Source: Tabrizicola sp.
Lineage (GTDB): Bacteria; Pseudomonadota; Alphaproteobacteria; Rhodobacterales; Rhodobacteraceae
Direction of reading: 5' to 3'
Length of the DNA: 64,000 nucleotides
NCBI RefSeq assembly: GCF_022842145.1
Contig: NZ_JALHQD010000001.1
Span: 750,127 to 814,126 of the forward strand
Shown one piece after another: positions 1 through 64,000 of this stretch. Within the stretch, counting starts at the first letter, position 1; every line of letters begins with the position of its first letter. The position numbers and the translations under genes were made by a program. The notes under the pieces were generated by a model. The model was not told the origin of the DNA. It saw only the letters and a list, made by a program, of their open reading frames with translations, and searched no databases.

Positions 1-191
1 AGGCGGCTGAGGTACCAGATCATGCCGACGTCCAGCACCGCGTTGCCGACCGAAAACAGGGCGGTGACGGCGAAGATGCCTTTGAACGGACGGATGTAGT
101 CCTTCAGGAACGGCCAGAGCCGGGTGGGGGGCGCGTCCTGTTCGACATAGGGCTGATAGGGATCGACGAGGTTTTCGAGGAAACGAAACAT
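1..191 (-). CDS. ABC exporter (fused permease/ATPase), N-terminal fragment
   Basis: Only the first 63 codons are inside the window; the gene continues past the left edge. The peptide starts MFRFLENLVDPYQPYVEQD and runs into PFLKDYIRPFKGIFAVTALF, a short cytoplasmic lead followed by the first membrane helix. This start is typical of alphaproteobacterial multidrug/lipid-type ABC exporters that carry membrane and ATPase domains on one chain. No ATPase motif can be checked here, so the family call rests on the N-terminus alone. About 160 bases of apparently empty sequence separate its start from the cca stop. Confidence 0.65.
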   Translation of the reverse strand, partial: MFRFLENLVDPYQPYVEQDAPPTRLWPFLKDYIRPFKGIFAVTALFSVGNAVLDVGMIWYLSR

Positions 192-353
192 TTGGGGATA
201 CCCGAAGAAAAATGCAGCGATGGGGTGAAGCGGTGCCTGAAGGCGGCCGCCACGACGGGATCGGCCAACTCAGGTGAGTCTTGGCGAGGTCCCGTTGTCC
301 ATGCTGGTCTCCGTTCTTGGGTGCCTTATCCGTAGCCGAGTCGTGGCGTTTTG

Positions 354-1508
354 TCACGCCTCTTTCAGCAGGGCCTCACGGGTGGCGGTCAGGTCCGAGG
401 CAAGCCATTGTGATTGCAGGGCTTTCAGACGCGCGCCCAGCGCTTCGCCCTGCAGGGCGGGCATCAGGTCGGCTGCGGCGACGGGAAACCGGGCCTGAGT
501 GCCGCGCTGGATTTCCGCCGTCCATGCGGGCGGCGGCGGGGTCTCGAAAATGGCGGCGCGGGCGAGGATTGCGTCGGTGGCGAGGGCGTCGCCCAACTGC
601 CAGCCAAGGGCGGCGGGCGTCTCGGGCGAGCCGAGTGCGTTGCGAAGGGCGGCAAGATCCCGCGCCTCGGCTTTGGAAAGGCGGAGGTGATCTGGATCGC
701 CACCGAGGACGGCGAGGCGGCGAAGCCAGCGGGCGGGATGGCCCGCGTCGAGGTGGACAAGTGGAGCCAACGCGCGGGGGTCCGCGCCGGGCAGGATCAG
801 TGCCAGGACGCCGGTCTGCGCCATCGCCGCAACAGAAGGCGCGGGGTCGCGGGCGGCGAGAAGTTTGCGCAGTTCGGCGGTGATGCGTTCCTTGGAAATC
901 GTCTCCAGCCCGGCGGAAAAGGCGGCGCAGGCGGCCAGACCCTCGGCGTCGATGCCGCCGTCCGGGTCGCCGTAGGCCGCGTGGAAACGGAAGAAGCGGA
1001 GGATGCGGAGGTAATCCTCGCGGATGCGGGTTTCCGGGTCGCCGACAAAGCGGACACGGCGGGCCTGCAGGTCGGACAGGCCGTTCAGCGGGTCGATGAC
1101 GCTGCCGTGGCGGTCGGCGTACAGTGCGTTCATCGTGAAGTCACGGCGCTGGGCGTCCTCCTGGATGTCGGTCGAAAAGGCCACCACGGCGCGGCGGCCG
1201 TCGGTTTCCACGTCGCGGCGGAAGGTGGTGACTTCGTGCGGTTTGCCAGCGGCCACCACGGTGACAGTGCCGTGGTCGATGCCGGTGGGGACGGGCTTGA
1301 AACCTGCGGCTTCCGCGAGGTCGGAAACTGCCTGGGGGGCCGCGTCGGTGCTGATATCAACATCGCTGACGGGTTCGCCCAGAAGGGCGTTGCGGACGCA
1401 ACCACCGACGAAGAGTGCCTTGTGACCTTGGGCCTCAAGCGCCTGCATTAGGGCCTGCGTCCCCGGATGGTCCAGCCAGTCGCCCCCGACTTTTTCGTCA
1501 GCACTCAT
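354..1508 (-). CDS. cca: CCA tRNA nucleotidyltransferase / poly(A) polymerase family
   Basis: This 384-residue protein should add or repair the CCA end of tRNAs. The nucleotidyltransferase head carries GGCVRN (residues 35-40) and the metal-binding DVD at 49-51. RRDFTMNALYAD and RILRFFRFHAAYG follow, and the helical tail has ERITAELRKLL. These are the class II CCA-adding/poly(A) polymerase motifs. Its ATG overlaps the TGA of the Nudix gene by 4 bases, so it is the last gene of an hslO-nudix-cca operon, an order common in Rhodobacterales. Sequence alone cannot separate full CCA-adding from A-adding activity. Confidence 0.93.
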   Translation of the reverse strand: MSADEKVGGDWLDHPGTQALMQALEAQGHKALFVGGCVRNALLGEPVSDVDISTDAAPQAVSDLAEAAGFKPVPTGIDHGTVTVVAAGKPHEVTTFRRDVETDGRRAVVAFSTDIQEDAQRRDFTMNALYADRHGSVIDPLNGLSDLQARRVRFVGDPETRIREDYLRILRFFRFHAAYGDPDGGIDAEGLAACAAFSAGLETISKERITAELRKLLAARDPAPSVAAMAQTGVLALILPGADPRALAPLVHLDAGHPARWLRRLAVLGGDPDHLRLSKAEARDLAALRNALGSPETPAALGWQLGDALATDAILARAAIFETPPPPAWTAEIQRGTQARFPVAAADLMPALQGEALGARLKALQSQWLASDLTATREALLKEA

Positions 1509-2101
1509 GTTTCAACCCGGTCCGCCAACCCCCGCAGGATACGCGCGGTGGCGCCCCAGATGTAATAGGGGCCGTAGGGCACGGCATAGTAGCGCCGCCA
1601 GACGCCCATCCACTGACGCCGCTCGATGGCGAAGCGGGAGGGGCTCAGCACGTGGGCAAGGGGGACGGTAAAGACCTCGTCTACCTCGCCAGCCTCGGGC
1701 ATGGGGTCGAAGGGGCCGCGGATCAGACCCACGTAAGGGGTAATGGCGAAGCCGGTGACAGTTTCGTGGACGGGGAGCGTACCGATGATGTCCACGCGGT
1801 CTGGTGGCAATCCGATTTCCTCGCGGGTCTCGCGCAGGGCGGCGGTTTCTGGGCCCGCATCGGTGGGGTCCACCTTGCCACCCGGAAAGGCGATCTGGCC
1901 GGGGTGGTGCTTCAGATGCGACGACCGCTTGGTTAGGATCAGGCCCGCACCTTCGGGCCGCAGCCAGACGGGGACCAGCACAGCGGCGGGCCGCAGCGGC
2001 TTGTCCGCCGAGGGCCGGATACCTGGGTTCAGGTCGAAATCCGAGGACGGCCCGGCGGGGCGGGCAAGCGCCGCGCAAAGCCAGTCCTCGGTTTCGGTCA
2101 T
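1505..2101 (-). CDS. Nudix hydrolase, probable CoA pyrophosphatase (NudL-like)
   Basis: A 198-residue Nudix hydrolase. The Nudix box spans about residues 74-97, beginning GGKVDPTD and ending REEIGL, and is preceded by HHPGQIAFPGGK. The conserved GQIAFPGGK lead-in and the long box with an inserted aspartate-proline stretch are typical of the CoA diphosphatase branch, which cleaves CoA and its derivatives. It overlaps hslO upstream and cca downstream by 4 bases each (ATGA), so the three genes are probably co-translated. The substrate is inferred from the family, not shown. Confidence 0.88.
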   Translation of the reverse strand: MTETEDWLCAALARPAGPSSDFDLNPGIRPSADKPLRPAAVLVPVWLRPEGAGLILTKRSSHLKHHPGQIAFPGGKVDPTDAGPETAALRETREEIGLPPDRVDIIGTLPVHETVTGFAITPYVGLIRGPFDPMPEAGEVDEVFTVPLAHVLSPSRFAIERRQWMGVWRRYYAVPYGPYYIWGATARILRGLADRVET

Positions 2102-3084
2102 TCGGGCTTGACCGCTTCGAAGCCAAGCGTCCTGGGGTCCATCTCGTAATGCGCGCCGCAGAACTGGCAGTCGGCGGTGACGATCCCGGCCTCGGTGGTC
2201 ATCTTCGAGATGTCCTTCTGGCTGTAGATCGACATCGTGCTGCGGACCTTTTCCTCGCTGCAGGAGCAGCCGAAGCGCACCGGCTGGGCGTCGAAGACGC
2301 GCGGGCCTTCCTCGTGGAACAGGCGGACCAGAAGGTCCGTCGGGGGAATCGACGGGCCGATCATCTCCAGCGTCTCGACGGTGTCCAGAAGGATGTTGGC
2401 CCGGTTCCAGTTGTCCGAATCGGCGCCGCCCAGGATGTCGGCATGGGTAAGAAGCCCACCCTCGCCGCTGCCCTGATCGGCCGCGACGCCGCCCACGGCG
2501 GGCATGTGTTGCAGCATGATGCCCCCGGCGCGCCAGTGCATCGGGCGGCCGGGTTCGGTGCTTTCGCCGTAGGCAAGCTGGAAGCGGGTGGGGATCTGTT
2601 CGGATTGGGCGAAGTAGGTCTCGGCGCAGTCGGAGAGGCTTTTCCCGGCGATGGGCGTGAAGCCCTGATAGGGGACCATGCCTTCGCCCTGGTCGATCAT
2701 GACGGCGAAGTAGCCGTCGCCGATCTGGCTGAACGGGTCGGCGTTCAGGTCAAGCCGGTCGGCATCATAGCTGGCATAGGCGCGGATGCGGGCGGGTTCG
2801 CCGTCCGCGGTCGGGCCATAGTAGTCGGTGGCGATCAGGCGGGCGGGGCCTTTGCCGCGGACTTGCAGCGACAGTTTCCAGCGCAGCTTGACGGCCTGAC
2901 CGATGAGGGCGGTCAGCAGGGCGGTCTCGGCCACCAGGGCCTCGATCACGGAGGGGTAGGCGTGCTGCTTCAGGACCTGGTCGAGGACGCCGTCGAGGCG
3001 CGCGACCCGGCCGCGGATGCCCGAGGCGTCAAGCTGGAAAGGCAGGACGGTATCGTCCCAGGCGATTTGAGAACCGGTGGTCAT
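2098..3084 (-). CDS. hslO: Hsp33 redox-regulated chaperone HslO
   Basis: A 328-residue cytoplasmic holdase activated by oxidation. The substrate-binding core carries VAETALLTALIGQAVKLRWK and the Hsp33-typical YDADRLDLNADPF. The C-terminal redox switch has the zinc-binding pairs CSC (in FGCSCSEEKV) and CQFC about 30 residues later, so all four cysteines are present. I chose the ATG giving MTTGSQIAWDDTV because it matches the family N-terminus; an open frame extends further upstream but looks non-coding. First gene of the hslO-nudix-cca operon, divergent from the next Nudix gene with 90 bases between them. Confidence 0.93.
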   Translation of the reverse strand: MTTGSQIAWDDTVLPFQLDASGIRGRVARLDGVLDQVLKQHAYPSVIEALVAETALLTALIGQAVKLRWKLSLQVRGKGPARLIATDYYGPTADGEPARIRAYASYDADRLDLNADPFSQIGDGYFAVMIDQGEGMVPYQGFTPIAGKSLSDCAETYFAQSEQIPTRFQLAYGESTEPGRPMHWRAGGIMLQHMPAVGGVAADQGSGEGGLLTHADILGGADSDNWNRANILLDTVETLEMIGPSIPPTDLLVRLFHEEGPRVFDAQPVRFGCSCSEEKVRSTMSIYSQKDISKMTTEAGIVTADCQFCGAHYEMDPRTLGFEAVKPE

Positions 3085-3174
3085 TTGGAGTTCCTGGGGG
3101 GTTTCCCGAAAGTGCCAGTGCTGGCATATCGCGCCTATATAGTCAGAGCAACCGCAGGTCCAAGGGGGTTTGGC

Positions 3175-3612
3175 ATGATCCGACGCTATGGTGAGCCGGT
3201 GAAGCCGGGGCAGCGGTACACGCGGCGGCCGGGGGTCTACGCGGTTTTGCTGGAGGGCGACCACATCCTGGCGACGCATCAGGCAAGCCCGGTACCGGAG
3301 TTCCAGTTGCCGGGCGGCGGGATCGACAGGGGCGAACAGCCCATCGCGGCGCTGCACCGGGAAGTGTTCGAGGAAACCGGCTGGAAGATCGCGGTCCGGC
3401 GGCATCTGGGGGCGTTCCGGCGGTTCACCTACATGCCGGAGTACGACATGTGGGCCGAGAAGCTGTGCACGGTCTATCTGGCGCAGCCCGTGCGGCGGCT
3501 GGGTCCGCCATCGGAAGCGGGGCACACGGCGGTCTGGCTGCCCGTGGAGGAAGCGTTGGCGCGGCTGGGAAACGCGGGAGACCGGGCGATGCTGGCGCGT
3601 CTGCTACGCTAA
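3175..3612 (+). CDS. Nudix hydrolase
   Basis: A 145-residue single-domain Nudix protein. The box occupies residues 47-70: GGGIDRGEQ, then AALHREVFEETGW, with the metal-binding REVFEE core intact. The start is the ATG giving MIRRYGEPVKPGQRYTRRPG, which fits the short N-terminus of this group. Downstream, FRRFTYMPEYDMWAEKLC resembles Nudix proteins of the MutT/diadenosine-polyphosphate type, but the substrate cannot be read from sequence. It converges with the receiver-phosphatase gene; the two stops overlap by 9 bases. Confidence 0.85.
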   Translation: MIRRYGEPVKPGQRYTRRPGVYAVLLEGDHILATHQASPVPEFQLPGGGIDRGEQPIAALHREVFEETGWKIAVRRHLGAFRRFTYMPEYDMWAEKLCTVYLAQPVRRLGPPSEAGHTAVWLPVEEALARLGNAGDRAMLARLLR

Positions 3613-4866
3613 AAGGTCCAGCACGATCCCCGAGACGTCGTCGGGAAAGGAATCGGTGCCTGCGGCACGGGTCAGGTCCCAGACCATCGCCTCCAGCAGA
3701 TCGGCGCCGGAGAGGTGGGCCGAGGCTTGCAGGCTTTCGGTCAGACCATCCTCGCCGAAGTCTGCGCCGGAAGGCAGCGGGCATTCGGTGAACCCGTCGG
3801 AACAGAGAACCAGCCGGTCGCCGGGCGAAATCTGGACCGAGATCGGGTCGAACCGGGCTTCCGCGATCAGGCCGACCGGCAGGCCGCCCTGACCCAGTCG
3901 CTGCACCCGCCCGTCCGACCGCAAAAGCAGCGGATGCGGATGGCCTGCCTGCACAAGGTCAAGGCGGCCAGTGCGGCGGTCGATCACCGCGAAGACCATC
4001 GTGAAGTACTGCTCGGCCTGAATCTCCTCGAGCATCAGGCGGTTGAAGCGGTCGACGACCGCAGCAGGGGGCAGAAAGACGTGTTCCCCCTCGGCTCCGG
4101 TCTGGAAGGCCAGGTTCTGTTCCGGCGACGAGCCGGTCAGGAAGCCCGCCAGCCGCGCCGTCATCATCGCCGAGGCGACGCCATGACCCGAGACGTCGAT
4201 CGAATAGACGACCACCCGGTCTTCATCCACGCGGAAACTGCCAACGAGATCGCCGCCGACCCGCCCTGAATTGCGCAACAGAAGCGAGACGCGCGCCCAG
4301 CCGTAATCGCGCACCCGGTCGCGGATCAGGGTCTGCTGCAGCTTTCGCGCCTCAATCAGGTCGCGGTCGAGCGAATCATAGATCTTCTGCAATTCGACAA
4401 GGGTCGACACGATGACCTTGTTCTTGGCCAGAAGCTCTGCATGCATGGCAAGCATCCGTTCCCCGGCCCGCAGGCGTGCGCGCAGTTCGCTGGAGGCGAC
4501 GGGCTTGGTCAGGAAATCGTCCGCCCCCGCCTCCAGCCCGTCGGCGATTTCCGTGGTTTCGGACTTTGACGTCAGAAGAACGAAATAGCCGTAGGCCTCC
4601 CGCGGTAAAGCCCTGAATGCACGGCAAAACTCCAGCCCGGTCATGCCGGGCATCATCCAGTCGCTGATGATGATGTCGAAGTCACCCGACCGGCACAGGT
4701 CAAGGGCCGCGATGGCGGTTTCGCATTCGCTGACCTGGTAGCCCCAACGGCGCAGCTGCATCGAGACCATGTGCCGTTGCGCGCGACTGTCATCGACGAC
4801 CAGCACGTGACGCGGGGCGGCGCTGGCAGGAATTCCATCTTCAAGCTTCATTGGGCTGACAAACAC
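3604..4866 (-). CDS. Response regulator with PP2C (SpoIIE/RsbU-type) phosphatase output
   Basis: A 420-residue protein. The receiver domain (about 20-135) has the acidic pair D25-D26, phosphoacceptor D69 in ISDWMMPG and K121 in LTKP. A coiled linker (about 140-180, KIYDSLDRDLIEARKLQQTL) follows. The PP2C/SpoIIE domain shows GGDLVG, DVSGHGVASAM and DRLVLCSDGFTE. Such proteins dephosphorylate an anti-anti-sigma STAS protein in partner-switching cascades; Rhodobacter capsulatus RbaY has this architecture and affects gene transfer agent production. No STAS or anti-sigma partner lies in the window. A divergent Hpt gene nearby could feed its receiver. An internal ATG (MKLEDG, residue 6) is an alternative start. 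Confidence 0.9.
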   Translation of the reverse strand: MFVSPMKLEDGIPASAAPRHVLVVDDSRAQRHMVSMQLRRWGYQVSECETAIAALDLCRSGDFDIIISDWMMPGMTGLEFCRAFRALPREAYGYFVLLTSKSETTEIADGLEAGADDFLTKPVASSELRARLRAGERMLAMHAELLAKNKVIVSTLVELQKIYDSLDRDLIEARKLQQTLIRDRVRDYGWARVSLLLRNSGRVGGDLVGSFRVDEDRVVVYSIDVSGHGVASAMMTARLAGFLTGSSPEQNLAFQTGAEGEHVFLPPAAVVDRFNRLMLEEIQAEQYFTMVFAVIDRRTGRLDLVQAGHPHPLLLRSDGRVQRLGQGGLPVGLIAEARFDPISVQISPGDRLVLCSDGFTECPLPSGADFGEDGLTESLQASAHLSGADLLEAMVWDLTRAAGTDSFPDDVSGIVLDLLA

Positions 4867-5017
4867 AAACCACCTCCGTTCCCGGCAGACTGGAGCCGCG
4901 ATCTTAACGGGCGGTGAATGCTAAAATGCGCGGCGCTTGGACGAGGGCCGGGCACCAAATGTTAACCGCGCAGGCACAAGGATGCCGCCTTGGGATGGCG
5001 TAGTGGGGTGTGGTGCC

Positions 5018-5350
5018 ATGATTGACTGGAAACGGGTTGCGGAACTGCAGGAGGAGATCGGTGCCGACGGCTTTGTCGAGGTGGCCGACATGTTCCTGGA
5101 CGAGGCGGAAGGTGCGGTGCGCGCCTTGCTGTCGGGACTGCCACCGGCCGAGGTGGAGGGTCAGCTGCATTTCCTGAAGGGCAGCGCGCTGAACCTTGGC
5201 CTCTCGGATCTGGCGGCGATCTGCCAGGAGGGAGAGCGCAAGGCAGGCGGGGGGCAGGCGATCGACATGATGCAGGTCGCCGCGATCTGGCAGGCGTCGC
5301 GCGCGGGGCTGCTGGGCGGCTTGTCGAAGGACAAGGCGGGCGCGGCCTAG
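5018..5350 (+). CDS. Hpt (histidine phosphotransfer) domain protein
   Basis: A 110-residue stand-alone phosphotransfer protein. H51 sits in QLHFLKGSALNLG, the Hpt signature, within an all-helical chain that begins MIDWKRVAELQEEIG. It should carry phosphate between a hybrid kinase and a response regulator. The nearest candidate receiver is the divergently transcribed receiver-PP2C protein about 150 bases away, but the pairing is inferred. Its stop interlocks with that of ilvA in a shared CTAG. Confidence 0.88.
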   Translation: MIDWKRVAELQEEIGADGFVEVADMFLDEAEGAVRALLSGLPPAEVEGQLHFLKGSALNLGLSDLAAICQEGERKAGGGQAIDMMQVAAIWQASRAGLLGGLSKDKAGAA

Positions 5351-6606
5351 ATCAGGAACTCGGACAGCGCCTCGTCGTTGGTGATGTCGCGGAAGGCAAG
5401 GCCTGCTCCCTCCATCCGGCGGCGGAAGTCGTCGAAGTGGCCGGCGGTCTTGGTCTCGATCCCGATCAGGACCGAACCGAAGTTGCGCGCGGATTTCTTC
5501 AGGTATTCGAACCGGGTGATGTCATCATCCGGGCCAAGCAGGTTCAGGAATTCGCGCAGGGCGCCGGGTCGCTGCGGCATCCGCAGGATGAAGTACTTCT
5601 TCAGCCCGGCATAGCGTTGGGCGCGTTCCTTGACTTCGGGGAGGCGCTCGAAGTCGAAGTTCCCGCCGGAGGTGACGCAGACCACGGTCTTGCCGCGAAT
5701 CTCGTCTGCAAGTTCGGGCAGGACATCGACCGACAGCGCGCCTGCGGGTTCCAGGACGATGCCTTCGTGGTTCAGCATTTCCAGCATCGTGACGCAGATG
5801 CGGTCCTCCGGCGCGAGAAGCACGTTCGAGGCATCGACCCAGGACAGCATGCGGAAGGTGTTGTCCCCGACGCGGGCCACGGCTGCGCCGTCAACGAAGC
5901 TGTTGACGCGGGGAAGCTTCGTGGGTGCACCTTCCTGCAGAGCGGCGGTCAGGCTGGCCCCGCCCAAGGGCTCGACAAAGCGGAAATCGGTTCCCGGGGC
6001 CACGTCCCGCAGATAGCCGGTGACGCCCGAGGACAGACCACCCCCGCCCACAGGAAGAACCACGAGGTCGGGCGCGCGGCCCAGTTGCTCCAGCAGTTCC
6101 ACGGCGACCGAGGCTTGGCCTTCGATCACGTCGGGATCATCGAAGGGCGACAGGAAATGCGCCTGCTGTTCGGCGCAATAGGTCTGCGCGGCGGCCAGGG
6201 TCTGGTCGAAATAGTCGCCCGTCAGCTCGATCCGGATGTTTTCGCCGCCGAAGACGCGGGTCTTGTCGATCTTCTGCTGCGGCGTGGTCACGGGCATGAA
6301 GATCACGCCCTGCACTCCGAAGTGGCGGCAGGCGAAGGCCACCCCCTGCGCGTGGTTGCCCGCACTGGCGCAGACGAACTGGTGCTGGTCCGGCTGGCGC
6401 GTCCGGACTTTGCGCATGGCGTTGAAGGCCCCGCGCAGCTTGTAACTGCGGACGGGCGAGAGGTCCTCGCGCTTCAGCCAGATCTCGGCGTCGTAGCGGG
6501 CCGAGAGGAAGTCGTTCCGTTGAAGCGGCGTCTCGGGGAAGAGTTCGCGCAGGGCTTGGGTCGCGGCTCGGGCCTGGGTGGGGAAATCGGTCATGTCCAT
6601 TGGCAT
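5347..6606 (-). CDS. ilvA: Threonine ammonia-lyase (threonine dehydratase)
   Basis: A PLP enzyme of 419 residues that deaminates threonine to 2-oxobutanoate, the first committed step to isoleucine. The PLP lysine is K56 in VRSYKLRGAFNAM. SAGNHAQGVA and the glycine-rich VLPVGGGGLSSGV bind cofactor. The C-terminal part (about 330-415, YFILRMPQRPGALREFL) is the ACT-like regulatory domain of the short IlvA group. Three in-frame ATGs lie close together (codons 1, 3 and 5 of MPMDMTDFP) and none has a clear ribosome site; I give the first. A longer TTG start at 6630 is unconvincing. It lies 27 bases after a membrane-protein gene on the same strand. Confidence 0.93.
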   Translation of the reverse strand: MPMDMTDFPTQARAATQALRELFPETPLQRNDFLSARYDAEIWLKREDLSPVRSYKLRGAFNAMRKVRTRQPDQHQFVCASAGNHAQGVAFACRHFGVQGVIFMPVTTPQQKIDKTRVFGGENIRIELTGDYFDQTLAAAQTYCAEQQAHFLSPFDDPDVIEGQASVAVELLEQLGRAPDLVVLPVGGGGLSSGVTGYLRDVAPGTDFRFVEPLGGASLTAALQEGAPTKLPRVNSFVDGAAVARVGDNTFRMLSWVDASNVLLAPEDRICVTMLEMLNHEGIVLEPAGALSVDVLPELADEIRGKTVVCVTSGGNFDFERLPEVKERAQRYAGLKKYFILRMPQRPGALREFLNLLGPDDDITRFEYLKKSARNFGSVLIGIETKTAGHFDDFRRRMEGAGLAFRDITNDEALSEFLI

Positions 6607-6633
6607 GACCGATGCCGATGCGCGGTGCAAGTT

Positions 6634-7401
6634 TTAGACAATCGGACGCTTCTCGATGTAGTGGCCGTAAAGCGTGGTCAGGATCGAAGCGCCGACCAAC
6701 GCGATGATCCATTGCTTGACCAGTTCGTAGACCAGCGCCGGGCCGGACACCGGTTCGCCGAAGATCCGCATGCCCACGAATTCCAGCAGCAGGGCAAAGC
6801 CGCCGGTCAGCACAACGACCCCCAGGATGGTGAAGGTTGCGCCGCGCGTAGCCTCCCAGCCGCTGAAGACGGGAACGCCGGGCTCGAGTGCGGCGCCGGG
6901 CAGCATGGTGCCAAGGCGCATGGCCACGACGGCGAGGGGGACATAGACGATCAGGCCCATGGCAACCAGCGCAGGGATAACGTTGCCCCCACCCTGCACC
7001 ATGCCCGAGGCGATGCTGCCTGCGACAAAGCCGAGGATCAGCGCAAGCGGCAAGAGGATCAGGCCGACCAGGAGCGATTTGCCGAAGTAGCCCAGCATCC
7101 GGTCAGGGCGGAAGGCCGGGACCAGGCGGGGCTGTTCGTTCAGCAGGATGTAGCGATGCCAGCCGACAACGATCCAAAGCCAGAGCACGGTGGTGACAAG
7201 GCCGCCCAGGAAGATCCGGCCCCAGGGCATCTCGCCTTGCATCATCAACTGCCGCATCCCGGCCTCGTCCGTCGGCATCGAGCGGCCGATGGTCAGAAAC
7301 ACGGCGAACTGGACAAGCATCAACACGCCCGAGACCTTCAGGGCCCCGGAAAGGTTGCCGAAGACCTGGCGAAAGGAGTGAAGGAAAATGCGAAAACTCA
7401 T
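6634..7401 (-). CDS. Conserved integral membrane protein, function unknown
   Basis: A 255-residue polytopic membrane protein beginning MSFRIFLHSFRQVFGNLSGA. The start is supported by GGAG six bases upstream. I count five or six hydrophobic segments: GVLMLVQFAVFLTI, IFLGGLVTTVLWLWIVVGWH, LLVGLILLPLALILGFVAG, VAMGLIVYVPLAVVAM, ILGVVVLTGGFALLLEFVGM and a final one near IALVGASILTTLYGHY. It resembles glycerophosphoryl-type or DUF-type membrane proteins found as single copies in Rhodobacterales, but I recognise no motif that assigns a job. It is immediately upstream of ilvA and may be co-transcribed. Confidence 0.75.
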   Translation of the reverse strand: MSFRIFLHSFRQVFGNLSGALKVSGVLMLVQFAVFLTIGRSMPTDEAGMRQLMMQGEMPWGRIFLGGLVTTVLWLWIVVGWHRYILLNEQPRLVPAFRPDRMLGYFGKSLLVGLILLPLALILGFVAGSIASGMVQGGGNVIPALVAMGLIVYVPLAVVAMRLGTMLPGAALEPGVPVFSGWEATRGATFTILGVVVLTGGFALLLEFVGMRIFGEPVSGPALVYELVKQWIIALVGASILTTLYGHYIEKRPIV

Positions 7402-7556
7402 GACGGGCTCCGATGGGGAATGTCCGGGCACTGGAATCCGGATTTGGTCACCCGTCAAGCGTCGCGGCGTCCTTGCCCTTGCTGGTGTTTCGTTTTAAGC
7501 GCCAGCTAAACCGTGCCAGACACTGCGTGCCAGAAATTCATGGGGGAGCCTTCCCG

Positions 7557-8783
7557 ATGCTGAAGCCGAAGAAAGTCGTCCTTGCCTATTCGGGCGGCCT
7601 TGATACCTCGATCATCCTCAAATGGCTGCAGACCGAATATGGCTGCGAGGTGGTGACCTTCACCGCCGACCTGGGCCAGGGCGAAGAGCTGGAACCGGCG
7701 CGGCAGAAGGCGATCCTGATGGGGATCAAGCCGGAGAACATCCACATCGTCGACGTGCGCGAGGAATTCGTGCGGGACTTCGTGTTCCCGATGTTCCGGG
7801 CCAATGCGCTGTACGAGGGGCTGTATCTGCTGGGCACGTCCATTGCGCGCCCGCTGATCAGCCAGCATCTGGTGCGGATCGCGCATGAGACCGGGGCCGA
7901 CGCGGTGGCGCATGGGGCGACGGGCAAGGGCAACGATCAGGTGCGGTTCGAGCTGTCTGCCGCCGCGCTGGACCCCGCGATCAAGGTCATCGCGCCGTGG
8001 CGCTTGTGGGACCTGACCAGCCGGACGAAGCTTCTGGAGTTTGCCGAGGCGAACCAGATCCCGATCGCCAAGGACAAGCGCGGCGAGGCTCCGTTTTCTG
8101 TGGATGCGAACCTGTTGCACACCTCCTCCGAGGGGAAGGTGCTGGAGAACCCGGCCGAAGAAGCTCCGGAGTTCGTCTATCAGCGCGTCGTGCCGGTCGA
8201 GAAGGCCCCCGATGTGGCCGAACATGTCGAGATCGGGTTCGAGCGGGGCGATGCGGTGTCGATCAACGGCGAGGCCTTGTCGCCGGCGACGATCCTGGCG
8301 CGGCTGAACGAAATCGGCGGCAAGCATGGCGTCGGCCTTCTGGACCTGGTGGAAAACCGGTTCGTGGGGATGAAGTCGCGGGGGCTGTACGAGACGCCCG
8401 GCGGGACGATCCTTTTGGAAGCGCACCGGGGGATCGAGCAGATCACGCTGGATGCGGGGGCTGGCCACCTGAAGGACAGCATCATGCCGCGCTATGCGGA
8501 ATTGATCTACAACGGGTTCTGGTTCAGCCCCGAGCGGGAGGCGCTGCAGGCGCTGATCGACAAGACGCAGGAGCACGTGACCGGGACGGTGCGGGTCAAG
8601 CTGTACAAGGGGTCGGCGCGGACGGTGGCGCGGTGGTCGGATCATTCCTTGTATTCCGAGAAGCACGTCACGTTCGAGGAGGATGCGGGGGCTTACGATC
8701 AGAAGGATGCGGAAGGCTTCATCCGGCTGAATGCCCTGCGGCTGCGGTTAATCGCCAGCCGGAATGCTCGGGTCGCCAAGTAG
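7557..8783 (+). CDS. argG: Argininosuccinate synthase
   Basis: A 408-residue cytoplasmic ligase that joins citrulline and aspartate using ATP in arginine synthesis. The ATP-binding P-loop AYSGGLDTS is at residues 9-17. [31 protein letters not shown] and YEGLYLLGT are all present, and length equals the family norm. The ATG lies six bases after GGGGGAG. It stands alone between an opposite-strand membrane protein and an amino-acid dehydrogenase; argH is not nearby. Confidence 0.97.
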
Positions 8784-8785
8784 GG

Positions 8786-8801
8786 CTGTCCACCTGGACA
8801 G
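8786..8801 (+). terminator. Short hairpin just after argG
   Basis: A 6-bp inverted repeat, CTGTCC and GGACAG around a 4-base loop, starts at the argG stop codon region. No T-run follows, so intrinsic termination is doubtful; it may only protect the mRNA end. Confidence 0.3.
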
Positions 8802-8967
8802 ATTGGCTTACGGAATGAAATCAAATGGTTACAGGGGGCGTTTTACGCTCCCTTAACTTTTTGGCGTCTACCGTTTCACGTGTTCCCCAGGGAACTGCCC
8901 TGCCCTGCGACCGGGGCTAGCCTGCCTTTTGCCGAAGCCATCTTCGGTGAGGGGGAGGACTTCGGAC

Positions 8968-10047
8968 ATGGTACTGCTGGACGACCGGACAAGCGCATCG
9001 CACCCGACGCATGAGCGGGTGATTTCGGTTTCGGACAAGGCCGCCGGGCTTGAGGCGATCATCGCCATTCACAGCACGGCGCGGGGTCCGGCCTTCGGCG
9101 GGTGCCGGGTGAAGCCTTATCCGTCGCGCGCGGATGCGCTGCGGGATGCGTTGCGGCTGTCCGAAGCGATGTCGCGCAAGTCGGCGATGGCGGGGCTGCC
9201 CTTCGGCGGCGGGAAGTGCGTGGTCATCGCGGACCCCGCAACGCAGAAGACCGATGCCATGCTGCGCGCTTTGGCCGAGGCGATCCACCAGCTGGGCGGC
9301 AGCTACCTGACGGCGGACGATTCAGGGACCTCGGTCCGCGACATGGAGGTCATGCGCGAGATCACTCCGCATGCGCGCGGCTTTGCCTTGCACACGGGCG
9401 AAGCCTGCCCGGCAGCGGCTTACGGCACGTTCCTTGCCCTGCGCGCCGCAGTCGAGCATCGCTGGGGTCTGTCTGGACTTGGCGGAGTGCGCGTTGCCGT
9501 GCAGGGGCTGGGCAACCTTGGAATGCGGCTCTGCGCCTATCTTTCCGAAGCGGGCGCGGAACTGGTGGTCGCGGATCCCCGGCGGGAGCTGGTTGAACGG
9601 GCGGCCCTGGATTTTGGAGCCGAGGCGGTTTCGGTCGACCGCATCCTGTCCGAGCCGGTGGACGTGCTGTCCCCGAATGCGTTCGAGGATGTGATCTGCG
9701 ATGCCTCGCTGCCGCTGATCCGGGCCGGAATCGTGGTCGGCGGGGCCAACAACCAATTGCAGACCGCGCAGCATGGGCTGGCCCTGCACCAGCGCCGGAT
9801 CCTTTACGTCCCGGACTACATTGCCAATGCCGGGGGGGTCATCGACGTGGCGATGGAAGGCGCGGGTTATTCGACCCAGGGCGTGCTGAAGGCCTGCGAG
9901 GCGATTGCCGAAACCACCACCGATCTTCTGGAGGAGGCCCGGCGACGGAGTGTTGCCCCGTCGCAGCTGGCGGACGAGTTGGCGGCCCAGCGCATGGGCC
10001 GGACCCGCGCAATGGACGGCGTCATGGCCGAGGCGGTGGCGGCATGA
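8968..10047 (+). CDS. Glu/Leu/Phe/Val dehydrogenase family (leucine-dehydrogenase-like)
   Basis: A 359-residue NAD-linked amino-acid dehydrogenase that interconverts branched-chain or aromatic amino acids and their 2-oxo acids. The substrate/catalytic region has GPAFGGCR (40-47) and GLPFGGGKCVV with catalytic K83. The Rossmann motif is VQGLGNLGMRL, followed by GGANNQL and PDYIANAGGV. Length matches octameric leucine dehydrogenases rather than hexameric glutamate dehydrogenases. The start has a strong GGGGGAGG site. Its stop overlaps the ATG of an EamA exporter by 4 bases, suggesting a coupled enzyme-exporter unit. Substrate choice among Leu, Val and Phe is not decidable here. Confidence 0.9.
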   Translation: MVLLDDRTSASHPTHERVISVSDKAAGLEAIIAIHSTARGPAFGGCRVKPYPSRADALRDALRLSEAMSRKSAMAGLPFGGGKCVVIADPATQKTDAMLRALAEAIHQLGGSYLTADDSGTSVRDMEVMREITPHARGFALHTGEACPAAAYGTFLALRAAVEHRWGLSGLGGVRVAVQGLGNLGMRLCAYLSEAGAELVVADPRRELVERAALDFGAEAVSVDRILSEPVDVLSPNAFEDVICDASLPLIRAGIVVGGANNQLQTAQHGLALHQRRILYVPDYIANAGGVIDVAMEGAGYSTQGVLKACEAIAETTTDLLEEARRRSVAPSQLADELAAQRMGRTRAMDGVMAEAVAA

Positions 10048-10931
10048 CCATCGCTTTTCCATATCGCACCACCACCATCGCGCCGGCCGTTGCCCTGGCG
10101 GTTTCCGCCATGGTCTTCGTCCAGCTTTCCGCGGCCCTGTCGCGGCCGCTGGTCGCCGAGATCGGTGTCCCCGGTGTCACATGGCTTCGGATGGCAGCCG
10201 CGGCGGCGATCATGATGGTCCTTACCCGACCCAAGCTGCGGGGTCTGGACCGCAAGGCGATGCTTGCGGCACTGATGCTGGGGGCGGCGCTGGCCACGAT
10301 GTCGGCGGCCTACTTTGCCGCCGTGAACCATATTCCGCTGGGCCTTGCTTCGACCATCGCGTTCCTGGGGCCGCTTTCGGTGGCCATGCTGGGCGCGCGG
10401 GGCTGGCGCTTTACGGCTTTGGCGCTGTTGGCCGGGGTCGGGGTGCTGCTGTCGCTTGACCCCTGGTCGACGGGTGCCGGCACCGGCTGGACCGCCAACC
10501 CGGTCGGAGTGGCGCTGGCCGCAGTCTCGGCCTGCGGCTTTGCGGCGTATATCCTGCTGTCGCGCCGCGTTGGCGCGCTGTTCCCGGGAACGGATGGTCT
10601 GACGATTGCCCTGCTGACCGCGGCAATCCTGCTGACGCCGTTCGGACTGATCGGAATGACGGCCGCGCCCTCGGTTCCCGTCGTCCTTGGCACGGTCAGC
10701 CTGGCAATCCTGGCGCCTTTGCTGACCTGCTGGTTCGAGATGGCCGCCCTGCGACAGCTTGGGTCGCAGACCTTCAGCATCCTGCTGAGCCTGGAGCCGG
10801 CCGTGGCGGCAGTGCTGGGGATTGTCCTGCTGCTGGAAGTGCCGAGTGCGCTGCAAACCGTCGGCCTGGCTTGCGTGGTGATCGCGTCGATCCTGGTGGT
10901 CAGGATTTCATCGGCCGAAGCGGCAGCATGA
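10044..10931 (+). CDS. EamA/DMT-family transporter (RhtA-like amino-acid exporter)
   Basis: A 295-residue inner-membrane protein with about ten helices built as two EamA repeats. Features include SAALSRPLVAEIGVPGVTWLR, YFAAVNHIPLGLASTIAFLGPL in repeat one, and LGSQTFSILLSLEPAVAAVLGI in repeat two. The PLGLAxTIxFLGPL and SxLxSLEPAxAA patterns are those of the RhtA threonine/homoserine exporter branch. It starts inside the stop of the leucine-dehydrogenase-like gene (ATGA), so export of an amino acid handled by that enzyme is a reasonable inference. It converges with a secreted-hydrolase gene 15 bases away. Confidence 0.87.
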   Translation: MTIAFPYRTTTIAPAVALAVSAMVFVQLSAALSRPLVAEIGVPGVTWLRMAAAAAIMMVLTRPKLRGLDRKAMLAALMLGAALATMSAAYFAAVNHIPLGLASTIAFLGPLSVAMLGARGWRFTALALLAGVGVLLSLDPWSTGAGTGWTANPVGVALAAVSACGFAAYILLSRRVGALFPGTDGLTIALLTAAILLTPFGLIGMTAAPSVPVVLGTVSLAILAPLLTCWFEMAALRQLGSQTFSILLSLEPAVAAVLGIVLLLEVPSALQTVGLACVVIASILVVRISSAEAAA

Positions 10932-10946
10932 CGGCGCCGGGAGGGT

Positions 10947-12851
10947 TCAGGGCAGTCTGGGCAATCCTGCGGGCTGACCGTTCCAGCTGCCGGTCAGGCT
11001 GAAAGCCTTGTCCACGCTGCGGTGGAGGTAGGTCAGATCGCCCGTCTGCGCGCCGGTGATGGTCAGGTTAATCGTGATCCCGTCGTCGGCGTCGTCCATC
11101 CGGATCTCCACCGCGGTTCCGCCGAAGCCTAGGTCGGGCCAGAAACCGCAGCCGGTGAAGGTGAAGTCGGTCCCCCGTTCGGTTGGCGTGGCGAGGATCG
11201 TGCCACCGAAGGGGCAACCGAAGGACGTGGGGTGATCACCGTCCCAGGACAGAAGCGGGATATAGGTCTGAAGTTCGGTCTCGACGGCGCGGGCCACGGT
11301 GAAGGCGTCGGCGTCGGCGGGATCGGTCAGGGTCAGGGGCGTGTAGTCGGCGATGGGGTCCTGTTCGCAAAGCTGTTCGCGCGCGGCGGGCAGGGTGCCG
11401 TCGAACAGAAGCGCCTGGACGATGGTGTCGGGGCAGGCAAGGCCGCGGCCCCAAATCACGTGAGGGCCGCCTTGAATGAAGACGCCATAGGCGTTCTTCG
11501 CGTTGTCGAGGACGGAATAGGCCATCGACACCGGCGTGATCGGATCGTTGGTGCCGTTCAGCACAAGGGTGGGCCAATCGCCCCCGGCATAGGGCTGCGG
11601 ACGGGTGGCCGGGCCCTGATGAGGCCAATAGGCGCAGGCAAGACGCTCGACGAAGTAGGACCGCAGGAGGCGCGGGGCCTCGGGCGCAAGGGCGCGGGCT
11701 TCATCAAGGATGCGGCGGGCCTGGTCATCGGGACTGCCGGGGCCGCTGTCGTAATCGGTACAGGTGATCCCGTAATAGGCGGCACCATACCAGGCGGGGT
11801 CCTCCATCCCGATTTCGGTTTCGGGATCGATGAAGAGGTTGGAATAGCCAAGCTGCAGAAGCGGCACATGATTGCCCTTTCCGGCGGCAGCAATGGCGCG
11901 AAGGAACTCGGCCCGGCCTTCGGGCGAGTAAAGGGCGAAGAAGGCGCTGGCTTCCAGGTGGCTGGCGGTCAGGGTCCGGTCGACCCGGCTGCCATCGGCA
12001 AGGGTGTAGGGCACGGTCAGCGGCCCCGAGGCAAGGCGCGCGGCGAGGTCGTCGTAGACCTGCGCGGGGGCGGTCGGGAAGTCGGCCTGGCAGGCCGGGA
12101 TGCCGGTGCAAAGGTCGAAGGTCTCGGCCAGCAGCGTCTCGGCCGCAAGGGTGTAGCGGCGGTAGAAGCCCTCGGCCGGGAGGGTGAGGTCGACGACACC
12201 GTCCAGGATCACACCCCGGACAGCCTGGGGAACCTGGGTGGCATAGGCCTGCACCAGTTGGGTGCCGTAGCTTTCGCCGTAAAGCCAGACCTTGGGCGCG
12301 CCGATGGCCTGGCGGAAGAGTTCGGAATCGCGGACCGCCTGGTCGGTGTTGATGACGGGCAGGAGGTCGCCCGCGCCGATTTCGGCAGTACAGTCGGCGA
12401 CATAGGTGCGGGCGGTGGCGAGGACGGCCTCGGTGTCGGACAGGGGGGCGAAGGAGCTGTCGAAGCGGGCCTGGGCCACGGGGCAGGACAGGCCGTGGAC
12501 CGCGCCGATGCCGCGCTGGTCGACGAAGACGATGTCCATGTTCTCGGTCAGCGTGGGATCGAAGGCGGAGAGGTAGCTGTCAGCCGACGCAAGGCCGGAG
12601 CCACCGGGGCCGCCGACGAAGTAGAACAGGATGCCGCGGCTTTCGTTGGTGGCGAAGGACAGGGCGAAGGTGATGTCCAAGGTGCGGGTCGGATCGTTGG
12701 CGCGGTGGTCAAGCGGCACGGTCAGCGTGGTGCAGGTCAGGGTGCCAAGCTCGCAGGGGAAGAGGTCCAGGCTGGAGACGGCATCGGAGAGCGAGGTCTC
12801 GGCCAGCGCGGGCGTGGCGAGGAGGGCGAGGGCGAGAAGGGCATGGCGCAT
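10947..12851 (-). CDS. Secreted alpha/beta hydrolase, tripeptidyl-aminopeptidase-like
   Basis: A 634-residue exported hydrolase. A signal peptide (MRHALLALALLATPALA) with an AxA site ends near residue 17. The alpha/beta-hydrolase core has the oxyanion-region FVGGPGGSG (79-86), nucleophile S194 in YGESYGT, acid D437 in LNGTNDPITP and H464 in GGPHVIWG, so the triad is complete. The order and HGGPG-type motif match the TAP/proline-iminopeptidase family, which trims peptides at the N-terminus. Residues about 510-634 form an extra cysteine-containing C-terminal domain I do not recognise. Alternative: an esterase of the same fold. It stands alone. Confidence 0.82.
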   Translation of the reverse strand: MRHALLALALLATPALAETSLSDAVSSLDLFPCELGTLTCTTLTVPLDHRANDPTRTLDITFALSFATNESRGILFYFVGGPGGSGLASADSYLSAFDPTLTENMDIVFVDQRGIGAVHGLSCPVAQARFDSSFAPLSDTEAVLATARTYVADCTAEIGAGDLLPVINTDQAVRDSELFRQAIGAPKVWLYGESYGTQLVQAYATQVPQAVRGVILDGVVDLTLPAEGFYRRYTLAAETLLAETFDLCTGIPACQADFPTAPAQVYDDLAARLASGPLTVPYTLADGSRVDRTLTASHLEASAFFALYSPEGRAEFLRAIAAAGKGNHVPLLQLGYSNLFIDPETEIGMEDPAWYGAAYYGITCTDYDSGPGSPDDQARRILDEARALAPEAPRLLRSYFVERLACAYWPHQGPATRPQPYAGGDWPTLVLNGTNDPITPVSMAYSVLDNAKNAYGVFIQGGPHVIWGRGLACPDTIVQALLFDGTLPAAREQLCEQDPIADYTPLTLTDPADADAFTVARAVETELQTYIPLLSWDGDHPTSFGCPFGGTILATPTERGTDFTFTGCGFWPDLGFGGTAVEIRMDDADDGITINLTITGAQTGDLTYLHRSVDKAFSLTGSWNGQPAGLPRLP

Positions 12852-12958
12852 GCGGGGCTTTCGGCAGGGGGCGGCACGGCGGCAGGGCCACCAAAGGTTG
12901 GTGGCACGCTATTGTGGCACAGGAGCAAGGCCAAGGAGTTTCGTCGAACCGGGCATGG

Positions 12959-12996
12959 GCAGCACGCGGTGCTGCGGTTTCACCTTCTGGTGAACC
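12959..12996. repeat. Two adjacent small inverted repeats in an intergenic gap
   Basis: GCAGCAC and GTGCTGC around three bases are followed at once by GGTTTCACC and GGTGAACC around TTCT. They lie in the 213-base gap between the divergent hydrolase and msrA genes. They could be operator or leader structures; no T-run is present and I assign no function. Confidence 0.3.
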
Positions 12997-13064
12997 ACGG
13001 ATCGGTGATTGGCTTTACCGGGGTCTGCGCGAGACGGTCGCGCAACATTGCAGGGGAGGCGTGG

Positions 13065-13667
13065 ATGTTGCGAATGGCATTGGTCGTGGTGCTGGGACTG
13101 GCCGGCATGGCGAAGGCCGAGACGGCCATCGTCGCCGGAGGATGCTTCTGGTGCGTCGAGTCCGACTTCGAGGGGGTCGATGGGGTTGGCGAGGTTGTCT
13201 CGGGCTATACCGGGGGCGACTTGCAGAACCCGACCTACAAGAACCACGACGGGCATCTGGAGGCGGTGAAGATCACCTTTGATCCGGCGGTGATCTCGTA
13301 TGGCGAGGTGATGGCCAAGTTCCTGCGGTCGGTGGACGTGCTGGATGCGGGCGGGCAGTTCTGCGACCGGGGCGACGCCTACCGGACGGCGATCTTCGTG
13401 CAGGACGCGGACCAGCGCAGGGCCGCCAAGGCGGCTGTGGCCGAGGCGGAGGCGGTGCTGGGGGCGAAGATCGTGACACCGGTGCGAAACGCCGGGACCT
13501 TCTGGATCGCGGAGGAGTACCACCAGGATTACTACAAATCCTCCGAGATCGTGCTGACCCGCGCGGGTCCGAAGTCCAAGGCGAATGCCTACAAGTTCTA
13601 TCGCAAGGCCTGCGGCCGGGATGCGCGACTGAAAGAGCTTTGGGGCGCCCAGGCCTTCTCGCACTAG
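13065..13667 (+). CDS. msrA: Peptide-methionine (S)-S-oxide reductase, exported
   Basis: A 200-residue MsrA that reduces methionine-S-sulfoxide in proteins. The catalytic cysteine is C27 in AGGCFWC. GYTGG, GHLEAVKITFDP and EEYHQDYY are also typical. Residues 1-18 (MLRMALVVVLGLAGMAKA) form a signal peptide, so repair should occur in the periplasm. AGGGGAGG precedes the ATG. No msrB is adjacent. The stop interlocks with that of the SDR gene at CTAG. Confidence 0.94.
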   Translation: MLRMALVVVLGLAGMAKAETAIVAGGCFWCVESDFEGVDGVGEVVSGYTGGDLQNPTYKNHDGHLEAVKITFDPAVISYGEVMAKFLRSVDVLDAGGQFCDRGDAYRTAIFVQDADQRRAAKAAVAEAEAVLGAKIVTPVRNAGTFWIAEEYHQDYYKSSEIVLTRAGPKSKANAYKFYRKACGRDARLKELWGAQAFSH

Positions 13668-14407
13668 GCCATCGGCGGCAGTCCGGCGGCGGCACGAAGG
13701 TCGGGGGCGCGGACGTCGAGTTCCTGCCCCGCGAAAGCATCGGCCGCGGAGGTGCAGAGCCAGGCGATGGCCTGCGCGGGTTCGGACGCGGGTGCCAGGC
13801 TTTCGCGGGGCAGCTTGGACACCGGGTTGATCCCGGAAGCACGGATGGCGACCTGCATGTCGGTGTCGACGACCCCGGGTGCGAAGCCGAAGATGCGGAT
13901 GCCCTGATCGGCATATTCCAGGTGGACGGACCGGGTCAGCATGGCCAGACCGGCCTTGCCGGCGCAGTAGGCGGACCAGCCTTCCTGGGGCCGGTGGGCC
14001 GCCCCCGAGGAGATGTTCACGATGGTCCCGCCGCCCTTGGCAACCATGTGCATGAGCGCGCGTTGTGTGACGTCGAAGGCAGAGGTGAGGTTGATGTCGA
14101 TGCTGTGCGCCCAATCCTCGGCCGAGATGTCGAGGATGCGGCCGATCGGGGCGATCACGGCGGCGTTGTTCACCAGGATGTCGAAGCCCTGGTCCAGCAC
14201 GGTGGCCATCGCAATGCGCTCGGTCATGTTCGCGAGGTGTCCGGTGGCGGGAATGTCCCCAAGCTCGCGCTGGGCGGCGGCGATGTTGGCGGCGCTGCGG
14301 GCGGTGAAATGGACCGTGGCACCCGCCCGGGCCAAGGCACGAACCGTGGCAAGGCCGATGCCGCGGTTGCCTCCGGTGACGAGGGCAGTCTTGCCGGAAA
14401 GGGTCAT
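13664..14407 (-). CDS. SDR-family oxidoreductase
   Basis: A 247-residue classical short-chain dehydrogenase. The cofactor motif TGGNRGIG is at the N-terminus, NNAA follows, and the catalytic set is S in NISSGAA, Y in YCAGK and the K four residues on. The glycine motif with an Arg just after it suggests NAD(P)(H) use without deciding which. AGGAGG lies six bases before the ATG. The substrate is unknown and the neighbours give no metabolic clue. Confidence 0.88.
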   Translation of the reverse strand: MTLSGKTALVTGGNRGIGLATVRALARAGATVHFTARSAANIAAAQRELGDIPATGHLANMTERIAMATVLDQGFDILVNNAAVIAPIGRILDISAEDWAHSIDINLTSAFDVTQRALMHMVAKGGGTIVNISSGAAHRPQEGWSAYCAGKAGLAMLTRSVHLEYADQGIRIFGFAPGVVDTDMQVAIRASGINPVSKLPRESLAPASEPAQAIAWLCTSAADAFAGQELDVRAPDLRAAAGLPPMA

Positions 14408-14525
14408 GCGGGCCTCCTGTCTTGCCAAGGTGTCCAGTCTGCGGCGGAGGCGCGCTGCTGTCCACGGTGGATGGTTGACGCAGGCGGATGGCCGGGCCAA
14501 GGGTCGCCGGAAAGTGGAGGTGCCG

Positions 14526-15620
14526 GTGCGCAAGCTGTTGATGGTTCTGGTGCTGGCAGGCTGCGCGTCGCGCGGCGATTTCACGATGGCCCCGGATGGA
14601 CTTGCGGGCGGAACGCCGGAGACGATCTTCGTGGGCACCACGCGGGAAAAGGACGGCGAGGCCTATGCTTTCGGGCGGTCAGGCGAACCAACCTTTCTGC
14701 GCTATGACGTGGCGATCCCCACGGACCGCGAGCCGGGCGAGGTCAACTGGCCCCCAAAGACCCGGGAGCCGGACGGCAAGCGCGACTTCCTGACGCTGGA
14801 CGCGCGGGGGTTCGAGACGGGCGACGATTTCAGCACGGCGCTGCGGTCAGCGATGAAGCTGCGGGGGCAGCGCGACGCGGTGGTCTATGTCCACGGTTTC
14901 AACAACACGATGGCCGAGGGTGTCTACCGGGTCGCGCAGATGCACCATGACCTGGAGGTGCCGGGGGTGGCGGTGCATTACGCCTGGCCCTCGCGCGGGT
15001 CGGCGCTGGGGTATGTCTATGACCGCGACTCGATCCTGTTCGCGCGGAGCGGCTTCGTTTCGCTGCTGGACGAGGTCGAGGATGCGGGGGCGCGGGACAT
15101 CGTCATCGTCGCGCATTCGATGGGGGCCTTCCTGACGATGGAGGGCCTGCGGCAGATGGTTCTGAAGGACGGGCCCGGCGCTTTGGACCGGATCAAGGGG
15201 GTCGTGCTGATCGCTCCGGATCTGGATCTGGACGTGTTCCGGGCGCAGGCGCGGGACATCGGCAAGCTGCCGGAACCCTTCGTGATCTTCGGCAGCTCGC
15301 GGGATCGCGTGCTGAACATCTCGGCCACGCTGTCGGGCACGGGGGACCGGCTGGGCAACATGGACAGCGTGACCCAGATCGCGGATCTGAACGTGATCTA
15401 CCTGGATACCTCGGCCTATACGACGGGGACGGGGCACCTGAACCTGGGCGAGAACCCGGCACTGCTGAAGCTGTTCGGCGGGCTGGTCGGGATTGCGGAT
15501 GCCTTCAGCAAGGACGCGCGTGGCCGCGTCGGGCTGCTGCCGGGGCTGGTGCTTACGGTGCGCAATGCGACCGAGATCGTCCTGCGCCCGGTGGAGGCGA
15601 TTGCCGAGGGACGGCCATGA
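14526..15620 (+). CDS. Alpha/beta-hydrolase lipoprotein (DUF900 family)
   Basis: A 364-residue protein starting at GTG, chosen because GGAGG lies five bases upstream and the next codons give a lipoprotein signal (RKLLMVLVLAGC, lipobox LAGC with the lipidated cysteine at 13). The domain is an alpha/beta hydrolase of the DUF900 type: VVYVHGFNNTMAEGVYR, YAWPSRGSALGYVYD, and nucleophile serine in IVAHSMGAF. It is predicted to be anchored to the outer or inner membrane and act on an ester in the envelope. The substrate is unknown. It is separated by 28 bases from the convergent smr gene. Confidence 0.85.
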   Translation: MRKLLMVLVLAGCASRGDFTMAPDGLAGGTPETIFVGTTREKDGEAYAFGRSGEPTFLRYDVAIPTDREPGEVNWPPKTREPDGKRDFLTLDARGFETGDDFSTALRSAMKLRGQRDAVVYVHGFNNTMAEGVYRVAQMHHDLEVPGVAVHYAWPSRGSALGYVYDRDSILFARSGFVSLLDEVEDAGARDIVIVAHSMGAFLTMEGLRQMVLKDGPGALDRIKGVVLIAPDLDLDVFRAQARDIGKLPEPFVIFGSSRDRVLNISATLSGTGDRLGNMDSVTQIADLNVIYLDTSAYTTGTGHLNLGENPALLKLFGGLVGIADAFSKDARGRVGLLPGLVLTVRNATEIVLRPVEAIAEGRP

Positions 15621-15648
15621 GTTGGCGGGCTGACGCCTGACCTTCCAG

Positions 15649-16233
15649 TCAGCGACGGCGCAGGTAGACGTAGTAGGCCCCACCGCCGCCGTGTTTCAGG
15701 TGGGCTTCGCTGACTTGCAGGACGGCGGGACCAAGCGGCGGCAGGTGCAGCCAGTGCGGGACCTGATGGCGCAGCGCACCGATCCGCTGGGGGATCGGGC
15801 CGGTGTCGTCCCGCCGCTTGCCCTTGCCGGTGATGACCAGCACCAGCCGCATCCCGGCGGAATGGGCGTTCAGGATGAAGCGGATCAGCTCGGGATGCGC
15901 TTCGGCGAGGGTCATGCCGTGGAGATCGATCCGCGCTTCGGGCTGTAGCTTGCCACGGGTCATCCTGGCGTGGGTCCCGGCATCCATGCGCAGCGGGGCC
16001 TGACCCAGAAGATCGGGCAGCGTCGGCTTGAGGTCGCGCTTTTCGGGCGCGCGGTGCTTTTCCCCCAAGAGGAAGGGCGACAAGCGCGGCTTGGCATGGG
16101 CCATCGGCGGCGGCTCGGACGGGGCGGGCGGATTGGGCAGGTGGAGCGGCTGGCTGTGCAGGGGCCGGGCGGTCTGCGCGACGCTGCGCCAGAGGTCGGC
16201 CTCCTCGGGCGAAAGGGAACGACGGCGCGCCAT
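15649..16233 (-). CDS. Smr-domain protein
   Basis: A 194-residue protein. A basic, proline-rich N-terminal half (about 1-95) precedes a C-terminal Smr domain (about 100-190). The domain shows IDLHGMTLAEAH, LVITGKGKR and HGGGGAYYVYLRRR. DLHG and TGKG are the defining motifs of Smr domains, which act as nicking or RNA-cleaving endonucleases in MutS2 and ribosome-rescue proteins. It is the last gene of the timA-mltA-smr operon, starting two bases after the mltA stop. Its role in this envelope-linked operon is not known to me. Confidence 0.9.
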   Translation of the reverse strand: MARRRSLSPEEADLWRSVAQTARPLHSQPLHLPNPPAPSEPPPMAHAKPRLSPFLLGEKHRAPEKRDLKPTLPDLLGQAPLRMDAGTHARMTRGKLQPEARIDLHGMTLAEAHPELIRFILNAHSAGMRLVLVITGKGKRRDDTGPIPQRIGALRHQVPHWLHLPPLGPAVLQVSEAHLKHGGGGAYYVYLRRR

Positions 16234-16235
16234 TG

Positions 16236-17258
16236 TCAGTCTTCAAGCATCGCGAAGGCACGGTCGATGGGCAGAAGGAGGACCATGCGGCCGGGGTCCT
16301 TGACCGTGCCCGCAGCATCGCCCGCGTCGGCGCCGGTGCCGTAGAAGATGTCGGCGCGCTGCATCCCCTTGATCGCGCCGCCGGTGTCCTGGGCAATCAT
16401 CAGGCTGCGGATCGGGCGGCGGCCGTCCTTTTCGATCCAGACCGGCGCGCCGAGTTGCGTGAACTTCGGGTCGATGGCGATCGAGCGCAGTGTGGTGATC
16501 GAGCGCCCCATCGCGCCGATTGGGCCGTCCTCGGGCCGTAGGGTGCCGATCTTGCGGAAGAAGACGTAGGAGGGGTTGGTATAAAGGAGTTCCTGCCCGG
16601 CGGTGGGGTTGGAGCGGACGTAGTTGGCGATTTCCGGGGCGGAGACCTGATCGATGGAATGGCTGCCGCGGCGGACCATTTCCTGCCCGACAGAGCGGTA
16701 GGCGTGGCCGTTCTTGCCCGCATAGCCGACGCGCACCACGGAGCCGTCCGTCATCCGGATGCGGCCGGAGCCTTGGACCTGGAGGAAGTAGACGTCGACG
16801 GCGTCATCCAGCCAGGCGATCTCGAGCCCGCGGCCGGCGATGGCGCCGTTCTCGATCGCCTGGCGCGAGTGGTAGACCGCGCCTTCGCGCAGCTCGGGGG
16901 GGCGGGCGTAAAGCGGAAAGCGGAAGCGGCCGGTGCGGGTGGGGGAGCCTTCGAGTTCGGGCTCGAAATAGCCGGTGAAGAGGGCGGGGGGATTGCCGAC
17001 GACCACGGGCTTGAAGAACAGCTCGAAGAAGCTGCGGGCCGAGGCGTCGTCCTTCGGGACATCGGCGGCGACGGCGCAGATCGGCTGCCAGTCGGGCTTG
17101 TCGATCAGGTCGCAGGTGGTGAGGAAGCTTTCAAGTGCGGCGAGGTGGCTGTCGTCGCGCCAGCCGTCCAACGCTTCGAAATCAAGGACTTCGGCGGAAA
17201 CGGGAACGGCGGCCATCAAGGCCGCCGTGAGGGTGCAGAGGTGGAGCGCACGGCGCAT
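16236..17258 (-). CDS. mltA: Membrane-bound lytic murein transglycosylase A
   Basis: A 340-residue exported enzyme that cleaves peptidoglycan to 1,6-anhydromuropeptides. It has a signal peptide ending near VPVSA (about residue 22), no lipobox, an MltA domain (FTGYFEPELEGS, FPLYARPPEL, VYFLQVQGSGRI) and a C-terminal 3D domain. The catalytic aspartate is in MIAQDTGGAIKG. The ATG giving MRRALHLCTLTAALMAA was chosen because it supplies the signal peptide. It starts ten bases after timA and ends two bases before smr. Confidence 0.93.
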   Translation of the reverse strand: MRRALHLCTLTAALMAAVPVSAEVLDFEALDGWRDDSHLAALESFLTTCDLIDKPDWQPICAVAADVPKDDASARSFFELFFKPVVVGNPPALFTGYFEPELEGSPTRTGRFRFPLYARPPELREGAVYHSRQAIENGAIAGRGLEIAWLDDAVDVYFLQVQGSGRIRMTDGSVVRVGYAGKNGHAYRSVGQEMVRRGSHSIDQVSAPEIANYVRSNPTAGQELLYTNPSYVFFRKIGTLRPEDGPIGAMGRSITTLRSIAIDPKFTQLGAPVWIEKDGRRPIRSLMIAQDTGGAIKGMQRADIFYGTGADAGDAAGTVKDPGRMVLLLPIDRAFAMLED

Positions 17259-17268
17259 CCCGGCCGCA

Positions 17269-17928
17269 TCAGTCGCCGGTCGCGACCAGCTGCCAGTTCG
17301 GGTCGTCGGACCCCATCTGGCGGGCGAAGGTCCAGATGTCGCGGGACTTCCTGACTTCACGCGGAGTGCCTTCGACGATCTCGCCGGCCTTGTTGCGCAC
17401 GACGTAGTTCTGTTCGCCGACAAAGCGGACGGTGATTTCCGCGAAGCGGGTTTCCGGCGCGAAGGTGGCGTCGTGAAGCACAAGCTCCTTGATGCCAAGG
17501 AAGCTGGCTTCGACGGTCAGCCCTTGCGCTTCACGCCCGGCGATGGCTTCGGCGAAGCTGGCCTCGACGTCGTCGGACAGGAAGGGGCGGATACGGTCCA
17601 GCTCGCCCTTTTCAAAGGCCATCAGGATCATCTCGTAGGCCCCGCGCGCGCCTTGCAGGAAGGGACCGACGACGAAGGAAGGCTCGGCCTTCTTCATCTC
17701 GGCGAGGGCCTTGGCGGCATCCGAACCTTCGGGGGCGTGGTCGATGATGTCGCGGTCGGGGCCGCCTTCGATGACCTCGAAGTCGCGGCGGACACGGGGG
17801 CGCACCTCGTCCAGCGGGATCGGCGGCTTTTCAAATCCGTCGCGTGTGCCGAGGACGGAACGGAGCTTCAAAATCAGGAAGATCGCGATCCCGGCTAGGA
17901 CCAGGAGTTGGATCAGGGATCCGTTCAT
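17269..17928 (-). CDS. Tim44/TimA family membrane-associated protein
   Basis: A 219-residue protein with one N-terminal membrane helix (LIQLLVLAGIAIFLILKL) and a C-terminal Tim44-like domain (about 85-215, GAYEMILMAFEKGELDRIRPFLSDD split over two helices, then FVGEQNYVVRNKAGEIVEG). In alphaproteobacteria such proteins (TimA) sit on the inner membrane and are related to the mitochondrial import motor subunit Tim44. It heads the timA-mltA-smr operon and is divergent from fxsA, a conserved arrangement in this order. Confidence 0.9.
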   Translation of the reverse strand: MNGSLIQLLVLAGIAIFLILKLRSVLGTRDGFEKPPIPLDEVRPRVRRDFEVIEGGPDRDIIDHAPEGSDAAKALAEMKKAEPSFVVGPFLQGARGAYEMILMAFEKGELDRIRPFLSDDVEASFAEAIAGREAQGLTVEASFLGIKELVLHDATFAPETRFAEITVRFVGEQNYVVRNKAGEIVEGTPREVRKSRDIWTFARQMGSDDPNWQLVATGD

Positions 17929-18033
17929 GAGTAACCTCGGACTTTCCGTTTAAAACCGTTGGGCTCGCCCTTATGTAGGGTGGGGTCGCGGCGAAGTCTA
18001 CCATGCGACCGAAGAACGCGGACGGAGAATGCG

Positions 18034-18462
18034 ATGTGGGTCTTGCTGGGTGTGTTGGCTCTGCCGCTGGTAGAGATCGCGCTGTTCGTCACGCTGGGGG
18101 CGGAGTTGGGGCTTTGGCTGACGCTGGCCTGGGTCCTGCTGACCGGGGTCTTGGGCGTGCTGATGCTGAAGGGGCTGGCGCTGTCGGGTCGGCGAGGTCT
18201 GCGCGAAGGCTTGCAGCAGGGGCTGCATGACCCCCTGTCCCCCATCGCGCACAAGGCGCTTCTGGGGGTGGCGGCAGTGCTGCTGATCCTGCCCGGTTTC
18301 CTGACGGACACGCTGGGACTGATCCTTCTGCTGCCTCCGGTGCGGGGTCTGATCATCCGGCAGATGGCGCAGCGGATGCGCGGCGTGATGGTCGTCCGGC
18401 GCGGCGCCACACGCGACGACGACGTCTATGAACACCGGCCAAACGACGACCGGCTGAACTGA
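18034..18462 (+). CDS. fxsA: FxsA family membrane protein
   Basis: A 142-residue cytoplasmic-membrane protein. It has WVLLGVLALPLVEIALFV, the FxsA hallmark PLVEI in helix one, a second helix at LTLAWVLLTGVLGVLML, and the ILPGFLTDTLGLILLLPPVR signature. The tail is charged and ends DDDVYEHRPNDDRLN. FxsA overproduction relieves phage T7 exclusion in E. coli; its normal role is unclear. GGAG precedes the ATG. It is divergent from timA; secB, its usual neighbour in the order, is not seen. Confidence 0.92.
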   Translation: MWVLLGVLALPLVEIALFVTLGAELGLWLTLAWVLLTGVLGVLMLKGLALSGRRGLREGLQQGLHDPLSPIAHKALLGVAAVLLILPGFLTDTLGLILLLPPVRGLIIRQMAQRMRGVMVVRRGATRDDDVYEHRPNDDRLN

Positions 18463-18493
18463 TCCGGGAACCGCTAACCACTGGAATGACAAG

Positions 18494-18518
18494 GGAACCG
18501 CGGGGGCGCGGGGGCGTT
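18494..18518 (+). promoter_or_regulatory. EcfG-type promoter for glgC-glgX
   Basis: GGAAC, 16 bases, then CGTT exactly matches the EcfG general-stress consensus. It ends 46 bases before the glgC start, on the correct strand. The spacer is almost all G and C. Confidence 0.65.
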
Positions 18519-18564
18519 GGGCTGTTACATCCAGACCCCTCCCCCGAACTGAAGCGAGGTTGCC

Positions 18565-19776
18565 GTGACCGTCACCCCCGAACTCACCGATACTGTCGCG
18601 ATCGTCCTGGCCGGGGGTCGCGGGACACGCCTGCACGAGCTGACTTCGCGGGACTGCAAGCCGGTGCTGCCCTTCGCACGGTTTCACCGGATAGTGGACT
18701 TCACGATGGCGGCACTTGCGCGGTCCGGGGTGCCGCGGGTGATGGTCGGCACGCAGTATCGGCCGGAAAGCCTGACCTCCCATCTGCGCGAGGTGTGGGG
18801 CCCGGTCTGGCCCGAGGGCGCGTTGATGCTGCGCGACGGTGTGCAGGCCGGGGCGGGCAGCTATCGCGGCACGGCGGATGTGCTGCGGGCCAATGCCGCC
18901 GAGCTGGATGCCCTGGGCACGCGTGAAGTGCTGGTCGTTGCGGCGGACCATGTCTATTCGATGGACTACCGCGGCTTCATCGACGCCCACCGGGAGTCCG
19001 GCGCACCGCTGACCTTGGCGGCGATGCCCGTCCTGCGTGAAGATGCAGGCCGTTTCGGCATCGTGACCGAGGGACCGGGCCACCGGATTGCGGGATTTGC
19101 AGAGAAGCCCGACCAACCGGCGGCGATCTTTGGCGACCCGCAGCACTCGCTGGCGTCGCTGGGGATCTACGTGGTGGACTGGGCCTGGCTGCGCGACGTG
19201 CTGGCGGACCCGAACGTGCTGGACTTTGGCGAGGATGTGATCCCGCTGGCAGTGCACAGCGGCGAAGCGGCTGTCTGGCGCTGGGACGGCTATTGGCGCG
19301 ACGTCGGCACCCTGGACGGGTTGCGCCAAAGCTGGCTGGACTTCGAGGATGGCCCGCCGCCGTGCCGCAGGCCTTTGGTCCCCGGCATGAAGGTCCGGAT
19401 GCAGGCGGCAACGCTCCCGCGCGATGCCTTCACCTCCAGCGTCAATCTGGGCGGGCTGCGACTGATGTCGCCGATGGTGGGCAGTGGCAATCCCGACCGT
19501 TGGACGGCCCTGGACCGGTCGGTCCTGATGCCGGGTGCCCGCGTCTCGCCGGGGGTGCGGTTGACCAATGTCATCGTGGGGCCGAACACGGTCATTCCAC
19601 ATGGGATGCATATCGGCGATGACCCTGAAGAGGACGGGCGCTGGTTCCGGGTTTCGGGCGACACGACGCTTGTCAGCTCGGCGATGCTTGCGCGCCGGGG
19701 CGCGTTGCGGACGCCGGTGTTTTCCCTGTTCCACGGCGGACCGACCCTGCCCCGCAAGGTGCAGGGCGCCCAATGA
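18565..19776 (+). CDS. glgC: Glucose-1-phosphate adenylyltransferase
   Basis: A 403-residue enzyme that makes ADP-glucose, the glycosyl donor for glycogen. The pyrophosphorylase motif is VLAGGRGTRLHELT. YRGTADVL, ADHVYSMDY, GFAEKP and YWRDVGTLD bind substrate, and the left-handed helix C-terminus has LDRSVLMPGARVSPGV. The start is GTG with GAGG seven bases upstream. Its last codons overlap the glgX ATG. glgA and glgB are absent from the window. An exact EcfG promoter lies upstream, so glycogen turnover may be stress-controlled here. Confidence 0.95.
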   Translation: MTVTPELTDTVAIVLAGGRGTRLHELTSRDCKPVLPFARFHRIVDFTMAALARSGVPRVMVGTQYRPESLTSHLREVWGPVWPEGALMLRDGVQAGAGSYRGTADVLRANAAELDALGTREVLVVAADHVYSMDYRGFIDAHRESGAPLTLAAMPVLREDAGRFGIVTEGPGHRIAGFAEKPDQPAAIFGDPQHSLASLGIYVVDWAWLRDVLADPNVLDFGEDVIPLAVHSGEAAVWRWDGYWRDVGTLDGLRQSWLDFEDGPPPCRRPLVPGMKVRMQAATLPRDAFTSSVNLGGLRLMSPMVGSGNPDRWTALDRSVLMPGARVSPGVRLTNVIVGPNTVIPHGMHIGDDPEEDGRWFRVSGDTTLVSSAMLARRGALRTPVFSLFHGGPTLPRKVQGAQ

Positions 19777-21815
19777 TCCACGATTCCTCGATGACGCCCG
19801 CTTTCGATGCAACCAAAGGCCGCCCCGATACGATGGGGGCGGTCTCGGATGGTGAAGGCACCAACTTCGCCCTGTTTTCGGAGAATGCCACCCGGGTCGA
19901 GCTGTGCCTTTACGACACCGAGGGCAAGGTCGAGGTGGCGCGGCTGGACCTGCCCGCCATGCATGGCGGGATCTGGTTCGGCTATCTGCCGGGCGTCGGG
20001 CCGGGACAGGTCTATGGCTACCGGGTCCACGGACCCTGGGCGCCTGAGGAAGGGCATCGGTTCAATCCGGCGAAACTGCTTCTTGACCCCTACGCGCGAG
20101 AACTGCGCGGCGAGCTGACCTGGGACCCGGCCGTCTTCGGGCACAATGGCGATGATCTGACGCGGGACGACCGCGACTCGGCCCCTTTCGTGCCGAAGGC
20201 TGTGGTGGCGGACCCCGCGTTCGACTGGAACGCCGATGAGGCGCTGCGCCACCGCTGGGAAGAGACGCTGATCTGGGAGGTGCATCCGAAGGGTGCCACG
20301 ATGCGCCATCCGGAGGTGCCGGAGAACGATCGCGGGTCGCTTTGCGGTCTGGCCTCGGACCCGATGATCAAACATCTGCAGCGGATCGGCGTGACGGCGG
20401 TGGAGCTTTTGCCGATGCACGGCTTCCTGCATGACCAGTTCCTGCTGGACAAGGGGCTGAAGAATTATTGGGGATACAACACCTTGTCCTTCTTCGCCCC
20501 GCACCGGGCCTATCTGAAGACGGGCCGCGCGAACGAGGTGAGACAGGTTGTGCAGAAGCTGCACAAGGCGGGGATCGAGGTGATCCTGGACGTGGTCTAC
20601 AACCACACGGCGGAGGGCTCGGAGCTGGGGCCGACGCTGTCGTTCCGGGGGATCGACAATGCTTCGTACTACCTTCTGGCCGAGGACAAGCGGCACTGTT
20701 TCGACACGACCGGCTGCGGCAATACGCTGAACGTGGCGCATCCGATGGTGCTGCGGATGGTGATCGATTCCCTGCGCTACTGGGTGCAGGTGATGCATGT
20801 GGACGGCTTCCGCTTCGACCTGGCGTCGACCCTGGGGCGCGAGGCAAAGGGGTTCGAGCGCGAGGGGTCGTTCTTCGCGGCAATCCGGCAGGACCCGGTG
20901 CTGGCGCAGGTCAAGCTGATCGCCGAGCCCTGGGACATCGGCGAGGGCGGGTATCAGGTCGGCGGCTTCCCGTTCCCGTTCCGCGAATGGAACGACAAGG
21001 CGCGCGACGACATGCGGGCTTTCTGGCGCCGCGATCCGGGGATGAAGGGCGATCTGGCGCAGCGTTTGCTGGGGTCTCCGATCCAGTTCGACCATTCGCA
21101 GCGTCCGGCGACGTCGTCGATCAACTTCCTCGCGGCGCATGACGGTTTCACCCTGCGCGATGTGGTCAGCTACGACGGCAAGCACAATGAGGCCAACGGC
21201 GAAGACAATCGCGACGGCCACGACCATAACCTGAGCCACAACCTTGGCGCCGAGGGGCAGACAAATGATCCCGGCATCCTTGAGGCGCGGCACCGCCGGT
21301 CGAAGGCGATGCTGGCGACGGTCATGCTGTCGCAGGGCGTGCCGATGATCCTGGCGGGGGACGAGTTCGGGCAAAGCCAGGGCGGCAACAACAACACCTA
21401 CGCGCAGGACAGCGAGATTTCCTGGCTGCACTGGGAAGCCGCCGACGCGCGGTTGGTCGATGCGGTGGCGACGCTGATGGCGTTCCGCAAGAAGGTCTCG
21501 TTGGGGGATGCACGCTTTGCCCGCGCCGTCGGGGAAGGCGATGGCCCCGCGATCAGCTGGCATCACGCCTCGGGCGAGATGGGTGACGGTGACTGGGATC
21601 AAGAGGGGCCGCTTGGGCTGCGTTATCACCGGACAGAGGCGGATCTTCTGATCGTGCTGAACGCTGGACACGATGCGACCTTCATCTTGCCGGACGGGTC
21701 GTGGCGGCGCCAGCTGGATACCGCGCACGATCCCATCGTGGCCGACAGGGTGGAGACGGGCGAAGTCCAGGTCGGGTGGCAGACCGTGTCGGTTTGGGAA
21801 GAGGTCGCCGGTTAG
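19773..21815 (+). CDS. glgX: Glycogen debranching enzyme GlgX
   Basis: A 680-residue GH13 isoamylase-type enzyme that removes alpha-1,6 branches from glycogen or limit dextrin. An N-terminal CBM48-like domain (about 15-120, GTNFALFSENATRVELCLYD) leads to the (beta/alpha)8 barrel with VVYNHTAEG, the nucleophile aspartate in DGFRFDLAS, the acid glutamate in LIAEPWDIG and LAAHDGFTL. It overlaps glgC by 4 bases, so both respond to the same promoter. Confidence 0.95.
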   Translation: MIHDSSMTPAFDATKGRPDTMGAVSDGEGTNFALFSENATRVELCLYDTEGKVEVARLDLPAMHGGIWFGYLPGVGPGQVYGYRVHGPWAPEEGHRFNPAKLLLDPYARELRGELTWDPAVFGHNGDDLTRDDRDSAPFVPKAVVADPAFDWNADEALRHRWEETLIWEVHPKGATMRHPEVPENDRGSLCGLASDPMIKHLQRIGVTAVELLPMHGFLHDQFLLDKGLKNYWGYNTLSFFAPHRAYLKTGRANEVRQVVQKLHKAGIEVILDVVYNHTAEGSELGPTLSFRGIDNASYYLLAEDKRHCFDTTGCGNTLNVAHPMVLRMVIDSLRYWVQVMHVDGFRFDLASTLGREAKGFEREGSFFAAIRQDPVLAQVKLIAEPWDIGEGGYQVGGFPFPFREWNDKARDDMRAFWRRDPGMKGDLAQRLLGSPIQFDHSQRPATSSINFLAAHDGFTLRDVVSYDGKHNEANGEDNRDGHDHNLSHNLGAEGQTNDPGILEARHRRSKAMLATVMLSQGVPMILAGDEFGQSQGGNNNTYAQDSEISWLHWEAADARLVDAVATLMAFRKKVSLGDARFARAVGEGDGPAISWHHASGEMGDGDWDQEGPLGLRYHRTEADLLIVLNAGHDATFILPDGSWRRQLDTAHDPIVADRVETGEVQVGWQTVSVWEEVAG

Positions 21816-21818
21816 ACC

Positions 21819-21844
21819 GGAACCCGCGCGAGGAGCCGGGCGTT
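21819..21844 (+). promoter_or_regulatory. EcfG-type promoter for the general stress FMN protein
   Basis: GGAAC, 17 bases, then CGTT begins just after the glgX stop and ends 36 bases before the next ATG. Exact match to the EcfG consensus, on the coding strand. Confidence 0.65.
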
Positions 21845-21880
21845 GGGATTGGTAACGCAGTCTTCCAACGGAGAACGGTA

Positions 21881-22399
21881 ATGGCTCTCGTCAGCGACCA
21901 CGACAACACGCAAAATCCGCCTAACATCCAGCCCATCCCGGCCGAACGGGTCTGGGAAATGCTGAAGGCGATCGACATCGCCATGCTTGTCACGCGCAGC
22001 GCCGAAGGCCTGCGTGGACGGCCGATGTCGACAATCCCCACGCCGGAAAAAGGTGTGATCTACATCCTTACCGAAAGCGACAGCTCTGCCGCGCGGGACA
22101 TCCGCGTCGATGGCTCGGTCTTCCTTGGGTATCAGGGCCGGGGCGACCATGTTGCGCTGATCGGGCAGGCGATGGTCGATCCGGACAAGGGCCTGGTCAA
22201 GGACCTGTGGAATCCGGGCGCCGAGATTTTCTGGCCGCGCGGCCCCGAGGCGCATGATGTCGTGGCGCTGGTGATCGATCCGGGCCACGCCGATGTCTGG
22301 GACGGACCGGGCATCCTGCGCGGGATCGCCGAGATCGTCGTGGGCGCCGTAAAGGGCAAGTCTCCCGACGTTGGCTCCCGCGGCGAGGTCGAGCTATAA
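21881..22399 (+). CDS. General stress protein, pyridoxamine 5'-phosphate oxidase-like
   Basis: A 172-residue protein of the split-barrel FMN-binding superfamily, in the general-stress-protein-26 branch. It shows IDIAMLVTRSAEGLRGRPMST, then IYILTESDSSAARDI and HVALIGQAMV, the usual order of barrel strands. A characterised stress-protein relative binds FMN/FAD, but the reaction is unknown. GGAG precedes the ATG. The exact EcfG promoter upstream supports a stress role. It converges with the AI-2E gene; only one base separates the stops. Confidence 0.86.
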   Translation: MALVSDHDNTQNPPNIQPIPAERVWEMLKAIDIAMLVTRSAEGLRGRPMSTIPTPEKGVIYILTESDSSAARDIRVDGSVFLGYQGRGDHVALIGQAMVDPDKGLVKDLWNPGAEIFWPRGPEAHDVVALVIDPGHADVWDGPGILRGIAEIVVGAVKGKSPDVGSRGEVEL

Positions 22400-22400
22400 C

Positions 22401-24254
22401 CTAGGCAGCCACGACGGCCTGTTTGTCGAAGGCTTGGGCAAAGAGCTCTTCCATGCTGGCGACAGCGAAATCCGCCGCGCCCTTTCCGGGCGGGGCGGGT
22501 TTCGTTTCAGAGGGATCGGCCCACAGGGCTAGACCGACCTTCACGCCCGGCAGCCGCCGCCGTAGCAGGCGGATCTGCAGATCGACAGCCGCCCGGTGGG
22601 CAGAGTCCAGCGACACCACCAGGATGGTTTCCGGGGTGAAATCGCCAAGCAGCCGCGGAAGCGAGGCGCGAGGCGGCAGATTGACCGCAGAGGCCCCTTC
22701 AGCCCGCAGCGCCTGGGCGATCATCCGGGCCGCCGCCTCGTCCAGACGGGTCAGCGCACCCATCACCGCGATGTTGCGACCAAGACCGTCCAGAACGCCA
22801 TTCGAGACCAGGGACAGCGGCGGTTCGCCGTCGGTCTTGGTTTCCGGAGCTTCGACCGCAAGCGCCAGTTCTTCCTCGATCACCGATTCCAGTTCCTCGG
22901 TCAGGGTCCAGGCGGCATTGGCGATGCGCTGGGTCTGGAAGTCCGACAGAAGGCCGGCGGAATGGTCGGCCTGCGCGAGCGCCAAAGCCGGGATCGCCGT
23001 CTTGTCATAATAGTCGGCGAGGTAATGCTTCGAGGTCGAGGTGGTGGCGGCGTCGGTGAACTCGAAAATGCGACCAGCGAGAAGACGGTCGTAAAGCCGC
23101 GCGGAATCGGCCAGCACGGGCTTGTCGCCGAACATGATCGGAAAAAGCCGCAGGCTGGGAACGTGGTGACCGATCACCACCATGCAGACGGTCAGGGGCG
23201 TGGCGATGATCAGCCCCATCGGCCCCCAGAGCCAGGTCCAGAACATCGCCGAGACGATCACGGCCAGCGGCGAGACGCCGGTGCGGTGGCCGTAGAACCA
23301 GGGTTCGATGATGTTCGAGGTGACGAATTCGACCACCAGGAACAGCGCGCCGGTCCAGAGGACCAGCGACCAGTCCGGAGAGACGGCGAAGGCCATCAGC
23401 AAGGGCAGGATCGCCGAGATCGCCGAGCCGATGTAGGGCACAAAGCGCAGGACAAGGGTGACCAGGCCGAAGAACAGCGCGTTCGGCACCCCGATGATCC
23501 ACAGGCCAAGGCCGATCGGAATGGCGTAGATGACGTTCACGACAAGCTGCGCCAGAAGATAGGTCGACACGCGGCCCCCCGCCTCGGCCAGAAGGCGCGA
23601 GGTGGCAAGGATGTTGGACCCCCCGATCAGCTGCACGAGACGGTCCCGCAGGGTCGCGCGTTCCAGGAGGGCGAAGATGACGACTACGAAGATCAGGCCG
23701 AAGATGCCCACGGGGGCAAGCGCAGGAAGGATGACGTCGGTCAGCCACTCGCGAACACCCGGCTGGTCGACGACCTCGACCTTCATGGTCGGATCCGAGG
23801 TAGAGGGGTCAGCGGCGATCCGGTCCGAGATCCGTTCGACCAGGCCCTGCAGGTGCGCGATGACCCGACTGTCCGCCCCGGCAGAAAGCAGCGTATCGAC
23901 CTTGGTCAGAACGTTGCCCTGATACTTTGGCAGGTTCATGCCGATCTGGCTGAGCTGGTAGGCCAGGACCAGGACGAAAGCGGCCACCAGCGCGCCGGCC
24001 GACAGAACGGTGAGGATCACGGCGGCAGTATCACGGAGGCCCCAGCGGCGCAGATAGTTGACCACGGGCGTCAGGATGAAGGCAAAGAGCATCCCCAGAG
24101 CCAAGGGCAGAAACAGGTCCTGGGCGACGTACAGGATGGCGCAGACCGCAATGATGGTGGCCAACGTGGTCAGCGACACGATCGAATTGCCGGTTTCGGT
24201 CCAGAGATCGGGGCGATCCTGTCTGGTCATCGCGGTGTCATCGGTCTTTGCCAT
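22401..24254 (-). CDS. AI-2E/PerM family membrane protein with C-terminal extension
   Basis: A 617-residue protein. Residues about 20-370 form the AI-2E (UPF0118) permease fold: paired helices near LATIIAVCAILYVAQDLFLPLAL and, later, YAIPIGLGLWIIGVPNALFFGL, then LRFVPYIGSAISAILPLLMAF and WTWLWGPMGLIIATPLTVC. These proteins move small molecules or cations; the AI-2 role is known for few. The last 240 residues are soluble: a helical acidic stretch, then an alternating alpha/beta part (AARMIAQALRAEG, ILVVSLDSAHR, RLLRRRLPGVKVGLALW) that resembles a small Rossmann-like or B12-binding-like fold. Start chosen for AGGGA six bases upstream. An exact EcfG promoter precedes it. Confidence 0.85.
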   Translation of the reverse strand: MAKTDDTAMTRQDRPDLWTETGNSIVSLTTLATIIAVCAILYVAQDLFLPLALGMLFAFILTPVVNYLRRWGLRDTAAVILTVLSAGALVAAFVLVLAYQLSQIGMNLPKYQGNVLTKVDTLLSAGADSRVIAHLQGLVERISDRIAADPSTSDPTMKVEVVDQPGVREWLTDVILPALAPVGIFGLIFVVVIFALLERATLRDRLVQLIGGSNILATSRLLAEAGGRVSTYLLAQLVVNVIYAIPIGLGLWIIGVPNALFFGLVTLVLRFVPYIGSAISAILPLLMAFAVSPDWSLVLWTGALFLVVEFVTSNIIEPWFYGHRTGVSPLAVIVSAMFWTWLWGPMGLIIATPLTVCMVVIGHHVPSLRLFPIMFGDKPVLADSARLYDRLLAGRIFEFTDAATTSTSKHYLADYYDKTAIPALALAQADHSAGLLSDFQTQRIANAAWTLTEELESVIEEELALAVEAPETKTDGEPPLSLVSNGVLDGLGRNIAVMGALTRLDEAAARMIAQALRAEGASAVNLPPRASLPRLLGDFTPETILVVSLDSAHRAAVDLQIRLLRRRLPGVKVGLALWADPSETKPAPPGKGAADFAVASMEELFAQAFDKQAVVAA

Positions 24255-24282
24255 TCTGTCCCTCGTATGAACCGCGGGAAGC

Positions 24283-24307
24283 AACGTTCAAGCAGTATGG
24301 TGGTTCC
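24283..24307 (-). promoter_or_regulatory. EcfG-type promoter for the AI-2E family gene
   Basis: On the minus strand GGAAC, 16 bases, CGTT is an exact match ending 28 bases before the ATG at 24254. It is one half of a divergent pair of stress promoters. Confidence 0.65.
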
Positions 24308-24340
24308 CTGCCGGCCGGCGTCGCAGTTGGAACCGCTTCG

Positions 24341-24365
24341 GGAACTTCACGGGCGTTTGGGCGTT
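24341..24365 (+). promoter_or_regulatory. EcfG-type promoter for the 161-residue unknown protein
   Basis: GGAAC, 16 bases, CGTT, exact match, 30 bases upstream of the ATG at 24396. Its -35 element is 33 bases from that of the divergent minus-strand promoter. Confidence 0.65.
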
Positions 24366-24395
24366 GCGGCTTTGTATCGGGTGAGGAGATTGGAG

Positions 24396-24881
24396 ATGGC
24401 GTCAGTGACGAGCGGGCAGCAGGTTATTCTGATCAATGACGCGGTTCTGAATCTGCCGCGCGAAACCTTGGCGCTGGACGCGGACGCGGTGATCTTCGTG
24501 GCCGGACGGTCGCTGGTCCAAATGACCCTCGCCGAGCTTGCACTGCCCGGCGCGCAGATGATCTGGACCGATTTCCGCCAAAGCGCGTCGCTGAGCGCGT
24601 TGAACGCAACGTTGCAGGCGGCTGGTGGCGTCGACCGGCTGATCCTTGCGGCCGATGGCGCAGAAAGCGAGGCCGTGTTTTCGCTGATGTGCGCCGTGCT
24701 GACTTTCCGCCCTGCCTTGCGTCGTCGTCGCGATGCGCGGATCGACCTGATCCTGGAAGACGGCCAGGCCGTGGGCTCGATGGTCGAGTTTCTCAAGCGG
24801 ATCGGTGGGACGCTGGACCTGGACGGAATCTCGACAGAGCTGCGGATCTGCGACCGGAGGCCCGTTCAAGCCGTGGCCTGA
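24396..24881 (+). CDS. Hypothetical protein, predicted general stress target
   Basis: A 161-residue soluble protein beginning MASVTSGQQVILINDAV, with GGAG just upstream of the ATG. I do not recognise a family. It alternates predicted strands and helices (VILINDA, DAVIFVAGRSL, AQMIWTDFRQ, VDRLILAADGAE, ARIDLILEDG) in a Rossmann-like rhythm but has no glycine-rich nucleotide motif. An arginine cluster (PALRRRRDAR) lies near residue 110. The exact EcfG promoter and divergent AI-2E gene tie it to the stress response. Confidence 0.75.
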   Translation: MASVTSGQQVILINDAVLNLPRETLALDADAVIFVAGRSLVQMTLAELALPGAQMIWTDFRQSASLSALNATLQAAGGVDRLILAADGAESEAVFSLMCAVLTFRPALRRRRDARIDLILEDGQAVGSMVEFLKRIGGTLDLDGISTELRICDRRPVQAVA

Positions 24882-24994
24882 AACGGTTGAGTGAGAGCGC
24901 GAGCCAATCCCATCCCGATGCCCGGTGTCACCTCGCACACCGATTGGCAGCATCCTTGCCCACGAGAGACAAGCTTGAACTTCCCTAGAGCGAC

Positions 24995-25024
24995 AAAAAA
25001 AGGGCTGCGAGGTCATCGCAGCCC
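24995..25024 (-). terminator. Rho-independent terminator for the UPF0391 gene
   Basis: A perfect 9-bp stem (GGGCTGCGA with TCGCAGCCC, 5-base loop) is followed on the minus strand by seven T. It lies 48 bases after the stop of the small membrane protein gene. The best intrinsic terminator in the window. Confidence 0.88.
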
Positions 25025-25071
25025 AGTATGGGAAGGCGGCAGGGAAGGACCGCTTCCTCAGGGGTCGGTGG

Positions 25072-25233
25072 TCACCTGGTCATCATTCCGCGCACGAGCG
25101 AGATGACGAACAGGATGATGAAGATCACGAACAGGATCTGAGCGATCCCGGCCGAAGTGCCAGCGATGCCGCCGAAGCCAAGGACGCCGGCGATGATCGC
25201 GATGATCAGGAAAGTAACAGCCCAACCTAGCAT
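25072..25233 (-). CDS. UPF0391/DUF1328 small membrane protein
   Basis: A 53-residue protein starting [19 protein letters not shown] and ending [10 protein letters not shown]. It has two hydrophobic helices joined by a glycine-rich turn ([12 protein letters not shown]), the standard YtjA/DUF1328 form. Function is unknown; relatives are often stress-induced. AAGGAG lies seven bases before the ATG, and a strong terminator follows. A near-consensus EcfG site (GGAAC, 17 bases, TGTT) lies about 60 bases upstream on its strand. Confidence 0.9.
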
Positions 25234-25291
25234 GGGTTTTCTCCTTGCATTTCAAAGCGCCCTTGGGGGGGCATAACGTCGTATCGGCGAA

Positions 25292-25319
25292 GGAACACCC
25301 GACCGGCGGGATCGGTTCC
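25292..25319. promoter_or_regulatory. Near-consensus, two-way EcfG-like element
   Basis: The plus strand reads GGAAC, 17 bases, GGTT; the minus strand reads GGAAC, 17 bases, TGTT. Each -10 differs from CGTT by one base. It lies between the divergent UPF0391 gene and the 25506 stress-protein operon. Plausible but weaker than the exact sites. Confidence 0.35.
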
Positions 25320-25505
25320 CTTGTCCAAGCAAGAATTCCGGAACGCGCGAAATGCGCCACATAGGTTGGGGTCCGCTTGCGCGGAAAACCTTGGGCAACG
25401 CCTACGGGAACCGGATCGGCCATTTGGGACTTGTATCCCCACATTGGCCGCGCGGCGACGCAGCGGCGGCCCAAAGCTTCCAATACGGATTTCAGGAGAA
25501 TTGCG

Positions 25506-26174
25506 ATGAACGCGAGTGACAAGGACACCTCGAACCGGAACCAGATGCAGTCCGGATCGAACGGGGATCTCGGCACCAAGGTGCAGGACGCCGGCATGGC
25601 CGCGATGCGCGCGGCCGAAGGTGCGGCCGGAACCGCGAAGGCCAAGATGGACGACATGGGCGATGCGGTGCGTGACACGGCAACGTCCCTGAAAGACTCG
25701 GCATCCGACGCGATGGACGAAGGCCGTTCGCGCATCGGCGGGATCATGGGCAAGGCCCAGGACATGGCGCAGGACACCAAGGAGGCGATCGTCTCCGGTG
25801 CCGGCTCGACCCTGTCGGCGGTCAAGGATGTTGCGGTCGAGAAGGCCGACATGGCACGCGAAAGCCTGTCGGATGTCGGTCAGCGGCTGGCGGCAACGCT
25901 GGAACGCGCCTCCGAGGACGGCGACAGCGATGCGCTGAAATCGCGGGTGCTGACTTCGGTCGCCCACGGACTGACCTCGGCTTCTGACGCGCTGCGCCAG
26001 CGGTCGGTCTCCGAGCTGACGGCTGATGTGAAGACGCTGGCCAAGCGCCATCCGGGGGCTTTCATGGCCGCCGCGGCAGTGGTCGGCTTTGCCGCGGCGC
26101 GGTTCATCCGGTCGTCGAGCAAGCGCCATCTGGCCGAGCGTGACAACGATTACGGCCAGGGACCGCGGGTCTGA
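25506..26174 (+). CDS. LEA-like/YtjH-type stress protein with C-terminal membrane helix
   Basis: A 222-residue, alanine-, aspartate- and lysine-rich protein. Residues 20-150 repeat an amphipathic pattern (VQDAGMAAMRAAEG, AKAKMDDMGDAVRDTATSL, KAQDMAQDTKEAIVSG) like late-embryogenesis-abundant or apolipoprotein-type helices. Near the C-terminus KRHPGAFMAAAAVVGFAAARF is a membrane anchor in the style of YqjD/ElaB. AGGAG precedes the ATG. It is the first of three overlapping genes (stress protein, YqjE-like, DUF3618), the usual YqjDEK-type envelope cluster. Probably binds the inner face of the membrane under stress. Confidence 0.78.
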   Translation: MNASDKDTSNRNQMQSGSNGDLGTKVQDAGMAAMRAAEGAAGTAKAKMDDMGDAVRDTATSLKDSASDAMDEGRSRIGGIMGKAQDMAQDTKEAIVSGAGSTLSAVKDVAVEKADMARESLSDVGQRLAATLERASEDGDSDALKSRVLTSVAHGLTSASDALRQRSVSELTADVKTLAKRHPGAFMAAAAVVGFAAARFIRSSSKRHLAERDNDYGQGPRV

Positions 26175-26593
26175 TGCGCGGCGCTGACCATGAAACGGAG
26201 GGCATGCGGACGCTGCTCTCCGAGGTGATCGGTGGCATGGGGCGCCTCGTTCGGGGCGAACTGATGCTGGCCAAGGCCGAAGCGACCGAGGGCGTCAAGG
26301 CTGCCGTCGGTGGCCTGATCAAGATGGTCGTCGCGGCGATCATCGCTTTGGTCGGCCTGAACGTACTGGCCGGGGCGGCGGTTGCCGCCCTGGCGGCGAC
26401 GGGGCTTGGCCCGGCCTGGGCGGCGGTGATCGTCGGTATCGCCTTGTGCGTACTGGCCGTCATCCTTGCACTGGCGGGAAAGTCGGCCCTGCGGCTTCGC
26501 GGCGTGATGCCCGACCGGGCGATGCGCGGTCTTCGGCGTGACGCACAAGCGGTGCAAGCCGGTCTGAACGAGACGGGAGCAACACATGTCTGA
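26174..26593 (+). CDS. YqjE/holin-superfamily III membrane protein
   Basis: A 139-residue protein with an amphipathic N-terminus (MRTLLSEVIGGMGRLVRGELMLAKAEATEG) and two close helices (VVAAIIALVGLNVLAGAAVAAL and WAAVIVGIALCVLAVILAL). This is the YqjE/phage-holin-like DUF1469 pattern. The holin name reflects fold similarity; no phage genes are nearby. Its ATG overlaps the preceding TGA and its end overlaps the DUF3618 gene by 8 bases. Confidence 0.85.
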   Translation: MRGADHETEGMRTLLSEVIGGMGRLVRGELMLAKAEATEGVKAAVGGLIKMVVAAIIALVGLNVLAGAAVAALAATGLGPAWAAVIVGIALCVLAVILALAGKSALRLRGVMPDRAMRGLRRDAQAVQAGLNETGATHV

Positions 26594-27488
26594 ACAAAAG
26601 ATGCACGAGATCGAACAGTCGCTGGAACGCGAACGTCAGGCTCTGGCGGAAACGCTGGTGGCGCTTCGCCATCGGCTAAGCCCGTCGACCCTGATCGCCG
26701 AGGGCAAGGAGGCGCTGATGTCGCACGCCTCGCCCCTGGTGTCGCGGGTGGATGGCGCGGTGCGTTCGCATCCGATGGCTGCGGCAGCGGCGGGCGTCGC
26801 TTTGGCGGCGCTGATCTTCGGGCGCCGGGCGCTGAGCGACAACCACTCGCCCGTGGTGGTGCCGGTCACGCCGGGCACGCGGTTTGAGGCGCTAACCCGG
26901 TGGGAAGGCGAAGGCGGGCCGCCAGCGGACGATCCGGTCGACCCCGAAGAAGACTGGCTGAAGCATGCACGCGGGTTGCGCTACAGCGCCAAGCAGATGC
27001 TGCGGCAGATTGACGATGCTGCGCGGCGGGGGCTTGCCCCGGCAGCGCAACTTGCCAAGCACCGGGCGGAAGTGGTGTCGGCCCTTGCGGTCGAGACGCG
27101 CGACGCCTTGGGCAGGGGCCTGGAAACCATGACCGGGGTAGCCCGCGAACAGGCGCTTCAGGCACGCGAGCGGATCTATCTGGGCCGGATTGCTGTCGCC
27201 GAGAAGGGCCGCCAGCAGGTCGAGGAGCATCCTCTGCTGACCGGTGCGGTGCTTGCCGCCGCGGGCGCCGGGCTGGCCTTCCTGTTCCCGCCGACCGAGA
27301 CCGAAGACCGGTTGATGGGCGAGGCGCGCGACGCTTTGCTGGACGAGGCGTTCACCGCCGCGAAGACCGAGGCGATGCGGGCCAGCGAACTGGCGCAGAC
27401 CCTTGGCTCGGCGCTGAAGAGTGACGTGCAACACGCCGCGTCGATGTTCACGCCGGCGGACCAGCGGACAGTGGTTCGGCACCACTGA
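26586..27488 (+). CDS. DUF3618-domain membrane-associated protein
   Basis: A 300-residue protein. The N-terminal DUF3618 segment (about 7-60) reads IEQSLERERQALAETL, then LRHRLSPSTLIAEGKEAL. A helix at SHPMAAAAAGVALAALIFGRR and a second at HPLLTGAVLAAAGAGLAFLFPP flank a long helical region. Both helices start at HP, as in YqjD-type anchors. Last gene of the three-gene stress operon, followed by a hairpin terminator. Function in the family is not known. Confidence 0.82.
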   Translation: MSEQKMHEIEQSLERERQALAETLVALRHRLSPSTLIAEGKEALMSHASPLVSRVDGAVRSHPMAAAAAGVALAALIFGRRALSDNHSPVVVPVTPGTRFEALTRWEGEGGPPADDPVDPEEDWLKHARGLRYSAKQMLRQIDDAARRGLAPAAQLAKHRAEVVSALAVETRDALGRGLETMTGVAREQALQARERIYLGRIAVAEKGRQQVEEHPLLTGAVLAAAGAGLAFLFPPTETEDRLMGEARDALLDEAFTAAKTEAMRASELAQTLGSALKSDVQHAASMFTPADQRTVVRHH

Positions 27489-27507
27489 ACCATGATTGAA
27501 ATGAATG

Positions 27508-27531
27508 AACCGGCCCCGATGCGGGCCGGTT
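27508..27531. terminator. Shared hairpin terminator between convergent genes
   Basis: A perfect 9-bp stem, AACCGGCCC with GGGCCGGTT around a 6-base loop, fills the 45-base gap between the DUF3618 gene and the kinase gene. The plus side is followed by CTTCATT rather than a clean T-run. It may serve both directions. Confidence 0.65.
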
Positions 27532-27533
27532 CT

Positions 27534-29228
27534 TCATTGCGGTCGACTGCGTCGCGGGAAGACAAGGTCGACCGCGGCGCGACCGCCCTCCAGCCGGATG
27601 GTGACCGTTCCCGACAACTGCGCCGCGAACTGCTTGAGCATCCTTTGGGGCAATGAAACCAGGCCTTGCGTCAGGTGGGGTTGCAACTCGGCGACTTCGG
27701 GTCCCCGCACGCAGAGATGGATGGCGCCATCGGTCTCGCTTAGCGTGACCGAGACCTCGTCCTGCCCCAACCCCCCGCGCGAGAAGTAGCAGCCGACCGC
27801 CTCGGCCAAGGCGAGCGCCAGAGGCACGGCGGCCTCGGCATCGATCCGGACAGGTTGCAGCTGCTTGGTGGCCACGCCCAGCGCGACACCGTGGATTTCC
27901 TTCAACCGCTTGATGACATTGGACAGAATGACGTCCACCGACACGTCGCGCTGCCCCGACAGGGTGTACAGGCTGGTATGGGTGGACGACAGCGCGATGA
28001 CCCGGTTGATCAGGCCGTCCAGCACCGAGCGCAGCTTCTGGTCCGACGCCTCGCGCCGATACATCCGCATGATCGAGGCGATGATCTGCAGGCTGTTGCC
28101 ACTGCGGTGGGTGACTTCGCGGATCAGAAGATCCTTGTCGACGACCAGGTTCTGCAGTTCCGCCTCTTCCTGCTCGATGGTGCGGATCATGCCTTCATAG
28201 GCGGCATGCAGGCGCTGGATCTCGGCCGGGGAGTCCGCCATGTCGGGAATGCGCAGCCGTTGGCGGAAGGAGACGTAGTCGGTCATGGACCGCGACAGCG
28301 CGCGAACGTGGCGGACGACAAGGCGATTGGAGGCAAAGGCGGCGGCGACCAGGGCGGCGACCCAGGTCAGCACCGGCATCAGATAGGGGACGGCGACGTT
28401 GGTCCAGAAGCTGGCGCTGTCCGGCCGCCAGACCGAAACGACGTAGAGGTCGCGCGCGACCGAAACCACCGAGAGAATATTGCGCCCGTCCGGTCCTTCG
28501 ACGAAGCGGGCAGAGTCCGCCGTGGTAAGATCGGCAATGGACCGGCCATCGGGTATCGCCGCTTCCAGCGGCACCTCGGGGTCCGAGGACACCAGCACCT
28601 TGCCCTCGGCCGTCAAGGTCGCAAGGTAGGACGGACTCCACATCGCGATGCTGTCGGAGTACGCGCCGGGCGCAACCGCATTATAGGCCAGAGATATCGC
28701 GACAAAGCCGGACAGGCTGCCGTCGCCGCCAAAGACCGGATGCCGGACCATCACGATTGCCTGCTGGGAAAGCTCTCCGTTGGGCTCATAGCCAAGGCCG
28801 GGGGCGGGGACCTTCATGACAGCTTGAAAGCGGGGATCCTGGGACAGGTCGTAAACCTTGCCATTCGACGAACAGGTCAGAAGGCCGCTGGTCGGGACGT
28901 AGGCGACCACGGTGGCCTGGGCGATCTCGCGCTTGATGGCCGACACCTGTTCCATGCAGGAGGGGCCGCCGGTGAAGGGTCGGGACAGGACCGTCGCCAG
29001 CACCCGCGCCGATACCTGCGCTTCCTTTATGACCTCGACCTGATCGCGCACGGCCTGGAGGGCGGCGCCACCAATGCCCTTGAGCGTCGAGGCATCCACC
29101 TGTTCCAAAGCCTCACGCGTCTGGACGACCGACAGCACCCCAAGCGGCATCAGCGCGAGAATGATGGTAGAGCCAAGGCGGACGCCTAGGCTGCTGAAGG
29201 ACAGAAGCGCTTTGATTCTGCGGATCAA
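27534..29228 (-). CDS. Sensor histidine kinase of the general stress response (HisKA_2 type, degenerate ATPase)
   Basis: A 564-residue membrane protein: helix about 16-35, extracytoplasmic sensor about 36-277, second helix about 278-300, HAMP-like linker, then a HisKA_2 dimerisation region with H374 in REVTHRSGNSLQIIASI. Kinases of this family phosphorylate PhyR. The C-terminal ATPase part is odd: where the N-box (NELxTNAxKHA) should be, I read LALALAEAVGCYFSRGG, and no DNGxG box is visible. It may be a weak kinase, a phosphatase or a scaffold. It overlaps ecfG by 4 bases as third gene of nepR-ecfG-kinase. Confidence 0.85.
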   Translation of the reverse strand: MIRRIKALLSFSSLGVRLGSTIILALMPLGVLSVVQTREALEQVDASTLKGIGGAALQAVRDQVEVIKEAQVSARVLATVLSRPFTGGPSCMEQVSAIKREIAQATVVAYVPTSGLLTCSSNGKVYDLSQDPRFQAVMKVPAPGLGYEPNGELSQQAIVMVRHPVFGGDGSLSGFVAISLAYNAVAPGAYSDSIAMWSPSYLATLTAEGKVLVSSDPEVPLEAAIPDGRSIADLTTADSARFVEGPDGRNILSVVSVARDLYVVSVWRPDSASFWTNVAVPYLMPVLTWVAALVAAAFASNRLVVRHVRALSRSMTDYVSFRQRLRIPDMADSPAEIQRLHAAYEGMIRTIEQEEAELQNLVVDKDLLIREVTHRSGNSLQIIASIMRMYRREASDQKLRSVLDGLINRVIALSSTHTSLYTLSGQRDVSVDVILSNVIKRLKEIHGVALGVATKQLQPVRIDAEAAVPLALALAEAVGCYFSRGGLGQDEVSVTLSETDGAIHLCVRGPEVAELQPHLTQGLVSLPQRMLKQFAAQLSGTVTIRLEGGRAAVDLVFPRRSRPQ

Positions 29229-29803
29229 AATCCAGCTGCAGCCGAGCGCATCACGACTGCCTGGGTTGCACCGTCGGTTCCGGCAAACATGTCCTCTCCG
29301 TCTTCCAGATGTAGCATCTCTGCCAGACGCTTCCTTGCGCGACTAGCACGACTTTTCACCGTGCCGATCGCGACGCCCATCATCTCGGCAGCTTCTTCGC
29401 AGGAAAAGCCCGACGCGCCCACCAGAATAAGGACTTCGCGGTGTTCCGGGCTAAGCTTGTCGAAGGCGCGCTGGAATTCCTGCATCGCCATATGTCCGTC
29501 GTGGGCAGGCTTGACGGACAGGGTCGCGGCATGGATGCCATCGCTGTCCTGCACCTCGCGGCGGCTTTTGCGTAGCGATGAATAGAAGGTGTTGCGCAGA
29601 ATCGTGAAAAGCCACGCGTCAAGGTTCGTGGCGGGGTCAAATTTTTCAATGTTGGACCAGGCTTTCAGGATCGTGTCCTGCACCAGGTCGTCTGCAAAGG
29701 TCGCATCGCGCGCCAGACTGATGGCGAAAGCGCGCAGTTTCGGAATAGCCCCAGCAAGCCGATCCCTAGGATCCGCGTGGGTCGTCCGTATGGTTGCGGT
29801 CAT
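29225..29803 (-). CDS. ecfG: EcfG-type RNA polymerase sigma factor
   Basis: A 192-residue ECF sigma factor controlling the general stress response. Region 2 has FADDLVQDTILKAW and NLDAWLFTILRNTFYSSLRKSRRE. Region 4 has LSPEHREVLILVGASGFSCEEAA, continuing into GTVKSRASRARKRLAEML. NepR holds it inactive until phosphorylated PhyR takes NepR away. Its ATG overlaps the nepR TGA (ATGA), so sigma and anti-sigma are translationally coupled. Two EcfG promoters upstream imply positive autoregulation. Confidence 0.95.
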   Translation of the reverse strand: MTATIRTTHADPRDRLAGAIPKLRAFAISLARDATFADDLVQDTILKAWSNIEKFDPATNLDAWLFTILRNTFYSSLRKSRREVQDSDGIHAATLSVKPAHDGHMAMQEFQRAFDKLSPEHREVLILVGASGFSCEEAAEMMGVAIGTVKSRASRARKRLAEMLHLEDGEDMFAGTDGATQAVVMRSAAAGF

Positions 29804-29973
29804 TCTGTCCCGCCCTTGTCCACGCCCTTGATCTTCAGTTGCTCGAGAAGATCGCGGAACCGATCCGGCAGTTCCTCGTTCAATGTGGCCGTGTAGACCC
29901 GCCGCAGGTTCTCATCGATCTGCGTCCGGATAGCCTGCTTTTTTGGCACATCCTCGTCCTTTTCCTTCTTCAT
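29800..29973 (-). CDS. nepR: NepR anti-sigma factor
   Basis: A 57-residue protein, MKKEKDEDVPKKQAI at the start and the NepR core IDENLRRVYTATLNEEL followed by PDRFRDLLEQLK. The two helices (about 17-31 and 37-48) are those that bind EcfG or PhyR. GGAA sits five bases before the ATG. It overlaps ecfG by 4 bases and is divergent from phyR, the standard arrangement in alphaproteobacteria. Confidence 0.95.
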   Translation of the reverse strand: MKKEKDEDVPKKQAIRTQIDENLRRVYTATLNEELPDRFRDLLEQLKIKGVDKGGTE

Positions 29974-30002
29974 GACGTTCCATTCCCAGATTCTGCGCCA
30001 CC

Positions 30003-30027
30003 AACGCGCCTAAGCGTTCCAGGTTCC
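30003..30027 (-). promoter_or_regulatory. Proximal EcfG promoter for nepR-ecfG
   Basis: Minus strand GGAAC, 16 bases, CGTT, exact consensus, ending 29 bases before the nepR ATG. Confidence 0.7.
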
Positions 30028-30065
30028 AAAATAGCACGGACTCTGAGAAATTTCTCGCGGTGACG

Positions 30066-30090
30066 GGAACTGAACGTCGAGTGGCGCGTT
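30066..30090 (+). promoter_or_regulatory. EcfG promoter for phyR
   Basis: Plus strand GGAAC, 16 bases, CGTT, exact consensus, ending 39 bases before the phyR ATG. It overlaps an opposite-strand EcfG promoter almost completely. Confidence 0.72.
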
Positions 30091-30097
30091 TGGTTCC
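30073..30097 (-). promoter_or_regulatory. Distal EcfG promoter for nepR-ecfG
   Basis: Minus strand GGAAC, 16 bases, CGTT, exact consensus. It is offset by only 7 bases from the phyR promoter, the two forming an imperfect palindrome (GGGAACTGAACG against CGTTTGGTTCCC). Confidence 0.65.
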
Positions 30098-30129
30098 CGA
30101 AGAATTATGCAAAACTGGGAGAGACATTG

Positions 30130-30939
30130 ATGTTCGCACAGGAAGCGGTTGATCATTCCGCAACGGTGGCCCGTCACCTTCCCTATCTGCGCCGCTATGC
30201 ACGTGCGTTGACGGGGAACCAGTCCAGCGGTGACAAGTATGCCATCGCAGTCCTGGAATCGATCATCGCGGATCCGACGCTGATGGGCTCACATGCAGAG
30301 CCCAAGGTTGCTCTCTTCTCGGTCTTCCATTCGATCTGGTCCACCGCGGGCGCGCCCGTGGCGGACGCCGAGGATCTGCTGGCCGGTGCAGCGCAGGCGC
30401 ACATGGCTGGGCTGACCCTGAACTCGCGCGAGGCGTTGCTGCTGAACACCGTCGAGGCCTTCGACCATGACGAGGTCGCGGCGATCATGGGGATCGACTC
30501 GGACGAGGCGAGACATCTCATCGACGTCGCCGTGCAGGAGATGGAGCGGTCCGTGCGCGGTGCAGTTCTGGTGATCGAGGACGAGGCCATCATCGCGATG
30601 GACATCGTGGCGATCGTCGAGGCGATGGGACACCGGGTCACGTCCAATGCACGGACCCATGCCGAGGCCGTGGACATGGCTGCGGCCGAAAAGCCCGACC
30701 TCATTCTGGCTGACATCCAGCTGGCCGACAATTCTTCGGGCATCGATGCGGTCAACGAGATCCTGGGTCAGTTCGGCAATATCCCGGTGATCTTCATCAC
30801 CGCCTTCCCGGAACGCCTGTTGACTGGCGAACGGCCCGAGCCGGCTTTCCTGATCAACAAGCCCTACACCGAAGAGCAGGTCCGCTCGGCGGTCAGTCAG
30901 GCGATGTTCTTCTCGTCGACGGCGACATTGCGGGCCTAG
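30130..30939 (+). CDS. phyR: Anti-anti-sigma response regulator PhyR
   Basis: A 269-residue regulator. Residues 1-140 form the sigma-like domain (HLPYLRRYARALTGNQ; LTLNSREALLLNTVEAFDHDEVA split by a turn). Residues 144-265 form the receiver with acidic E150-D151, phosphoacceptor D195 in LILADIQLAD and the late lysine in INKPYT. When phosphorylated, the sigma-like domain binds NepR and frees EcfG. The ATG was taken over a TTG three bases upstream. It is divergent from nepR across a 156-base region with three EcfG promoters. Confidence 0.96.
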   Translation: MFAQEAVDHSATVARHLPYLRRYARALTGNQSSGDKYAIAVLESIIADPTLMGSHAEPKVALFSVFHSIWSTAGAPVADAEDLLAGAAQAHMAGLTLNSREALLLNTVEAFDHDEVAAIMGIDSDEARHLIDVAVQEMERSVRGAVLVIEDEAIIAMDIVAIVEAMGHRVTSNARTHAEAVDMAAAEKPDLILADIQLADNSSGIDAVNEILGQFGNIPVIFITAFPERLLTGERPEPAFLINKPYTEEQVRSAVSQAMFFSSTATLRA

Positions 30940-30948
30940 GGGCCTGTG

Positions 30949-30974
30949 GGAACCACAGGGCCTGCGGCGGGGTT
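30949..30974 (+). promoter_or_regulatory. Near-consensus EcfG site before the phospholipase D gene
   Basis: GGAAC, 17 bases, GGTT (one mismatch in the -10) lies between the phyR stop and the proposed GTG start at 31003. It would fit a stress promoter for that gene. Confidence 0.35.
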
Positions 30975-31002
30975 GAACCGGGGAAGCATTCCCCGGAGCG
31001 AC

Positions 31003-32583
31003 GTGCCGCAGCCCGCCCGACGACCCCACCCATCGCCACCCCAGGTCGAAATCCTCGTCACCGCGGCCGAGGCCTATCCGACGCTGGAGCGGGCCTTTCT
31101 GGACGCCCGTCACGAGATCGTGGCGGGCTTTCGGGTCTTTGACCTGAAGACGCGGTTGCGGTCACCCGAGGGCATGGCGGTAGGTGCCACCTGGTTTGAC
31201 CTTATCATCCATACCTTGCGGCGCGGGATCGAGGTGCGGATCGTGCTGTCGGACTTCGATCCGGTGGCACGACCGCGTCTCCACCGGGCCACGTGGCGCA
31301 CCGTGCGGATGTTCTGGGCAGCGGCCGAAATGGCCGGGCCGGGTGCAAAGCTGACCGTCATTCCATCCATGCATTCGGCAGTGGCAGGGCTTTGGCCGCG
31401 GCTGCTGTTCTGGCCCGTGGTGGCCTCGCGGCTGGGGCGGGTGGCCGGCTGGTTGAGGCGCCAAGTGGTGTCGCACCGCTTGCGTGCGCTGCGCGAGATG
31501 CCGGGTGTGCAGCGGATGCTGGTGGCAAAGGACGAGATTCCGCGCCCCCGGCTGTTTCAGATCCCGCCGCTGTATCCCGCGACGCATCACCAGAAGCTGG
31601 CGGTCTTTGACGGCAAACGACTTTACATCGGCGGCCTCGATCTGGACGAGCGGTTCTACGACACGCCCGAACATCGCCAACCGGGCAACGAGACCTGGCA
31701 TGACGTGCAGCTGATGCTGGAAGGTCCCGTGGCGGACGATGCCCGGACACATCTTCTGAATTTTCTGGACATCATCCTTGGTCGGCATCCGCCCGGTGAG
31801 CCGGCCCCGGAGCATGCCGGGGTCCGCTTTGTCCGAACCCTGTCTCGAAGACGGGGGCGCGGTGCGTGGCGGTTCATCTCGCCCGAGCCGGTCGTTTCGG
31901 AAATCGAAGCGGCCCAACGGTCCGCGATCAGCGCGGCGCAAGGGTTGATCTATGTCGAGACGCAGTATTTCCGTGATCGGCGCCTTGCAAGGTTGCTGGC
32001 CGAGGAGGCACGAGAAAAGCCCGGGTTGCGGATGATCCTCATCCTGCCCGCCGCGCCCGACGACGTGGCCTTCGAAGGTTCGACCGGGCTGGACGCGCGG
32101 TTGGGCGAGTTTCTCCAGGCAAAGTGCCTGCGCATCCTGCGGCGGGGTTTTGGTCGGCGACTTTTCGTGGGCGGCGCCGCCCAGCCACGGCGGACGCAGG
32201 CAAAAGGCCGGGCGCAATTGCGGGGTGCGCCATTGGTCTACATCCATGCCAAGGTCAGCCTCTTCGACGACACCACCGCCATCGTGTCTTCCGCCAATCT
32301 GAACGGCAGATCGCTGCGCTGGGATACCGAGGCCGGTGTCGTGCTGACCGATCCCGGTCCGGTGATCCGGCTGCGCAAACGGCTGATGACGCACTGGCTG
32401 CCGGTTGGTGCAGCAGCGGACTACTTCGATCCCGACCGCGCTGTGGCCGCTTGGTGGGCTTTGGCGTCGCGCAACGCAAAGTTGCCACCGGACAAGCGGC
32501 GCGGGTTCCTTTTGCCCTATGACCTGAAATCGGCCGAGGACTTTGGCCGGGCCTTTCCACTGGTCCCCGACGAGATGGTCTGA
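31003..32583 (+). CDS. Phospholipase D / cardiolipin synthase-like protein
   Basis: A 526-residue PLD-superfamily protein with both HKD motifs: THHQKLAVFDGKRLYIGG (H196, K198) and YIHAKVSLFDDTTAIVSSAN (H415, K417). The pair form one active site for phosphodiester hydrolysis or transfer, probably on phospholipids. No signal peptide is evident; residues around AGLWPRLLFWPVVASRL may touch the membrane. I use the GTG at 31003 because GGAG lies four bases upstream. A GTG at 30946 in the same frame is possible but overlaps a candidate promoter. It follows phyR directly. Confidence 0.87.
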   Translation: MPQPARRPHPSPPQVEILVTAAEAYPTLERAFLDARHEIVAGFRVFDLKTRLRSPEGMAVGATWFDLIIHTLRRGIEVRIVLSDFDPVARPRLHRATWRTVRMFWAAAEMAGPGAKLTVIPSMHSAVAGLWPRLLFWPVVASRLGRVAGWLRRQVVSHRLRALREMPGVQRMLVAKDEIPRPRLFQIPPLYPATHHQKLAVFDGKRLYIGGLDLDERFYDTPEHRQPGNETWHDVQLMLEGPVADDARTHLLNFLDIILGRHPPGEPAPEHAGVRFVRTLSRRRGRGAWRFISPEPVVSEIEAAQRSAISAAQGLIYVETQYFRDRRLARLLAEEAREKPGLRMILILPAAPDDVAFEGSTGLDARLGEFLQAKCLRILRRGFGRRLFVGGAAQPRRTQAKGRAQLRGAPLVYIHAKVSLFDDTTAIVSSANLNGRSLRWDTEAGVVLTDPGPVIRLRKRLMTHWLPVGAAADYFDPDRAVAAWWALASRNAKLPPDKRRGFLLPYDLKSAEDFGRAFPLVPDEMV

Positions 32584-32615
32584 TGCGCGGTTTTTTGCCA
32601 AGCGTCGGGGGTTGG

Positions 32616-32641
32616 GGAACTCATCCCAGAGGTAGCACGTT
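32616..32641 (+). promoter_or_regulatory. EcfG-type promoter for the PRC-barrel protein
   Basis: GGAAC, 17 bases, CGTT, exact consensus, ending 55 bases before the GTG start at 32697. Confidence 0.65.
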
Positions 32642-32696
32642 GGAGGACCACAGGCGGCTTCGTGCCGCACCAACGATCGCAACACAGGAGATTCAC

Positions 32697-33686
32697 GTGA
32701 AAGCTCTGCTTCTTACAACCGCTCTGGCGGCCGGCTTCGCATTGCCTGCGATGGCCCAGGACGCCAATTCACCCTTCCAGTCGGAAGCTTCCGGGCCCGC
32801 ACTCGCGGCTTCGGACGTGATCGGCGCACGCATCTATGCCAGCGAAGCTGCACTCGACGCCGACGCTTATGCGGGCGTCCAGGAGGGCTGGGAAGACATC
32901 GGTGAAGTCAACGACATCATCCTGGGCCGCGATGGCACCGTCGACGCGGTTCTGGTCGACATCGGTGGCTTCCTTGGCATGGGCGAACGTCAGGTCGCCG
33001 TCGACATGTCGGCGCTGAAAGTCGTCCAGGATGACGCTACGGACGCTGATGACTGGTTCCTGGTCCTGCAGTCGGACCGTGCAACCCTGGAAGGCGCACC
33101 GGAGTACATGATTCCGGGTGCGGCCATGGACGCAAATGCAGACGCGAACGCGGATGCCAATGCTGATGCCGATGTTGCCGCGACCGACACCACGACCCAG
33201 GGTACCGCGACCGACGAGGCTGTGGCCGAGTCGACCACGGCCGAGGGCACCGAAGGCACCGGCAATGCGACCGACACCGAGCTTCCGGCCGATGGCCAGG
33301 TTGCTGGCGACAACGGGACCGAAGCCCAGACCGACGGTGCTGCGGCGACTGCCCCGATGGTGGCCTCGGATGGGACCATGACTCTGCCCGAGGGCTACTC
33401 CTCGGTCGAGCGTGACACCCTGACGGCGGAACTGCTGACCGGCGCCGATGTCCGCGACCCAAGCGACTCCTCGATCGCCGAGGTTTCTGACCTTGTCCTC
33501 ACCGGCGAAGGTCAGGTGACCGACGTTGTTCTGGACGTGGGCGGCTTCCTTGGAATCGGTGCACGGTCTGTCGCCATTCCGATGGACCGGCTGACCGTGG
33601 CGCAGTCCGAAGGTGGCGCAGTCCGGATCTGGGTCAACATGACCAAGGAAGAACTGGAAGCGCTGCCCGAGCACACTATGCAGTAA
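32697..33686 (+). CDS. Exported protein with two PRC-barrel domains
   Basis: A 329-residue protein starting at GTG, chosen for AGGAG six bases upstream and the signal peptide it gives (KALLLTTALAAGFALPAMAQ). Two PRC-barrel domains (about 35-110 and 245-322) each hold the phrase VDIGGFLG or LDVGGFLGIG. Between them lies a low-complexity Asp/Ala/Thr/Glu linker that includes a DANADANADANADAD tract. PRC barrels bind partners or small ligands; exported forms are common in stress-induced envelope proteins. An exact EcfG promoter precedes it. Confidence 0.87.
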   Translation: MKALLLTTALAAGFALPAMAQDANSPFQSEASGPALAASDVIGARIYASEAALDADAYAGVQEGWEDIGEVNDIILGRDGTVDAVLVDIGGFLGMGERQVAVDMSALKVVQDDATDADDWFLVLQSDRATLEGAPEYMIPGAAMDANADANADANADADVAATDTTTQGTATDEAVAESTTAEGTEGTGNATDTELPADGQVAGDNGTEAQTDGAAATAPMVASDGTMTLPEGYSSVERDTLTAELLTGADVRDPSDSSIAEVSDLVLTGEGQVTDVVLDVGGFLGIGARSVAIPMDRLTVAQSEGGAVRIWVNMTKEELEALPEHTMQ

Positions 33687-33734
33687 GAAACGGTCGATCG
33701 CTGTGGCAGTGCCCTCTCACAGCGGACGGCCAGG

Positions 33735-33760
33735 CCCGCGCCCATCTCGATGGGTGCGGG
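33735..33760. terminator. Hairpin between convergent PRC-barrel and kinase genes
   Basis: An 11-bp stem with one G-U pair (CCCGCGCCCAT with ATGGGTGCGGG, loop CTCG) fills most of the gap ahead of the convergent kinase stop. No strong T-run on either side. Confidence 0.5.
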
Positions 33761-33764
33761 TCAC

Positions 33765-35402
33765 CTATTTCAAGCTGTCGTTCAGCCCCGGATCCAGCGG
33801 GAACGCGACCCGGATCATCAGCCCTTCGGGTCTGTAATCCCGGTGCAGACTGCCGGACAATTCCCCGTTGAGGCTGGCCTCGATCAGGCGGGAACCGAAA
33901 CCCGATCCGTTCGCCGGTGCCGGCGAAACGCCTTCGAAGCGCTCCTGCCACTCCAGGTCGATCCAGGGTTTCCCGGCCTCGGCCCGCAAGGACCAGCGGA
34001 TCTGAAGCCCCGATCCAGCGGCGGAGAGTCCGCCGTATTTCATTGCGTTGGTCAGAAGCTCGTGGACGACCAGGGCAAAGGCGTGAGCCTGGCGTTCGTT
34101 CAGGCGAACCGGAGGACCGTCCACCAGATGCTCGACTTCGGTTGCATCCAGGCTTTGCTGAAGTTCGTTGACCAGAACCGAGCGCAGGTCCGCCTGCGCG
34201 ACCGCTGATCCCGCAAGAATTTCCTGCACTACCGACATGGCCTGCAGGCGGGAATCGAAGGCGGCGGTGAAGGCTTTGACGTCGGTTGCCCCACGGGCGC
34301 TTTGCCGCGAGATCGACTGGATGCGTGCGATATGGTTCTTGATCCGGTGCTTCATCTCTTGCAGCAGAAGCTCGCGGTAGTCCGCCTCACGCGAAGCGGC
34401 GGCGGCGACGGCCCGGGCTTGAAGCGCCTCTTTCTGGCGGGACGCGACCGCATAGGCGGCCGCAGCGGCAAAGAGGAAGCTGGTGAGGCCCAGAAGCACG
34501 CTGTCGATGTGCTGGACCTGACCCATGCTGGCCTTGTCGGCCCAGACATCGAACGTCCATTTCCGGCCCAGGATCGGAATGCTTCGGCTGTGGTGAAGGG
34601 GCCGGGCCCCCGCCGCCGCGCTGTTGTCGAAAACCGGCACCTCTGGCACGTCCGCATCGACGATCCGCAGGGCGACGGGCAAAGCTGGTCCCACGGACAG
34701 CGCCGCGCGGATGAGGTCGCCGCCACGGAACGGCGCGAAGACGAAGCCGGACACCGGCCGGGAATCGATGCCCTCCTGCCGTGCAACATCCTGGAAGGGG
34801 AGGTAGATCAGGAACCCGGTCTGCTTGTCCTTGGTGATCTCTTGCACGAGCTGGACGGGTGCGGTGATCTGCGCATCCCCGCTTGCGATCGCCAGGTCCA
34901 TTGCCGCCCGCCGCAGGGGTTCGGAATACATGTCAAACCCCAATGCCGCGGCATTGCGGATGTTCTGGGGTTCAAGAAGCACGATCGGCGTCCGCCAGGA
35001 CTGCGGGGAGTCGGGGTGAAGTTCGATGTCCAGACCGTAGTGCCGTCGGATTTCTTCTTCCGCCAGCGCGGTATCGGTGTCGGCGATCATCCGGGCAAAG
35101 CCGATCCCCTGGACCCCCGAGAGCTCGGTCACGATATCGACCGAGGACAGGAAGCGCAGGAATTCGTCCCGAACCACCCTGTCGCGGGTGGCGGACAAGA
35201 GCCCACGGGCGGCCCGCAGGACGACGATATGCTGCTGAAGGCGTGACTCCACCCGGTCGATTGCCAGGTCCGCAACGCGAACGAACTCGGCCTCAAGCTG
35301 GCGCTCGTTTCCGGTGTAGACGGCCAAGGTAACCGCAAGACCGGACAGGAACGCCAGAAGGAAGACCAGTTTCGGAAGCTGCGCGGCAATCAGGCCTTTC
35401 AA
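33765..35402 (-). CDS. CHASE-domain HWE histidine kinase
   Basis: A 545-residue membrane sensor kinase. Helix about 9-29, extracytoplasmic CHASE domain about 70-250 (LSGVQGIGFARM, GFDMYSEPLRRAAMD, GFLIYLPFQ), second helix about 303-322, then an HWE kinase core: H352 in LLQEMKHRIKNHIARIQSI, N-box HELLTNAMKYG at 447-457, and the WxE motif LEWQER. CHASE domains sense small ligands such as adenine-type or peptide signals. The ATPase boxes are intact, unlike those of the ecfG-linked kinase. No response regulator lies in the operon; a Crp gene is 15 bases upstream. Confidence 0.9.
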   Translation of the reverse strand: MKGLIAAQLPKLVFLLAFLSGLAVTLAVYTGNERQLEAEFVRVADLAIDRVESRLQQHIVVLRAARGLLSATRDRVVRDEFLRFLSSVDIVTELSGVQGIGFARMIADTDTALAEEEIRRHYGLDIELHPDSPQSWRTPIVLLEPQNIRNAAALGFDMYSEPLRRAAMDLAIASGDAQITAPVQLVQEITKDKQTGFLIYLPFQDVARQEGIDSRPVSGFVFAPFRGGDLIRAALSVGPALPVALRIVDADVPEVPVFDNSAAAGARPLHHSRSIPILGRKWTFDVWADKASMGQVQHIDSVLLGLTSFLFAAAAAYAVASRQKEALQARAVAAAASREADYRELLLQEMKHRIKNHIARIQSISRQSARGATDVKAFTAAFDSRLQAMSVVQEILAGSAVAQADLRSVLVNELQQSLDATEVEHLVDGPPVRLNERQAHAFALVVHELLTNAMKYGGLSAAGSGLQIRWSLRAEAGKPWIDLEWQERFEGVSPAPANGSGFGSRLIEASLNGELSGSLHRDYRPEGLMIRVAFPLDPGLNDSLK

Positions 35403-35417
35403 TTCGGCGCTCGTCGG

Positions 35418-36152
35418 TCAGAGGATCGGCCGTACATCTTCCTTCTCCATGTCAACAAGCGCGATCTGTGAAAGCTGGACGTGCTCCAGCATTTCAAGAC
35501 GCCGACCGGCAAGCCGCACCAGCCCCGCATTGCGCAGGGCCACGAGCACGCGGTTGGTATGCACCACCGAAAGGCCAAGCGCATCGGAAAGGTCGTGTTG
35601 CCGGAAGGGAAACGGGACCGAGCCGTCCTGCTCCATACCAAGTGCGACAAGACGCCGCCAGATCCGGACCAGGGCCCAGGCGATGCGTTGCGTCGCATCG
35701 CGCTGGCCGAGGGTGGCTACCGTCTCGCCCAGAAAATGCTCTTCGACCGCAGCGATCCAGGTCAGGTCGTAGGCGCGCGAGGGCTGGTTCCGGAAAAGCT
35801 CCCACACCCGTTCCCGCGGGAAAGTGCACAGGACGGTTTCCGTCACGGCGGTCACCGTGTGACGCGCCTGGCCCATGATGCCCGATTGCAGCCCGACGAG
35901 GTCTCCCGGAAAGACGAAGCTGATCACCTGGCGCTGTCCTGTTTCCAGCATCATCGACCGGACGGCCATTCCGGACAGCACCGTGTAAAGCGACGCCGCC
36001 TGATGACCCTGCAGGATGATGTCGCCCCCTGCCGGCACCACCCGCTCGCCCGCCTTGAAGCGGCGCTGGAAGGCAAGTTCGCTTTCGGTCATCGGAACGA
36101 ACAGCGGCCGGCAGCGCAGCGGACAGTCTAGGCAATCTGTCGCTTCTGCCAT
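35418..36152 (-). CDS. Crp/Fnr family transcription regulator with N-terminal cysteine motif
   Basis: A 244-residue regulator: cyclic-nucleotide-binding fold (about 20-140, GDIILQGHQAASLYTVLSG, VFPGDLVGLQ), dimer helix and winged helix-turn-helix (HDLSDALGLSVVHTNRVLVAL). The N-terminus has C7, C10 and C14 (DCLDCPLRC), and C109 aligns with the position of the fourth iron-sulfur ligand of FNR. FNR spacing is CX2CX5C; here it is CX2CX3C, so a cluster is possible but unproven. It is divergent from the degenerate receiver gene and precedes the CHASE kinase. Confidence 0.87.
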   Translation of the reverse strand: MAEATDCLDCPLRCRPLFVPMTESELAFQRRFKAGERVVPAGGDIILQGHQAASLYTVLSGMAVRSMMLETGQRQVISFVFPGDLVGLQSGIMGQARHTVTAVTETVLCTFPRERVWELFRNQPSRAYDLTWIAAVEEHFLGETVATLGQRDATQRIAWALVRIWRRLVALGMEQDGSVPFPFRQHDLSDALGLSVVHTNRVLVALRNAGLVRLAGRRLEMLEHVQLSQIALVDMEKEDVRPIL

Positions 36153-36248
36153 CAGGTTTCCTTCCGTCGTTCATCACAGGTTAATGCGCCTGTCGCGATA
36201 CACCTTCATGGTCGGGTCTCAGAAGGTCAACGAGCCAAGGGCAATTCA

Positions 36249-36593
36249 TTGAAGAACAGGTACTACGTCGTCGAACCCGACAAGATTGTCGCGGACGATC
36301 TTGCCCATGCGATTCGGGTGCATGACCCCGCTGCAGAGGTCATCGTGTTTCACGAGCCGGACGCCGTGCTGGATGTTCTGGACGAACAACCGCCGACGGC
36401 CGTGCTGCTGAACCACAATCCGCGCGGATTCCGCCGGACGAAGGTCGGCCTTGCCTTGCAGGAACTGCGCGTGCCCTACGCGTTCAGCGGGCTGCTGAGC
36501 GAGGCTGAAGCGGATGGGGCAGAGATCCTGCCAACTCCGTTCACCGAAAACAGCGTCGCCAACGTTCTGCGCCGGATGGTGCCCGAGGACTAG
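36249..36593 (+). CDS. Degenerate receiver-domain protein
   Basis: A 114-residue protein starting at TTG (AAGG eight bases upstream; no ATG near). It follows the receiver-domain pattern: YYVVEPDKIVADDL in the first strand and helix, TAVLLNHNPRG where DxxLPG is expected, and LPTPFTENSVANVL where KPF is expected. The phosphoacceptor Asp appears as N55 and the conserved Lys as Thr, so it cannot be phosphorylated normally. Such pseudo-receivers often bind partner kinases. It is divergent from the Crp/Fnr gene. Confidence 0.68.
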   Translation: MKNRYYVVEPDKIVADDLAHAIRVHDPAAEVIVFHEPDAVLDVLDEQPPTAVLLNHNPRGFRRTKVGLALQELRVPYAFSGLLSEAEADGAEILPTPFTENSVANVLRRMVPED

Positions 36594-36746
36594 TGGACCA
36601 CGGTCCGGCATGACAGAATCCCTGCCATCAAGGTCGGCGACAGATCGTAGGGGTCGCAGACTGGCATTGCGGCGGACCGCTTGGTGCAGCAAAGTCGGAA
36701 ACGATCGGCGCCGACGGAACGCCTGCCCAAAGTTCAGGGAGATGAC

Positions 36747-37613
36747 ATGCGATATCACACACCAACCAGCTTTGCGGATGCCGCGGTCATAGCCGCGGCG
36801 GCCACGGGCACTCTGCGCTTTCTGGCGGGCGGAACGGACGTCCTGGTGCAGATGCGCGCAGGCGTGGTGCAGCCCGACGATCTGATCGACCTCAAGCATA
36901 TTCCCGGCGTGGACGAGATCGAGCAGACGCCCGACGGCGGCTGGAAGATCGGCATCGCGGTGCCGGGCATCGTGCTGGGCGCGCATGATGCGCTGGTGCG
37001 CGACTGGCCGGGCGTGGTCGAAGGGATGAACCTGGTCGGTTCGACGCAGGTGCAGGGCCGGGCGACGCTGGCAGGAAACCTGTGCAACGGCTCGCCCGCC
37101 GCGGATTCGGTGCCGGGACTGATTGCCGCCGGTGCGACAGTGACCGTCACGGGGCCGAACGGATCCCGGGAAGTCCCGGTTGAACAGGTGCCTGCGGGAC
37201 CGGGGCGTACCAATCTGGCGAAGGGCGAGGTGGTTTCCCGGATCACCCTGCCACCGCGCGGGAAGAACGGGGGCGACTGCTATCTGCGCTTCATTCCGCG
37301 GACCGAGATGGACATTGCCGTCGTCGGCTGCGCTGTCAGCCTGCGGCTGGACGGAGACAGGATCGTCGAGGCGCGGGTTGCGCTGGGGGCCGTGGCCCCG
37401 ACAGTGATCCTGTCCGACGCGGCGGCCAAGGCGATCATCGGCACCACGCTGGACGATGCGGCTTTGGCCGCGCTGACCAAGGCGGCACAGGCCGAGGCGA
37501 AGCCGATTTCGGACAAGCGCGGCACCAAGGAATTCCGGATCGAAGTGGCGGGCGTGCTGGCCCGCCGGGCGGCCAAGATCGCCTATGACCGGGCGAAAGG
37601 ATTGACCAAATGA
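36747..37613 (+). CDS. Molybdenum hydroxylase FAD subunit (CoxM-like)
   Basis: A 288-residue medium subunit of the xanthine dehydrogenase family. FAD-binding motifs are AGGTD at 27-31 and TLAGNLCNGSPAAD at 107-120. The C-terminal part (about 180-285) is the CO dehydrogenase flavoprotein C-terminal domain. It passes electrons from the 2Fe-2S subunit to an acceptor. AGGGA lies six bases before the ATG. First gene of a four-gene operon. Confidence 0.92.
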   Translation: MRYHTPTSFADAAVIAAAATGTLRFLAGGTDVLVQMRAGVVQPDDLIDLKHIPGVDEIEQTPDGGWKIGIAVPGIVLGAHDALVRDWPGVVEGMNLVGSTQVQGRATLAGNLCNGSPAADSVPGLIAAGATVTVTGPNGSREVPVEQVPAGPGRTNLAKGEVVSRITLPPRGKNGGDCYLRFIPRTEMDIAVVGCAVSLRLDGDRIVEARVALGAVAPTVILSDAAAKAIIGTTLDDAALAALTKAAQAEAKPISDKRGTKEFRIEVAGVLARRAAKIAYDRAKGLTK

Positions 37614-38086
37614 GCAAGATTCACGTCTCGACCATCGTCAACGGCGATCCGGTCGAATTTCTGGCGAACCCGCGCGAAACCCTGCTGGACGCCCTGCGCA
37701 ACCAGCTGGACCTGACCGGCACCAAGGAAGGCTGCGGCACCGGCGATTGCGGCGCTTGCTCCGTTGTCGTCGATGGGACGCTGGTCTGCTCGTGTCTGAT
37801 GCTGGCGGCCGAGGCCAATGGCAAGAAGGTCGAAACCATCGAGGGTATGGCAGGCGAAGAGCTGCACCCGCTGCAGCGCAAGTTCATCGAACATGCGGCC
37901 CTGCAGTGCGGCTATTGCACTCCGGGCATTCTGGTGGCGGCGAAGGCTTTGCTGGAGCGGAACCCGGACCCCACCGATACCGAGGTGCGCTACTGGCTGG
38001 CCGGGAACCTGTGCCGCTGCACGGGCTATGACAAGATAATCCGGGCCGTGCAGGACGCGGCTGCGGAAATGCGGGGGGCAGCGTAA
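37610..38086 (+). CDS. Molybdenum hydroxylase 2Fe-2S subunit (CoxS-like)
   Basis: A 158-residue iron-sulfur subunit with two 2Fe-2S clusters. The plant-ferredoxin cluster uses C42, C47, C50 and C60 (EGCGTGDCGAC). The second uses C100, C103, C135 and C137 (QCGYC and LCRC). It links the molybdenum and FAD subunits. It overlaps the FAD gene by 4 bases and shares one base with the large-subunit gene (TAATG). Confidence 0.94.
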   Translation: MSKIHVSTIVNGDPVEFLANPRETLLDALRNQLDLTGTKEGCGTGDCGACSVVVDGTLVCSCLMLAAEANGKKVETIEGMAGEELHPLQRKFIEHAALQCGYCTPGILVAAKALLERNPDPTDTEVRYWLAGNLCRCTGYDKIIRAVQDAAAEMRGAA

Positions 38087-40335
38087 TGGCGCGCGATGAT
38101 GTGAAGACCGGATACAAGCTGATCGGTACCCGCCCCAACCGTCCGGACGGGCTGGACAAGGTGACGGGCCGAGCGCGCTATGGGGCTGACTTCTCCCTTC
38201 CGGGGATGCTGCATGCCGCCGTGGTGCGCTCGCCCCATGCCCATGCGCGGATCGTGAAGATCGATGCGTCGAAGGCTCTGGCGCTGGACGGCGTGAAGGC
38301 CGTGGTCACGCGCGCCGACCTGCCGACGGGACTGACGGGTGAGGATTTGAACCTGCAGGACAATACGCTGGCCGGTGAAAGGGCGCTGTACGACGGACAT
38401 GCGGTCGCAGCTGTTGCGGCGACCTCGGCGCTTCTGGCGCAGGACGCGGCGCGTCTGATCGAGGTGACCTATGAGGTCCTGCCGCATGTGACCGACGTCG
38501 ATGCGGCGATGGCCCCGGGGGCTCCGGTCATCCGCGAAGGCGTGGCGGACTTTTCTGTGCCGGAAGGCATGCACGGCAACGTCGCCCGTTACATGGAGTT
38601 CGGGCATGGCGACGTCGAGGCGGGCTTTGCCGCCGCCGACATCGTGCGCGAACATACCTACAAGACCGAAGCGACCCACCAAGGCTACATCGAACCGCAC
38701 GCCTGCGTCGGCCAGATGGGCGAGGACGGGCGTGGCGAGATGTGGGTCTGCACGCAGGGCCACTGGTACATCCGCCGGATGAGCGCGGCGGTCCTTGGGA
38801 TCGACGCGGCGAACCTGCGGGTCACGCCGTCCGAAATTGGCGGCGGCTTCGGCGGCAAGACCACGATCTTCATGGAGCCGCTGTCTCTGGCCCTGTCCCG
38901 GAAAGCGGGCGGGCGTCCGGTGAAGCTGGTGATGAGCCGGTCCGAGGTTCTGCGCGCGACGGGGCCGACGGCCTCGGCGTCGATGGACGTCAAGCTGGGG
39001 ATGAAGAGCGACGGCACGATCACCGCCGGTCAGGTCTATTTCCGGATGCAGGGCGGGGCTTTTCCCGGCATGTCCCCCATCGGCGAGGCGCTGCCTTGTG
39101 CCTTTGCCTGCTACGACATTCCGGCCTTGAAGCATGAGGCCGTGGAAGTCATCGCCAACCGTCCGAAAGCGGCAGCCTATCGCGCCCCGGGCTCGCCCAT
39201 GGCGGCCTTCGCGGTGGAAAGCCTTGTCGACGAGATGTGCCGCGAGCTGAAGCTGGACCCGATCGCGGTGCGGCTGAAGAACGGCGCAACCAACGGTTCA
39301 AAGTCCAGCTATGGGCCGGTCTACAACGTGATCGGTCTGAAAGAGACGCTGGAGGCCGCGAAGGATCACCTCAATTACACGGTTCCGCTGGGCCCGAACC
39401 AGGGCCGCGGCGTTGCCTCGGGCTTCTGGTTCAACCACGGCGGCGAGACCTCGGTCACTCTGGCGGTTGGCGAGGACGGGACGGCGACGGTGATGATCGG
39501 CACGCCCGACATCGGCGGCAGCCGTGCCTCCATCGGACTGATGGTCGCCGAGACGCTGGGCATCCCGTACGAAAACGTCCGGGTGAACGTGGTGGAAACC
39601 GGCGCTTTGGGCGTCAACGAACCCACCCACGGCAGCCGGGCGACCTTTGCCAGCGGCAAGGCGGCGGTGGAAGCCGCACGGCATGCGATGACCGAAATGT
39701 GCCGTCGCGCGGCTGCGGACTGGGGCATCGACCCGGAAGCCGTCGAATGGAAAGACGGCGCGGCGCATCCCGCTGGCCCGAACGCGGGCAAGTTCCCGCC
39801 CATGACCATCGGCGAGATCGGGTCCAAGATGGGCTCGACCGGGGGGCCGATCTCGGGCCACCACGAGGTGACGGCCGAGGGTGTCGGGGCCAGCTTTGGC
39901 ACGCACGTGGTCGATGTCGAGGTGGACCCGGAGACGGGGCGGACCACGATCCTGCGCTACCTCGTGGTGCAGGATGCCGGGACGGCGATCCATCCGGCAT
40001 ACGTCGAGGGGCAGTACCAAGGCGGGGCTGCACAGGGCATCGGCTGGGCGCTGAACGAGGAATACGTCTACGGCGCCGACGGTCGGCTGCAGAACCCGAT
40101 CTTCCTGGACTACCGCGTTCCCGTCGCAAGCGACCTGCCGATGATCGACACGGTGATCATCGAGGTTCCGAACCCCGGTCACCCCTACGGTGTGCGTGGC
40201 GTGGGCGAGACGGGGATCACCCCGCCCCTGCCCGCCGTCGCATCTGCCATCGCCGGGGCAACTGGCGCGCGTATCCGCAGCCTGCCCTGCTCTCCGCCCA
40301 AGGTGCTGGCGGCGATCATGGCGGCACGGGCGTAA
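38086..40335 (+). CDS. Molybdenum hydroxylase large subunit, xanthine-dehydrogenase family
   Basis: A 749-residue subunit carrying the molybdopterin-cytosine dinucleotide cofactor. IGGGFGGKT lies at about 251-259, AYRAPG at 364-369, and catalytic Glu708 in RGVGETGITPP. The loop reads AYRAPG, not the AYRCSF of true CO dehydrogenases, so this is a hydroxylase of an unknown aromatic, heterocyclic or aldehyde substrate. Physically next to hydroxyproline-type genes but separated by a regulator on the other strand. Followed three bases later by a MoaD-like gene. Confidence 0.92.
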   Translation: MARDDVKTGYKLIGTRPNRPDGLDKVTGRARYGADFSLPGMLHAAVVRSPHAHARIVKIDASKALALDGVKAVVTRADLPTGLTGEDLNLQDNTLAGERALYDGHAVAAVAATSALLAQDAARLIEVTYEVLPHVTDVDAAMAPGAPVIREGVADFSVPEGMHGNVARYMEFGHGDVEAGFAAADIVREHTYKTEATHQGYIEPHACVGQMGEDGRGEMWVCTQGHWYIRRMSAAVLGIDAANLRVTPSEIGGGFGGKTTIFMEPLSLALSRKAGGRPVKLVMSRSEVLRATGPTASASMDVKLGMKSDGTITAGQVYFRMQGGAFPGMSPIGEALPCAFACYDIPALKHEAVEVIANRPKAAAYRAPGSPMAAFAVESLVDEMCRELKLDPIAVRLKNGATNGSKSSYGPVYNVIGLKETLEAAKDHLNYTVPLGPNQGRGVASGFWFNHGGETSVTLAVGEDGTATVMIGTPDIGGSRASIGLMVAETLGIPYENVRVNVVETGALGVNEPTHGSRATFASGKAAVEAARHAMTEMCRRAAADWGIDPEAVEWKDGAAHPAGPNAGKFPPMTIGEIGSKMGSTGGPISGHHEVTAEGVGASFGTHVVDVEVDPETGRTTILRYLVVQDAGTAIHPAYVEGQYQGGAAQGIGWALNEEYVYGADGRLQNPIFLDYRVPVASDLPMIDTVIIEVPNPGHPYGVRGVGETGITPPLPAVASAIAGATGARIRSLPCSPPKVLAAIMAARA

Positions 40336-40337
40336 GC

Positions 40338-40583
40338 ATGGCGAAGGTCCATCTCTGGGCCAGCCTGCGGCGGTTCGCCGATGGGCAAGAGGTGGTGGAG
40401 GTGGACGCCGCGACCGTGGGACAGATGATGGATGCGCTTGAACGGGCGCATCCGGGTCTGGGCCCCGCGATCAAGGCCGGGCTCTCGGTGGCGGTGGATG
40501 GCGAGGTCATCGCGAACAACCGGGCCGCACCCGTCGGGCCGCAAAGCGAGGTCTACCTGCTGCAACGCCTGAAGGGCGGCTAG
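40338..40583 (+). CDS. MoaD/ThiS-family sulfur carrier protein
   Basis: An 81-residue ubiquitin-fold protein ending in GG (LQRLKGG). Its pattern VHLWASLRRFADGQEVVEVDA and VYLLQRLKGG is that of MoaD, whose C-terminal glycine is thiocarboxylated and donates sulfur to molybdopterin. Placed directly behind the molybdenum hydroxylase subunits, it probably serves their cofactor. Its stop interlocks with that of the GntR gene at CTAG. Confidence 0.85.
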   Translation: MAKVHLWASLRRFADGQEVVEVDAATVGQMMDALERAHPGLGPAIKAGLSVAVDGEVIANNRAAPVGPQSEVYLLQRLKGG

Positions 40584-41299
40584 GCCGCGGGCCCCAGCGA
40601 CGCGAAAGGCGCGTCCTTCAGGTAGTTCTGCTTCATGTAGCTGATGAAGTTGTCCCGGAACTGCCGTGTGTGGGCATGGGCCAGCGCGTCCGCGCGGACC
40701 ACATCCCGGTCGCGGATGGCGGCCAGCATCTCGTCATGTTCGTCGGTCAGAAGGATCTCGCCGTCGCCTTGCTCCAGATAGGCGAAATGCAGGTGCAGCA
40801 TCCGGCGGCCCTGGTTCAGCAGGCGCTCGTAGAAGGCGGACAGGTAGGGGTTCCGTCCGGCATGGGCGATGGCCATGTGGAAGTTCATGTTCGCCTCGGA
40901 CATCGCCAAGTGTTCGCCCTTCGACACCGAGGCCACGAACTCCTTCTGCCGCCGCGCGATGGTCTTTAGGTCCAGGTCCGTCCGCAACTCTGCCGCCAGA
41001 CGCGTGTTCATCCGCTGCGCGACGTCCAGTGCCTCGACGTATTTCGGGAAGCTTTGCAGGTCGATCGGCGCAACGACGGTGGAGCGGTTGGAGAGCGTCA
41101 CCACCAGATCGTCGCCAGCCAGCCGGATCAGCGCCTCGCGCACCGGCGACCGGGACATGCCGAAACGCTCGGCCAATGAGGTTTCGTCCAGCACCGCGCC
41201 GGGTTCGAGGTCGAGCGACAGGATCTCGTCGCGCAGGGTTTCGTAGGCGAACTTGACCCCGGTCCCCTTGACGCGTTTCGGTTCCGTTTCGTCGCGCAT
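40580..41299 (-). CDS. GntR family regulator (FCD-type)
   Basis: A 239-residue regulator: winged helix (about 15-80, LAERFGMSRSPVREALIRL) and an all-helical FCD ligand domain (about 95-225) with the histidines expected to bind a metal (FHMAIAHAG, TDEHDEMLAAI, HAHTRQFRD). AAGGGG lies seven bases before the ATG. It is divergent from the DHDPS-family gene and is the obvious candidate regulator of the hydroxyproline-type operon. Confidence 0.9.
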   Translation of the reverse strand: MRDETEPKRVKGTGVKFAYETLRDEILSLDLEPGAVLDETSLAERFGMSRSPVREALIRLAGDDLVVTLSNRSTVVAPIDLQSFPKYVEALDVAQRMNTRLAAELRTDLDLKTIARRQKEFVASVSKGEHLAMSEANMNFHMAIAHAGRNPYLSAFYERLLNQGRRMLHLHFAYLEQGDGEILLTDEHDEMLAAIRDRDVVRADALAHAHTRQFRDNFISYMKQNYLKDAPFASLGPAA

Positions 41300-41372
41300 G
41301 GCGAACCCCTTGGCAGTTGTGGTCCAAGCATAGCCGATGGGGGGTATCAAGTCGACACGGTACATTCTGGGT

Positions 41373-41401
41373 TTGACATGTCGTCACTCTGTCGCCATGT
41401 T
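41373..41401 (+). promoter_or_regulatory. Possible sigma-70-type promoter with overlapping palindrome
   Basis: TTGACA, 17 bases, CATGTT lies about 34 bases before the DHDPS-family ATG. The -35 overlaps the perfect palindrome GACATGTC, a possible GntR operator. The -10 is weak. Confidence 0.4.
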
Positions 41402-41434
41402 GCGCACCATTCGTTGCCCCGAGAGGAACCTGAA

Positions 41435-42319
41435 ATGCTGAAGCTGTCCGGTGTGCTGCCCGCACTTGTCACGCCATTTGATCCCCAGGATCAGATCGAC
41501 TTTGCAGCGTTCAAGATGCATCTGACCGCCCTGCGCGCGGCGGGCGTTTCGGGCTGGGTGCCCTGCGGGTCTTCGGGCGAATACAACCTGATGAGCGACG
41601 ACGAGCGTGATCAGGTCCTGCGCTTTGTCAAAGACTTCGCCAAGCCGGGCGAGACGCTGATCGCCGGAACCAACGCGCCGTCGACTGCCGGCGTGATCGC
41701 CAACACACAGCGCGCCAAGGACTTGGGCTATCACGCCGTGCTGCTTGCCGTGCCGTTCTACACCAAACCTACGCAAGCCGAAATCATTCGCCATTTCAAT
41801 GCGGTGATCGACGCGACGGACATGAACATCGTCCTTTACTCCTACCCCGGCAAGGACGGGGTCGAGATCGAGCATGAGGCGCTGGACGCGTTGGCCGACA
41901 ACCCGCGGATCATCGGGATCAAGGAAAGCTCGGGGGTCCTGCAGCGCGCCATCGGGATTTCACAGCGTTATGCGGGCCGGATTCAGCTGGTCTCCGGTTC
42001 CGACGACATCGCGTGGGACTTCATGCACTGGGGTGCGGACAGCTGGATCTGCGGGCCGGCAAACTGCATGGCGAAACCGGTCTGCGAGATGGACGCGGCC
42101 TTCCGGGCGGGCGACCATGCCCGCGCGAAAGAGATCATGCAGGCGGTCTGGCCCGCGATGAACGTGCTTGAATCGGGCAAGTTCGTGCAGAAGCTGAAGT
42201 ACGGATGCGAATTGCAGGGCACGCCGGTCGGTGGCTGCCGGATGCCCTTCGGCCCCCTGACCGACGCCGAAAAGGCCGAGTTCGCGGCGGCGATGCAGCC
42301 GATCCTGAACTGGAAGTAA
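41435..42319 (+). CDS. DHDPS-family lyase, probable pyrroline-4-hydroxy-2-carboxylate deaminase
   Basis: A 294-residue (beta/alpha)8 enzyme of the dihydrodipicolinate synthase/N-acetylneuraminate lyase family. Schiff-base K163 is in IGIKESSG; Y135 in LYSYPG is the catalytic tyrosine; CGSSGEY replaces the usual GTTGE. Neighbours argue against lysine synthesis: a D-amino-acid oxidase-like gene and a proline-racemase-superfamily gene follow. In known hydroxyproline operons this family member makes alpha-ketoglutarate semialdehyde. Alternative: a 2-keto-3-deoxy-arabonate dehydratase of the same fold. Confidence 0.82.
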   Translation: MLKLSGVLPALVTPFDPQDQIDFAAFKMHLTALRAAGVSGWVPCGSSGEYNLMSDDERDQVLRFVKDFAKPGETLIAGTNAPSTAGVIANTQRAKDLGYHAVLLAVPFYTKPTQAEIIRHFNAVIDATDMNIVLYSYPGKDGVEIEHEALDALADNPRIIGIKESSGVLQRAIGISQRYAGRIQLVSGSDDIAWDFMHWGADSWICGPANCMAKPVCEMDAAFRAGDHARAKEIMQAVWPAMNVLESGKFVQKLKYGCELQGTPVGGCRMPFGPLTDAEKAEFAAAMQPILNWK

Positions 42320-42322
42320 GCC

Positions 42323-43555
42323 GTGGTCACTGTCGTCGTCGGCGCGGGTATCATCGGGACCGCCATCGCGCATGATCTGCAAAGGCGCGGTCGGCAGGTG
42401 GTGCTGGTGGACCGGGACGCCCCTGGCAAGGGCGCGTCCTATGGCAACATGGCCTCGATTGCGGTGACCGAGTTCATGCCCGCCTCGCGCCCCTCGGTCT
42501 GGAAGCAGATCCCGGGCTGGATGCTGGACCCGGAAGGGCCCGTGCGGGTGCGGCCCTCCTACATGCCGAAGCTGGTGCCGTGGTTCCTGCGGTTCATCGC
42601 CGCCTCGCGGCCGTCCAAGCTGCGGGCACTGGAGGCCGAGGGTGCGGCACTGTGCTCTCGTGCGCTGGGGGATACTTTGGACCTCCTGCGGGAGACCGGG
42701 CTGACCGACCAGATAAGCGACGAGGGCTGCCTGTCGCTTTACACCGACGAAGCCGAGTTCAAGGCCGACCGCGAGCATATCGAGATCCTGGAACGCTTCG
42801 GCTTCCCGCATGAGGTGATCGGGCGGCAGGCAATCAAGGCGCTGGAGCCGGAGTTGTCGGACAAGATCGGGATGGCGGTCCTGTTCCCGCAGAACCGGTC
42901 AATCAAGGACCCCTACACGCTGGTGCTGGCCTTGGCCGAGCGGTTCGTTGGCTTGGGGGGCCGGATCGAACACGGCGAGGTCGTGGGCTTTACCCGGTCC
43001 GACGAGATGCGCGAGTTGGTGCTGAAGGAAAGCCGCCGGATGCCTGCCGATGAGGTGGTGATCTGTGCCGGGGCTTTCTCGGCGAAGCTGGCGAAAGACC
43101 TGGGCGAGCCGATCCCGCTGGAGACGGAGCGGGGCTATCACACCCAGATCATGGCACCCGGGATTTCGATGAAACACTCAATCATCTGGCCCGCCAAGGC
43201 GTTCATGGTGACGCCAACCGCCGGGGGTATCCGGGTGGGCGGGACGGTGGAGATGGCGGGGCTGGAGGCGGCTCCGGACTACCGGCGGTCGAAGGTTACC
43301 GTGAAGCGCGCGAAGGAAGCGTTGCCGAACCTGGCTTGCGAGGACTTCACCGAATGGATGGGCCACCGCCCTGCCCTGCCGGATACGATCCCGATCCTGT
43401 CGGCCAGTCCCCGGACAAAGGGGCTGTTCTATGCCACGGGCCACGGTCATCTTGGCCTGACCTATGCTGCGACAACGGCCCGGCTGATGGGTGAGCTGAT
43501 TACCGGAGGCAAGTCTTCGGTCGATCTGCATCCTTACCGGGTGAACAGGTTCTAA
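42323..43555 (+). CDS. FAD-dependent D-amino-acid oxidase family (hydroxyproline oxidase-like)
   Basis: A 410-residue DAO-family flavoprotein. The N-terminal dinucleotide motif is VVVGAGIIGTAIAHDL and the C-terminal FAD contact is ATGHGHLGLTYA. Such genes, next to a hydroxyproline epimerase, oxidise cis-4-hydroxy-D-proline to the pyrroline. The start is GTG; GGAAG lies inside the end of the preceding gene. No signal peptide. Three bases separate it from the DHDPS gene. Confidence 0.87.
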   Translation: MVTVVVGAGIIGTAIAHDLQRRGRQVVLVDRDAPGKGASYGNMASIAVTEFMPASRPSVWKQIPGWMLDPEGPVRVRPSYMPKLVPWFLRFIAASRPSKLRALEAEGAALCSRALGDTLDLLRETGLTDQISDEGCLSLYTDEAEFKADREHIEILERFGFPHEVIGRQAIKALEPELSDKIGMAVLFPQNRSIKDPYTLVLALAERFVGLGGRIEHGEVVGFTRSDEMRELVLKESRRMPADEVVICAGAFSAKLAKDLGEPIPLETERGYHTQIMAPGISMKHSIIWPAKAFMVTPTAGGIRVGGTVEMAGLEAAPDYRRSKVTVKRAKEALPNLACEDFTEWMGHRPALPDTIPILSASPRTKGLFYATGHGHLGLTYAATTARLMGELITGGKSSVDLHPYRVNRF

Positions 43556-43564
43556 GGGGAAGAC

Positions 43565-44578
43565 ATGCGTTTCAGCCGGACCATACAGACGGTGGACGTC
43601 CACTGCGAGGGCGAGATCGGGCGGGTCATCACCGGGGGGGTGCTGAACATCCCCGGTGCCACGATGGCCGAGAAGCTGCATCACCTGAACAGCGTTGATG
43701 ACGGGCTGCGGCGGTGGCTGTGTTCCGAGCCTCGGTCCGGTCCGGTGGGGTCGTTCTGTCTGCTGACCCCGGCCTGCGATCCGCGGGCGGATGTGGGGTT
43801 CATCGTCCTGCAACCGGATCAGGCCCACGCGATGTCGGGGTCGAACGCGATCTGTGCGACGACGGCGCTGCTCGAGACCGGGATGGTGCCGATGGTCGAG
43901 CCTGTCAGTGTGGTGACGCTGGACACCGCGGCGGGGCTGGTGGTGGCCACGGCGGAATGTTCGGGCGGGAAGGTCGTGCGGGTCACACTGGACATGCCGC
44001 CGTCGTTCCTTGCGAAGCGGGGCGTGATCGAGACGGCGGAGTGGGGGGCGGTGGAGTACGACCTTTGTTTCGGCGGGGTCTTCTATGCGTTGATCGACGT
44101 GGATCAGGTGGGGCTGACGATCGTGCCGGAGAAGGCGCGGGAACTGGCGATGGTAGGGGTAGACTTGCGCGGCCGGATCGCGGCGGTGGAGCCGGCGGAG
44201 CATCCGCTGGAGCCGGCGTTGAACGGGCTGGCCTATGTGATGTTCCGGTCGGACGAGGCGGACGGGGCTGTGCGGACCTGCACGACGATGCGGCCGGGAC
44301 GGGTGGATCGGTCGCCCTGCGGGACGGGGTCGAATTCCAACATGGCGGCGCGGTTTGCCCGGGGTCTGGTGAAGGTGGGGGACCGGGTTGTCTCGCGGTC
44401 GACGATCGGGGGGGAGTTCGTGACGGAGTTCGTCGAGGAGACCACGGTGGGGTCCTACAAGGCGACGCGGAACCGGGTTTCGGGGCGGGCCTGGATCTAC
44501 GGGATCAGTCAGATCGGGCTGGATCCGAGCGATCCGTTTCCGGAAGGATTCCGGCTTTCGGATACCTGGGGCGGGTGA
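43565..44578 (+). CDS. Proline racemase superfamily, 4-hydroxyproline 2-epimerase-like
   Basis: A 337-residue two-domain enzyme. The second active-site residue is C252 in DRSPCGTGSN. The first is serine: AMSGSNAIC (S91) where proline racemase has MCGH. Ser/Cys members are a recognised variant of the superfamily among hydroxyproline epimerases; Thr/Cys members are dehydratases. With the oxidase and deaminase genes next to it, epimerisation of trans-4-hydroxy-L-proline is the likely first step. GGGGAAG precedes the ATG. Confidence 0.88.
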   Translation: MRFSRTIQTVDVHCEGEIGRVITGGVLNIPGATMAEKLHHLNSVDDGLRRWLCSEPRSGPVGSFCLLTPACDPRADVGFIVLQPDQAHAMSGSNAICATTALLETGMVPMVEPVSVVTLDTAAGLVVATAECSGGKVVRVTLDMPPSFLAKRGVIETAEWGAVEYDLCFGGVFYALIDVDQVGLTIVPEKARELAMVGVDLRGRIAAVEPAEHPLEPALNGLAYVMFRSDEADGAVRTCTTMRPGRVDRSPCGTGSNSNMAARFARGLVKVGDRVVSRSTIGGEFVTEFVEETTVGSYKATRNRVSGRAWIYGISQIGLDPSDPFPEGFRLSDTWGG

Positions 44579-44662
44579 GGCTGTCCGCGCGCGGGCAGCT
44601 TTTGCAACCGTTGGAATCAAGAGCTTGGCTGTGGGCGTTAGGGAAGCGTTAGCCATGTCGGG

Positions 44663-45382
44663 CTAGCGCGTCAGGGTCGCCATCCGCGCGGCGGCGGTAT
44701 CGGGATCGCCGCGTTCGATGGCGCGGATCAGGGCTTCGTACGCGGCGGCGTGGGGCTCGGCGAGGCCTTCGGGCGGGGCGGTGAGGTCGTCGCCCAGCCG
44801 GGCGAGAACCGAGACGGCCACCCCGAATTCCATGATCGCAGAGGCGGCGCGCAGGAAGGGGTTGCCCGAAGCCTCGGCCACGACGCGGTGGATTTCGAAC
44901 TCGGCCATTGCGAAGGGTTCGGGCTGGTGGGCCATCACGGCGCGCTGGTTGAGCCAGTAGTTCAGGAGGCGGACGTGTTCGGCCTCGCGGTGCTGGGCGG
45001 CCAGACGCGCGGCCTGCACCTCCAGGCTTTCGCGGATGGTCTGGAAGGACGCAAGGAAGGCGGGTGACGGGCCGCTTTCCAGTTTCCAGGCCAGGATCTG
45101 GCGGTCGAAAAGGTTCCAGCGAGATTGCGGCAGGACCCGGGTGCCGACCTTGGCGCGGGCTTCCACCAACCCCTTGGCTTCCAGAGTCTTCAAAGCCTCG
45201 CGCAGCACGGTGCGGGAGACGCCGAAACGGTCCATCATCTCGGCGTCGCCGGGCAGACCTGACCCCACCGGCATGGCGCCGGAAACGATGGCGCGTCCCA
45301 CTTCGTTGATCACATAGGAATGATAGTTCCGCGCTGCTGGCCGCCCGGAGAGCGTTCGGATCAGGCTCCCCGGTTCGCTCAT
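44663..45382 (-). CDS. GntR/FadR family regulator of the sugar island
   Basis: A 239-residue regulator: winged helix about 20-85 (MMDRFGVSRTVLREALKTLEAKG) and FCD domain about 105-230. It sits 18 bases after the last permease gene of the YtfQRT-YjfF operon, so it is co-transcribed with the genes it may control. FCD proteins usually bind small organic acids, so a sugar acid is a plausible ligand. Confidence 0.88.
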   Translation of the reverse strand: MSEPGSLIRTLSGRPAARNYHSYVINEVGRAIVSGAMPVGSGLPGDAEMMDRFGVSRTVLREALKTLEAKGLVEARAKVGTRVLPQSRWNLFDRQILAWKLESGPSPAFLASFQTIRESLEVQAARLAAQHREAEHVRLLNYWLNQRAVMAHQPEPFAMAEFEIHRVVAEASGNPFLRAASAIMEFGVAVSVLARLGDDLTAPPEGLAEPHAAAYEALIRAIERGDPDTAAARMATLTR

Positions 45383-45400
45383 GATACTGGTCCAGGTCCC

Positions 45401-46360
45401 TTACGTTCGGCGAGGCGCGGCTTTGAAGACCAGCCGTTGCAGCAGGATGAACATAAACAAAAGCACGCCGACGACAATCTTGGTCCACCAACTGGACAAG
45501 GTTCCGTCAAAGACGATGTAGGTTTGCACCAATCCTTGCAGCATGACCCCGATGAAGGTGCCCGCAACGAAGCCGTAACCGCCGGTCAGAAGCGTGCCGC
45601 CGATCACGACGGCGGCGATGGCGTCGAGTTCCACGCCCAGCGCGTTCAGGGAGTATCCGGCGGAGGTGTAAAGGGAGAACACCACTCCGGCGAGGCCTGC
45701 GAGGAAGCTGGAAAGGGCATAGATCGAGATCGTGGTCCGGGCGACGGGGACGCCCATCAGCGCGGCGGAGGTTTCGGAGCCGCCCAGCGCGTAGACGTTG
45801 GAACCGAAGCGGGTGCGGTGGGCGAGGATGATCGCGCAGGCGAAAACCGCCAGCATGATCATGCCGACCACGGTGAAGCGGCCACCCCCCGGCAGCAGGA
45901 TGTAGCTTTTCTGGACGGCGGAAAAGAACGGATGCTCGATCCCGATGGAGTCGGGCGAAAGGACGGAGGCCCCGCCCCGCGCGAGGAACATGCCGGCAAG
46001 GGTGACGATGAAGCTTGGCACCTTCAGATAGTGGATCGCAGCCCCCATGACGGCCCCGAAGCCGGTGGCGACGATCAGGGCGATGGCGAAGGCGATCAGG
46101 GGGTGCAGTTGCAGCCACATGATCAGGACGGCGACGAGGACGGTGGTGAAGCCGATCACCGCGCCGACGCTGAGGTCGATGCCGCCAGAGAGGATCACGA
46201 AGGTCATGCCAACCGCCGCTATTCCAAGGAAGGCGTTATCCGTCAGGAAGTTGCCCAGGACCCGGGTCGAGAGCATCGCGGGCTGCTGGGACACGGCCAG
46301 CATGTAGGCGAAAAGGAAGATTAGGGTGGTCGCCAGAAGCGGGCGCAGGCTGCGGTTCAT
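45401..46360 (-). CDS. yjfF: Sugar ABC transporter permease (YjfF-like)
   Basis: A 319-residue inner-membrane permease of the BPD_transp_2 family. It has nine or ten helices, with AAVGMTFVILSGGIDLSVGAV early, the EAA-like VPVARTTISIYALSSFLAG, and GVELDAIAAVVIGGTLLTGG. QQPAMLSTRVLGNFLTDNAF matches the YjfF N-terminus. It pairs with the YtfT-like permease, which overlaps it by 4 bases. In E. coli YtfQRT-YjfF imports galactofuranose. Confidence 0.9.
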   Translation of the reverse strand: MNRSLRPLLATTLIFLFAYMLAVSQQPAMLSTRVLGNFLTDNAFLGIAAVGMTFVILSGGIDLSVGAVIGFTTVLVAVLIMWLQLHPLIAFAIALIVATGFGAVMGAAIHYLKVPSFIVTLAGMFLARGGASVLSPDSIGIEHPFFSAVQKSYILLPGGGRFTVVGMIMLAVFACAIILAHRTRFGSNVYALGGSETSAALMGVPVARTTISIYALSSFLAGLAGVVFSLYTSAGYSLNALGVELDAIAAVVIGGTLLTGGYGFVAGTFIGVMLQGLVQTYIVFDGTLSSWWTKIVVGVLLFMFILLQRLVFKAAPRRT

Positions 46361-47394
46361 TTTTGCGCTCCGGGAAGGCGGCGGAAGAGGCGGGCGGAGA
46401 TGGGCGATTGCAGGACCAGGATCACGATGATCACGGCGGATTTGACCACCAGGTTGAATTCTGGGCTGAAGCCGGAGATCAGGATGCCGGTGTTCATCGA
46501 CTGGATGATCAAGGCGCCAAGGACAGCCATCGGGATCGAGAAGCGACCGCCCATCAGGGAGGTGCCGCCGATAACGACGGCCAAGATCGCGTCAAGCTCC
46601 AGCCAGAGACCGGCGTTGTTGGCGTCGGCGCCCCGGATGTCCCCCGCCACGATCAGGCCCGAGATGGCGGCGCAGAACCCGGCGAAGGTGTAGACGATCA
46701 GGAGAAGCGCGTTGGCCTTGAGGCCCGCGAAACGAGCGGCGGAGCGGTTGACGCCGACCGCCTCGATCAAGAGGCCAAGCGCGGTGCGGCGCACGATCAG
46801 GGTGGCGGCGATCATCAGGACCACGGCGATGATCACCGGCATTGGCAGGCCGAGGAAGGAGCCGGTGCCGATGAAGATCAGCAGCGGGTCGGAGAAGGTG
46901 ACGATGTAGCCTTCGGTGATCAGCTGGGCGAGGCCGCGGCCCGCGACCATCAGGACGAGGGTGGCGATGATCGGCTGGATCTCCAGCACGGTGACGAGGA
47001 TACCGTTCCAGAACCCGCAGAGGATGCCGGTGCCAAGGGCGGCAAGGACAGCCACGGGGGCGGGGATGCCGTTGGTGACAAGGGTGGCGGCGGTGGCCCC
47101 GGAGATCGCCATGACCGCGCCGACGGAAAGGTCCACGCCTTTGGTGGCGATGACCATCGTCATGCCGATGGCGAGGATGGCGACGGGGGCTCCCCTATTC
47201 AGGACGTCGATCAGGCTGCCGAAGAAGCGACCGTCCTGCCAGGTGATGGTGAAGAAGCCGGGGAAGAGCGCCCAGTTGACCAGAAGGACGGCGACGAGGG
47301 CGATGACTTGCGGGCGGGTGAAGAAATGGGCCAGCGGTCTTGGACGCGGGAGCGGCGGCTGGATGGGGCGGAGGTCGACGGTAGGACGGGTCAC
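46357..47394 (-). CDS. ytfT: Sugar ABC transporter permease (YtfT-like)
   Basis: A 345-residue permease of the same family, with an N-terminal cytoplasmic stretch (PTVDLRPIQPPLPRPR), IGMTMVIATKGVDLSVGAVM and LELDAILAVVIGGTSLMGG. It overlaps both the ATPase gene upstream and the YjfF-like gene downstream by 4 bases. The two permeases should form a heterodimer. Confidence 0.9.
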   Translation of the reverse strand: MTRPTVDLRPIQPPLPRPRPLAHFFTRPQVIALVAVLLVNWALFPGFFTITWQDGRFFGSLIDVLNRGAPVAILAIGMTMVIATKGVDLSVGAVMAISGATAATLVTNGIPAPVAVLAALGTGILCGFWNGILVTVLEIQPIIATLVLMVAGRGLAQLITEGYIVTFSDPLLIFIGTGSFLGLPMPVIIAVVLMIAATLIVRRTALGLLIEAVGVNRSAARFAGLKANALLLIVYTFAGFCAAISGLIVAGDIRGADANNAGLWLELDAILAVVIGGTSLMGGRFSIPMAVLGALIIQSMNTGILISGFSPEFNLVVKSAVIIVILVLQSPISARLFRRLPGAQK

Positions 47395-48902
47395 GGGCGG
47401 GCCTCTTGCGTTCCGGCGATGGCCTGGACGATGGCATCGGGGGCGATGGCGTCGCCGTCGAGTTCGGCCACCATCTCGCGGTCGCGCATGACGACGATGC
47501 GGTTGGAGTAGGCGACGACCTCGTCCAGTTCCGAGGAGATGACGAAGAGGGCGAGGCCTTCTTCGCGCAGGCGGTTGATGGTGCGGACGATTTCGGCGTG
47601 GGCGCCGACGTCGATACCGCGGGTGGGTTCGTCCAGGATCAGGAAGGTCGGGTCGATGGCCAGCCAGCGAGCGAGGATGACCTTCTGCTGGTTGCCGCCG
47701 GACAGGAGTTTGACCGGCATGTCATGGTTGGCCGCGCGGATGTCCAAGGCCTCGGCGTATCGTCCCGCAAGTTCCACCTGATCGTCGCGGTTCAGGGCCT
47801 TGAACCAGCCAAGCTTGGCTTGCAGGGCGATGATGATGTTTTCGCGGACGGAAAGGTCGCCGAAGATGCCGTCAAGCTTGCGGTCCTCGGGGCAGAAGCC
47901 GAAGCCGGCGGCGACGGCCTGGGCGGGGTTGCGGATGGCGACGGGGTGGCCGTCGACGGTGATCTGGCCGGTGTCGCTGGTGTCGACGCCGAACATCAGG
48001 CGGGCGACCTCGGTGCGGCCCGAGCCGAGGAGACCGGCGACGCCGACGACCTCGCCTTCGTGGATGGAAAGGTCGAAGGGGGCGAGGCCCTTGCGGCTGA
48101 GGCCTTGGAACTGGACGCGGACCTGGCCCTTGGGGCCTCCGGTCAGGGCGGTGGGGTGGTGGTCGAAGGCGACGTCCTTGCCCAGCATCATCCGGACGAC
48201 GTCGGTGGTGTTCAGGGTGTTGAGCGCCTGCGTGGCGACCTTCTTGCCGTTGCGCAGGATGGTGACGCGGTCGGCAAGGTCGAAGACCTGGTCGAGGAAG
48301 TGGGTGATGAAGATGATGGCGAGGCCCTTGGCTTTCAGCGTGCGGACGACGTCGAACAGGCGCTGGACCTCGTTGCGGTCAAGGCTGGCGGTGGGTTCAT
48401 CAAGGACGAGGACCTTGCCGGAAAGCTCCACCGCCCGGGCGATGGCGACGATCTGCTGGACGGCGACGGAGTATTCGGACAGCTCGGCGCGGACGTCGAT
48501 GTCAAGGCCGTAGCGGCTGAGAAGGTCCTTCGCGGCGGCGTCGATGCGCTTGCGGTCGACCATGCCGAAGCGGGTGGGTTGGCGGCCGAGGAAGAGGTTC
48601 TCGGACACCGAGCGGTTGGGGAGGAGGTTGACCTCCTGATAGACGGTGCCGATGCCGTAGGTCTGGCCGTGCAACGGGTCGCGGAGGGTGATCGGCGCGC
48701 CGTCGAGGAGGAGTTCCCCGCCGTCGGGCTGGTAGGCGCCGGTCAGGATCTTGATCAGGGTGGATTTGCCCGCGCCGTTTTCGCCGAGGAGGGCGTGGAC
48801 CTCGCCTGCGTTGGCGGTGAAATCCACGGTGTCCAGCGCACGGTGCTGGCCGAAGATCTTGACGATCCCGCGCGCCTCCAGGACTGGTTTCTGGTCTGTC
48901 AT
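47391..48902 (-). CDS. ytfR: Sugar ABC transporter ATPase (YtfR-like, tandem domains)
   Basis: A 503-residue protein with two ABC domains. The first has Walker [10 protein letters not shown] and VLDEPTAS. The second has a Walker A-like GLLGSGRTE, signature LLSGGNQQK and [13 protein letters not shown]. The degenerate second P-loop is normal for carbohydrate importers of the RbsA/XylG/YtfR class. It powers the YtfT/YjfF permeases. Confidence 0.93.
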   Translation of the reverse strand: MTDQKPVLEARGIVKIFGQHRALDTVDFTANAGEVHALLGENGAGKSTLIKILTGAYQPDGGELLLDGAPITLRDPLHGQTYGIGTVYQEVNLLPNRSVSENLFLGRQPTRFGMVDRKRIDAAAKDLLSRYGLDIDVRAELSEYSVAVQQIVAIARAVELSGKVLVLDEPTASLDRNEVQRLFDVVRTLKAKGLAIIFITHFLDQVFDLADRVTILRNGKKVATQALNTLNTTDVVRMMLGKDVAFDHHPTALTGGPKGQVRVQFQGLSRKGLAPFDLSIHEGEVVGVAGLLGSGRTEVARLMFGVDTSDTGQITVDGHPVAIRNPAQAVAAGFGFCPEDRKLDGIFGDLSVRENIIIALQAKLGWFKALNRDDQVELAGRYAEALDIRAANHDMPVKLLSGGNQQKVILARWLAIDPTFLILDEPTRGIDVGAHAEIVRTINRLREEGLALFVISSELDEVVAYSNRIVVMRDREMVAELDGDAIAPDAIVQAIAGTQEARP

Positions 48903-48930
48903 TCTGTCCCCTCCCTGCCCCCGTAACTGT

Positions 48931-48990
48931 CCGCCGATCCGGCGGATAAAGCAATTCCGCCGGGCGAAGCCCCTCAGCTTCGCCCAGCGG
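48931..48990 (-). terminator. Two hairpins between the binding-protein and ATPase genes
   Basis: A 14-bp stem with one G-U pair (48957-48970 with 48977-48990, arms containing GGGCGAAGC) and a smaller CCGCC/GGCGG stem (48931-48945) lie downstream of ytfQ. No T-run follows. Such structures commonly protect the binding-protein mRNA and lower expression of the genes after it. Confidence 0.55.
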
Positions 48991-49007
48991 CACCTTGGCG
49001 AGGAAAC

Positions 49008-49979
49008 CTAGTAGCCAAGGCCTTTGCGGCGGTCGTATTCGCCCTGCGGATCATCTGCGGGGGTATACAGCTTCGACTCGGTGATGATGAACTTCTCGGG
49101 CGCAGTGCCTGCGTCCCAATAGGCTTGCAGCGCGTCGAAGGCGGGGCCGGCCATGTTCGGGGTCAGCTCGACGGTAGCGTTCGCCTCACCCGCGACCATC
49201 GCGGCGAAGATATCCGGCACGGCGTCGATCGACACGACGAGGATGTCGCTGCCCGGCTTCAGGCCCGCGTCCTTGATGGCCTGGATCGCGCCCACGGCCA
49301 TGTCGTCGTTGTGGGCATAGACCGCGCAGATGTTCTTGCCGCCGTCTTCCGCCTTGATGAAGCCTTCCATGACTTCCTTGCCCTTCGAGCGGGTGAAGTC
49401 GCCGGTCTGGCTGCGGGTGATGGTCAAGTTGGCCTTGCCGGCCAGCGCCTCTTCGAAGCCCTGCTTGCGGTTGATCGCGGGCGAGGAGCCGACGGTGCCT
49501 TGCAGTTCGACCACGTTGCACTGCTTGTCACCGACGTTGGCGACGAGCCATTCGCCTGCGACGCGGCCTTCCTTGACCTGGTCCGACGCGACGGAGGTCA
49601 GGTACAGGTCTTCCGGCCCTTCGATGCCGCGGTCCAGAAGGACGACGGGGATGTCGGCTTCCTTGGCTTCGGTCAGGACTTCCTCCCAGCCGGTGGCGAC
49701 CACGGGGGCAACCAGGATCGCGTCGACACCCTGCGCGATGAAGCCGCGGATCGCCTTGATCTGGTTTTCCTGCTTCTGCTGCGCGTCCGCGAACTTGAGG
49801 TCGATGCCACGGGCTTCGGCTTCGGCTTTGGTCACCGAGGTCTCGGCCGCACGCCAGCCGGATTCCGATCCGATCTGCGAGAAGCCGATGACTTTGCCTT
49901 GCAGTCCTTCGGCGTAGGCTGCCGAAAGCAACAAGCTGGCCAGTCCCGCGCCAAGCGCGAGAGTCTTGATAACGTTCAT
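49008..49979 (-). CDS. ytfQ: Sugar-binding periplasmic protein (YtfQ-like)
   Basis: A 323-residue protein with a signal peptide (MNVIKTLALGAGLASLLLSA, cut near AYA) and a type I periplasmic-binding fold. GFSQIGSESGWRAAETSV, DAQQKQENQIKAIRGFIAQG and DGEAN-type late segments match YtfQ, which prefers galactofuranose; in the present context L-arabinofuranose is also possible. GGGAGG precedes the ATG. Confidence 0.9.
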   Translation of the reverse strand: MNVIKTLALGAGLASLLLSAAYAEGLQGKVIGFSQIGSESGWRAAETSVTKAEAEARGIDLKFADAQQKQENQIKAIRGFIAQGVDAILVAPVVATGWEEVLTEAKEADIPVVLLDRGIEGPEDLYLTSVASDQVKEGRVAGEWLVANVGDKQCNVVELQGTVGSSPAINRKQGFEEALAGKANLTITRSQTGDFTRSKGKEVMEGFIKAEDGGKNICAVYAHNDDMAVGAIQAIKDAGLKPGSDILVVSIDAVPDIFAAMVAGEANATVELTPNMAGPAFDALQAYWDAGTAPEKFIITESKLYTPADDPQGEYDRRKGLGY

Positions 49980-50041
49980 GATTTCCTCCCAGTGGAAACT
50001 TTGGCCACTCTCCTCGGGTGGCTGGGGGCACGTTAGCAAAA

Positions 50042-50070
50042 GTATTACTATATGCAAGAAGTCCGTTCAC
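50042..50070 (-). promoter_or_regulatory. Possible internal promoter upstream of ytfQ
   Basis: An AT-rich patch in otherwise GC-rich DNA. On the minus strand GTGAAC, 17 bases, TAATAC could be a sigma-70-type promoter about 60 bases before the ytfQ ATG. It would split the sugar island into two transcription units. Confidence 0.35.
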
Positions 50071-50169
50071 GGGGACGTGTGATTGTGGGGTGGCGGGGCT
50101 TGCTGCGGGCGCGAAAAGGCGGTCTGCGGACAAGGTTTGTTAAGGCTGTCGAGGGGATTGGCGGATGCT

Positions 50170-50191
50170 GCGGCGCCGCGATGGGCGCCGC
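50170..50191 (-). terminator. Hairpin just after galM
   Basis: An 8-bp GC stem (GCGGCGCC with GGCGCCGC, 6-base loop) lies 8 bases after the galM stop. No T-run. With the AT-rich patch further on, it may mark the end of the chvE-galM unit. Confidence 0.45.
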
Positions 50192-50199
50192 TGGCAGGG

Positions 50200-51222
50200 T
50201 CACGCTTGTGCCGGTGTGAAGTCGAAGTGCATCACGTGGCGGTAGGTCTGGCCGGGGTCCAGGCGGGCCGACGGGAACTGCGGGCGGTTCGGCGAATCAG
50301 GGAAGCGCTGCGTCTCGGCGGCGAAACCGGCGAAGCGAGGATAGCGTGCGCCACTTTTGCCAGGGGTGCGGTCGAAATGCGCGCCGGTGTAGAATTGCAA
50401 GCCCGGCTCGGTGGTCGATAGTTGCATCCGCCGACCCGAAGCCGGATCGACCGCTTGCAGGCAGCGGCGGAGGCCATTGGTGCCCAAGGGGCCGGACAGG
50501 CAGAGGTTGTGGTCGAAGCCCCCCTCACCCGGCATGTCCTGCCCGATGGGCCGCGACGCGCGAAAGTCGAAGGCGGTGTCGGTGACGGATAGAAGCTCGC
50601 CGGTCGGGATCAGGCGGTCGTCGACGGGCGTGTAGAACCCGGCATCGACTTGCAGATGCTGCCCGAGGATGTCGCCCGAACCCTGGCCGGCAAGGTTGAA
50701 ATAGGCGTGGTTCACCAGATTGACGATGGTGGGCGCGTCGGTCGTCGCCTCCATCTCGATCTGCAGACCCTGGTCGATCCGGTAGGTGGTGCGGGCGGTC
50801 AGGGTGCCAGGATAGCCCATCTCGCCGTCCGGAGAGGTGGTGGTGAAGGTGACATGGGCGTCGGACCGGCTTTCGATGTCCCAAACCTTCAGGTCGAAGC
50901 CCTGCGTGCCGCCGTGCAGATGCTGGGCCTTTTCGTTCTGGTCCAGCTGGACGACCCGGCCATCGAGCGTGAAGCGGCCCCCGGCGATGCGGTTGCCGTA
51001 GCGGCCACAGGTCGCGCCGATATAGGTGCCGTGGGTCTGCCAGTCGTCCAGGCTGTCCTGGCCGAGGACGATGTCGGCCAGATTGCCCTTGGCGTCGGGA
51101 ACCCAAAGCTCGGCCAGGCGCGCGCCCCAGGTCAGGAGTTTGAGGCTGAGGCCGTCGCCTTTCAGCGTGACGGCATGGATGTCGCGGCCGTCGATCTGGC
51201 CAAGGGCGGTGGCGTCGGTCAT
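50200..51222 (-). CDS. galM: Aldose 1-epimerase (galactose mutarotase)
   Basis: A 340-residue enzyme that interconverts alpha and beta anomers of aldoses. It has GATCGRYGNRIAGGRF, HLHGGTQGFD with a catalytic histidine, the second histidine in VNLVNHAYFNL, and the catalytic glutamate near the C-terminus in FAAETQRFPDSPN. In this operon it would supply the anomer needed by the sugar dehydrogenase. The ATG begins one base after the preceding stop. Confidence 0.93.
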   Translation of the reverse strand: MTDATALGQIDGRDIHAVTLKGDGLSLKLLTWGARLAELWVPDAKGNLADIVLGQDSLDDWQTHGTYIGATCGRYGNRIAGGRFTLDGRVVQLDQNEKAQHLHGGTQGFDLKVWDIESRSDAHVTFTTTSPDGEMGYPGTLTARTTYRIDQGLQIEMEATTDAPTIVNLVNHAYFNLAGQGSGDILGQHLQVDAGFYTPVDDRLIPTGELLSVTDTAFDFRASRPIGQDMPGEGGFDHNLCLSGPLGTNGLRRCLQAVDPASGRRMQLSTTEPGLQFYTGAHFDRTPGKSGARYPRFAGFAAETQRFPDSPNRPQFPSARLDPGQTYRHVMHFDFTPAQA

Positions 51223-51223
51223 T

Positions 51224-52732
51224 TCACTTGTCCCAATCCTGGGGAAGAAGGGCGTCGGGCATGTTCTGGTAAGCCACCGGACGCAGCCAGCGACGGATGG
51301 ACATTGTTCCCACCGAAGTCGCCCCAAAGTTGGTGGAAGCAGGATAAGGGCCGCCGTGGACTTGCGAGTCCACCACTTCGACGCCGGTCGGGAAGCCGTT
51401 GGCGAGGAGGCGACCGGCCTTGCGTTCGAGGATCGGCATCAGCGCGCGGCCAAGGTCGGTGTCGGCGTCGTCGAGGTGCAGCGTGCAGGTCAGCTGGCCC
51501 TGCAGGCTGCGGGCGATGTCCTGCATTTCGGTGGCGTGGCGGACGCGGACGATCAGGCCGAGGGGGCCGAAGACCTCCTCCGCGAGGGCGTGGTTGGACA
51601 ACCAGTCGCTGCCCGAAACCTCGAAGAGGTAGGGCGTGGCGTTGCGAAGGTCGCAGGTGGTGGTGAGGACGGAGCGGACTCCGGCGCCTTGGGCCACGCG
51701 GTCGCGGCCCTGGCGGTAAGCCTCGGCAATGCCGTCGGTGAGCATGGTCTGCGGGCCGATGGCGCTGACGGCGGCCTTGGCGGTCTGGACGAAGGCGTCT
51801 GCTTCGGGTCCGTCGATCAGGACGGCGATGCCGGGGTTGGTGCAGAACTGGCCTGCGCCCATCGTCAGCGATCCGGCCCAGCCTTTGGCGATGGCCTCGC
51901 CCCGGGTGGCGAGGGCGGCGGGGAGGAGGAACATCGGGTTCACGGAGCCGAGTTCGCCGAAGAAGGGGATCGGTTCGGGGCGTGCGGCGCAGAGGTTGAA
52001 GAGAGCGCGGCCCCCGGCAAGGGAGCCGGTGAAGCCGACGGCCTTGATGTAGGGGTGCTGGACAAGGGCTTCGCCGACGTCGCGCTTGCCGCCCTGGACG
52101 AGGGAGAAGGTGCCGGGAGGCATGTCGCAGGCCTGGATGGCGGCGTGGATGGCCTGGGCGACGATCTCGCCGGTGCCGGGGTGGGCGGAGTGGCCCTTGA
52201 CGACGACGGGGCAGCCGGCGGCGAGAGCCGAGGCGGTGTCGCCCCCGGCGGTGGAGAAGGCGAGCGGGAAGTTCGAGGCTCCGAACACGGCGACGGGGCC
52301 GATGGGGCGTTGGATGAGCTTGAGGTCGGGGCGCGGGGCGGGCTGGCGGTCGGGAAGCGCTGCGTCGTGGCGGCGGTCGAGCCAGTCGTCTTTCAGGATG
52401 TGGGTGGCGAAGAGGCGAAGCTGCATGGTGGTGCGGCCACGTTCGCCGTCGAGGCGGGCGACGGGGAGGCCGGTTTCCTGGGTGCCGATTTCGGTGATCT
52501 CGGCGCCGCGGGCTTCGATCTCGTCGGCGATGCGGTTCAGGAAGGCGGCCCGTTCGGCGCGGGTTTTGGTAGAGTATGCGGGAAAGGCGGCCTCGGCGGC
52601 TTCGCAGGCAGTGGCGACGTGGGCCGGGGTGCCGACCGAGAAGTCGTGCGAGGGGCCGTGGGCGGGGGAGGAGGCGAACGTCTGGTCGTTCCCGACCCAG
52701 TTGCCCGCGATCAGGTGTTTTCCGGTCAGCAT
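51224..52732 (-). CDS. Alpha-ketoglutarate semialdehyde dehydrogenase
   Basis: A 502-residue aldehyde dehydrogenase. Catalytic C297 is in MGAGQFCTNPG and E260 in FFGELGSVNP; VFGASNFPLAFSTAGGDT and GFTGSLAGGR bind NAD(P). This branch oxidises 2,5-dioxopentanoate to 2-oxoglutarate at the end of oxidative pentose and hydroxyproline routes. AGGAG lies six bases before the ATG. It is the only such gene in the window, so both pathways may share it. Confidence 0.9.
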   Translation of the reverse strand: MLTGKHLIAGNWVGNDQTFASSPAHGPSHDFSVGTPAHVATACEAAEAAFPAYSTKTRAERAAFLNRIADEIEARGAEITEIGTQETGLPVARLDGERGRTTMQLRLFATHILKDDWLDRRHDAALPDRQPAPRPDLKLIQRPIGPVAVFGASNFPLAFSTAGGDTASALAAGCPVVVKGHSAHPGTGEIVAQAIHAAIQACDMPPGTFSLVQGGKRDVGEALVQHPYIKAVGFTGSLAGGRALFNLCAARPEPIPFFGELGSVNPMFLLPAALATRGEAIAKGWAGSLTMGAGQFCTNPGIAVLIDGPEADAFVQTAKAAVSAIGPQTMLTDGIAEAYRQGRDRVAQGAGVRSVLTTTCDLRNATPYLFEVSGSDWLSNHALAEEVFGPLGLIVRVRHATEMQDIARSLQGQLTCTLHLDDADTDLGRALMPILERKAGRLLANGFPTGVEVVDSQVHGGPYPASTNFGATSVGTMSIRRWLRPVAYQNMPDALLPQDWDK

Positions 52733-52743
52733 GGTTGTCTCCT

Positions 52744-53664
52744 TTAGAAGTCGAAGGCGTCGGTGATAAGCCGTTCGCCAAGGGTCAGGGCGTCGGCGAC
52801 GTGGACCATCGGGGCGAGGTCGACGTCGGAGGTGCCGGTGCGGACGAGGTCGGCCATCCGGGCGTAAAGGGCGGGGTATTCGCACATGATGGTGTTTTCA
52901 CCGGCCATCGGCTTGCCGTCGATTTCCAGCACGTTGCCGCCCATGCGGAGGGCGAGGTGGCCCTTGTCGGTCTGGATCTCAATGTCCCAGGTCTGGGGGC
53001 CTTCCTGCCGCCAGTCGAAATCGGCGGTGACGTTGTTGGAGAAGGTCAGCTGGGCGGCGATGGGGGTTTGGCGGTTGGACGGGAATTCGAGGGTGGCGCG
53101 GGTCAGGTGGACAGGTTTGGGCAGGATTTCCGTGAGGATGGAGAGGGCGTTGATGCCGGGGTCGAAAACGCCCATGCCGCCGGGCTTGAAGACCCAGTCC
53201 TGACCGGGATGCCATTTGCGCACATCCTCGCGCCAGGTGATGTGGGCTTTGCGGATGGTCTTGTCGGAGAGCCACGCTTTGGCCGGGGCAACGGCGTGGG
53301 CCATGCGGCTGTGCCAGGTGGCGTAGAGGGTGAGGCCTTTTGCTTTGGCCATCGCCTCAAGCGCGTGGACTTCGGCGAGGGTCGCGCCGGGGGGTTTCTC
53401 CAGCATGACATGGCGACCGGCTTCGAGCGCCGCTTCGGCGTAGGCGTAGCGGGGAACGGGGGGCATGCAGAGGGAGACGACGGGGACGTCGGGGCGTTCT
53501 GCCAGGAAGGTGGCGAAATCGGTGAAGGCCGGGATGCCGTCGACCTTGCCGCTGCGGCTGATGGTGGCCGCAAGCTCCCAGTCGGGTGAGGCGTTCAGGG
53601 CGGGGACGTGCTGGTCGAGGGCGATCTTGCCGATGCCGACGAGGGCGACTTTGGTGCGGGTCAT
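52744..53664 (-). CDS. Gfo/Idh/MocA sugar dehydrogenase (L-arabinose/D-galactose 1-dehydrogenase)
   Basis: A 306-residue NAD(P)-dependent oxidoreductase. Rossmann start ALVGIGKIALDQHVPAL, MLEKPPGATLAEV with the conserved EKP lysine, then TWHSRMAHAV and VFDPGINALSI. These phrases closely follow the characterised Azospirillum-type L-arabinose 1-dehydrogenase as I recall it. It oxidises the sugar to its lactone. GAGAGG precedes the ATG. Confidence 0.88.
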   Translation of the reverse strand: MTRTKVALVGIGKIALDQHVPALNASPDWELAATISRSGKVDGIPAFTDFATFLAERPDVPVVSLCMPPVPRYAYAEAALEAGRHVMLEKPPGATLAEVHALEAMAKAKGLTLYATWHSRMAHAVAPAKAWLSDKTIRKAHITWREDVRKWHPGQDWVFKPGGMGVFDPGINALSILTEILPKPVHLTRATLEFPSNRQTPIAAQLTFSNNVTADFDWRQEGPQTWDIEIQTDKGHLALRMGGNVLEIDGKPMAGENTIMCEYPALYARMADLVRTGTSDVDLAPMVHVADALTLGERLITDAFDF

Positions 53665-53722
53665 GAGTGGCCTCTCTTTCCGGGCATCGGGGTTGGGGCT
53701 GGCGGGGTGCCCCCCTCCCCAT

Positions 53723-53746
53723 CCCTCCCCCACAGTGGGGGGAGGG
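53723..53746. repeat. C/G-rich intergenic hairpin (possible repetitive element)
   Basis: CCCTCCCCCA and TGGGGGGAGGG pair with one bulged G around a three-base loop, inside the 129-base gap between the dehydratase and dehydrogenase genes. It resembles dispersed GC-rich palindromes of this bacterial group. Confidence 0.5.
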
Positions 53747-53793
53747 AGGCGCTTGGGTGCGACGTTGGACTTGAGGCCCACCGTCGCTTGTCG

Positions 53794-55539
53794 TCAGTGG
53801 CTTTCGCGGGCGACGGCGTTGCCGCGGCAGCCGATCAGGAAGTCCATGTCGGCGCCCTTGTCCGCGCCCTGCACGTGGTCGTGGTACAGTTTGGCATAAC
53901 CGCCCGACGGGGGCTCCACGGGGGGTTTCCACGCGGCGAGGCGGGCCGCCAGTTCCTCGTCCGAGATGTCGAGGTGCAGGCGACGGTTGGCGACGTCGAG
54001 TTCGATGAAATCGCCGGAGCGGACCACGGCGAGCGGGCCACCGCGCGCGGCTTCGGGCGAGGTGTGCAGGACCACGGTGCCGTAGGCGGTGCCGGACATG
54101 CGCGCGTCGCTGATGCGGACCATGTCGGTGATGCCCTTGCGCAGAACCTTGGGCGGCAGGCCCATGTTCCCGACCTCGGCCATGCCCGGATAGCCACGCG
54201 GGCCGCAGTTCTTCAGGACCATGACGCAGGTTTCGTCGACGTCGAGGGACTCGTCCTCGATCCGGGCCTTGTAGTCGTCGATATCCTCGAACACCACGGC
54301 GCGGCCGCGATGCTGCATCAGGGCGGGCGTGGCGGCGGAGGGTTTCAGGACCGCGCCGTCGGGGGCAAGGTTGCCCTTGACGACCACGATGCCGCCGGAT
54401 TGTGCCAAGGCCTTTTCGGCGGGCAGGATCACGTCGTCGTTGTGGCTGCGGACGTCCTTGACCTCGTCCCAGACCGGGCCACCCGAGACGGTCAGCGCGT
54501 CCTTGTTCAGAAGGCCAGCTTCGCCAAGGCGCTTCATGACGGCGGGGAGGCCACCGGCGTAGAAGAATTCCTCCATCAGGTATTTGCCGGAGGGCATCAG
54601 GTTGACGATGGTCGGGACGTTGCGGCCCCATTCGTCCCAGTCGTTCAGGGTCAGGTCGATGCCACAGCGGCCCGCAATGGCCAGAAGGTGGATCACGGCG
54701 TTGGTCGAGCCGCCGATGGCCGCGTTGGCGCGAATGGCGTTCTGGAAGGCGTCGCGCGTCAGGATATCTGACGGTTTCAGGTCGTCCTTGACCATCTGCA
54801 CGATGCGGCGGCCGGTCAGGTGCGCCATGACGCGGCGGCGTGAGTCCACGGCCGGGATCGCGGCGTTGCCGGAGAGGGTCATGCCCAGCGCCTCGACCAT
54901 CGAGGCCATCGTGGAAGCGGTACCCATCGTGTTGCACGAGCCGGGCGAGCGGGACATCGAAGCTTCGGCTTCGACGAATTCCTCGGCGGTCATTTCACCG
55001 GCTTTGACAGCCTCGGAGAACTTCCAGAGGTGGGTGCCGGAGCCGACGCGTTCGCCGCGGAAGTAGCCGTTCAGCATCGGCCCGCCCGAGACCATGATGG
55101 TGGGCAGGTCGCAGGAGGCTGCGCCCATCAGGAGGCTGGGCGTGGTCTTGTCGCAGCCGACAAGGCAGACGACGCCGTCCACCTGCTGGCCGCGGATGGT
55201 TTCCTCGACCGCCATTGCGGCGAGGTTGCGGAACATCATCGCGGTGGGGCGGAAGGCGGATTCGGAAACGGAAAAGACGGGCACGATGACCGGGAAGCCG
55301 CCAGCCTCGTAGACGCCGTGTTTGACGCGCTCGGCGAGGTCGTTCAGGTGCGCGTTGCAGGGGTTGAGCTCGGAGAAGGTGTTCAGGATGCCGATCACCG
55401 GGCGCCCGTCGAACAGGTCGGCGGGCAGGCCCTGATTCTTCATCCACGAGCGGTGGTAGATCGCGTCCTTCGAGGTTCCGGCGAACCATTCCTGCGAGCG
55501 CAGCTTGCGGGGCCAGGGGGCGGGTGTGAACTTGGTCAT
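53794..55539 (-). CDS. IlvD/Edd-family sugar-acid dehydratase (L-arabonate dehydratase)
   Basis: A 581-residue dehydratase of the 2Fe-2S IlvD/Edd family. Cluster cysteines are C61 (ELNPCNAH), C129 (VGCDKTTPS) and C202 (SPGSCNTMGTAST). Length and spacing match pentonate dehydratases, and the neighbours indicate L-arabonate to 2-keto-3-deoxy-L-arabonate. D-galactonate or D-fuconate could also be used. GAGG lies seven bases before the ATG. Confidence 0.9.
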   Translation of the reverse strand: MTKFTPAPWPRKLRSQEWFAGTSKDAIYHRSWMKNQGLPADLFDGRPVIGILNTFSELNPCNAHLNDLAERVKHGVYEAGGFPVIVPVFSVSESAFRPTAMMFRNLAAMAVEETIRGQQVDGVVCLVGCDKTTPSLLMGAASCDLPTIMVSGGPMLNGYFRGERVGSGTHLWKFSEAVKAGEMTAEEFVEAEASMSRSPGSCNTMGTASTMASMVEALGMTLSGNAAIPAVDSRRRVMAHLTGRRIVQMVKDDLKPSDILTRDAFQNAIRANAAIGGSTNAVIHLLAIAGRCGIDLTLNDWDEWGRNVPTIVNLMPSGKYLMEEFFYAGGLPAVMKRLGEAGLLNKDALTVSGGPVWDEVKDVRSHNDDVILPAEKALAQSGGIVVVKGNLAPDGAVLKPSAATPALMQHRGRAVVFEDIDDYKARIEDESLDVDETCVMVLKNCGPRGYPGMAEVGNMGLPPKVLRKGITDMVRISDARMSGTAYGTVVLHTSPEAARGGPLAVVRSGDFIELDVANRRLHLDISDEELAARLAAWKPPVEPPSGGYAKLYHDHVQGADKGADMDFLIGCRGNAVARESH

Positions 55540-55551
55540 GCTACTGGCCTC

Positions 55552-56517
55552 TTACAGCGGGTGAACTTTGGTCGCGCCGTGGGTCTTCGGCGCGAAGGAC
55601 AGGGTGTTGCGGAGGGGCTGACCGAAGTCCGCGACTTCGATCTCGAACATGTCGCCGGGTTGGGTCTTGATGCCGTCGGCGAAGGACAGGGTGGCGGTGC
55701 CGAAGTAGTGGACGTGCAGGTCGCCGGGCTGGCGGAAGATGTCGTACTTGAAGTGGTGGTGTTCCAGGTTCGCCAGCGTGTGGGACATGTTGGCTTCGCC
55801 GGAGAGGAAGGGCTTTTCCCACAGGGTCTTGCCGTCGCGGAGGATGCGGGAATGGCCGCGCACGTCTGACGGAAGGTCGCCCACCAGAATCTCCGGGCCG
55901 TAGGAGGCGACGCGGAGTTTGGAGTGGGCGAGCCAGAGGTAGTTGACGCGCTCGGTGATGTGGTCGGAGAATTCGTTGCCCAGGGCCCAGCCGATGCGGT
56001 GCGGGGTGCCGGTGGGGCCGATCAGGTAGATGCCGGCGATTTCCGGTTCCTCGCCGCCGTCCTCGGCAAAGCCGGGGGCTTCGAGGGCGGCACCTGGGGC
56101 GACGGCAGCGTAGCCGTTGCCCTTGTAGAACCACTCGGGCTGCGCGCCGACGTCGCCTGCGGCGGGGCGGCCGGCTTCCAGGCCCATGCGGAACATCTTC
56201 ATGCTGTCGGTCAGGGTTTCCGCGCCCTCAAGCTTGGCGTGCATCGCATCGCGGGCGGAGGCCGAGCCGAGGTGGGTGAGGCCAGTGCCGGTCAGGTGCA
56301 GGTGGGCGGGGTCGGGGTGGCTGACGGGCAGGTCGAAGGCCGCGCGTGTAAGGTCGACGGTTTCGCCAAGGCCGCGACGGGCGATCTCGGCCTTGAGCCC
56401 TTCGCCCGCGATGGCCGCCGAGGCCAATTCGTAGATCGACGCCGTGTTGCGGACGCTGCGGGCTTCGGAGCCTTCGCGGACGACGGGGCCGACGCCCTTG
56501 ACGGTGGAGAGATGCAT
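55552..56517 (-). CDS. gguC: FAH-family GguC, probable 2-keto-3-deoxy-L-arabonate dehydratase
   Basis: A 321-residue fumarylacetoacetate-hydrolase-fold protein. The C-terminal half has PEIAGIYLIG, GWALGNEFSDH, the metal-site residues in that segment and GDMFEIEVADFGQPLRN. The ATG is chosen over an overlapping GTG at 56529 because GAGG lies six bases before it. GguC follows gguAB in Agrobacterium. In arabinose operons this family converts 2-keto-3-deoxy-L-arabonate to alpha-ketoglutarate semialdehyde, which fits the next gene pair. Confidence 0.87.
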   Translation of the reverse strand: MHLSTVKGVGPVVREGSEARSVRNTASIYELASAAIAGEGLKAEIARRGLGETVDLTRAAFDLPVSHPDPAHLHLTGTGLTHLGSASARDAMHAKLEGAETLTDSMKMFRMGLEAGRPAAGDVGAQPEWFYKGNGYAAVAPGAALEAPGFAEDGGEEPEIAGIYLIGPTGTPHRIGWALGNEFSDHITERVNYLWLAHSKLRVASYGPEILVGDLPSDVRGHSRILRDGKTLWEKPFLSGEANMSHTLANLEHHHFKYDIFRQPGDLHVHYFGTATLSFADGIKTQPGDMFEIEVADFGQPLRNTLSFAPKTHGATKVHPL

Positions 56518-56525
56518 GATCTGCC

Positions 56526-57695
56526 TCACTTGTTCTTGTTGTAGACGTCGAAGATGACGGCGGCGAGTAGGACCAGGCCCTTGATCATCTGCTGGTAGTC
56601 GATGCCGACCCCGAGGATCGACATGCCCATGTTCATCACGCCCATGATCAGCGCGCCGATCACGACGCCGATGATCTTGCCCGAGCCGCCCGCCATCGCG
56701 GCACCGCCGATGAAGACGGCGGCGATGGCGTCAAGCTCGAAGCCGGTACCGGCCTTGGGGGTGGCGGAGTTGAGGCGGGCGGTGACCATCATTCCCGCCA
56801 ACGCGGCGAGGACGCCCATGTTGACGAAGCAGAAGAAGACCAGACGCTCGGCCCGGATGCCGGAGAGCATGGCAGCCTTGTAGTTGCCACCGACGGCATA
56901 GATGCGGCGGCCCTGGACGGTGTTTTCGGTGAAGAAGGCGTAGAGAATGATGAGGATTGCCAGCACCACCAGCACGTTCGGCAGGCCCCGGAAGCTGGCG
57001 AGCTGCCAGCCGACGAAGGCCATTGCAGCCGAGATAATCAGCGTGCGGCCCCAGAACAGGCCGGTGGGTTCGGGGGTGATCCCGAACTCGGCATCCCGGG
57101 CGCGGGCGCGCATGCCGATCCAGATGACGACGGCGATGGCGATGGCGGTGACGATCAGCGTCAAGCCGTGGGGTTTGCCGATGCCGGTGAGATCAGGGAT
57201 GAAGCCCGAGGACATGGCCTGGAAGGCCTTGGGGAAGGGGCCGATGTTCTGGCCCCCGAGCAGCCACAGAGTCGCGCCCCGGAAGACCAGCATCCCGGCG
57301 AGGGTGACGATGAACGACGGGATGCGCCAATAGGCGACCCAGTAGCCCTGCGCCGCGCCGATCAGCCCGCCAACGATCAGGGTCAGCGGGATGACGATGG
57401 AGATCGGGAGTTTAAGCTCTACGGTCAGATAGGCGGCGACGGCCCCGGTAAAGGCGGCGACGGAGCCGACCGAAAGGTCGATGTGCCCGGCGACGATGAT
57501 GAGCAGCATCCCGAGGGCAAGGATGATCACATGGCCGTTCTGCAGGAAGATGTTGGTGATGTTCGGCGCCTGCAGGAACATCGGCTTGCCCTGCATCGCC
57601 ACCAGCACCGAGAACAGCGCCACGATGGCGACCAACGCCAGAAGCATGCCGTTTTCGCGCAGGTGTCCGCCGAGTGAGCTTTGATTGTCAGCCAT
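56526..57695 (-). CDS. gguB: Multiple-sugar ABC transporter permease GguB
   Basis: A 389-residue inner-membrane permease with LILALGMLLIIVAGHIDLSVGSV, IPSFIVTLAGMLVFRGATLW and FELDAIAAVFIGGAAMAGGSG. The long form with an extra central loop (about residues 175-225) is typical of XylH/GguB/MmsB permeases. Directly abuts gguA. Confidence 0.93.
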   Translation of the reverse strand: MADNQSSLGGHLRENGMLLALVAIVALFSVLVAMQGKPMFLQAPNITNIFLQNGHVIILALGMLLIIVAGHIDLSVGSVAAFTGAVAAYLTVELKLPISIVIPLTLIVGGLIGAAQGYWVAYWRIPSFIVTLAGMLVFRGATLWLLGGQNIGPFPKAFQAMSSGFIPDLTGIGKPHGLTLIVTAIAIAVVIWIGMRARARDAEFGITPEPTGLFWGRTLIISAAMAFVGWQLASFRGLPNVLVVLAILIILYAFFTENTVQGRRIYAVGGNYKAAMLSGIRAERLVFFCFVNMGVLAALAGMMVTARLNSATPKAGTGFELDAIAAVFIGGAAMAGGSGKIIGVVIGALIMGVMNMGMSILGVGIDYQQMIKGLVLLAAVIFDVYNKNK

Positions 57696-59237
57696 TCACG
57701 CCACCTTTCCTGTGGTCTTGCCATTGTCCTTGACGATCAGCGCCATGATCTTTTCCTGGCTCGCCTCGTCACGGGTCAGTTCACCGACGATCCGGCCTTC
57801 GTTCATCACGTAGATGCGGTCGCACATGCCCAGAAGCTCGGGCATTTCGGAGCTGATCATCAGCACCCCGCGCCCCTGTTCGGCGAGATCCTTCATGATC
57901 GTGTAGATCTCGAACTTCGCGCCCACGTCGATGCCGCGGGTAGGCTCGTCCAGGATCAGAAGCTGCGGCTCGGTGAACAGCCATTTCGAGAGGACAACCT
58001 TCTGCTGGTTGCCGCCCGACAGGTTCATGACCTTCTGGTGCACGCCTGGAGTGCGGATCGCGAGTTGATTGCGGTAGCCCTCGGCCACCTGGGCCTCACG
58101 CCGTTTGTCGAGGACGGAGTTTTTCGCGATGCCGAACAGGTTGGCGAGGCTGATGTTCTTCAGGATTGGTTCTTCCAGGATCAGGCCCAGCGCCTTGCGA
58201 TCCTCGGTCACGTAGGAGATGCCCGCCTGGATGGCTTTCGTCACGGTGGAGACGTCAACGGGCTTGCCGTGCATCTTCACCGTGCCCGCATGTCCCTTGC
58301 CGTAGCTGCGGCCGAAGATGGACATCGCAAGCTCGGTGCGGCCGGTGCCCATCAGGCCGGCGATGCCGACAATCTCGCCTTTGCGGACGTTCAGCGAGAC
58401 GCCCTTGATCATCTGCCGCCCGGCCTGTTCGGGGTGCATGCAGGACCAGTTTTCCACCTCGAAGAGCATCTCGCCGGGGTTCGGGGTGCGTTCGGGGTAG
58501 CGGTGCGCCATGTCGCGGCCGACCATGTCGCGGATGATGCGGTCTTCCGAGATGTCGGACTTGTTCAGGGTCGAAACCGAGGTGCCATCGCGGATCACGG
58601 TGATGCGATCGGCGACGCGGCCGATTTCGTTCAGCTTGTGGCTGATGATGATCTGGGTCACGCCCTGGGCCTTCAGCTCCAGCATCAGGTCCAGCAGGCG
58701 GTCGGCGTCAGCTTCCTGCAAGGCGGCGGTGGGTTCGTCCAGGATCAGGAGGCGGACGTTCTTCGACAGGGCCTTAGCAATCTCGATCAATTGCTGCTTG
58801 CCGACGCCCAGCTTGCCCACGACGGCGCTGGGGGGTTCGTTCAACCCGACGCGGCGCAGAAGCTCGCCGGTCTTTTGCATGGCCAGGGGCCAGGAGATCA
58901 CGCCGTTGGTCGCAACCTCGTTGCCCATGAACAGGTTCTCGGCGATCGACAGCAGCGGGATCAGCGCGAGTTCCTGGTGAATGATGATGATGCCCTTGTG
59001 CTCGCTGTCGCGGATGGAGCGATTGGCGAGGGGCTGTCCGTCATAGAGGATGTCGCCGTCATAGGTGCCGTGCGGATAGACGCCCGACAGGACCTTCATC
59101 AGCGTGGATTTCCCGGCGCCGTTTTCGCCGCAGATGGCGTGGATTTCCCCGGCCTCGACGGTCAGGCTGACCCGGTCCAGCGCCTTGACGCCCGGGAAGA
59201 CCTTGGTGATCTCCCGCATTTCCAGAAGTGTCGACAT
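57696..59237 (-). CDS. gguA: Multiple-sugar ABC transporter ATPase GguA
   Basis: A 513-residue tandem ATPase. First domain: [42 protein letters not shown]. Second: [12 protein letters not shown] in place of Walker [45 protein letters not shown] is typical of the XylG/GguA branch. It energises GguB for the sugars bound by ChvE. Confidence 0.94.
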
Positions 59238-59256
59238 GTCCCCTCCCGAAAGGGGA

Positions 59257-59285
59257 CCTGCCCGCGCGGGAGCGGCGCGGGCAGG
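59257..59285 (-). terminator. Attenuator-type hairpin between chvE and gguA
   Basis: A perfect 11-bp GC stem (CCTGCCCGCGC with GCGCGGGCAGG, 7-base loop) occupies the 62-base gap. No T-run follows. It should stabilise chvE mRNA and reduce read-through to the transporter genes. Confidence 0.6.
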
Positions 59286-59299
59286 CCCTTCGGATCAGC

Positions 59300-60370
59300 T
59301 TACTTCAGCTGATCGGCAGTGTAGTAGCCCGAACCGACGAGGATCTCTTCGTAGTTCGTGAGGTTCACCGAGACCGGCTCGAGGAGGTAGGACGGAACCA
59401 CCTTGACGCCGTTGTTGTAGGTTTCGGTGTCGTTGATCTCGGGCTCGCCGCCGGCAAGGACCGCGTCCACCATCTTGACGGTGACTTTGGCCAGTTCGCG
59501 GGTGTCCTTGAATACGGTCGAATACTGCTCGCCCGCGATCATCGACTTGACCGAGGGGATCTCGGCGTCCTGACCGGTGACGATCGGCATCTTCATGTCG
59601 CCCGAGCCGTAGCCCACGCCCTTGACCGACGACAGGATGCCGATGGACAGCCCGTCATAGGGGGACAGCGCGCCGTGCAGCTGCTTGTCGCCGTAGTTCG
59701 AGGACAGAAGGTTGTCCATGCGGGCTTGGGCAACCGCGCCATCCCAGCGAAGGGTGCCGACGACGTCCATGCCCATCTGGCCCGACGGAATGACAATCTC
59801 GCCGGAGTCGATCATCGGCTGCAGGACCGACATCGCGCCGTCGTAGAAGAAGAAGGCGTTGTTGTCGTCCGGCGAGCCGCCGAAGAGTTCGACGTTCCAC
59901 GGTTTCGCGTCGGGGAAGCGTTCCTTCAGGCCAGCAACCAGCGATTCAGCCTGCTGCACGCCAACCTTGAAGTTGTCGAAGGTGGCGTAATAGTCGACCG
60001 AGCCGGAGTCGCGGATCAGGCGGTCATAGGCGATGACCTTGATGCCCTGGGCGGCGGCGTTGTCCAGCGCGTTCGACAACGTGGTGCCGTCGATGGCTGC
60101 GATCACCAGCGCCTTGACGCCCGAGGTGATCATGTTCTCGATCTGGTTCAGCTGGGTCGGGATGTCATCTTCGGCATACTGCAGGTCGGTGGCATAGCCA
60201 GCGTCCTGGAACGCCTTGACCATCGACTCGCCGTCCGAGATCCAGCGCGACGAGGATTTGGTGGGCATCGCGATGCCGATGGTGCCCTTGTCCTGGGCGA
60301 AGGCGGGCAGCGCAGACAGGGCGGCGGTGGCGCCGGTAAGGGCCATAAGGCCGCGGCGGGTCAAGATCAT
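59300..60370 (-). CDS. chvE: Sugar-binding periplasmic protein ChvE
   Basis: A 356-residue type I periplasmic binding protein. The signal ([20 protein letters not shown], cut after AFA) has a twin arginine. [58 protein letters not shown] and [13 protein letters not shown]-type segments match ChvE/XylF. ChvE binds L-arabinose, D-galactose, D-xylose and D-glucose and, in Agrobacterium, also drives chemotaxis and virulence sensing. GGGAGG precedes the ATG. Divergent from a LysR gene, as chvE is from gbpR. Confidence 0.94.
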
Positions 60371-60511
60371 CTTGTTTCCTCCCGATGATTCTTCGTTTGC
60401 ATCCGCTTTGGGCACGCCGGGGCGACCCCTGCTTACGGACGAGGCGCAGATTGCGCAGGTGACCCATGCGTGTCAAATAGGGTCTGCGCATGAAGACATG
60501 GCCGGTTTGAT

Positions 60512-61441
60512 ATGAGTGTGACGGAATCCAGTCTTGCGATCCAGCTGCGCCGCCTGAAGCCGGTGCAACTGCGCCTGCTGGCCGAGTTGAGCCAGGTGGG
60601 CGCCTTGGGGGTGGCCGCGGCGCGGATCGGGGTGGCACAGCCGGCCGCCTCACGCCTGCTGGCCGAGATGGAAGAGCTTTTGGGTCTGCCGCTGCATGAG
60701 CGGCAGGGCCGCGGTTTGCGGCTGACCGAGGTGGGGCTGGCGCTGGCGCGGCGGGCGGCCCGGATCGAGATCGAGCTGGCCGACGCCGCCCGGGAACTGG
60801 CCGAAGCCGCGACGGGGCGGGCGGGCGTGGTCCGGGTCGGGGCGGTGACGGGCCCGGCGCTGAGCCTGGTGATGCCGGTGCTGATCGCGCTGCAACGCGA
60901 GTTGCCAGAGTTCCGCGCCGAAGTGACGGTCGCCACCTCACTGAACCTGTGCGAGCAATTGCGCGACGGGCGGCTGGATTTCGCTCTGGCGCGGCTTTCA
61001 CCCGGTGAAACCCAGCTGGAGGCGCGTGTCCTGGCGGTAGAGCCGTTGTCGCTGGTGGTTCGGCGGGGGCATCCGCTGCTGGTGCGGCCGATCCTGTCGC
61101 TGGACGACCTGATGTCCTACGACTGGGTGATGGGTGACGACGAGACGCTGTTGACCCAGACGGTGGTCAGCCGCCTGACCGAGCTGGGCCTGCCCCAGCC
61201 GAAGCGGCGGATCTCGACCTCGTCCTTCCTGTTCACGCTGGCGCTGCTGAACCAGACCGATGCGATTGCGCCCCTGGCGACGCCAGTGGTGGACAGCTTT
61301 GCCGGGAATCCCTCGGTGCCGTTTGTGTCCCTGCCGATCGACCTGGGCCTGGCCGTGGCCCCGTTCAGCCTGGTGACGCGGGCCGGGGCGCAGATGACGC
61401 CCTCGGCCCAGCGGTTGATCGAAGCGGTTTTGGCGGTCTAG
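60512..61441 (+). CDS. gbpR: LysR-family regulator (GbpR-like)
   Basis: A 309-residue LysR regulator. Helix-turn-helix about residues 20-60 (LSQVGALGVAAARIGVAQPAASRLLAEM), then an effector domain from about 100. QPAASR and HERQGRGLRLTEVG are typical. In Agrobacterium, GbpR beside chvE controls the chvE-ggu operon in response to sugars. The 141-base divergent gap contains CATGCG/CGCATG arms, a possible operator. Its stop interlocks with the PanB-like gene at CTAG. Confidence 0.88.
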   Translation: MSVTESSLAIQLRRLKPVQLRLLAELSQVGALGVAAARIGVAQPAASRLLAEMEELLGLPLHERQGRGLRLTEVGLALARRAARIEIELADAARELAEAATGRAGVVRVGAVTGPALSLVMPVLIALQRELPEFRAEVTVATSLNLCEQLRDGRLDFALARLSPGETQLEARVLAVEPLSLVVRRGHPLLVRPILSLDDLMSYDWVMGDDETLLTQTVVSRLTELGLPQPKRRISTSSFLFTLALLNQTDAIAPLATPVVDSFAGNPSVPFVSLPIDLGLAVAPFSLVTRAGAQMTPSAQRLIEAVLAV

Positions 61442-62235
61442 GCGTTCTGGTCCAGCCAGTCGGAGAACTCCGCGACGACCTGGGGGTCGCAGTCCACGAG
61501 GTGCTGCGGGGCGGGGTAGTCGCCGTCGTGGACGTCCTTGGCGAAGCGGGCCATCGCGTCGACGCGCAGCGCCTGCAGCCGGTCGTATTCGGCCGCAAAA
61601 TCGGCGTAGACCTTGGCGTGGCGGGGAATGCGGCCGCGGTTCTGGCCGAGGACGTCGTCGGTAAACAGGTACTGCGCGTGGCCGCCCGCGCCTGCGCCCA
61701 TCGAGATCAGGAAGAGGTTGGTCCGTTCCGCGATCAGGCGTGTGATGGAATGGGGGACGACCTCGATCTCCACGGCGAAGGCCCCGGCTTCCTCCAGCGC
61801 CTTGCACTGGTTCCAGACCAGTTGCGCGGTCTCCAGCGTCTTGCCCACGGCCTTGAAGCCGCCGGTCCAGGTGCGTTTCGACGGGATCAGGCCGACGTGG
61901 CCGCAGACCGGCAGGCCGTGGTCGGTCATCGCACGGACGGTGCCGAGGGAGCCGGAGCAGTAGAAGGCGTCGGCGCCGTGCTTGTAGAGGGGGAAGGCCC
62001 AGCGCAGGAAATCGTCAGTGCCGCCGATCTCGTAGAAGTTGTCGCCGGGGAAGATGAAGGCGTCGGGGGCGACTTCGCGGAAGCGGCGGTCCATCACCAT
62101 CGACGGCGGAACCGACAGAAGCTCGACCCCCGCCCGCGCGGCGGCTTCGGCTTCCTCCAGAGTCTCGACCCGCAGCATGGCGAACTGATGTTTGCCACGC
62201 TGGTCAAGCAGGTCCTTGACGGTAGGGGGTGCCAT
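61438..62235 (-). CDS. PanB-like (ketopantoate hydroxymethyltransferase-family) protein
   Basis: A 265-residue protein with the PanB order: PVCGHVGLIPSKRTWTGGF (110-128), ALEEAGAFAVEIEVVP with the base-position E158, and IPRHAKVYADF. PanB condenses 5,10-methylene-tetrahydrofolate with an oxo acid. The first metal ligand differs: where PanB has VGDS, this has VPPS (42-45); GDN at 64-66 may keep the second. So it is probably not the pantothenate enzyme. It is translationally coupled (TAATG) to the Rieske ferredoxin gene, linking it to an oxygenase. Confidence 0.8.
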   Translation of the reverse strand: MAPPTVKDLLDQRGKHQFAMLRVETLEEAEAAARAGVELLSVPPSMVMDRRFREVAPDAFIFPGDNFYEIGGTDDFLRWAFPLYKHGADAFYCSGSLGTVRAMTDHGLPVCGHVGLIPSKRTWTGGFKAVGKTLETAQLVWNQCKALEEAGAFAVEIEVVPHSITRLIAERTNLFLISMGAGAGGHAQYLFTDDVLGQNRGRIPRHAKVYADFAAEYDRLQALRVDAMARFAKDVHDGDYPAPQHLVDCDPQVVAEFSDWLDQNA

Positions 62236-62546
62236 TACGCCACCTCGACGAAGACGCGGTCGCCGTCGACCTTCACGGGATACGTTTTCAGGTTCACGCA
62301 GACCGGGGCGCGCATCGCCTCTCCGGTCCGGTAGTCGAACTGGCCGTTGTGCTTGGGGCATTCGATCAGGTTGCCCATCACCAACCCGTCGCAAAGATGG
62401 ACGTTCTCGTGCGTGCACAGACCGGCGGTCGCGAAGAAATCGCCGTCGGGCGAGTGGTAAATGGCGAAGGTCTGGCCCGCGTGATCCCAGCGGATCAGGT
62501 CTTCTTCGTCGATGTCGGTGGTGGAGCAGGCGTCGATCCAGGGCAT
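62235..62546 (-). CDS. Rieske-type 2Fe-2S ferredoxin (MocE family)
   Basis: A 103-residue ferredoxin. The Rieske ligands are C44 and H46 (CTH), C63 and H66 (CPKH). It should deliver electrons to the neighbouring membrane oxygenase. MocE of rhizobial rhizopine catabolism has this size and is paired with the desaturase-like MocD in the same way. It starts nine bases after the desaturase stop. Confidence 0.9.
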   Translation of the reverse strand: MPWIDACSTTDIDEEDLIRWDHAGQTFAIYHSPDGDFFATAGLCTHENVHLCDGLVMGNLIECPKHNGQFDYRTGEAMRAPVCVNLKTYPVKVDGDRVFVEVA

Positions 62547-62555
62547 GTCGCGTCC

Positions 62556-63647
62556 TTATTCTGCGGCGGCGGTGGGCATCATGCCCGGCACGTATTGGTG
62601 GAAATCTTCGCGGTAGGGTTTTGCCGTCGGCGGCAGGTCGCGGCGAACATAGTAGTCCTCGTTCATGACCTGGCGCTTGATGGCTGGCCACATTTCGCGG
62701 AACGCCTCGGCGATGGAGCGGTTGGGCGGCGGCAGGTCGGCCTTGATCACCTCATGCAGGCGCGGCAGGGCGTGGTAGGGCACCATCGGGAACATGTGGT
62801 GTTCGACGTGGTAGTTCATGTTCCAGTAGATGAAGCGGCTGACCGGGTTCATGTACACCGTGCGGCTGTTAAGCCGGTGATCGACGACGTTGTCGGCAAG
62901 GCCGCCGTGCTGGAGAAGGCCGGTCATGACGTGGTGCCAGGCGCCGTACATCCGGGGCAGGCCGATCACCATCAGCGGCAGGATCGACTGCATCCAGACC
63001 GCAAGCGCCAGCGTGGCGGCATAGATCGACACATGGACGATGGCGACGCGCTGCACCTTGCCCCATTCGCTTTGCGGGACATAGGTCCGTTCCTCGGGCG
63101 TAGGCCCGGAGATGGCGTTCTTCAGGATGCGCGGGAAGAAGGCGATGACATCAAGGATGCCGAAGAAGTTCAGGACCAGCTTGGCCACCTCGGGCGGGCG
63201 CATCACCGCGATTTCGGGGTCGCGGCCGACGAGGTAGGTCTCGGAATGATGGCGCGCGTGGCTCCACCGCCAGGTGGCGGAGTTGCGCATGATCATGAAG
63301 CTGGCGATCTGGTAGACCCAGTCGTTCATCCAGGGCGTCTTGAACGCGGTGCCGTGGCCGCATTCATGCCAGCGCGCGTCGGAGGCCGAGCCGTAAAGGA
63401 CGCCGTAAGCCAGCCAGAACGGGGCGGACCACAAGGTCGGCCAGAGGGCGATGCCGATCCCGGCAAGGACGATCATGCTGCCATAAAGGATGATGGTGTC
63501 GCGGATCGCGGGCGCGTCGCTGCGCGCCATCAGGTCCTTCATCACCTTGCGCGGCACTTCCGTGTGATACCACTCGGCTGCGGTCAGCCCGCTTTCCACC
63601 GCGCGCTTGGCGTCGGGCCCGAAAAGGCTGTAGTCGCGCTTGCTCAT
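62556..63647 (-). CDS. Membrane fatty-acid-desaturase family oxygenase (MocD-like)
   Basis: A 363-residue di-iron membrane enzyme with the three histidine boxes HECGH (94-98), HARHH (130-134) and HVEHH (280-284), plus HH at 238-239. Helices lie near TIILYGSMIVLAGIGIAL, PFWLAYGVLYG and VSIYAATLALAVW. Paired with a dedicated Rieske ferredoxin and not with lipid genes, it is more likely a hydroxylase or O-demethylase of a small molecule than a lipid desaturase. First gene of the three-gene operon, divergent from a LacI gene. Confidence 0.88.
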   Translation of the reverse strand: MSKRDYSLFGPDAKRAVESGLTAAEWYHTEVPRKVMKDLMARSDAPAIRDTIILYGSMIVLAGIGIALWPTLWSAPFWLAYGVLYGSASDARWHECGHGTAFKTPWMNDWVYQIASFMIMRNSATWRWSHARHHSETYLVGRDPEIAVMRPPEVAKLVLNFFGILDVIAFFPRILKNAISGPTPEERTYVPQSEWGKVQRVAIVHVSIYAATLALAVWMQSILPLMVIGLPRMYGAWHHVMTGLLQHGGLADNVVDHRLNSRTVYMNPVSRFIYWNMNYHVEHHMFPMVPYHALPRLHEVIKADLPPPNRSIAEAFREMWPAIKRQVMNEDYYVRRDLPPTAKPYREDFHQYVPGMMPTAAAE

Positions 63648-63749
63648 CTCTGACTCCGCTGCGTTTCCCTGCGCTTCCCGTCAGAAGCGTCTTCCCGATG
63701 TCGTGGATAAGTCGGTCTGGGCCAGAACGCCAATAGAGTTCCTTGCAGG

Positions 63750-63799
63750 TTTCGTCATGGGCCATCATGATGCGGGCGCATCTTGATGGATTTTCGTCA
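63750..63799. repeat. Direct repeat TTTCGTCA upstream of the LacI gene
   Basis: TTTCGTCA occurs at 63750-63757 and 63792-63799, 42 bases apart (four helical turns), in the 159-base gap between the oxygenase and LacI genes. It could be a regulator-binding pair. Confidence 0.3.
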
Positions 63800-63806
63800 A
63801 AACCTA

Positions 63807-64000
63807 ATGGCAAACCGCCCCACCATTCACGACGTCGCCCGCGAGGCCGGCGTTTCATCCGCCACCGTCGACCGGGTACTGAACGGCCGCGAGAAGGTGC
63901 GGGAAGAAACCGCCCGCAAGGTCTATGAGGCCGCCCGCCTGATCGGCTATCACGCAGCACCCCTGATCGGGCAAAGGGTCCATGCAGACTTGCCCCGGTT
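63807..64000 (+). CDS. LacI-family regulator, N-terminal fragment
   Basis: Only 64 codons are present before the window ends. [20 protein letters not shown] followed by [19 protein letters not shown] is the LacI DNA-binding helix-turn-helix and hinge start. The ATG at 63807 matches the family; an in-frame ATG at 63786 is possible. LacI proteins normally bind sugars or sugar derivatives, which bears on the divergent oxygenase operon. Confidence 0.9.

Follow-up and report, generated by a model that had tools for sequence, protein, structure and literature searches.

The window analyzed here is a stretch of 64,000 nt from a Tabrizicola-like bacterium. It carries the partner-switch genes (HWE kinase, EcfG, NepR, and PhyR) in a single block, which they share with other genes preceded by conserved EcfG-type promoters. 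The minus strand encodes a PhyK-like HisKA_2/HWE histidine kinase (27534-29228; profile match and an HRSGN motif), the EcfG sigma factor (29225-29803; PF04542 and PF08281, with NF009198 over its cut-off), and the NepR anti-sigma factor (29800-29973; PF18557 over its cut-off). Divergent from nepR-ecfG, the plus strand encodes the PhyR anti-anti-sigma response regulator (30130-30939; PF22029, PF22233, and PF00072, with NF006623 over its cut-off). These profile matches confirmed an earlier sequence-only reading, which had placed all three regulators inside the cluster, and an HRxxN-type kinase adjoins ecfG. EcfG, NepR, and PhyR are encoded together, as in a general stress response (GSR) locus, with a second nearby HRxxN kinase, the minus-strand CHASE-HWE protein with an HRIKN motif (33765-35402; PF03924 and PF07536), which is likely a second input to the switch.

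The remaining genes flank this core. On the plus strand are genes for a GlgC-like glucose-1-phosphate adenylyltransferase (18565-19776; PF00483, the best NCBIfam glgC models being under their cut-offs), the glycogen debranching protein GlgX (19773-21815; TIGR02100 over its cut-off), and a pyridoxamine-phosphate-oxidase-like, FMN-type stress protein (Pyrid_ox_like; 21881-22399; PF16242 over its cut-off). An AI-2E family membrane transporter (22401-24254, minus strand; PF01594) is followed by a plus-strand gene for a 161-amino-acid protein (24396-24881), which gave no Pfam match in the profile search. Its structure model (pLDDT, 89.4) matched SDRs in Foldseek, and the protein is predicted to adopt an SDR-like Rossmann fold without any tyrosine (tyrosine count, 0). 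Next come a DUF1328 small membrane protein (25072-25233, minus strand; PF07043), with a one-mismatch EcfG site (GGAAC-N17-TGTT) upstream of its gene, and three plus-strand genes (25506-27488; PF07332 and PF12277) for a presumably YqjD-like protein, a holin_3_6-like protein, and a DUF3618 protein. Beyond phyR, the plus strand encodes a phospholipase-D-like protein (31003-32583; PF13091 and PF00614) and a PRC-barrel protein (32697-33686; PF05239).

EcfG-type sites and their conservation

A motif search of both strands found nine exact GGAAC-N16/17-CGTT sites in the interval 18494-32641. Eight of them end 28 to 99 nt upstream of a start codon that lies on their own strand: those of glgC-glgX (18494-18518, plus; 46 nt before a GTG start), the Pyrid_ox_like gene (21819-21844, plus; 36 nt), the AI-2E gene (24283-24307, minus; 28 nt), the gene for the 161-amino-acid protein (24341-24365, plus; 30 nt), nepR (30003-30027 and 30073-30097, minus; 29 and 99 nt), phyR (30066-30090, plus; 39 nt), and the PRC-barrel gene (32616-32641, plus; 55 nt). 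Because nepR owns two sites, the eight serve seven genes. The sequence-only reading had located all eight correctly by coordinate and strand and had put each upstream of a gene on its own strand, which the distances bear out; it omitted the ninth exact site, at 29856-29880 on the plus strand. That site fails the distance pattern and was rejected as a promoter, since it is antisense within the nepR codons (the NEELPDRF stretch of NepR) and is probably a by-product of them.

The whole window contains 11 exact matches, compared with a mean of 1.18 and a maximum of 4 in 100 shuffles, and the reversed pattern has none in it. The two matches outside the interval are at 5355 (plus), 57 nt upstream of an open reading frame, and at 44222 (minus), within a proline-racemase gene. 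If sites were as dense here as elsewhere in the genome, 0.22 would be expected in the 14,148 bp that hold nine. Genome-wide, the motif is not enriched (75 sites in 4.33 Mb versus 115 for the reversed pattern), and of the 64 sites that fall outside the window, 38 lack a start codon 8 to 150 nt downstream. The unusual feature is the local cluster and the placement of its sites, not their genome-wide frequency. Genes elsewhere with an intergenic exact site include those for ferritin-like, DJ-1/PfpI, cyclopropane synthase, DUF3309, and host-attachment proteins (the Pfam scan covered 16 of the 17 intergenic targets, all but L282).

Conservation was scored upstream of orthologs in 15 same-genus loci (L039 to L053, several of them incomplete) and in 68 named loci outside the genus, a set that had already been cleared of 12 hand-picked Tabrizicola-like loci. 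Orthologs whose match began after residue 40 (same genus) or 60 (outside the genus), or that had too little upstream sequence, were left out of the counts. Among same-genus orthologs, the exact site was present for nepR (15/15), phyR (14/15), Pyrid_ox_like (7/7), AI-2E (11/13), the 161-amino-acid protein (10/13), PRC (8/11), DUF1328 (5/13), and glgC (1/2), while 14 other genes of the region had none in these loci and four control patterns gave 5 matches altogether across 22 genes. The site was likewise found outside the genus for nepR (49/60), phyR (46/67), AI-2E (11/15), DUF1328 (24/35), and PRC (4/4), compared with crp (0/33), ecfG (0/67), and the histidine kinase gene (1/65). The proximal nepR-ecfG promoter at 30003 is exact in 13 of 16 loci (the window plus L039 to L053) and within one mismatch in all 16. 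Same-genus loci had no exact site upstream of the YqjD/holin/DUF3618 genes or, in 12 loci, of the phospholipase gene; outside the genus, holin (4/11) and phospholipase (7/38) orthologs did. The earlier reading had proposed motif conservation in related genomes as a check, and in both sets of loci the boxes upstream of orthologs stay while the spacers drift, which is promoter-like behavior. The cluster could in principle consist of chance GGAAC/CGTT matches in G+C-rich DNA, upstream of genes that do not depend on EcfG. This explanation is consistent with the genome-wide counts, in which the reversed control outnumbers the motif, but the local excess, the placement, the conservation with drifting spacers, and the control patterns together make it scarcely credible.

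EcfG, PhyR, and the AI-2E gene were jointly present in 17 and jointly absent in 8 of 25 same-genus genomes, and the density of GGAACC-N15/16-CGTT was 7.25 per Mb in genomes with EcfG versus 3.44 per Mb in those without it; because the 25 genomes are related, neither test counts independent events. The block as a whole comes and goes at a constant position, with fxsA on one side and, in the one informative case, a xanthine/CO-dehydrogenase-like operon on the other. The loci that lack the GSR genes keep the tim44-fxsA flank without island genes, and in one of these genomes (G010) an unrelated oxidoreductase pair occupies the site. Such block-wise presence, intact flank, and replacement could point to a unit that is mobile or was transferred horizontally, as opposed to a vertically kept neighborhood with losses. 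However, the annotations of the island genes showed no sign of an integrase or transposase, the core neighborhood was found in 80 named Rhodobacteraceae-type loci, and in a single-gene tim44 tree the absences fall into two or more groups, one of them nested among carriers, which fits loss. We consider mobility improbable. The linked EcfG regulon that had been suggested from the DNA alone is supported by site conservation and co-occurrence, except for its glycogen genes: glgC occupies the island position in the window and in only 2 of the 15 same-genus loci, several of which are incomplete, so the glycogen part is a local addition.

The 32-bp element between nepR and phyR

The sites at 30066 (plus) and 30073 (minus), previously treated as two, are a single symmetric element of 32 bp (30066-30097), GGAAC-N2-AACG-N10-CGTT-N2-GTTCC, which superposes the promoter of phyR on the distal one of nepR-ecfG, on opposite strands. 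Their -10 boxes (30073-30076 and 30087-30090) are separate. Two legal promoters thus overlap in pseudo-symmetric DNA, as in bidirectional promoters, and divergent transcription is predicted.

In 47 of 81 loci the two sites are both exact and their offset is invariably 31 or 32; with one mismatch allowed, the superposed pair is found in 71 of the 81, at offsets of 30 to 32; 40 shuffle sets gave no such pair at either level. A strict class-wide pattern matched 2 of 385 genomes and was replaced for the family by one that allows mixtures of 16 and 17. With it, 60 of the 295 family genomes each contained a single exact element (reversed control, 0/295), and by genus the exact element is kept in 59 of 294; the other 235 genomes lack an exact match, a count that leaves aside near-matches and PhyR presence. 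All 30 fetched elements lie between phyR and nepR and/or ecfG. Of 26 NepR loci sampled from other families, 11 carry their sites back to back, at offsets of -7 to -10, and one (L165) has a near-match at 31. Pairs at +26 outside the family were set aside, since GGAACG and CGTTCC are reverse complements and one site yields most of a second at that offset. The carriers found belong to one family except for a single distant case. In a genome of another family (G229), the element adjoins only a weak (27%) PhyR-like match (L139).

The boxes form a perfect inverted repeat, and the element could instead be a hairpin or an operator to which a dimeric regulator binds, its likeness to two promoters being secondary. 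Symmetry was analyzed in 61 distinct elements, in which the box columns are uninformative because the search pattern sets them. Mirror position 7 was symmetric in 33 of 61 (26.3 expected), which suits an operator, whereas position 6 was so in 52 of 61 (50.7 expected), and the center carried about 0.1 to 0.3 bit at inner positions without mirror covariation. The conserved letters spell exactly two EcfG promoters, whose spacers (16/17) are legal. In addition, the minus arm has disappeared from 4 of the 15 same-genus loci (L046, L047, L049, and L051), all of which have a separate nepR site, as the promoter reading predicts. We consider an operator or hairpin very improbable.

Since the promoters are superposed, two polymerases should not fit simultaneously. 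We infer that the element is a shared, mutually exclusive promoter that would couple the opposing arms of the switch. A strong competitor, to which we give slightly less than an even chance, is that the superposition is a historical accident, the fixed offset being a product of ancestry and of selection that acts on the two promoters individually rather than on exclusion. Overlapping sites are trapped by geometry and cannot drift apart, the minus arm was lost in those four Tabrizicola loci once a proximal nepR promoter existed, and the carriers' near-confinement to one family points the same way. Against accident, the neighboring divergent pair of AI-2E and the 161-amino-acid protein moves in the same genomes, with offsets from -41 to +11 (11 loci, both sites exact); the nepR-phyR gap is roomy enough for separate promoters; and the exact element has been kept in 59 genera.

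Predicted operation of the switch and comparison with known systems

The interval is probably an EcfG general-stress island, in which the regulators would be read from the superposed element and the linked targets driven by EcfG. On established biology, stress would lead to phosphorylation of PhyR, and phosphorylated PhyR would remove NepR from EcfG. EcfG-RNA polymerase would then transcribe the genes for the stress protein, the transporter, the 161-amino-acid protein, the PRC-barrel protein, and, here, glgC-glgX, together with its own regulators. The phyR and distal nepR-ecfG promoters would share 30066-30097 head to tail, so that polymerase bound one way excludes the other; the separate nepR-ecfG promoter at 30003 would have been added in this genus.

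Because the partner switch is a titration mechanism, it is sensitive to how much PhyR there is relative to NepR and EcfG, and autoregulation has been suggested to maintain that stoichiometry (PMC8103513, a review). With one polymerase orientation at a time, each firing would yield the activator arm, PhyR, or else the arm of inhibitor and sigma factor, NepR-EcfG. It is possible, though we think it rather unlikely, that the element acts as a stoichiometry clamp that fixes the ratio of the arms or limits noise in it. Total output would then scale with free EcfG while the arm ratio stayed set, and the separate nepR promoter in Tabrizicola would be an escape from the clamp, after which the shared arm can be lost. 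A conserved 32-bp element forcing opposing units onto one polymerase site would, if true, be a concrete stoichiometry device, and the superposed promoter recurs in many related bacteria. For Rhodobacteraceae, in which the response has been little studied, the linked genes offer a small set of predicted EcfG targets, and the same-genus genomes without the whole block are natural knock-outs.

No description of superposed EcfG promoters was found in the literature searched, most subscription papers being outside reach. The alphaproteobacterial GSR locus (PhyR-NepR-EcfG, ECF15), as reviewed in PMC8103513, has the same genes arranged divergently, an EcfG-type promoter for each of the two units, and an adjacent HRxxN kinase. 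The present island differs in that the two units would be served by superposed sites and in the linkage of several target genes. Gene order is the same in Rhodobacter sphaeroides (PMC5830050). According to that paper, loss of phyR there caused mainly membrane-stress effects and no general stress phenotype, and the mRNAs of phyR and ecfG differed in the stresses to which they responded; we counted these results against the island interpretation.

Parts of two regulon studies overlap with the island. In Sphingomonas melonis Fr1, general stress protein 26, GlgX, PRC-barrel, and host-attachment proteins are EcfG dependent, whereas the gene order differs and linkage to phyR is not described in the sections available (PMC6599016). 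In Rhizobium etli, the motif is GGAAC-N16-CGTT and both phyR and ecfG1 are EcfG1 dependent, while the portion consulted does not mention promoter superposition (PMC3892343). The sigma-70 bidirectional promoters of Escherichia coli described in PMC12825309 are also pseudo-symmetric; they yield divergent transcripts, which are predicted here, and their opposing polymerases cannot cobind, as would be expected here. The words "sigma factor" and "ECF" are absent from the text of that paper. Members of that class share a -10 element, with starts usually 18, 10, or 23 bp apart, and the present element, having two separate -10 boxes, was not filed among them. Instead, whole ECF-type promoters interleave, the -35 box of one beside the -10 box of the other, with predicted starts about 31 bp apart.

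Promoter sites and genes of the island

The window contains 11 exact EcfG-type sites (GGAAC-N16/17-CGTT), against a mean of 1.18 and a maximum of 4 in shuffled sequences. Nine of these lie in the 18494-32641 interval, where the density outside it predicts 0.22. The sequence-only reading had listed eight; their positions and strands are correct, and each ends 28 to 99 nt 5' of a start codon, but it missed a ninth, at 29856-29880 (+). This site is antisense within nepR, points to phyR, recurs in a few relatives, and probably derives from conserved NepR codons. Another exact site, at 5355-5379, lies 57 nt 5' of an ORF encoding 690 aa, which matches no Pfam family and adjoins an Hpt-domain gene.

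Profile searches matched GlgC-like, GlgX, Pyrid_ox_like stress, AI-2E transporter, DUF1328, holin_3_6, DUF3618, PhyK-like kinase, EcfG, NepR, PhyR, phospholipase-D-like, PRC-barrel, and CHASE-HWE kinase proteins, bearing out the placement of nepR, ecfG, and phyR within the cluster. Both kinases contain HRxxN, and the first gene of the holin_3_6/DUF3618 trio is presumably YqjD-like. The 161-aa product of 24396-24881 (+), divergent from the AI-2E gene, is predicted (pLDDT 89) to adopt a short Rossmann fold resembling that of SDRs. It contains zero tyrosines and therefore lacks the usual SDR catalytic residue; it is possibly a binding protein rather than an enzyme.

The 4.33-Mb genome contains 75 exact sites versus 115 matches to the reversed pattern; thus, the motif is not enriched genome-wide. 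Of the 64 sites outside the window, 17 lie between genes and are followed by a start codon 8 to 150 nt downstream, 9 lie within a gene close to another start, and 38 are neither. The downstream genes scanned (16 of the 17) include ferritin-like, DJ-1/PfpI, cyclopropane synthase, DUF3309, and host-attachment/baeRF genes, a PAS-HWE kinase carrying the HRVAN motif, and two LuxR-type regulators. Similar classes appear in an EcfG table for S. melonis (PMC6599016).

Conservation and loss of the island

As the sequence-only reading had proposed, related genomes were searched for each motif, and sites recur upstream of orthologues in 15 same-genus loci (L039-L053; the more distant genome G007 was kept apart) and in 68 further named loci. 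The named close relatives are Tabrizicola, Rhodobacter, and other Rhodobacteraceae. For each orthologue, 200 nt upstream and the first 60 nt of the gene were scanned. Exact sites in same-genus loci were found for nepR (15/15), phyR (14/15), Pyrid_ox_like (7/7), AI-2E (11/13), the 161-aa protein (10/13), PRC (8/11), and DUF1328 (5/13). The boxes are kept while spacers vary across species. No exact site preceded 14 other genes tested in these loci, and control patterns (reversed, spacers of 12-13 or 20-21, permuted) gave 5 matches altogether. In the further loci, the counts were 49/60 for nepR, 46/67 for phyR, 11/15 for AI-2E, 24/35 for DUF1328, 4/4 for PRC, 3/4 for the 161-aa protein, 2/3 for yqjD, 4/11 for holin, and 7/38 for phospholipase, compared with 0/33 for crp, 0/67 for ecfG, and 1/65 for the kinase. 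The proposed linked island therefore stands, but the glycogen genes included in it are a local addition (glgC site in 1 of 2 same-genus loci).

At the cut-offs used, PhyR, EcfG, and the AI-2E gene were all present in 17 of 25 same-genus genomes and all absent from the same 8, five of them at least 96% complete and three 59 to 81%. The general stress switch and island are wholly missing from several near-complete same-genus genomes (L228-L234). The tim44 locus was recovered from seven of the eight, and these stretches (one only 1.8 kb, one 6.2 kb) contained no island gene and no exact site. In genome G010 the right flank is visible too, and an unrelated oxidoreductase pair occupies the space between the flanks. 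In a single-gene tree, the absences fall in at least two groups. GGAACC-N15/16-CGTT density was 7.25/Mb with EcfG versus 3.44/Mb without, the genomes being non-independent samples. The reversed control showed the opposite trend (7.0 versus 11.4/Mb), indicating that composition differs between the two groups, which may add to the contrast.

A predicted superposed promoter pair between phyR and nepR-ecfG

The sites at 30066-30090 (+) and 30073-30097 (-) form a single element, GGAAC-N2-AACG-N10-CGTT-N2-GTTCC, which occurs once in the genome. Another overlap between exact sites of opposite strand, at G000:C6:32316-32342, lies within a gene, has a different offset, and is probably due to chance. 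Across 81 loci (the window and 80 named loci), the exact overlapping pair was found in 47, with an offset of 31 in 36 and 32 in 11. The other 34 have only the nepR-ward exact site (15), only the phyR-ward site (11), both without overlap (3), or neither (5). Allowing a total of one or two mismatches over the pair, 71 and 74 of the 81 loci carry it, compared with means of 0 and 0.05 in 40 shuffled sets. With relaxed spacing, the element was found in 60 of 295 family genomes (294 genera), in single copy, and the reversed control matched none of the 295. All 30 elements fetched lie between phyR and nepR and/or ecfG. The element could also be read as a dimer operator; its centre, however, is unconserved and shows no covariation between mirrored positions, which speaks against that reading.

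In the 11 loci where both AI-2E/161-aa sites are exact, their offsets range from -41 to +11, whereas in the same locus set the overlapping nepR/phyR pair has an offset of 31 every time. The geometry of the element and its conservation are established. At L045 (9396-9407), the -35 boxes of the AI-2E/161-aa pair overlap as GGAACCGGTTCC (offset +11), another way of sharing an EcfG promoter. Among 26 NepR loci outside the family, 11 have back-to-back sites at -7 to -10, L165 has a pair at 31 with a mismatch, 4 have other spacings, 4 have only the trivial +26/27, and 6 have no pair.

A proximal nepR site with at most one mismatch is present in 16/16 Tabrizicola loci (the window and L039-L053) and is exact in 13; G007 has the element only, with a shorter gap. 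The minus arm is lost in L046, L047, L049, and L051, and the proximal site is exact in all four, which suggests that gaining a separate nepR promoter releases the shared arm.

Both units are described as EcfG driven, with NepR removed by PhyR-P, in PMC8103513, and opposing polymerases at bidirectional promoters as mutually exclusive in PMC12825309. EcfG polymerase would then occupy the element in one orientation per binding, which, speculatively, would set the ratio of the opposing arms. In R. sphaeroides, phyR and ecfG mRNAs differ in response (PMC5830050), and this counts against tight coupling of the arms; its relative Cereibacter johrii (L133) carries the element. The new point is the superposed promoter, a putative new form of bidirectional promoter that would serve an ECF sigma factor transcribing its own switch.
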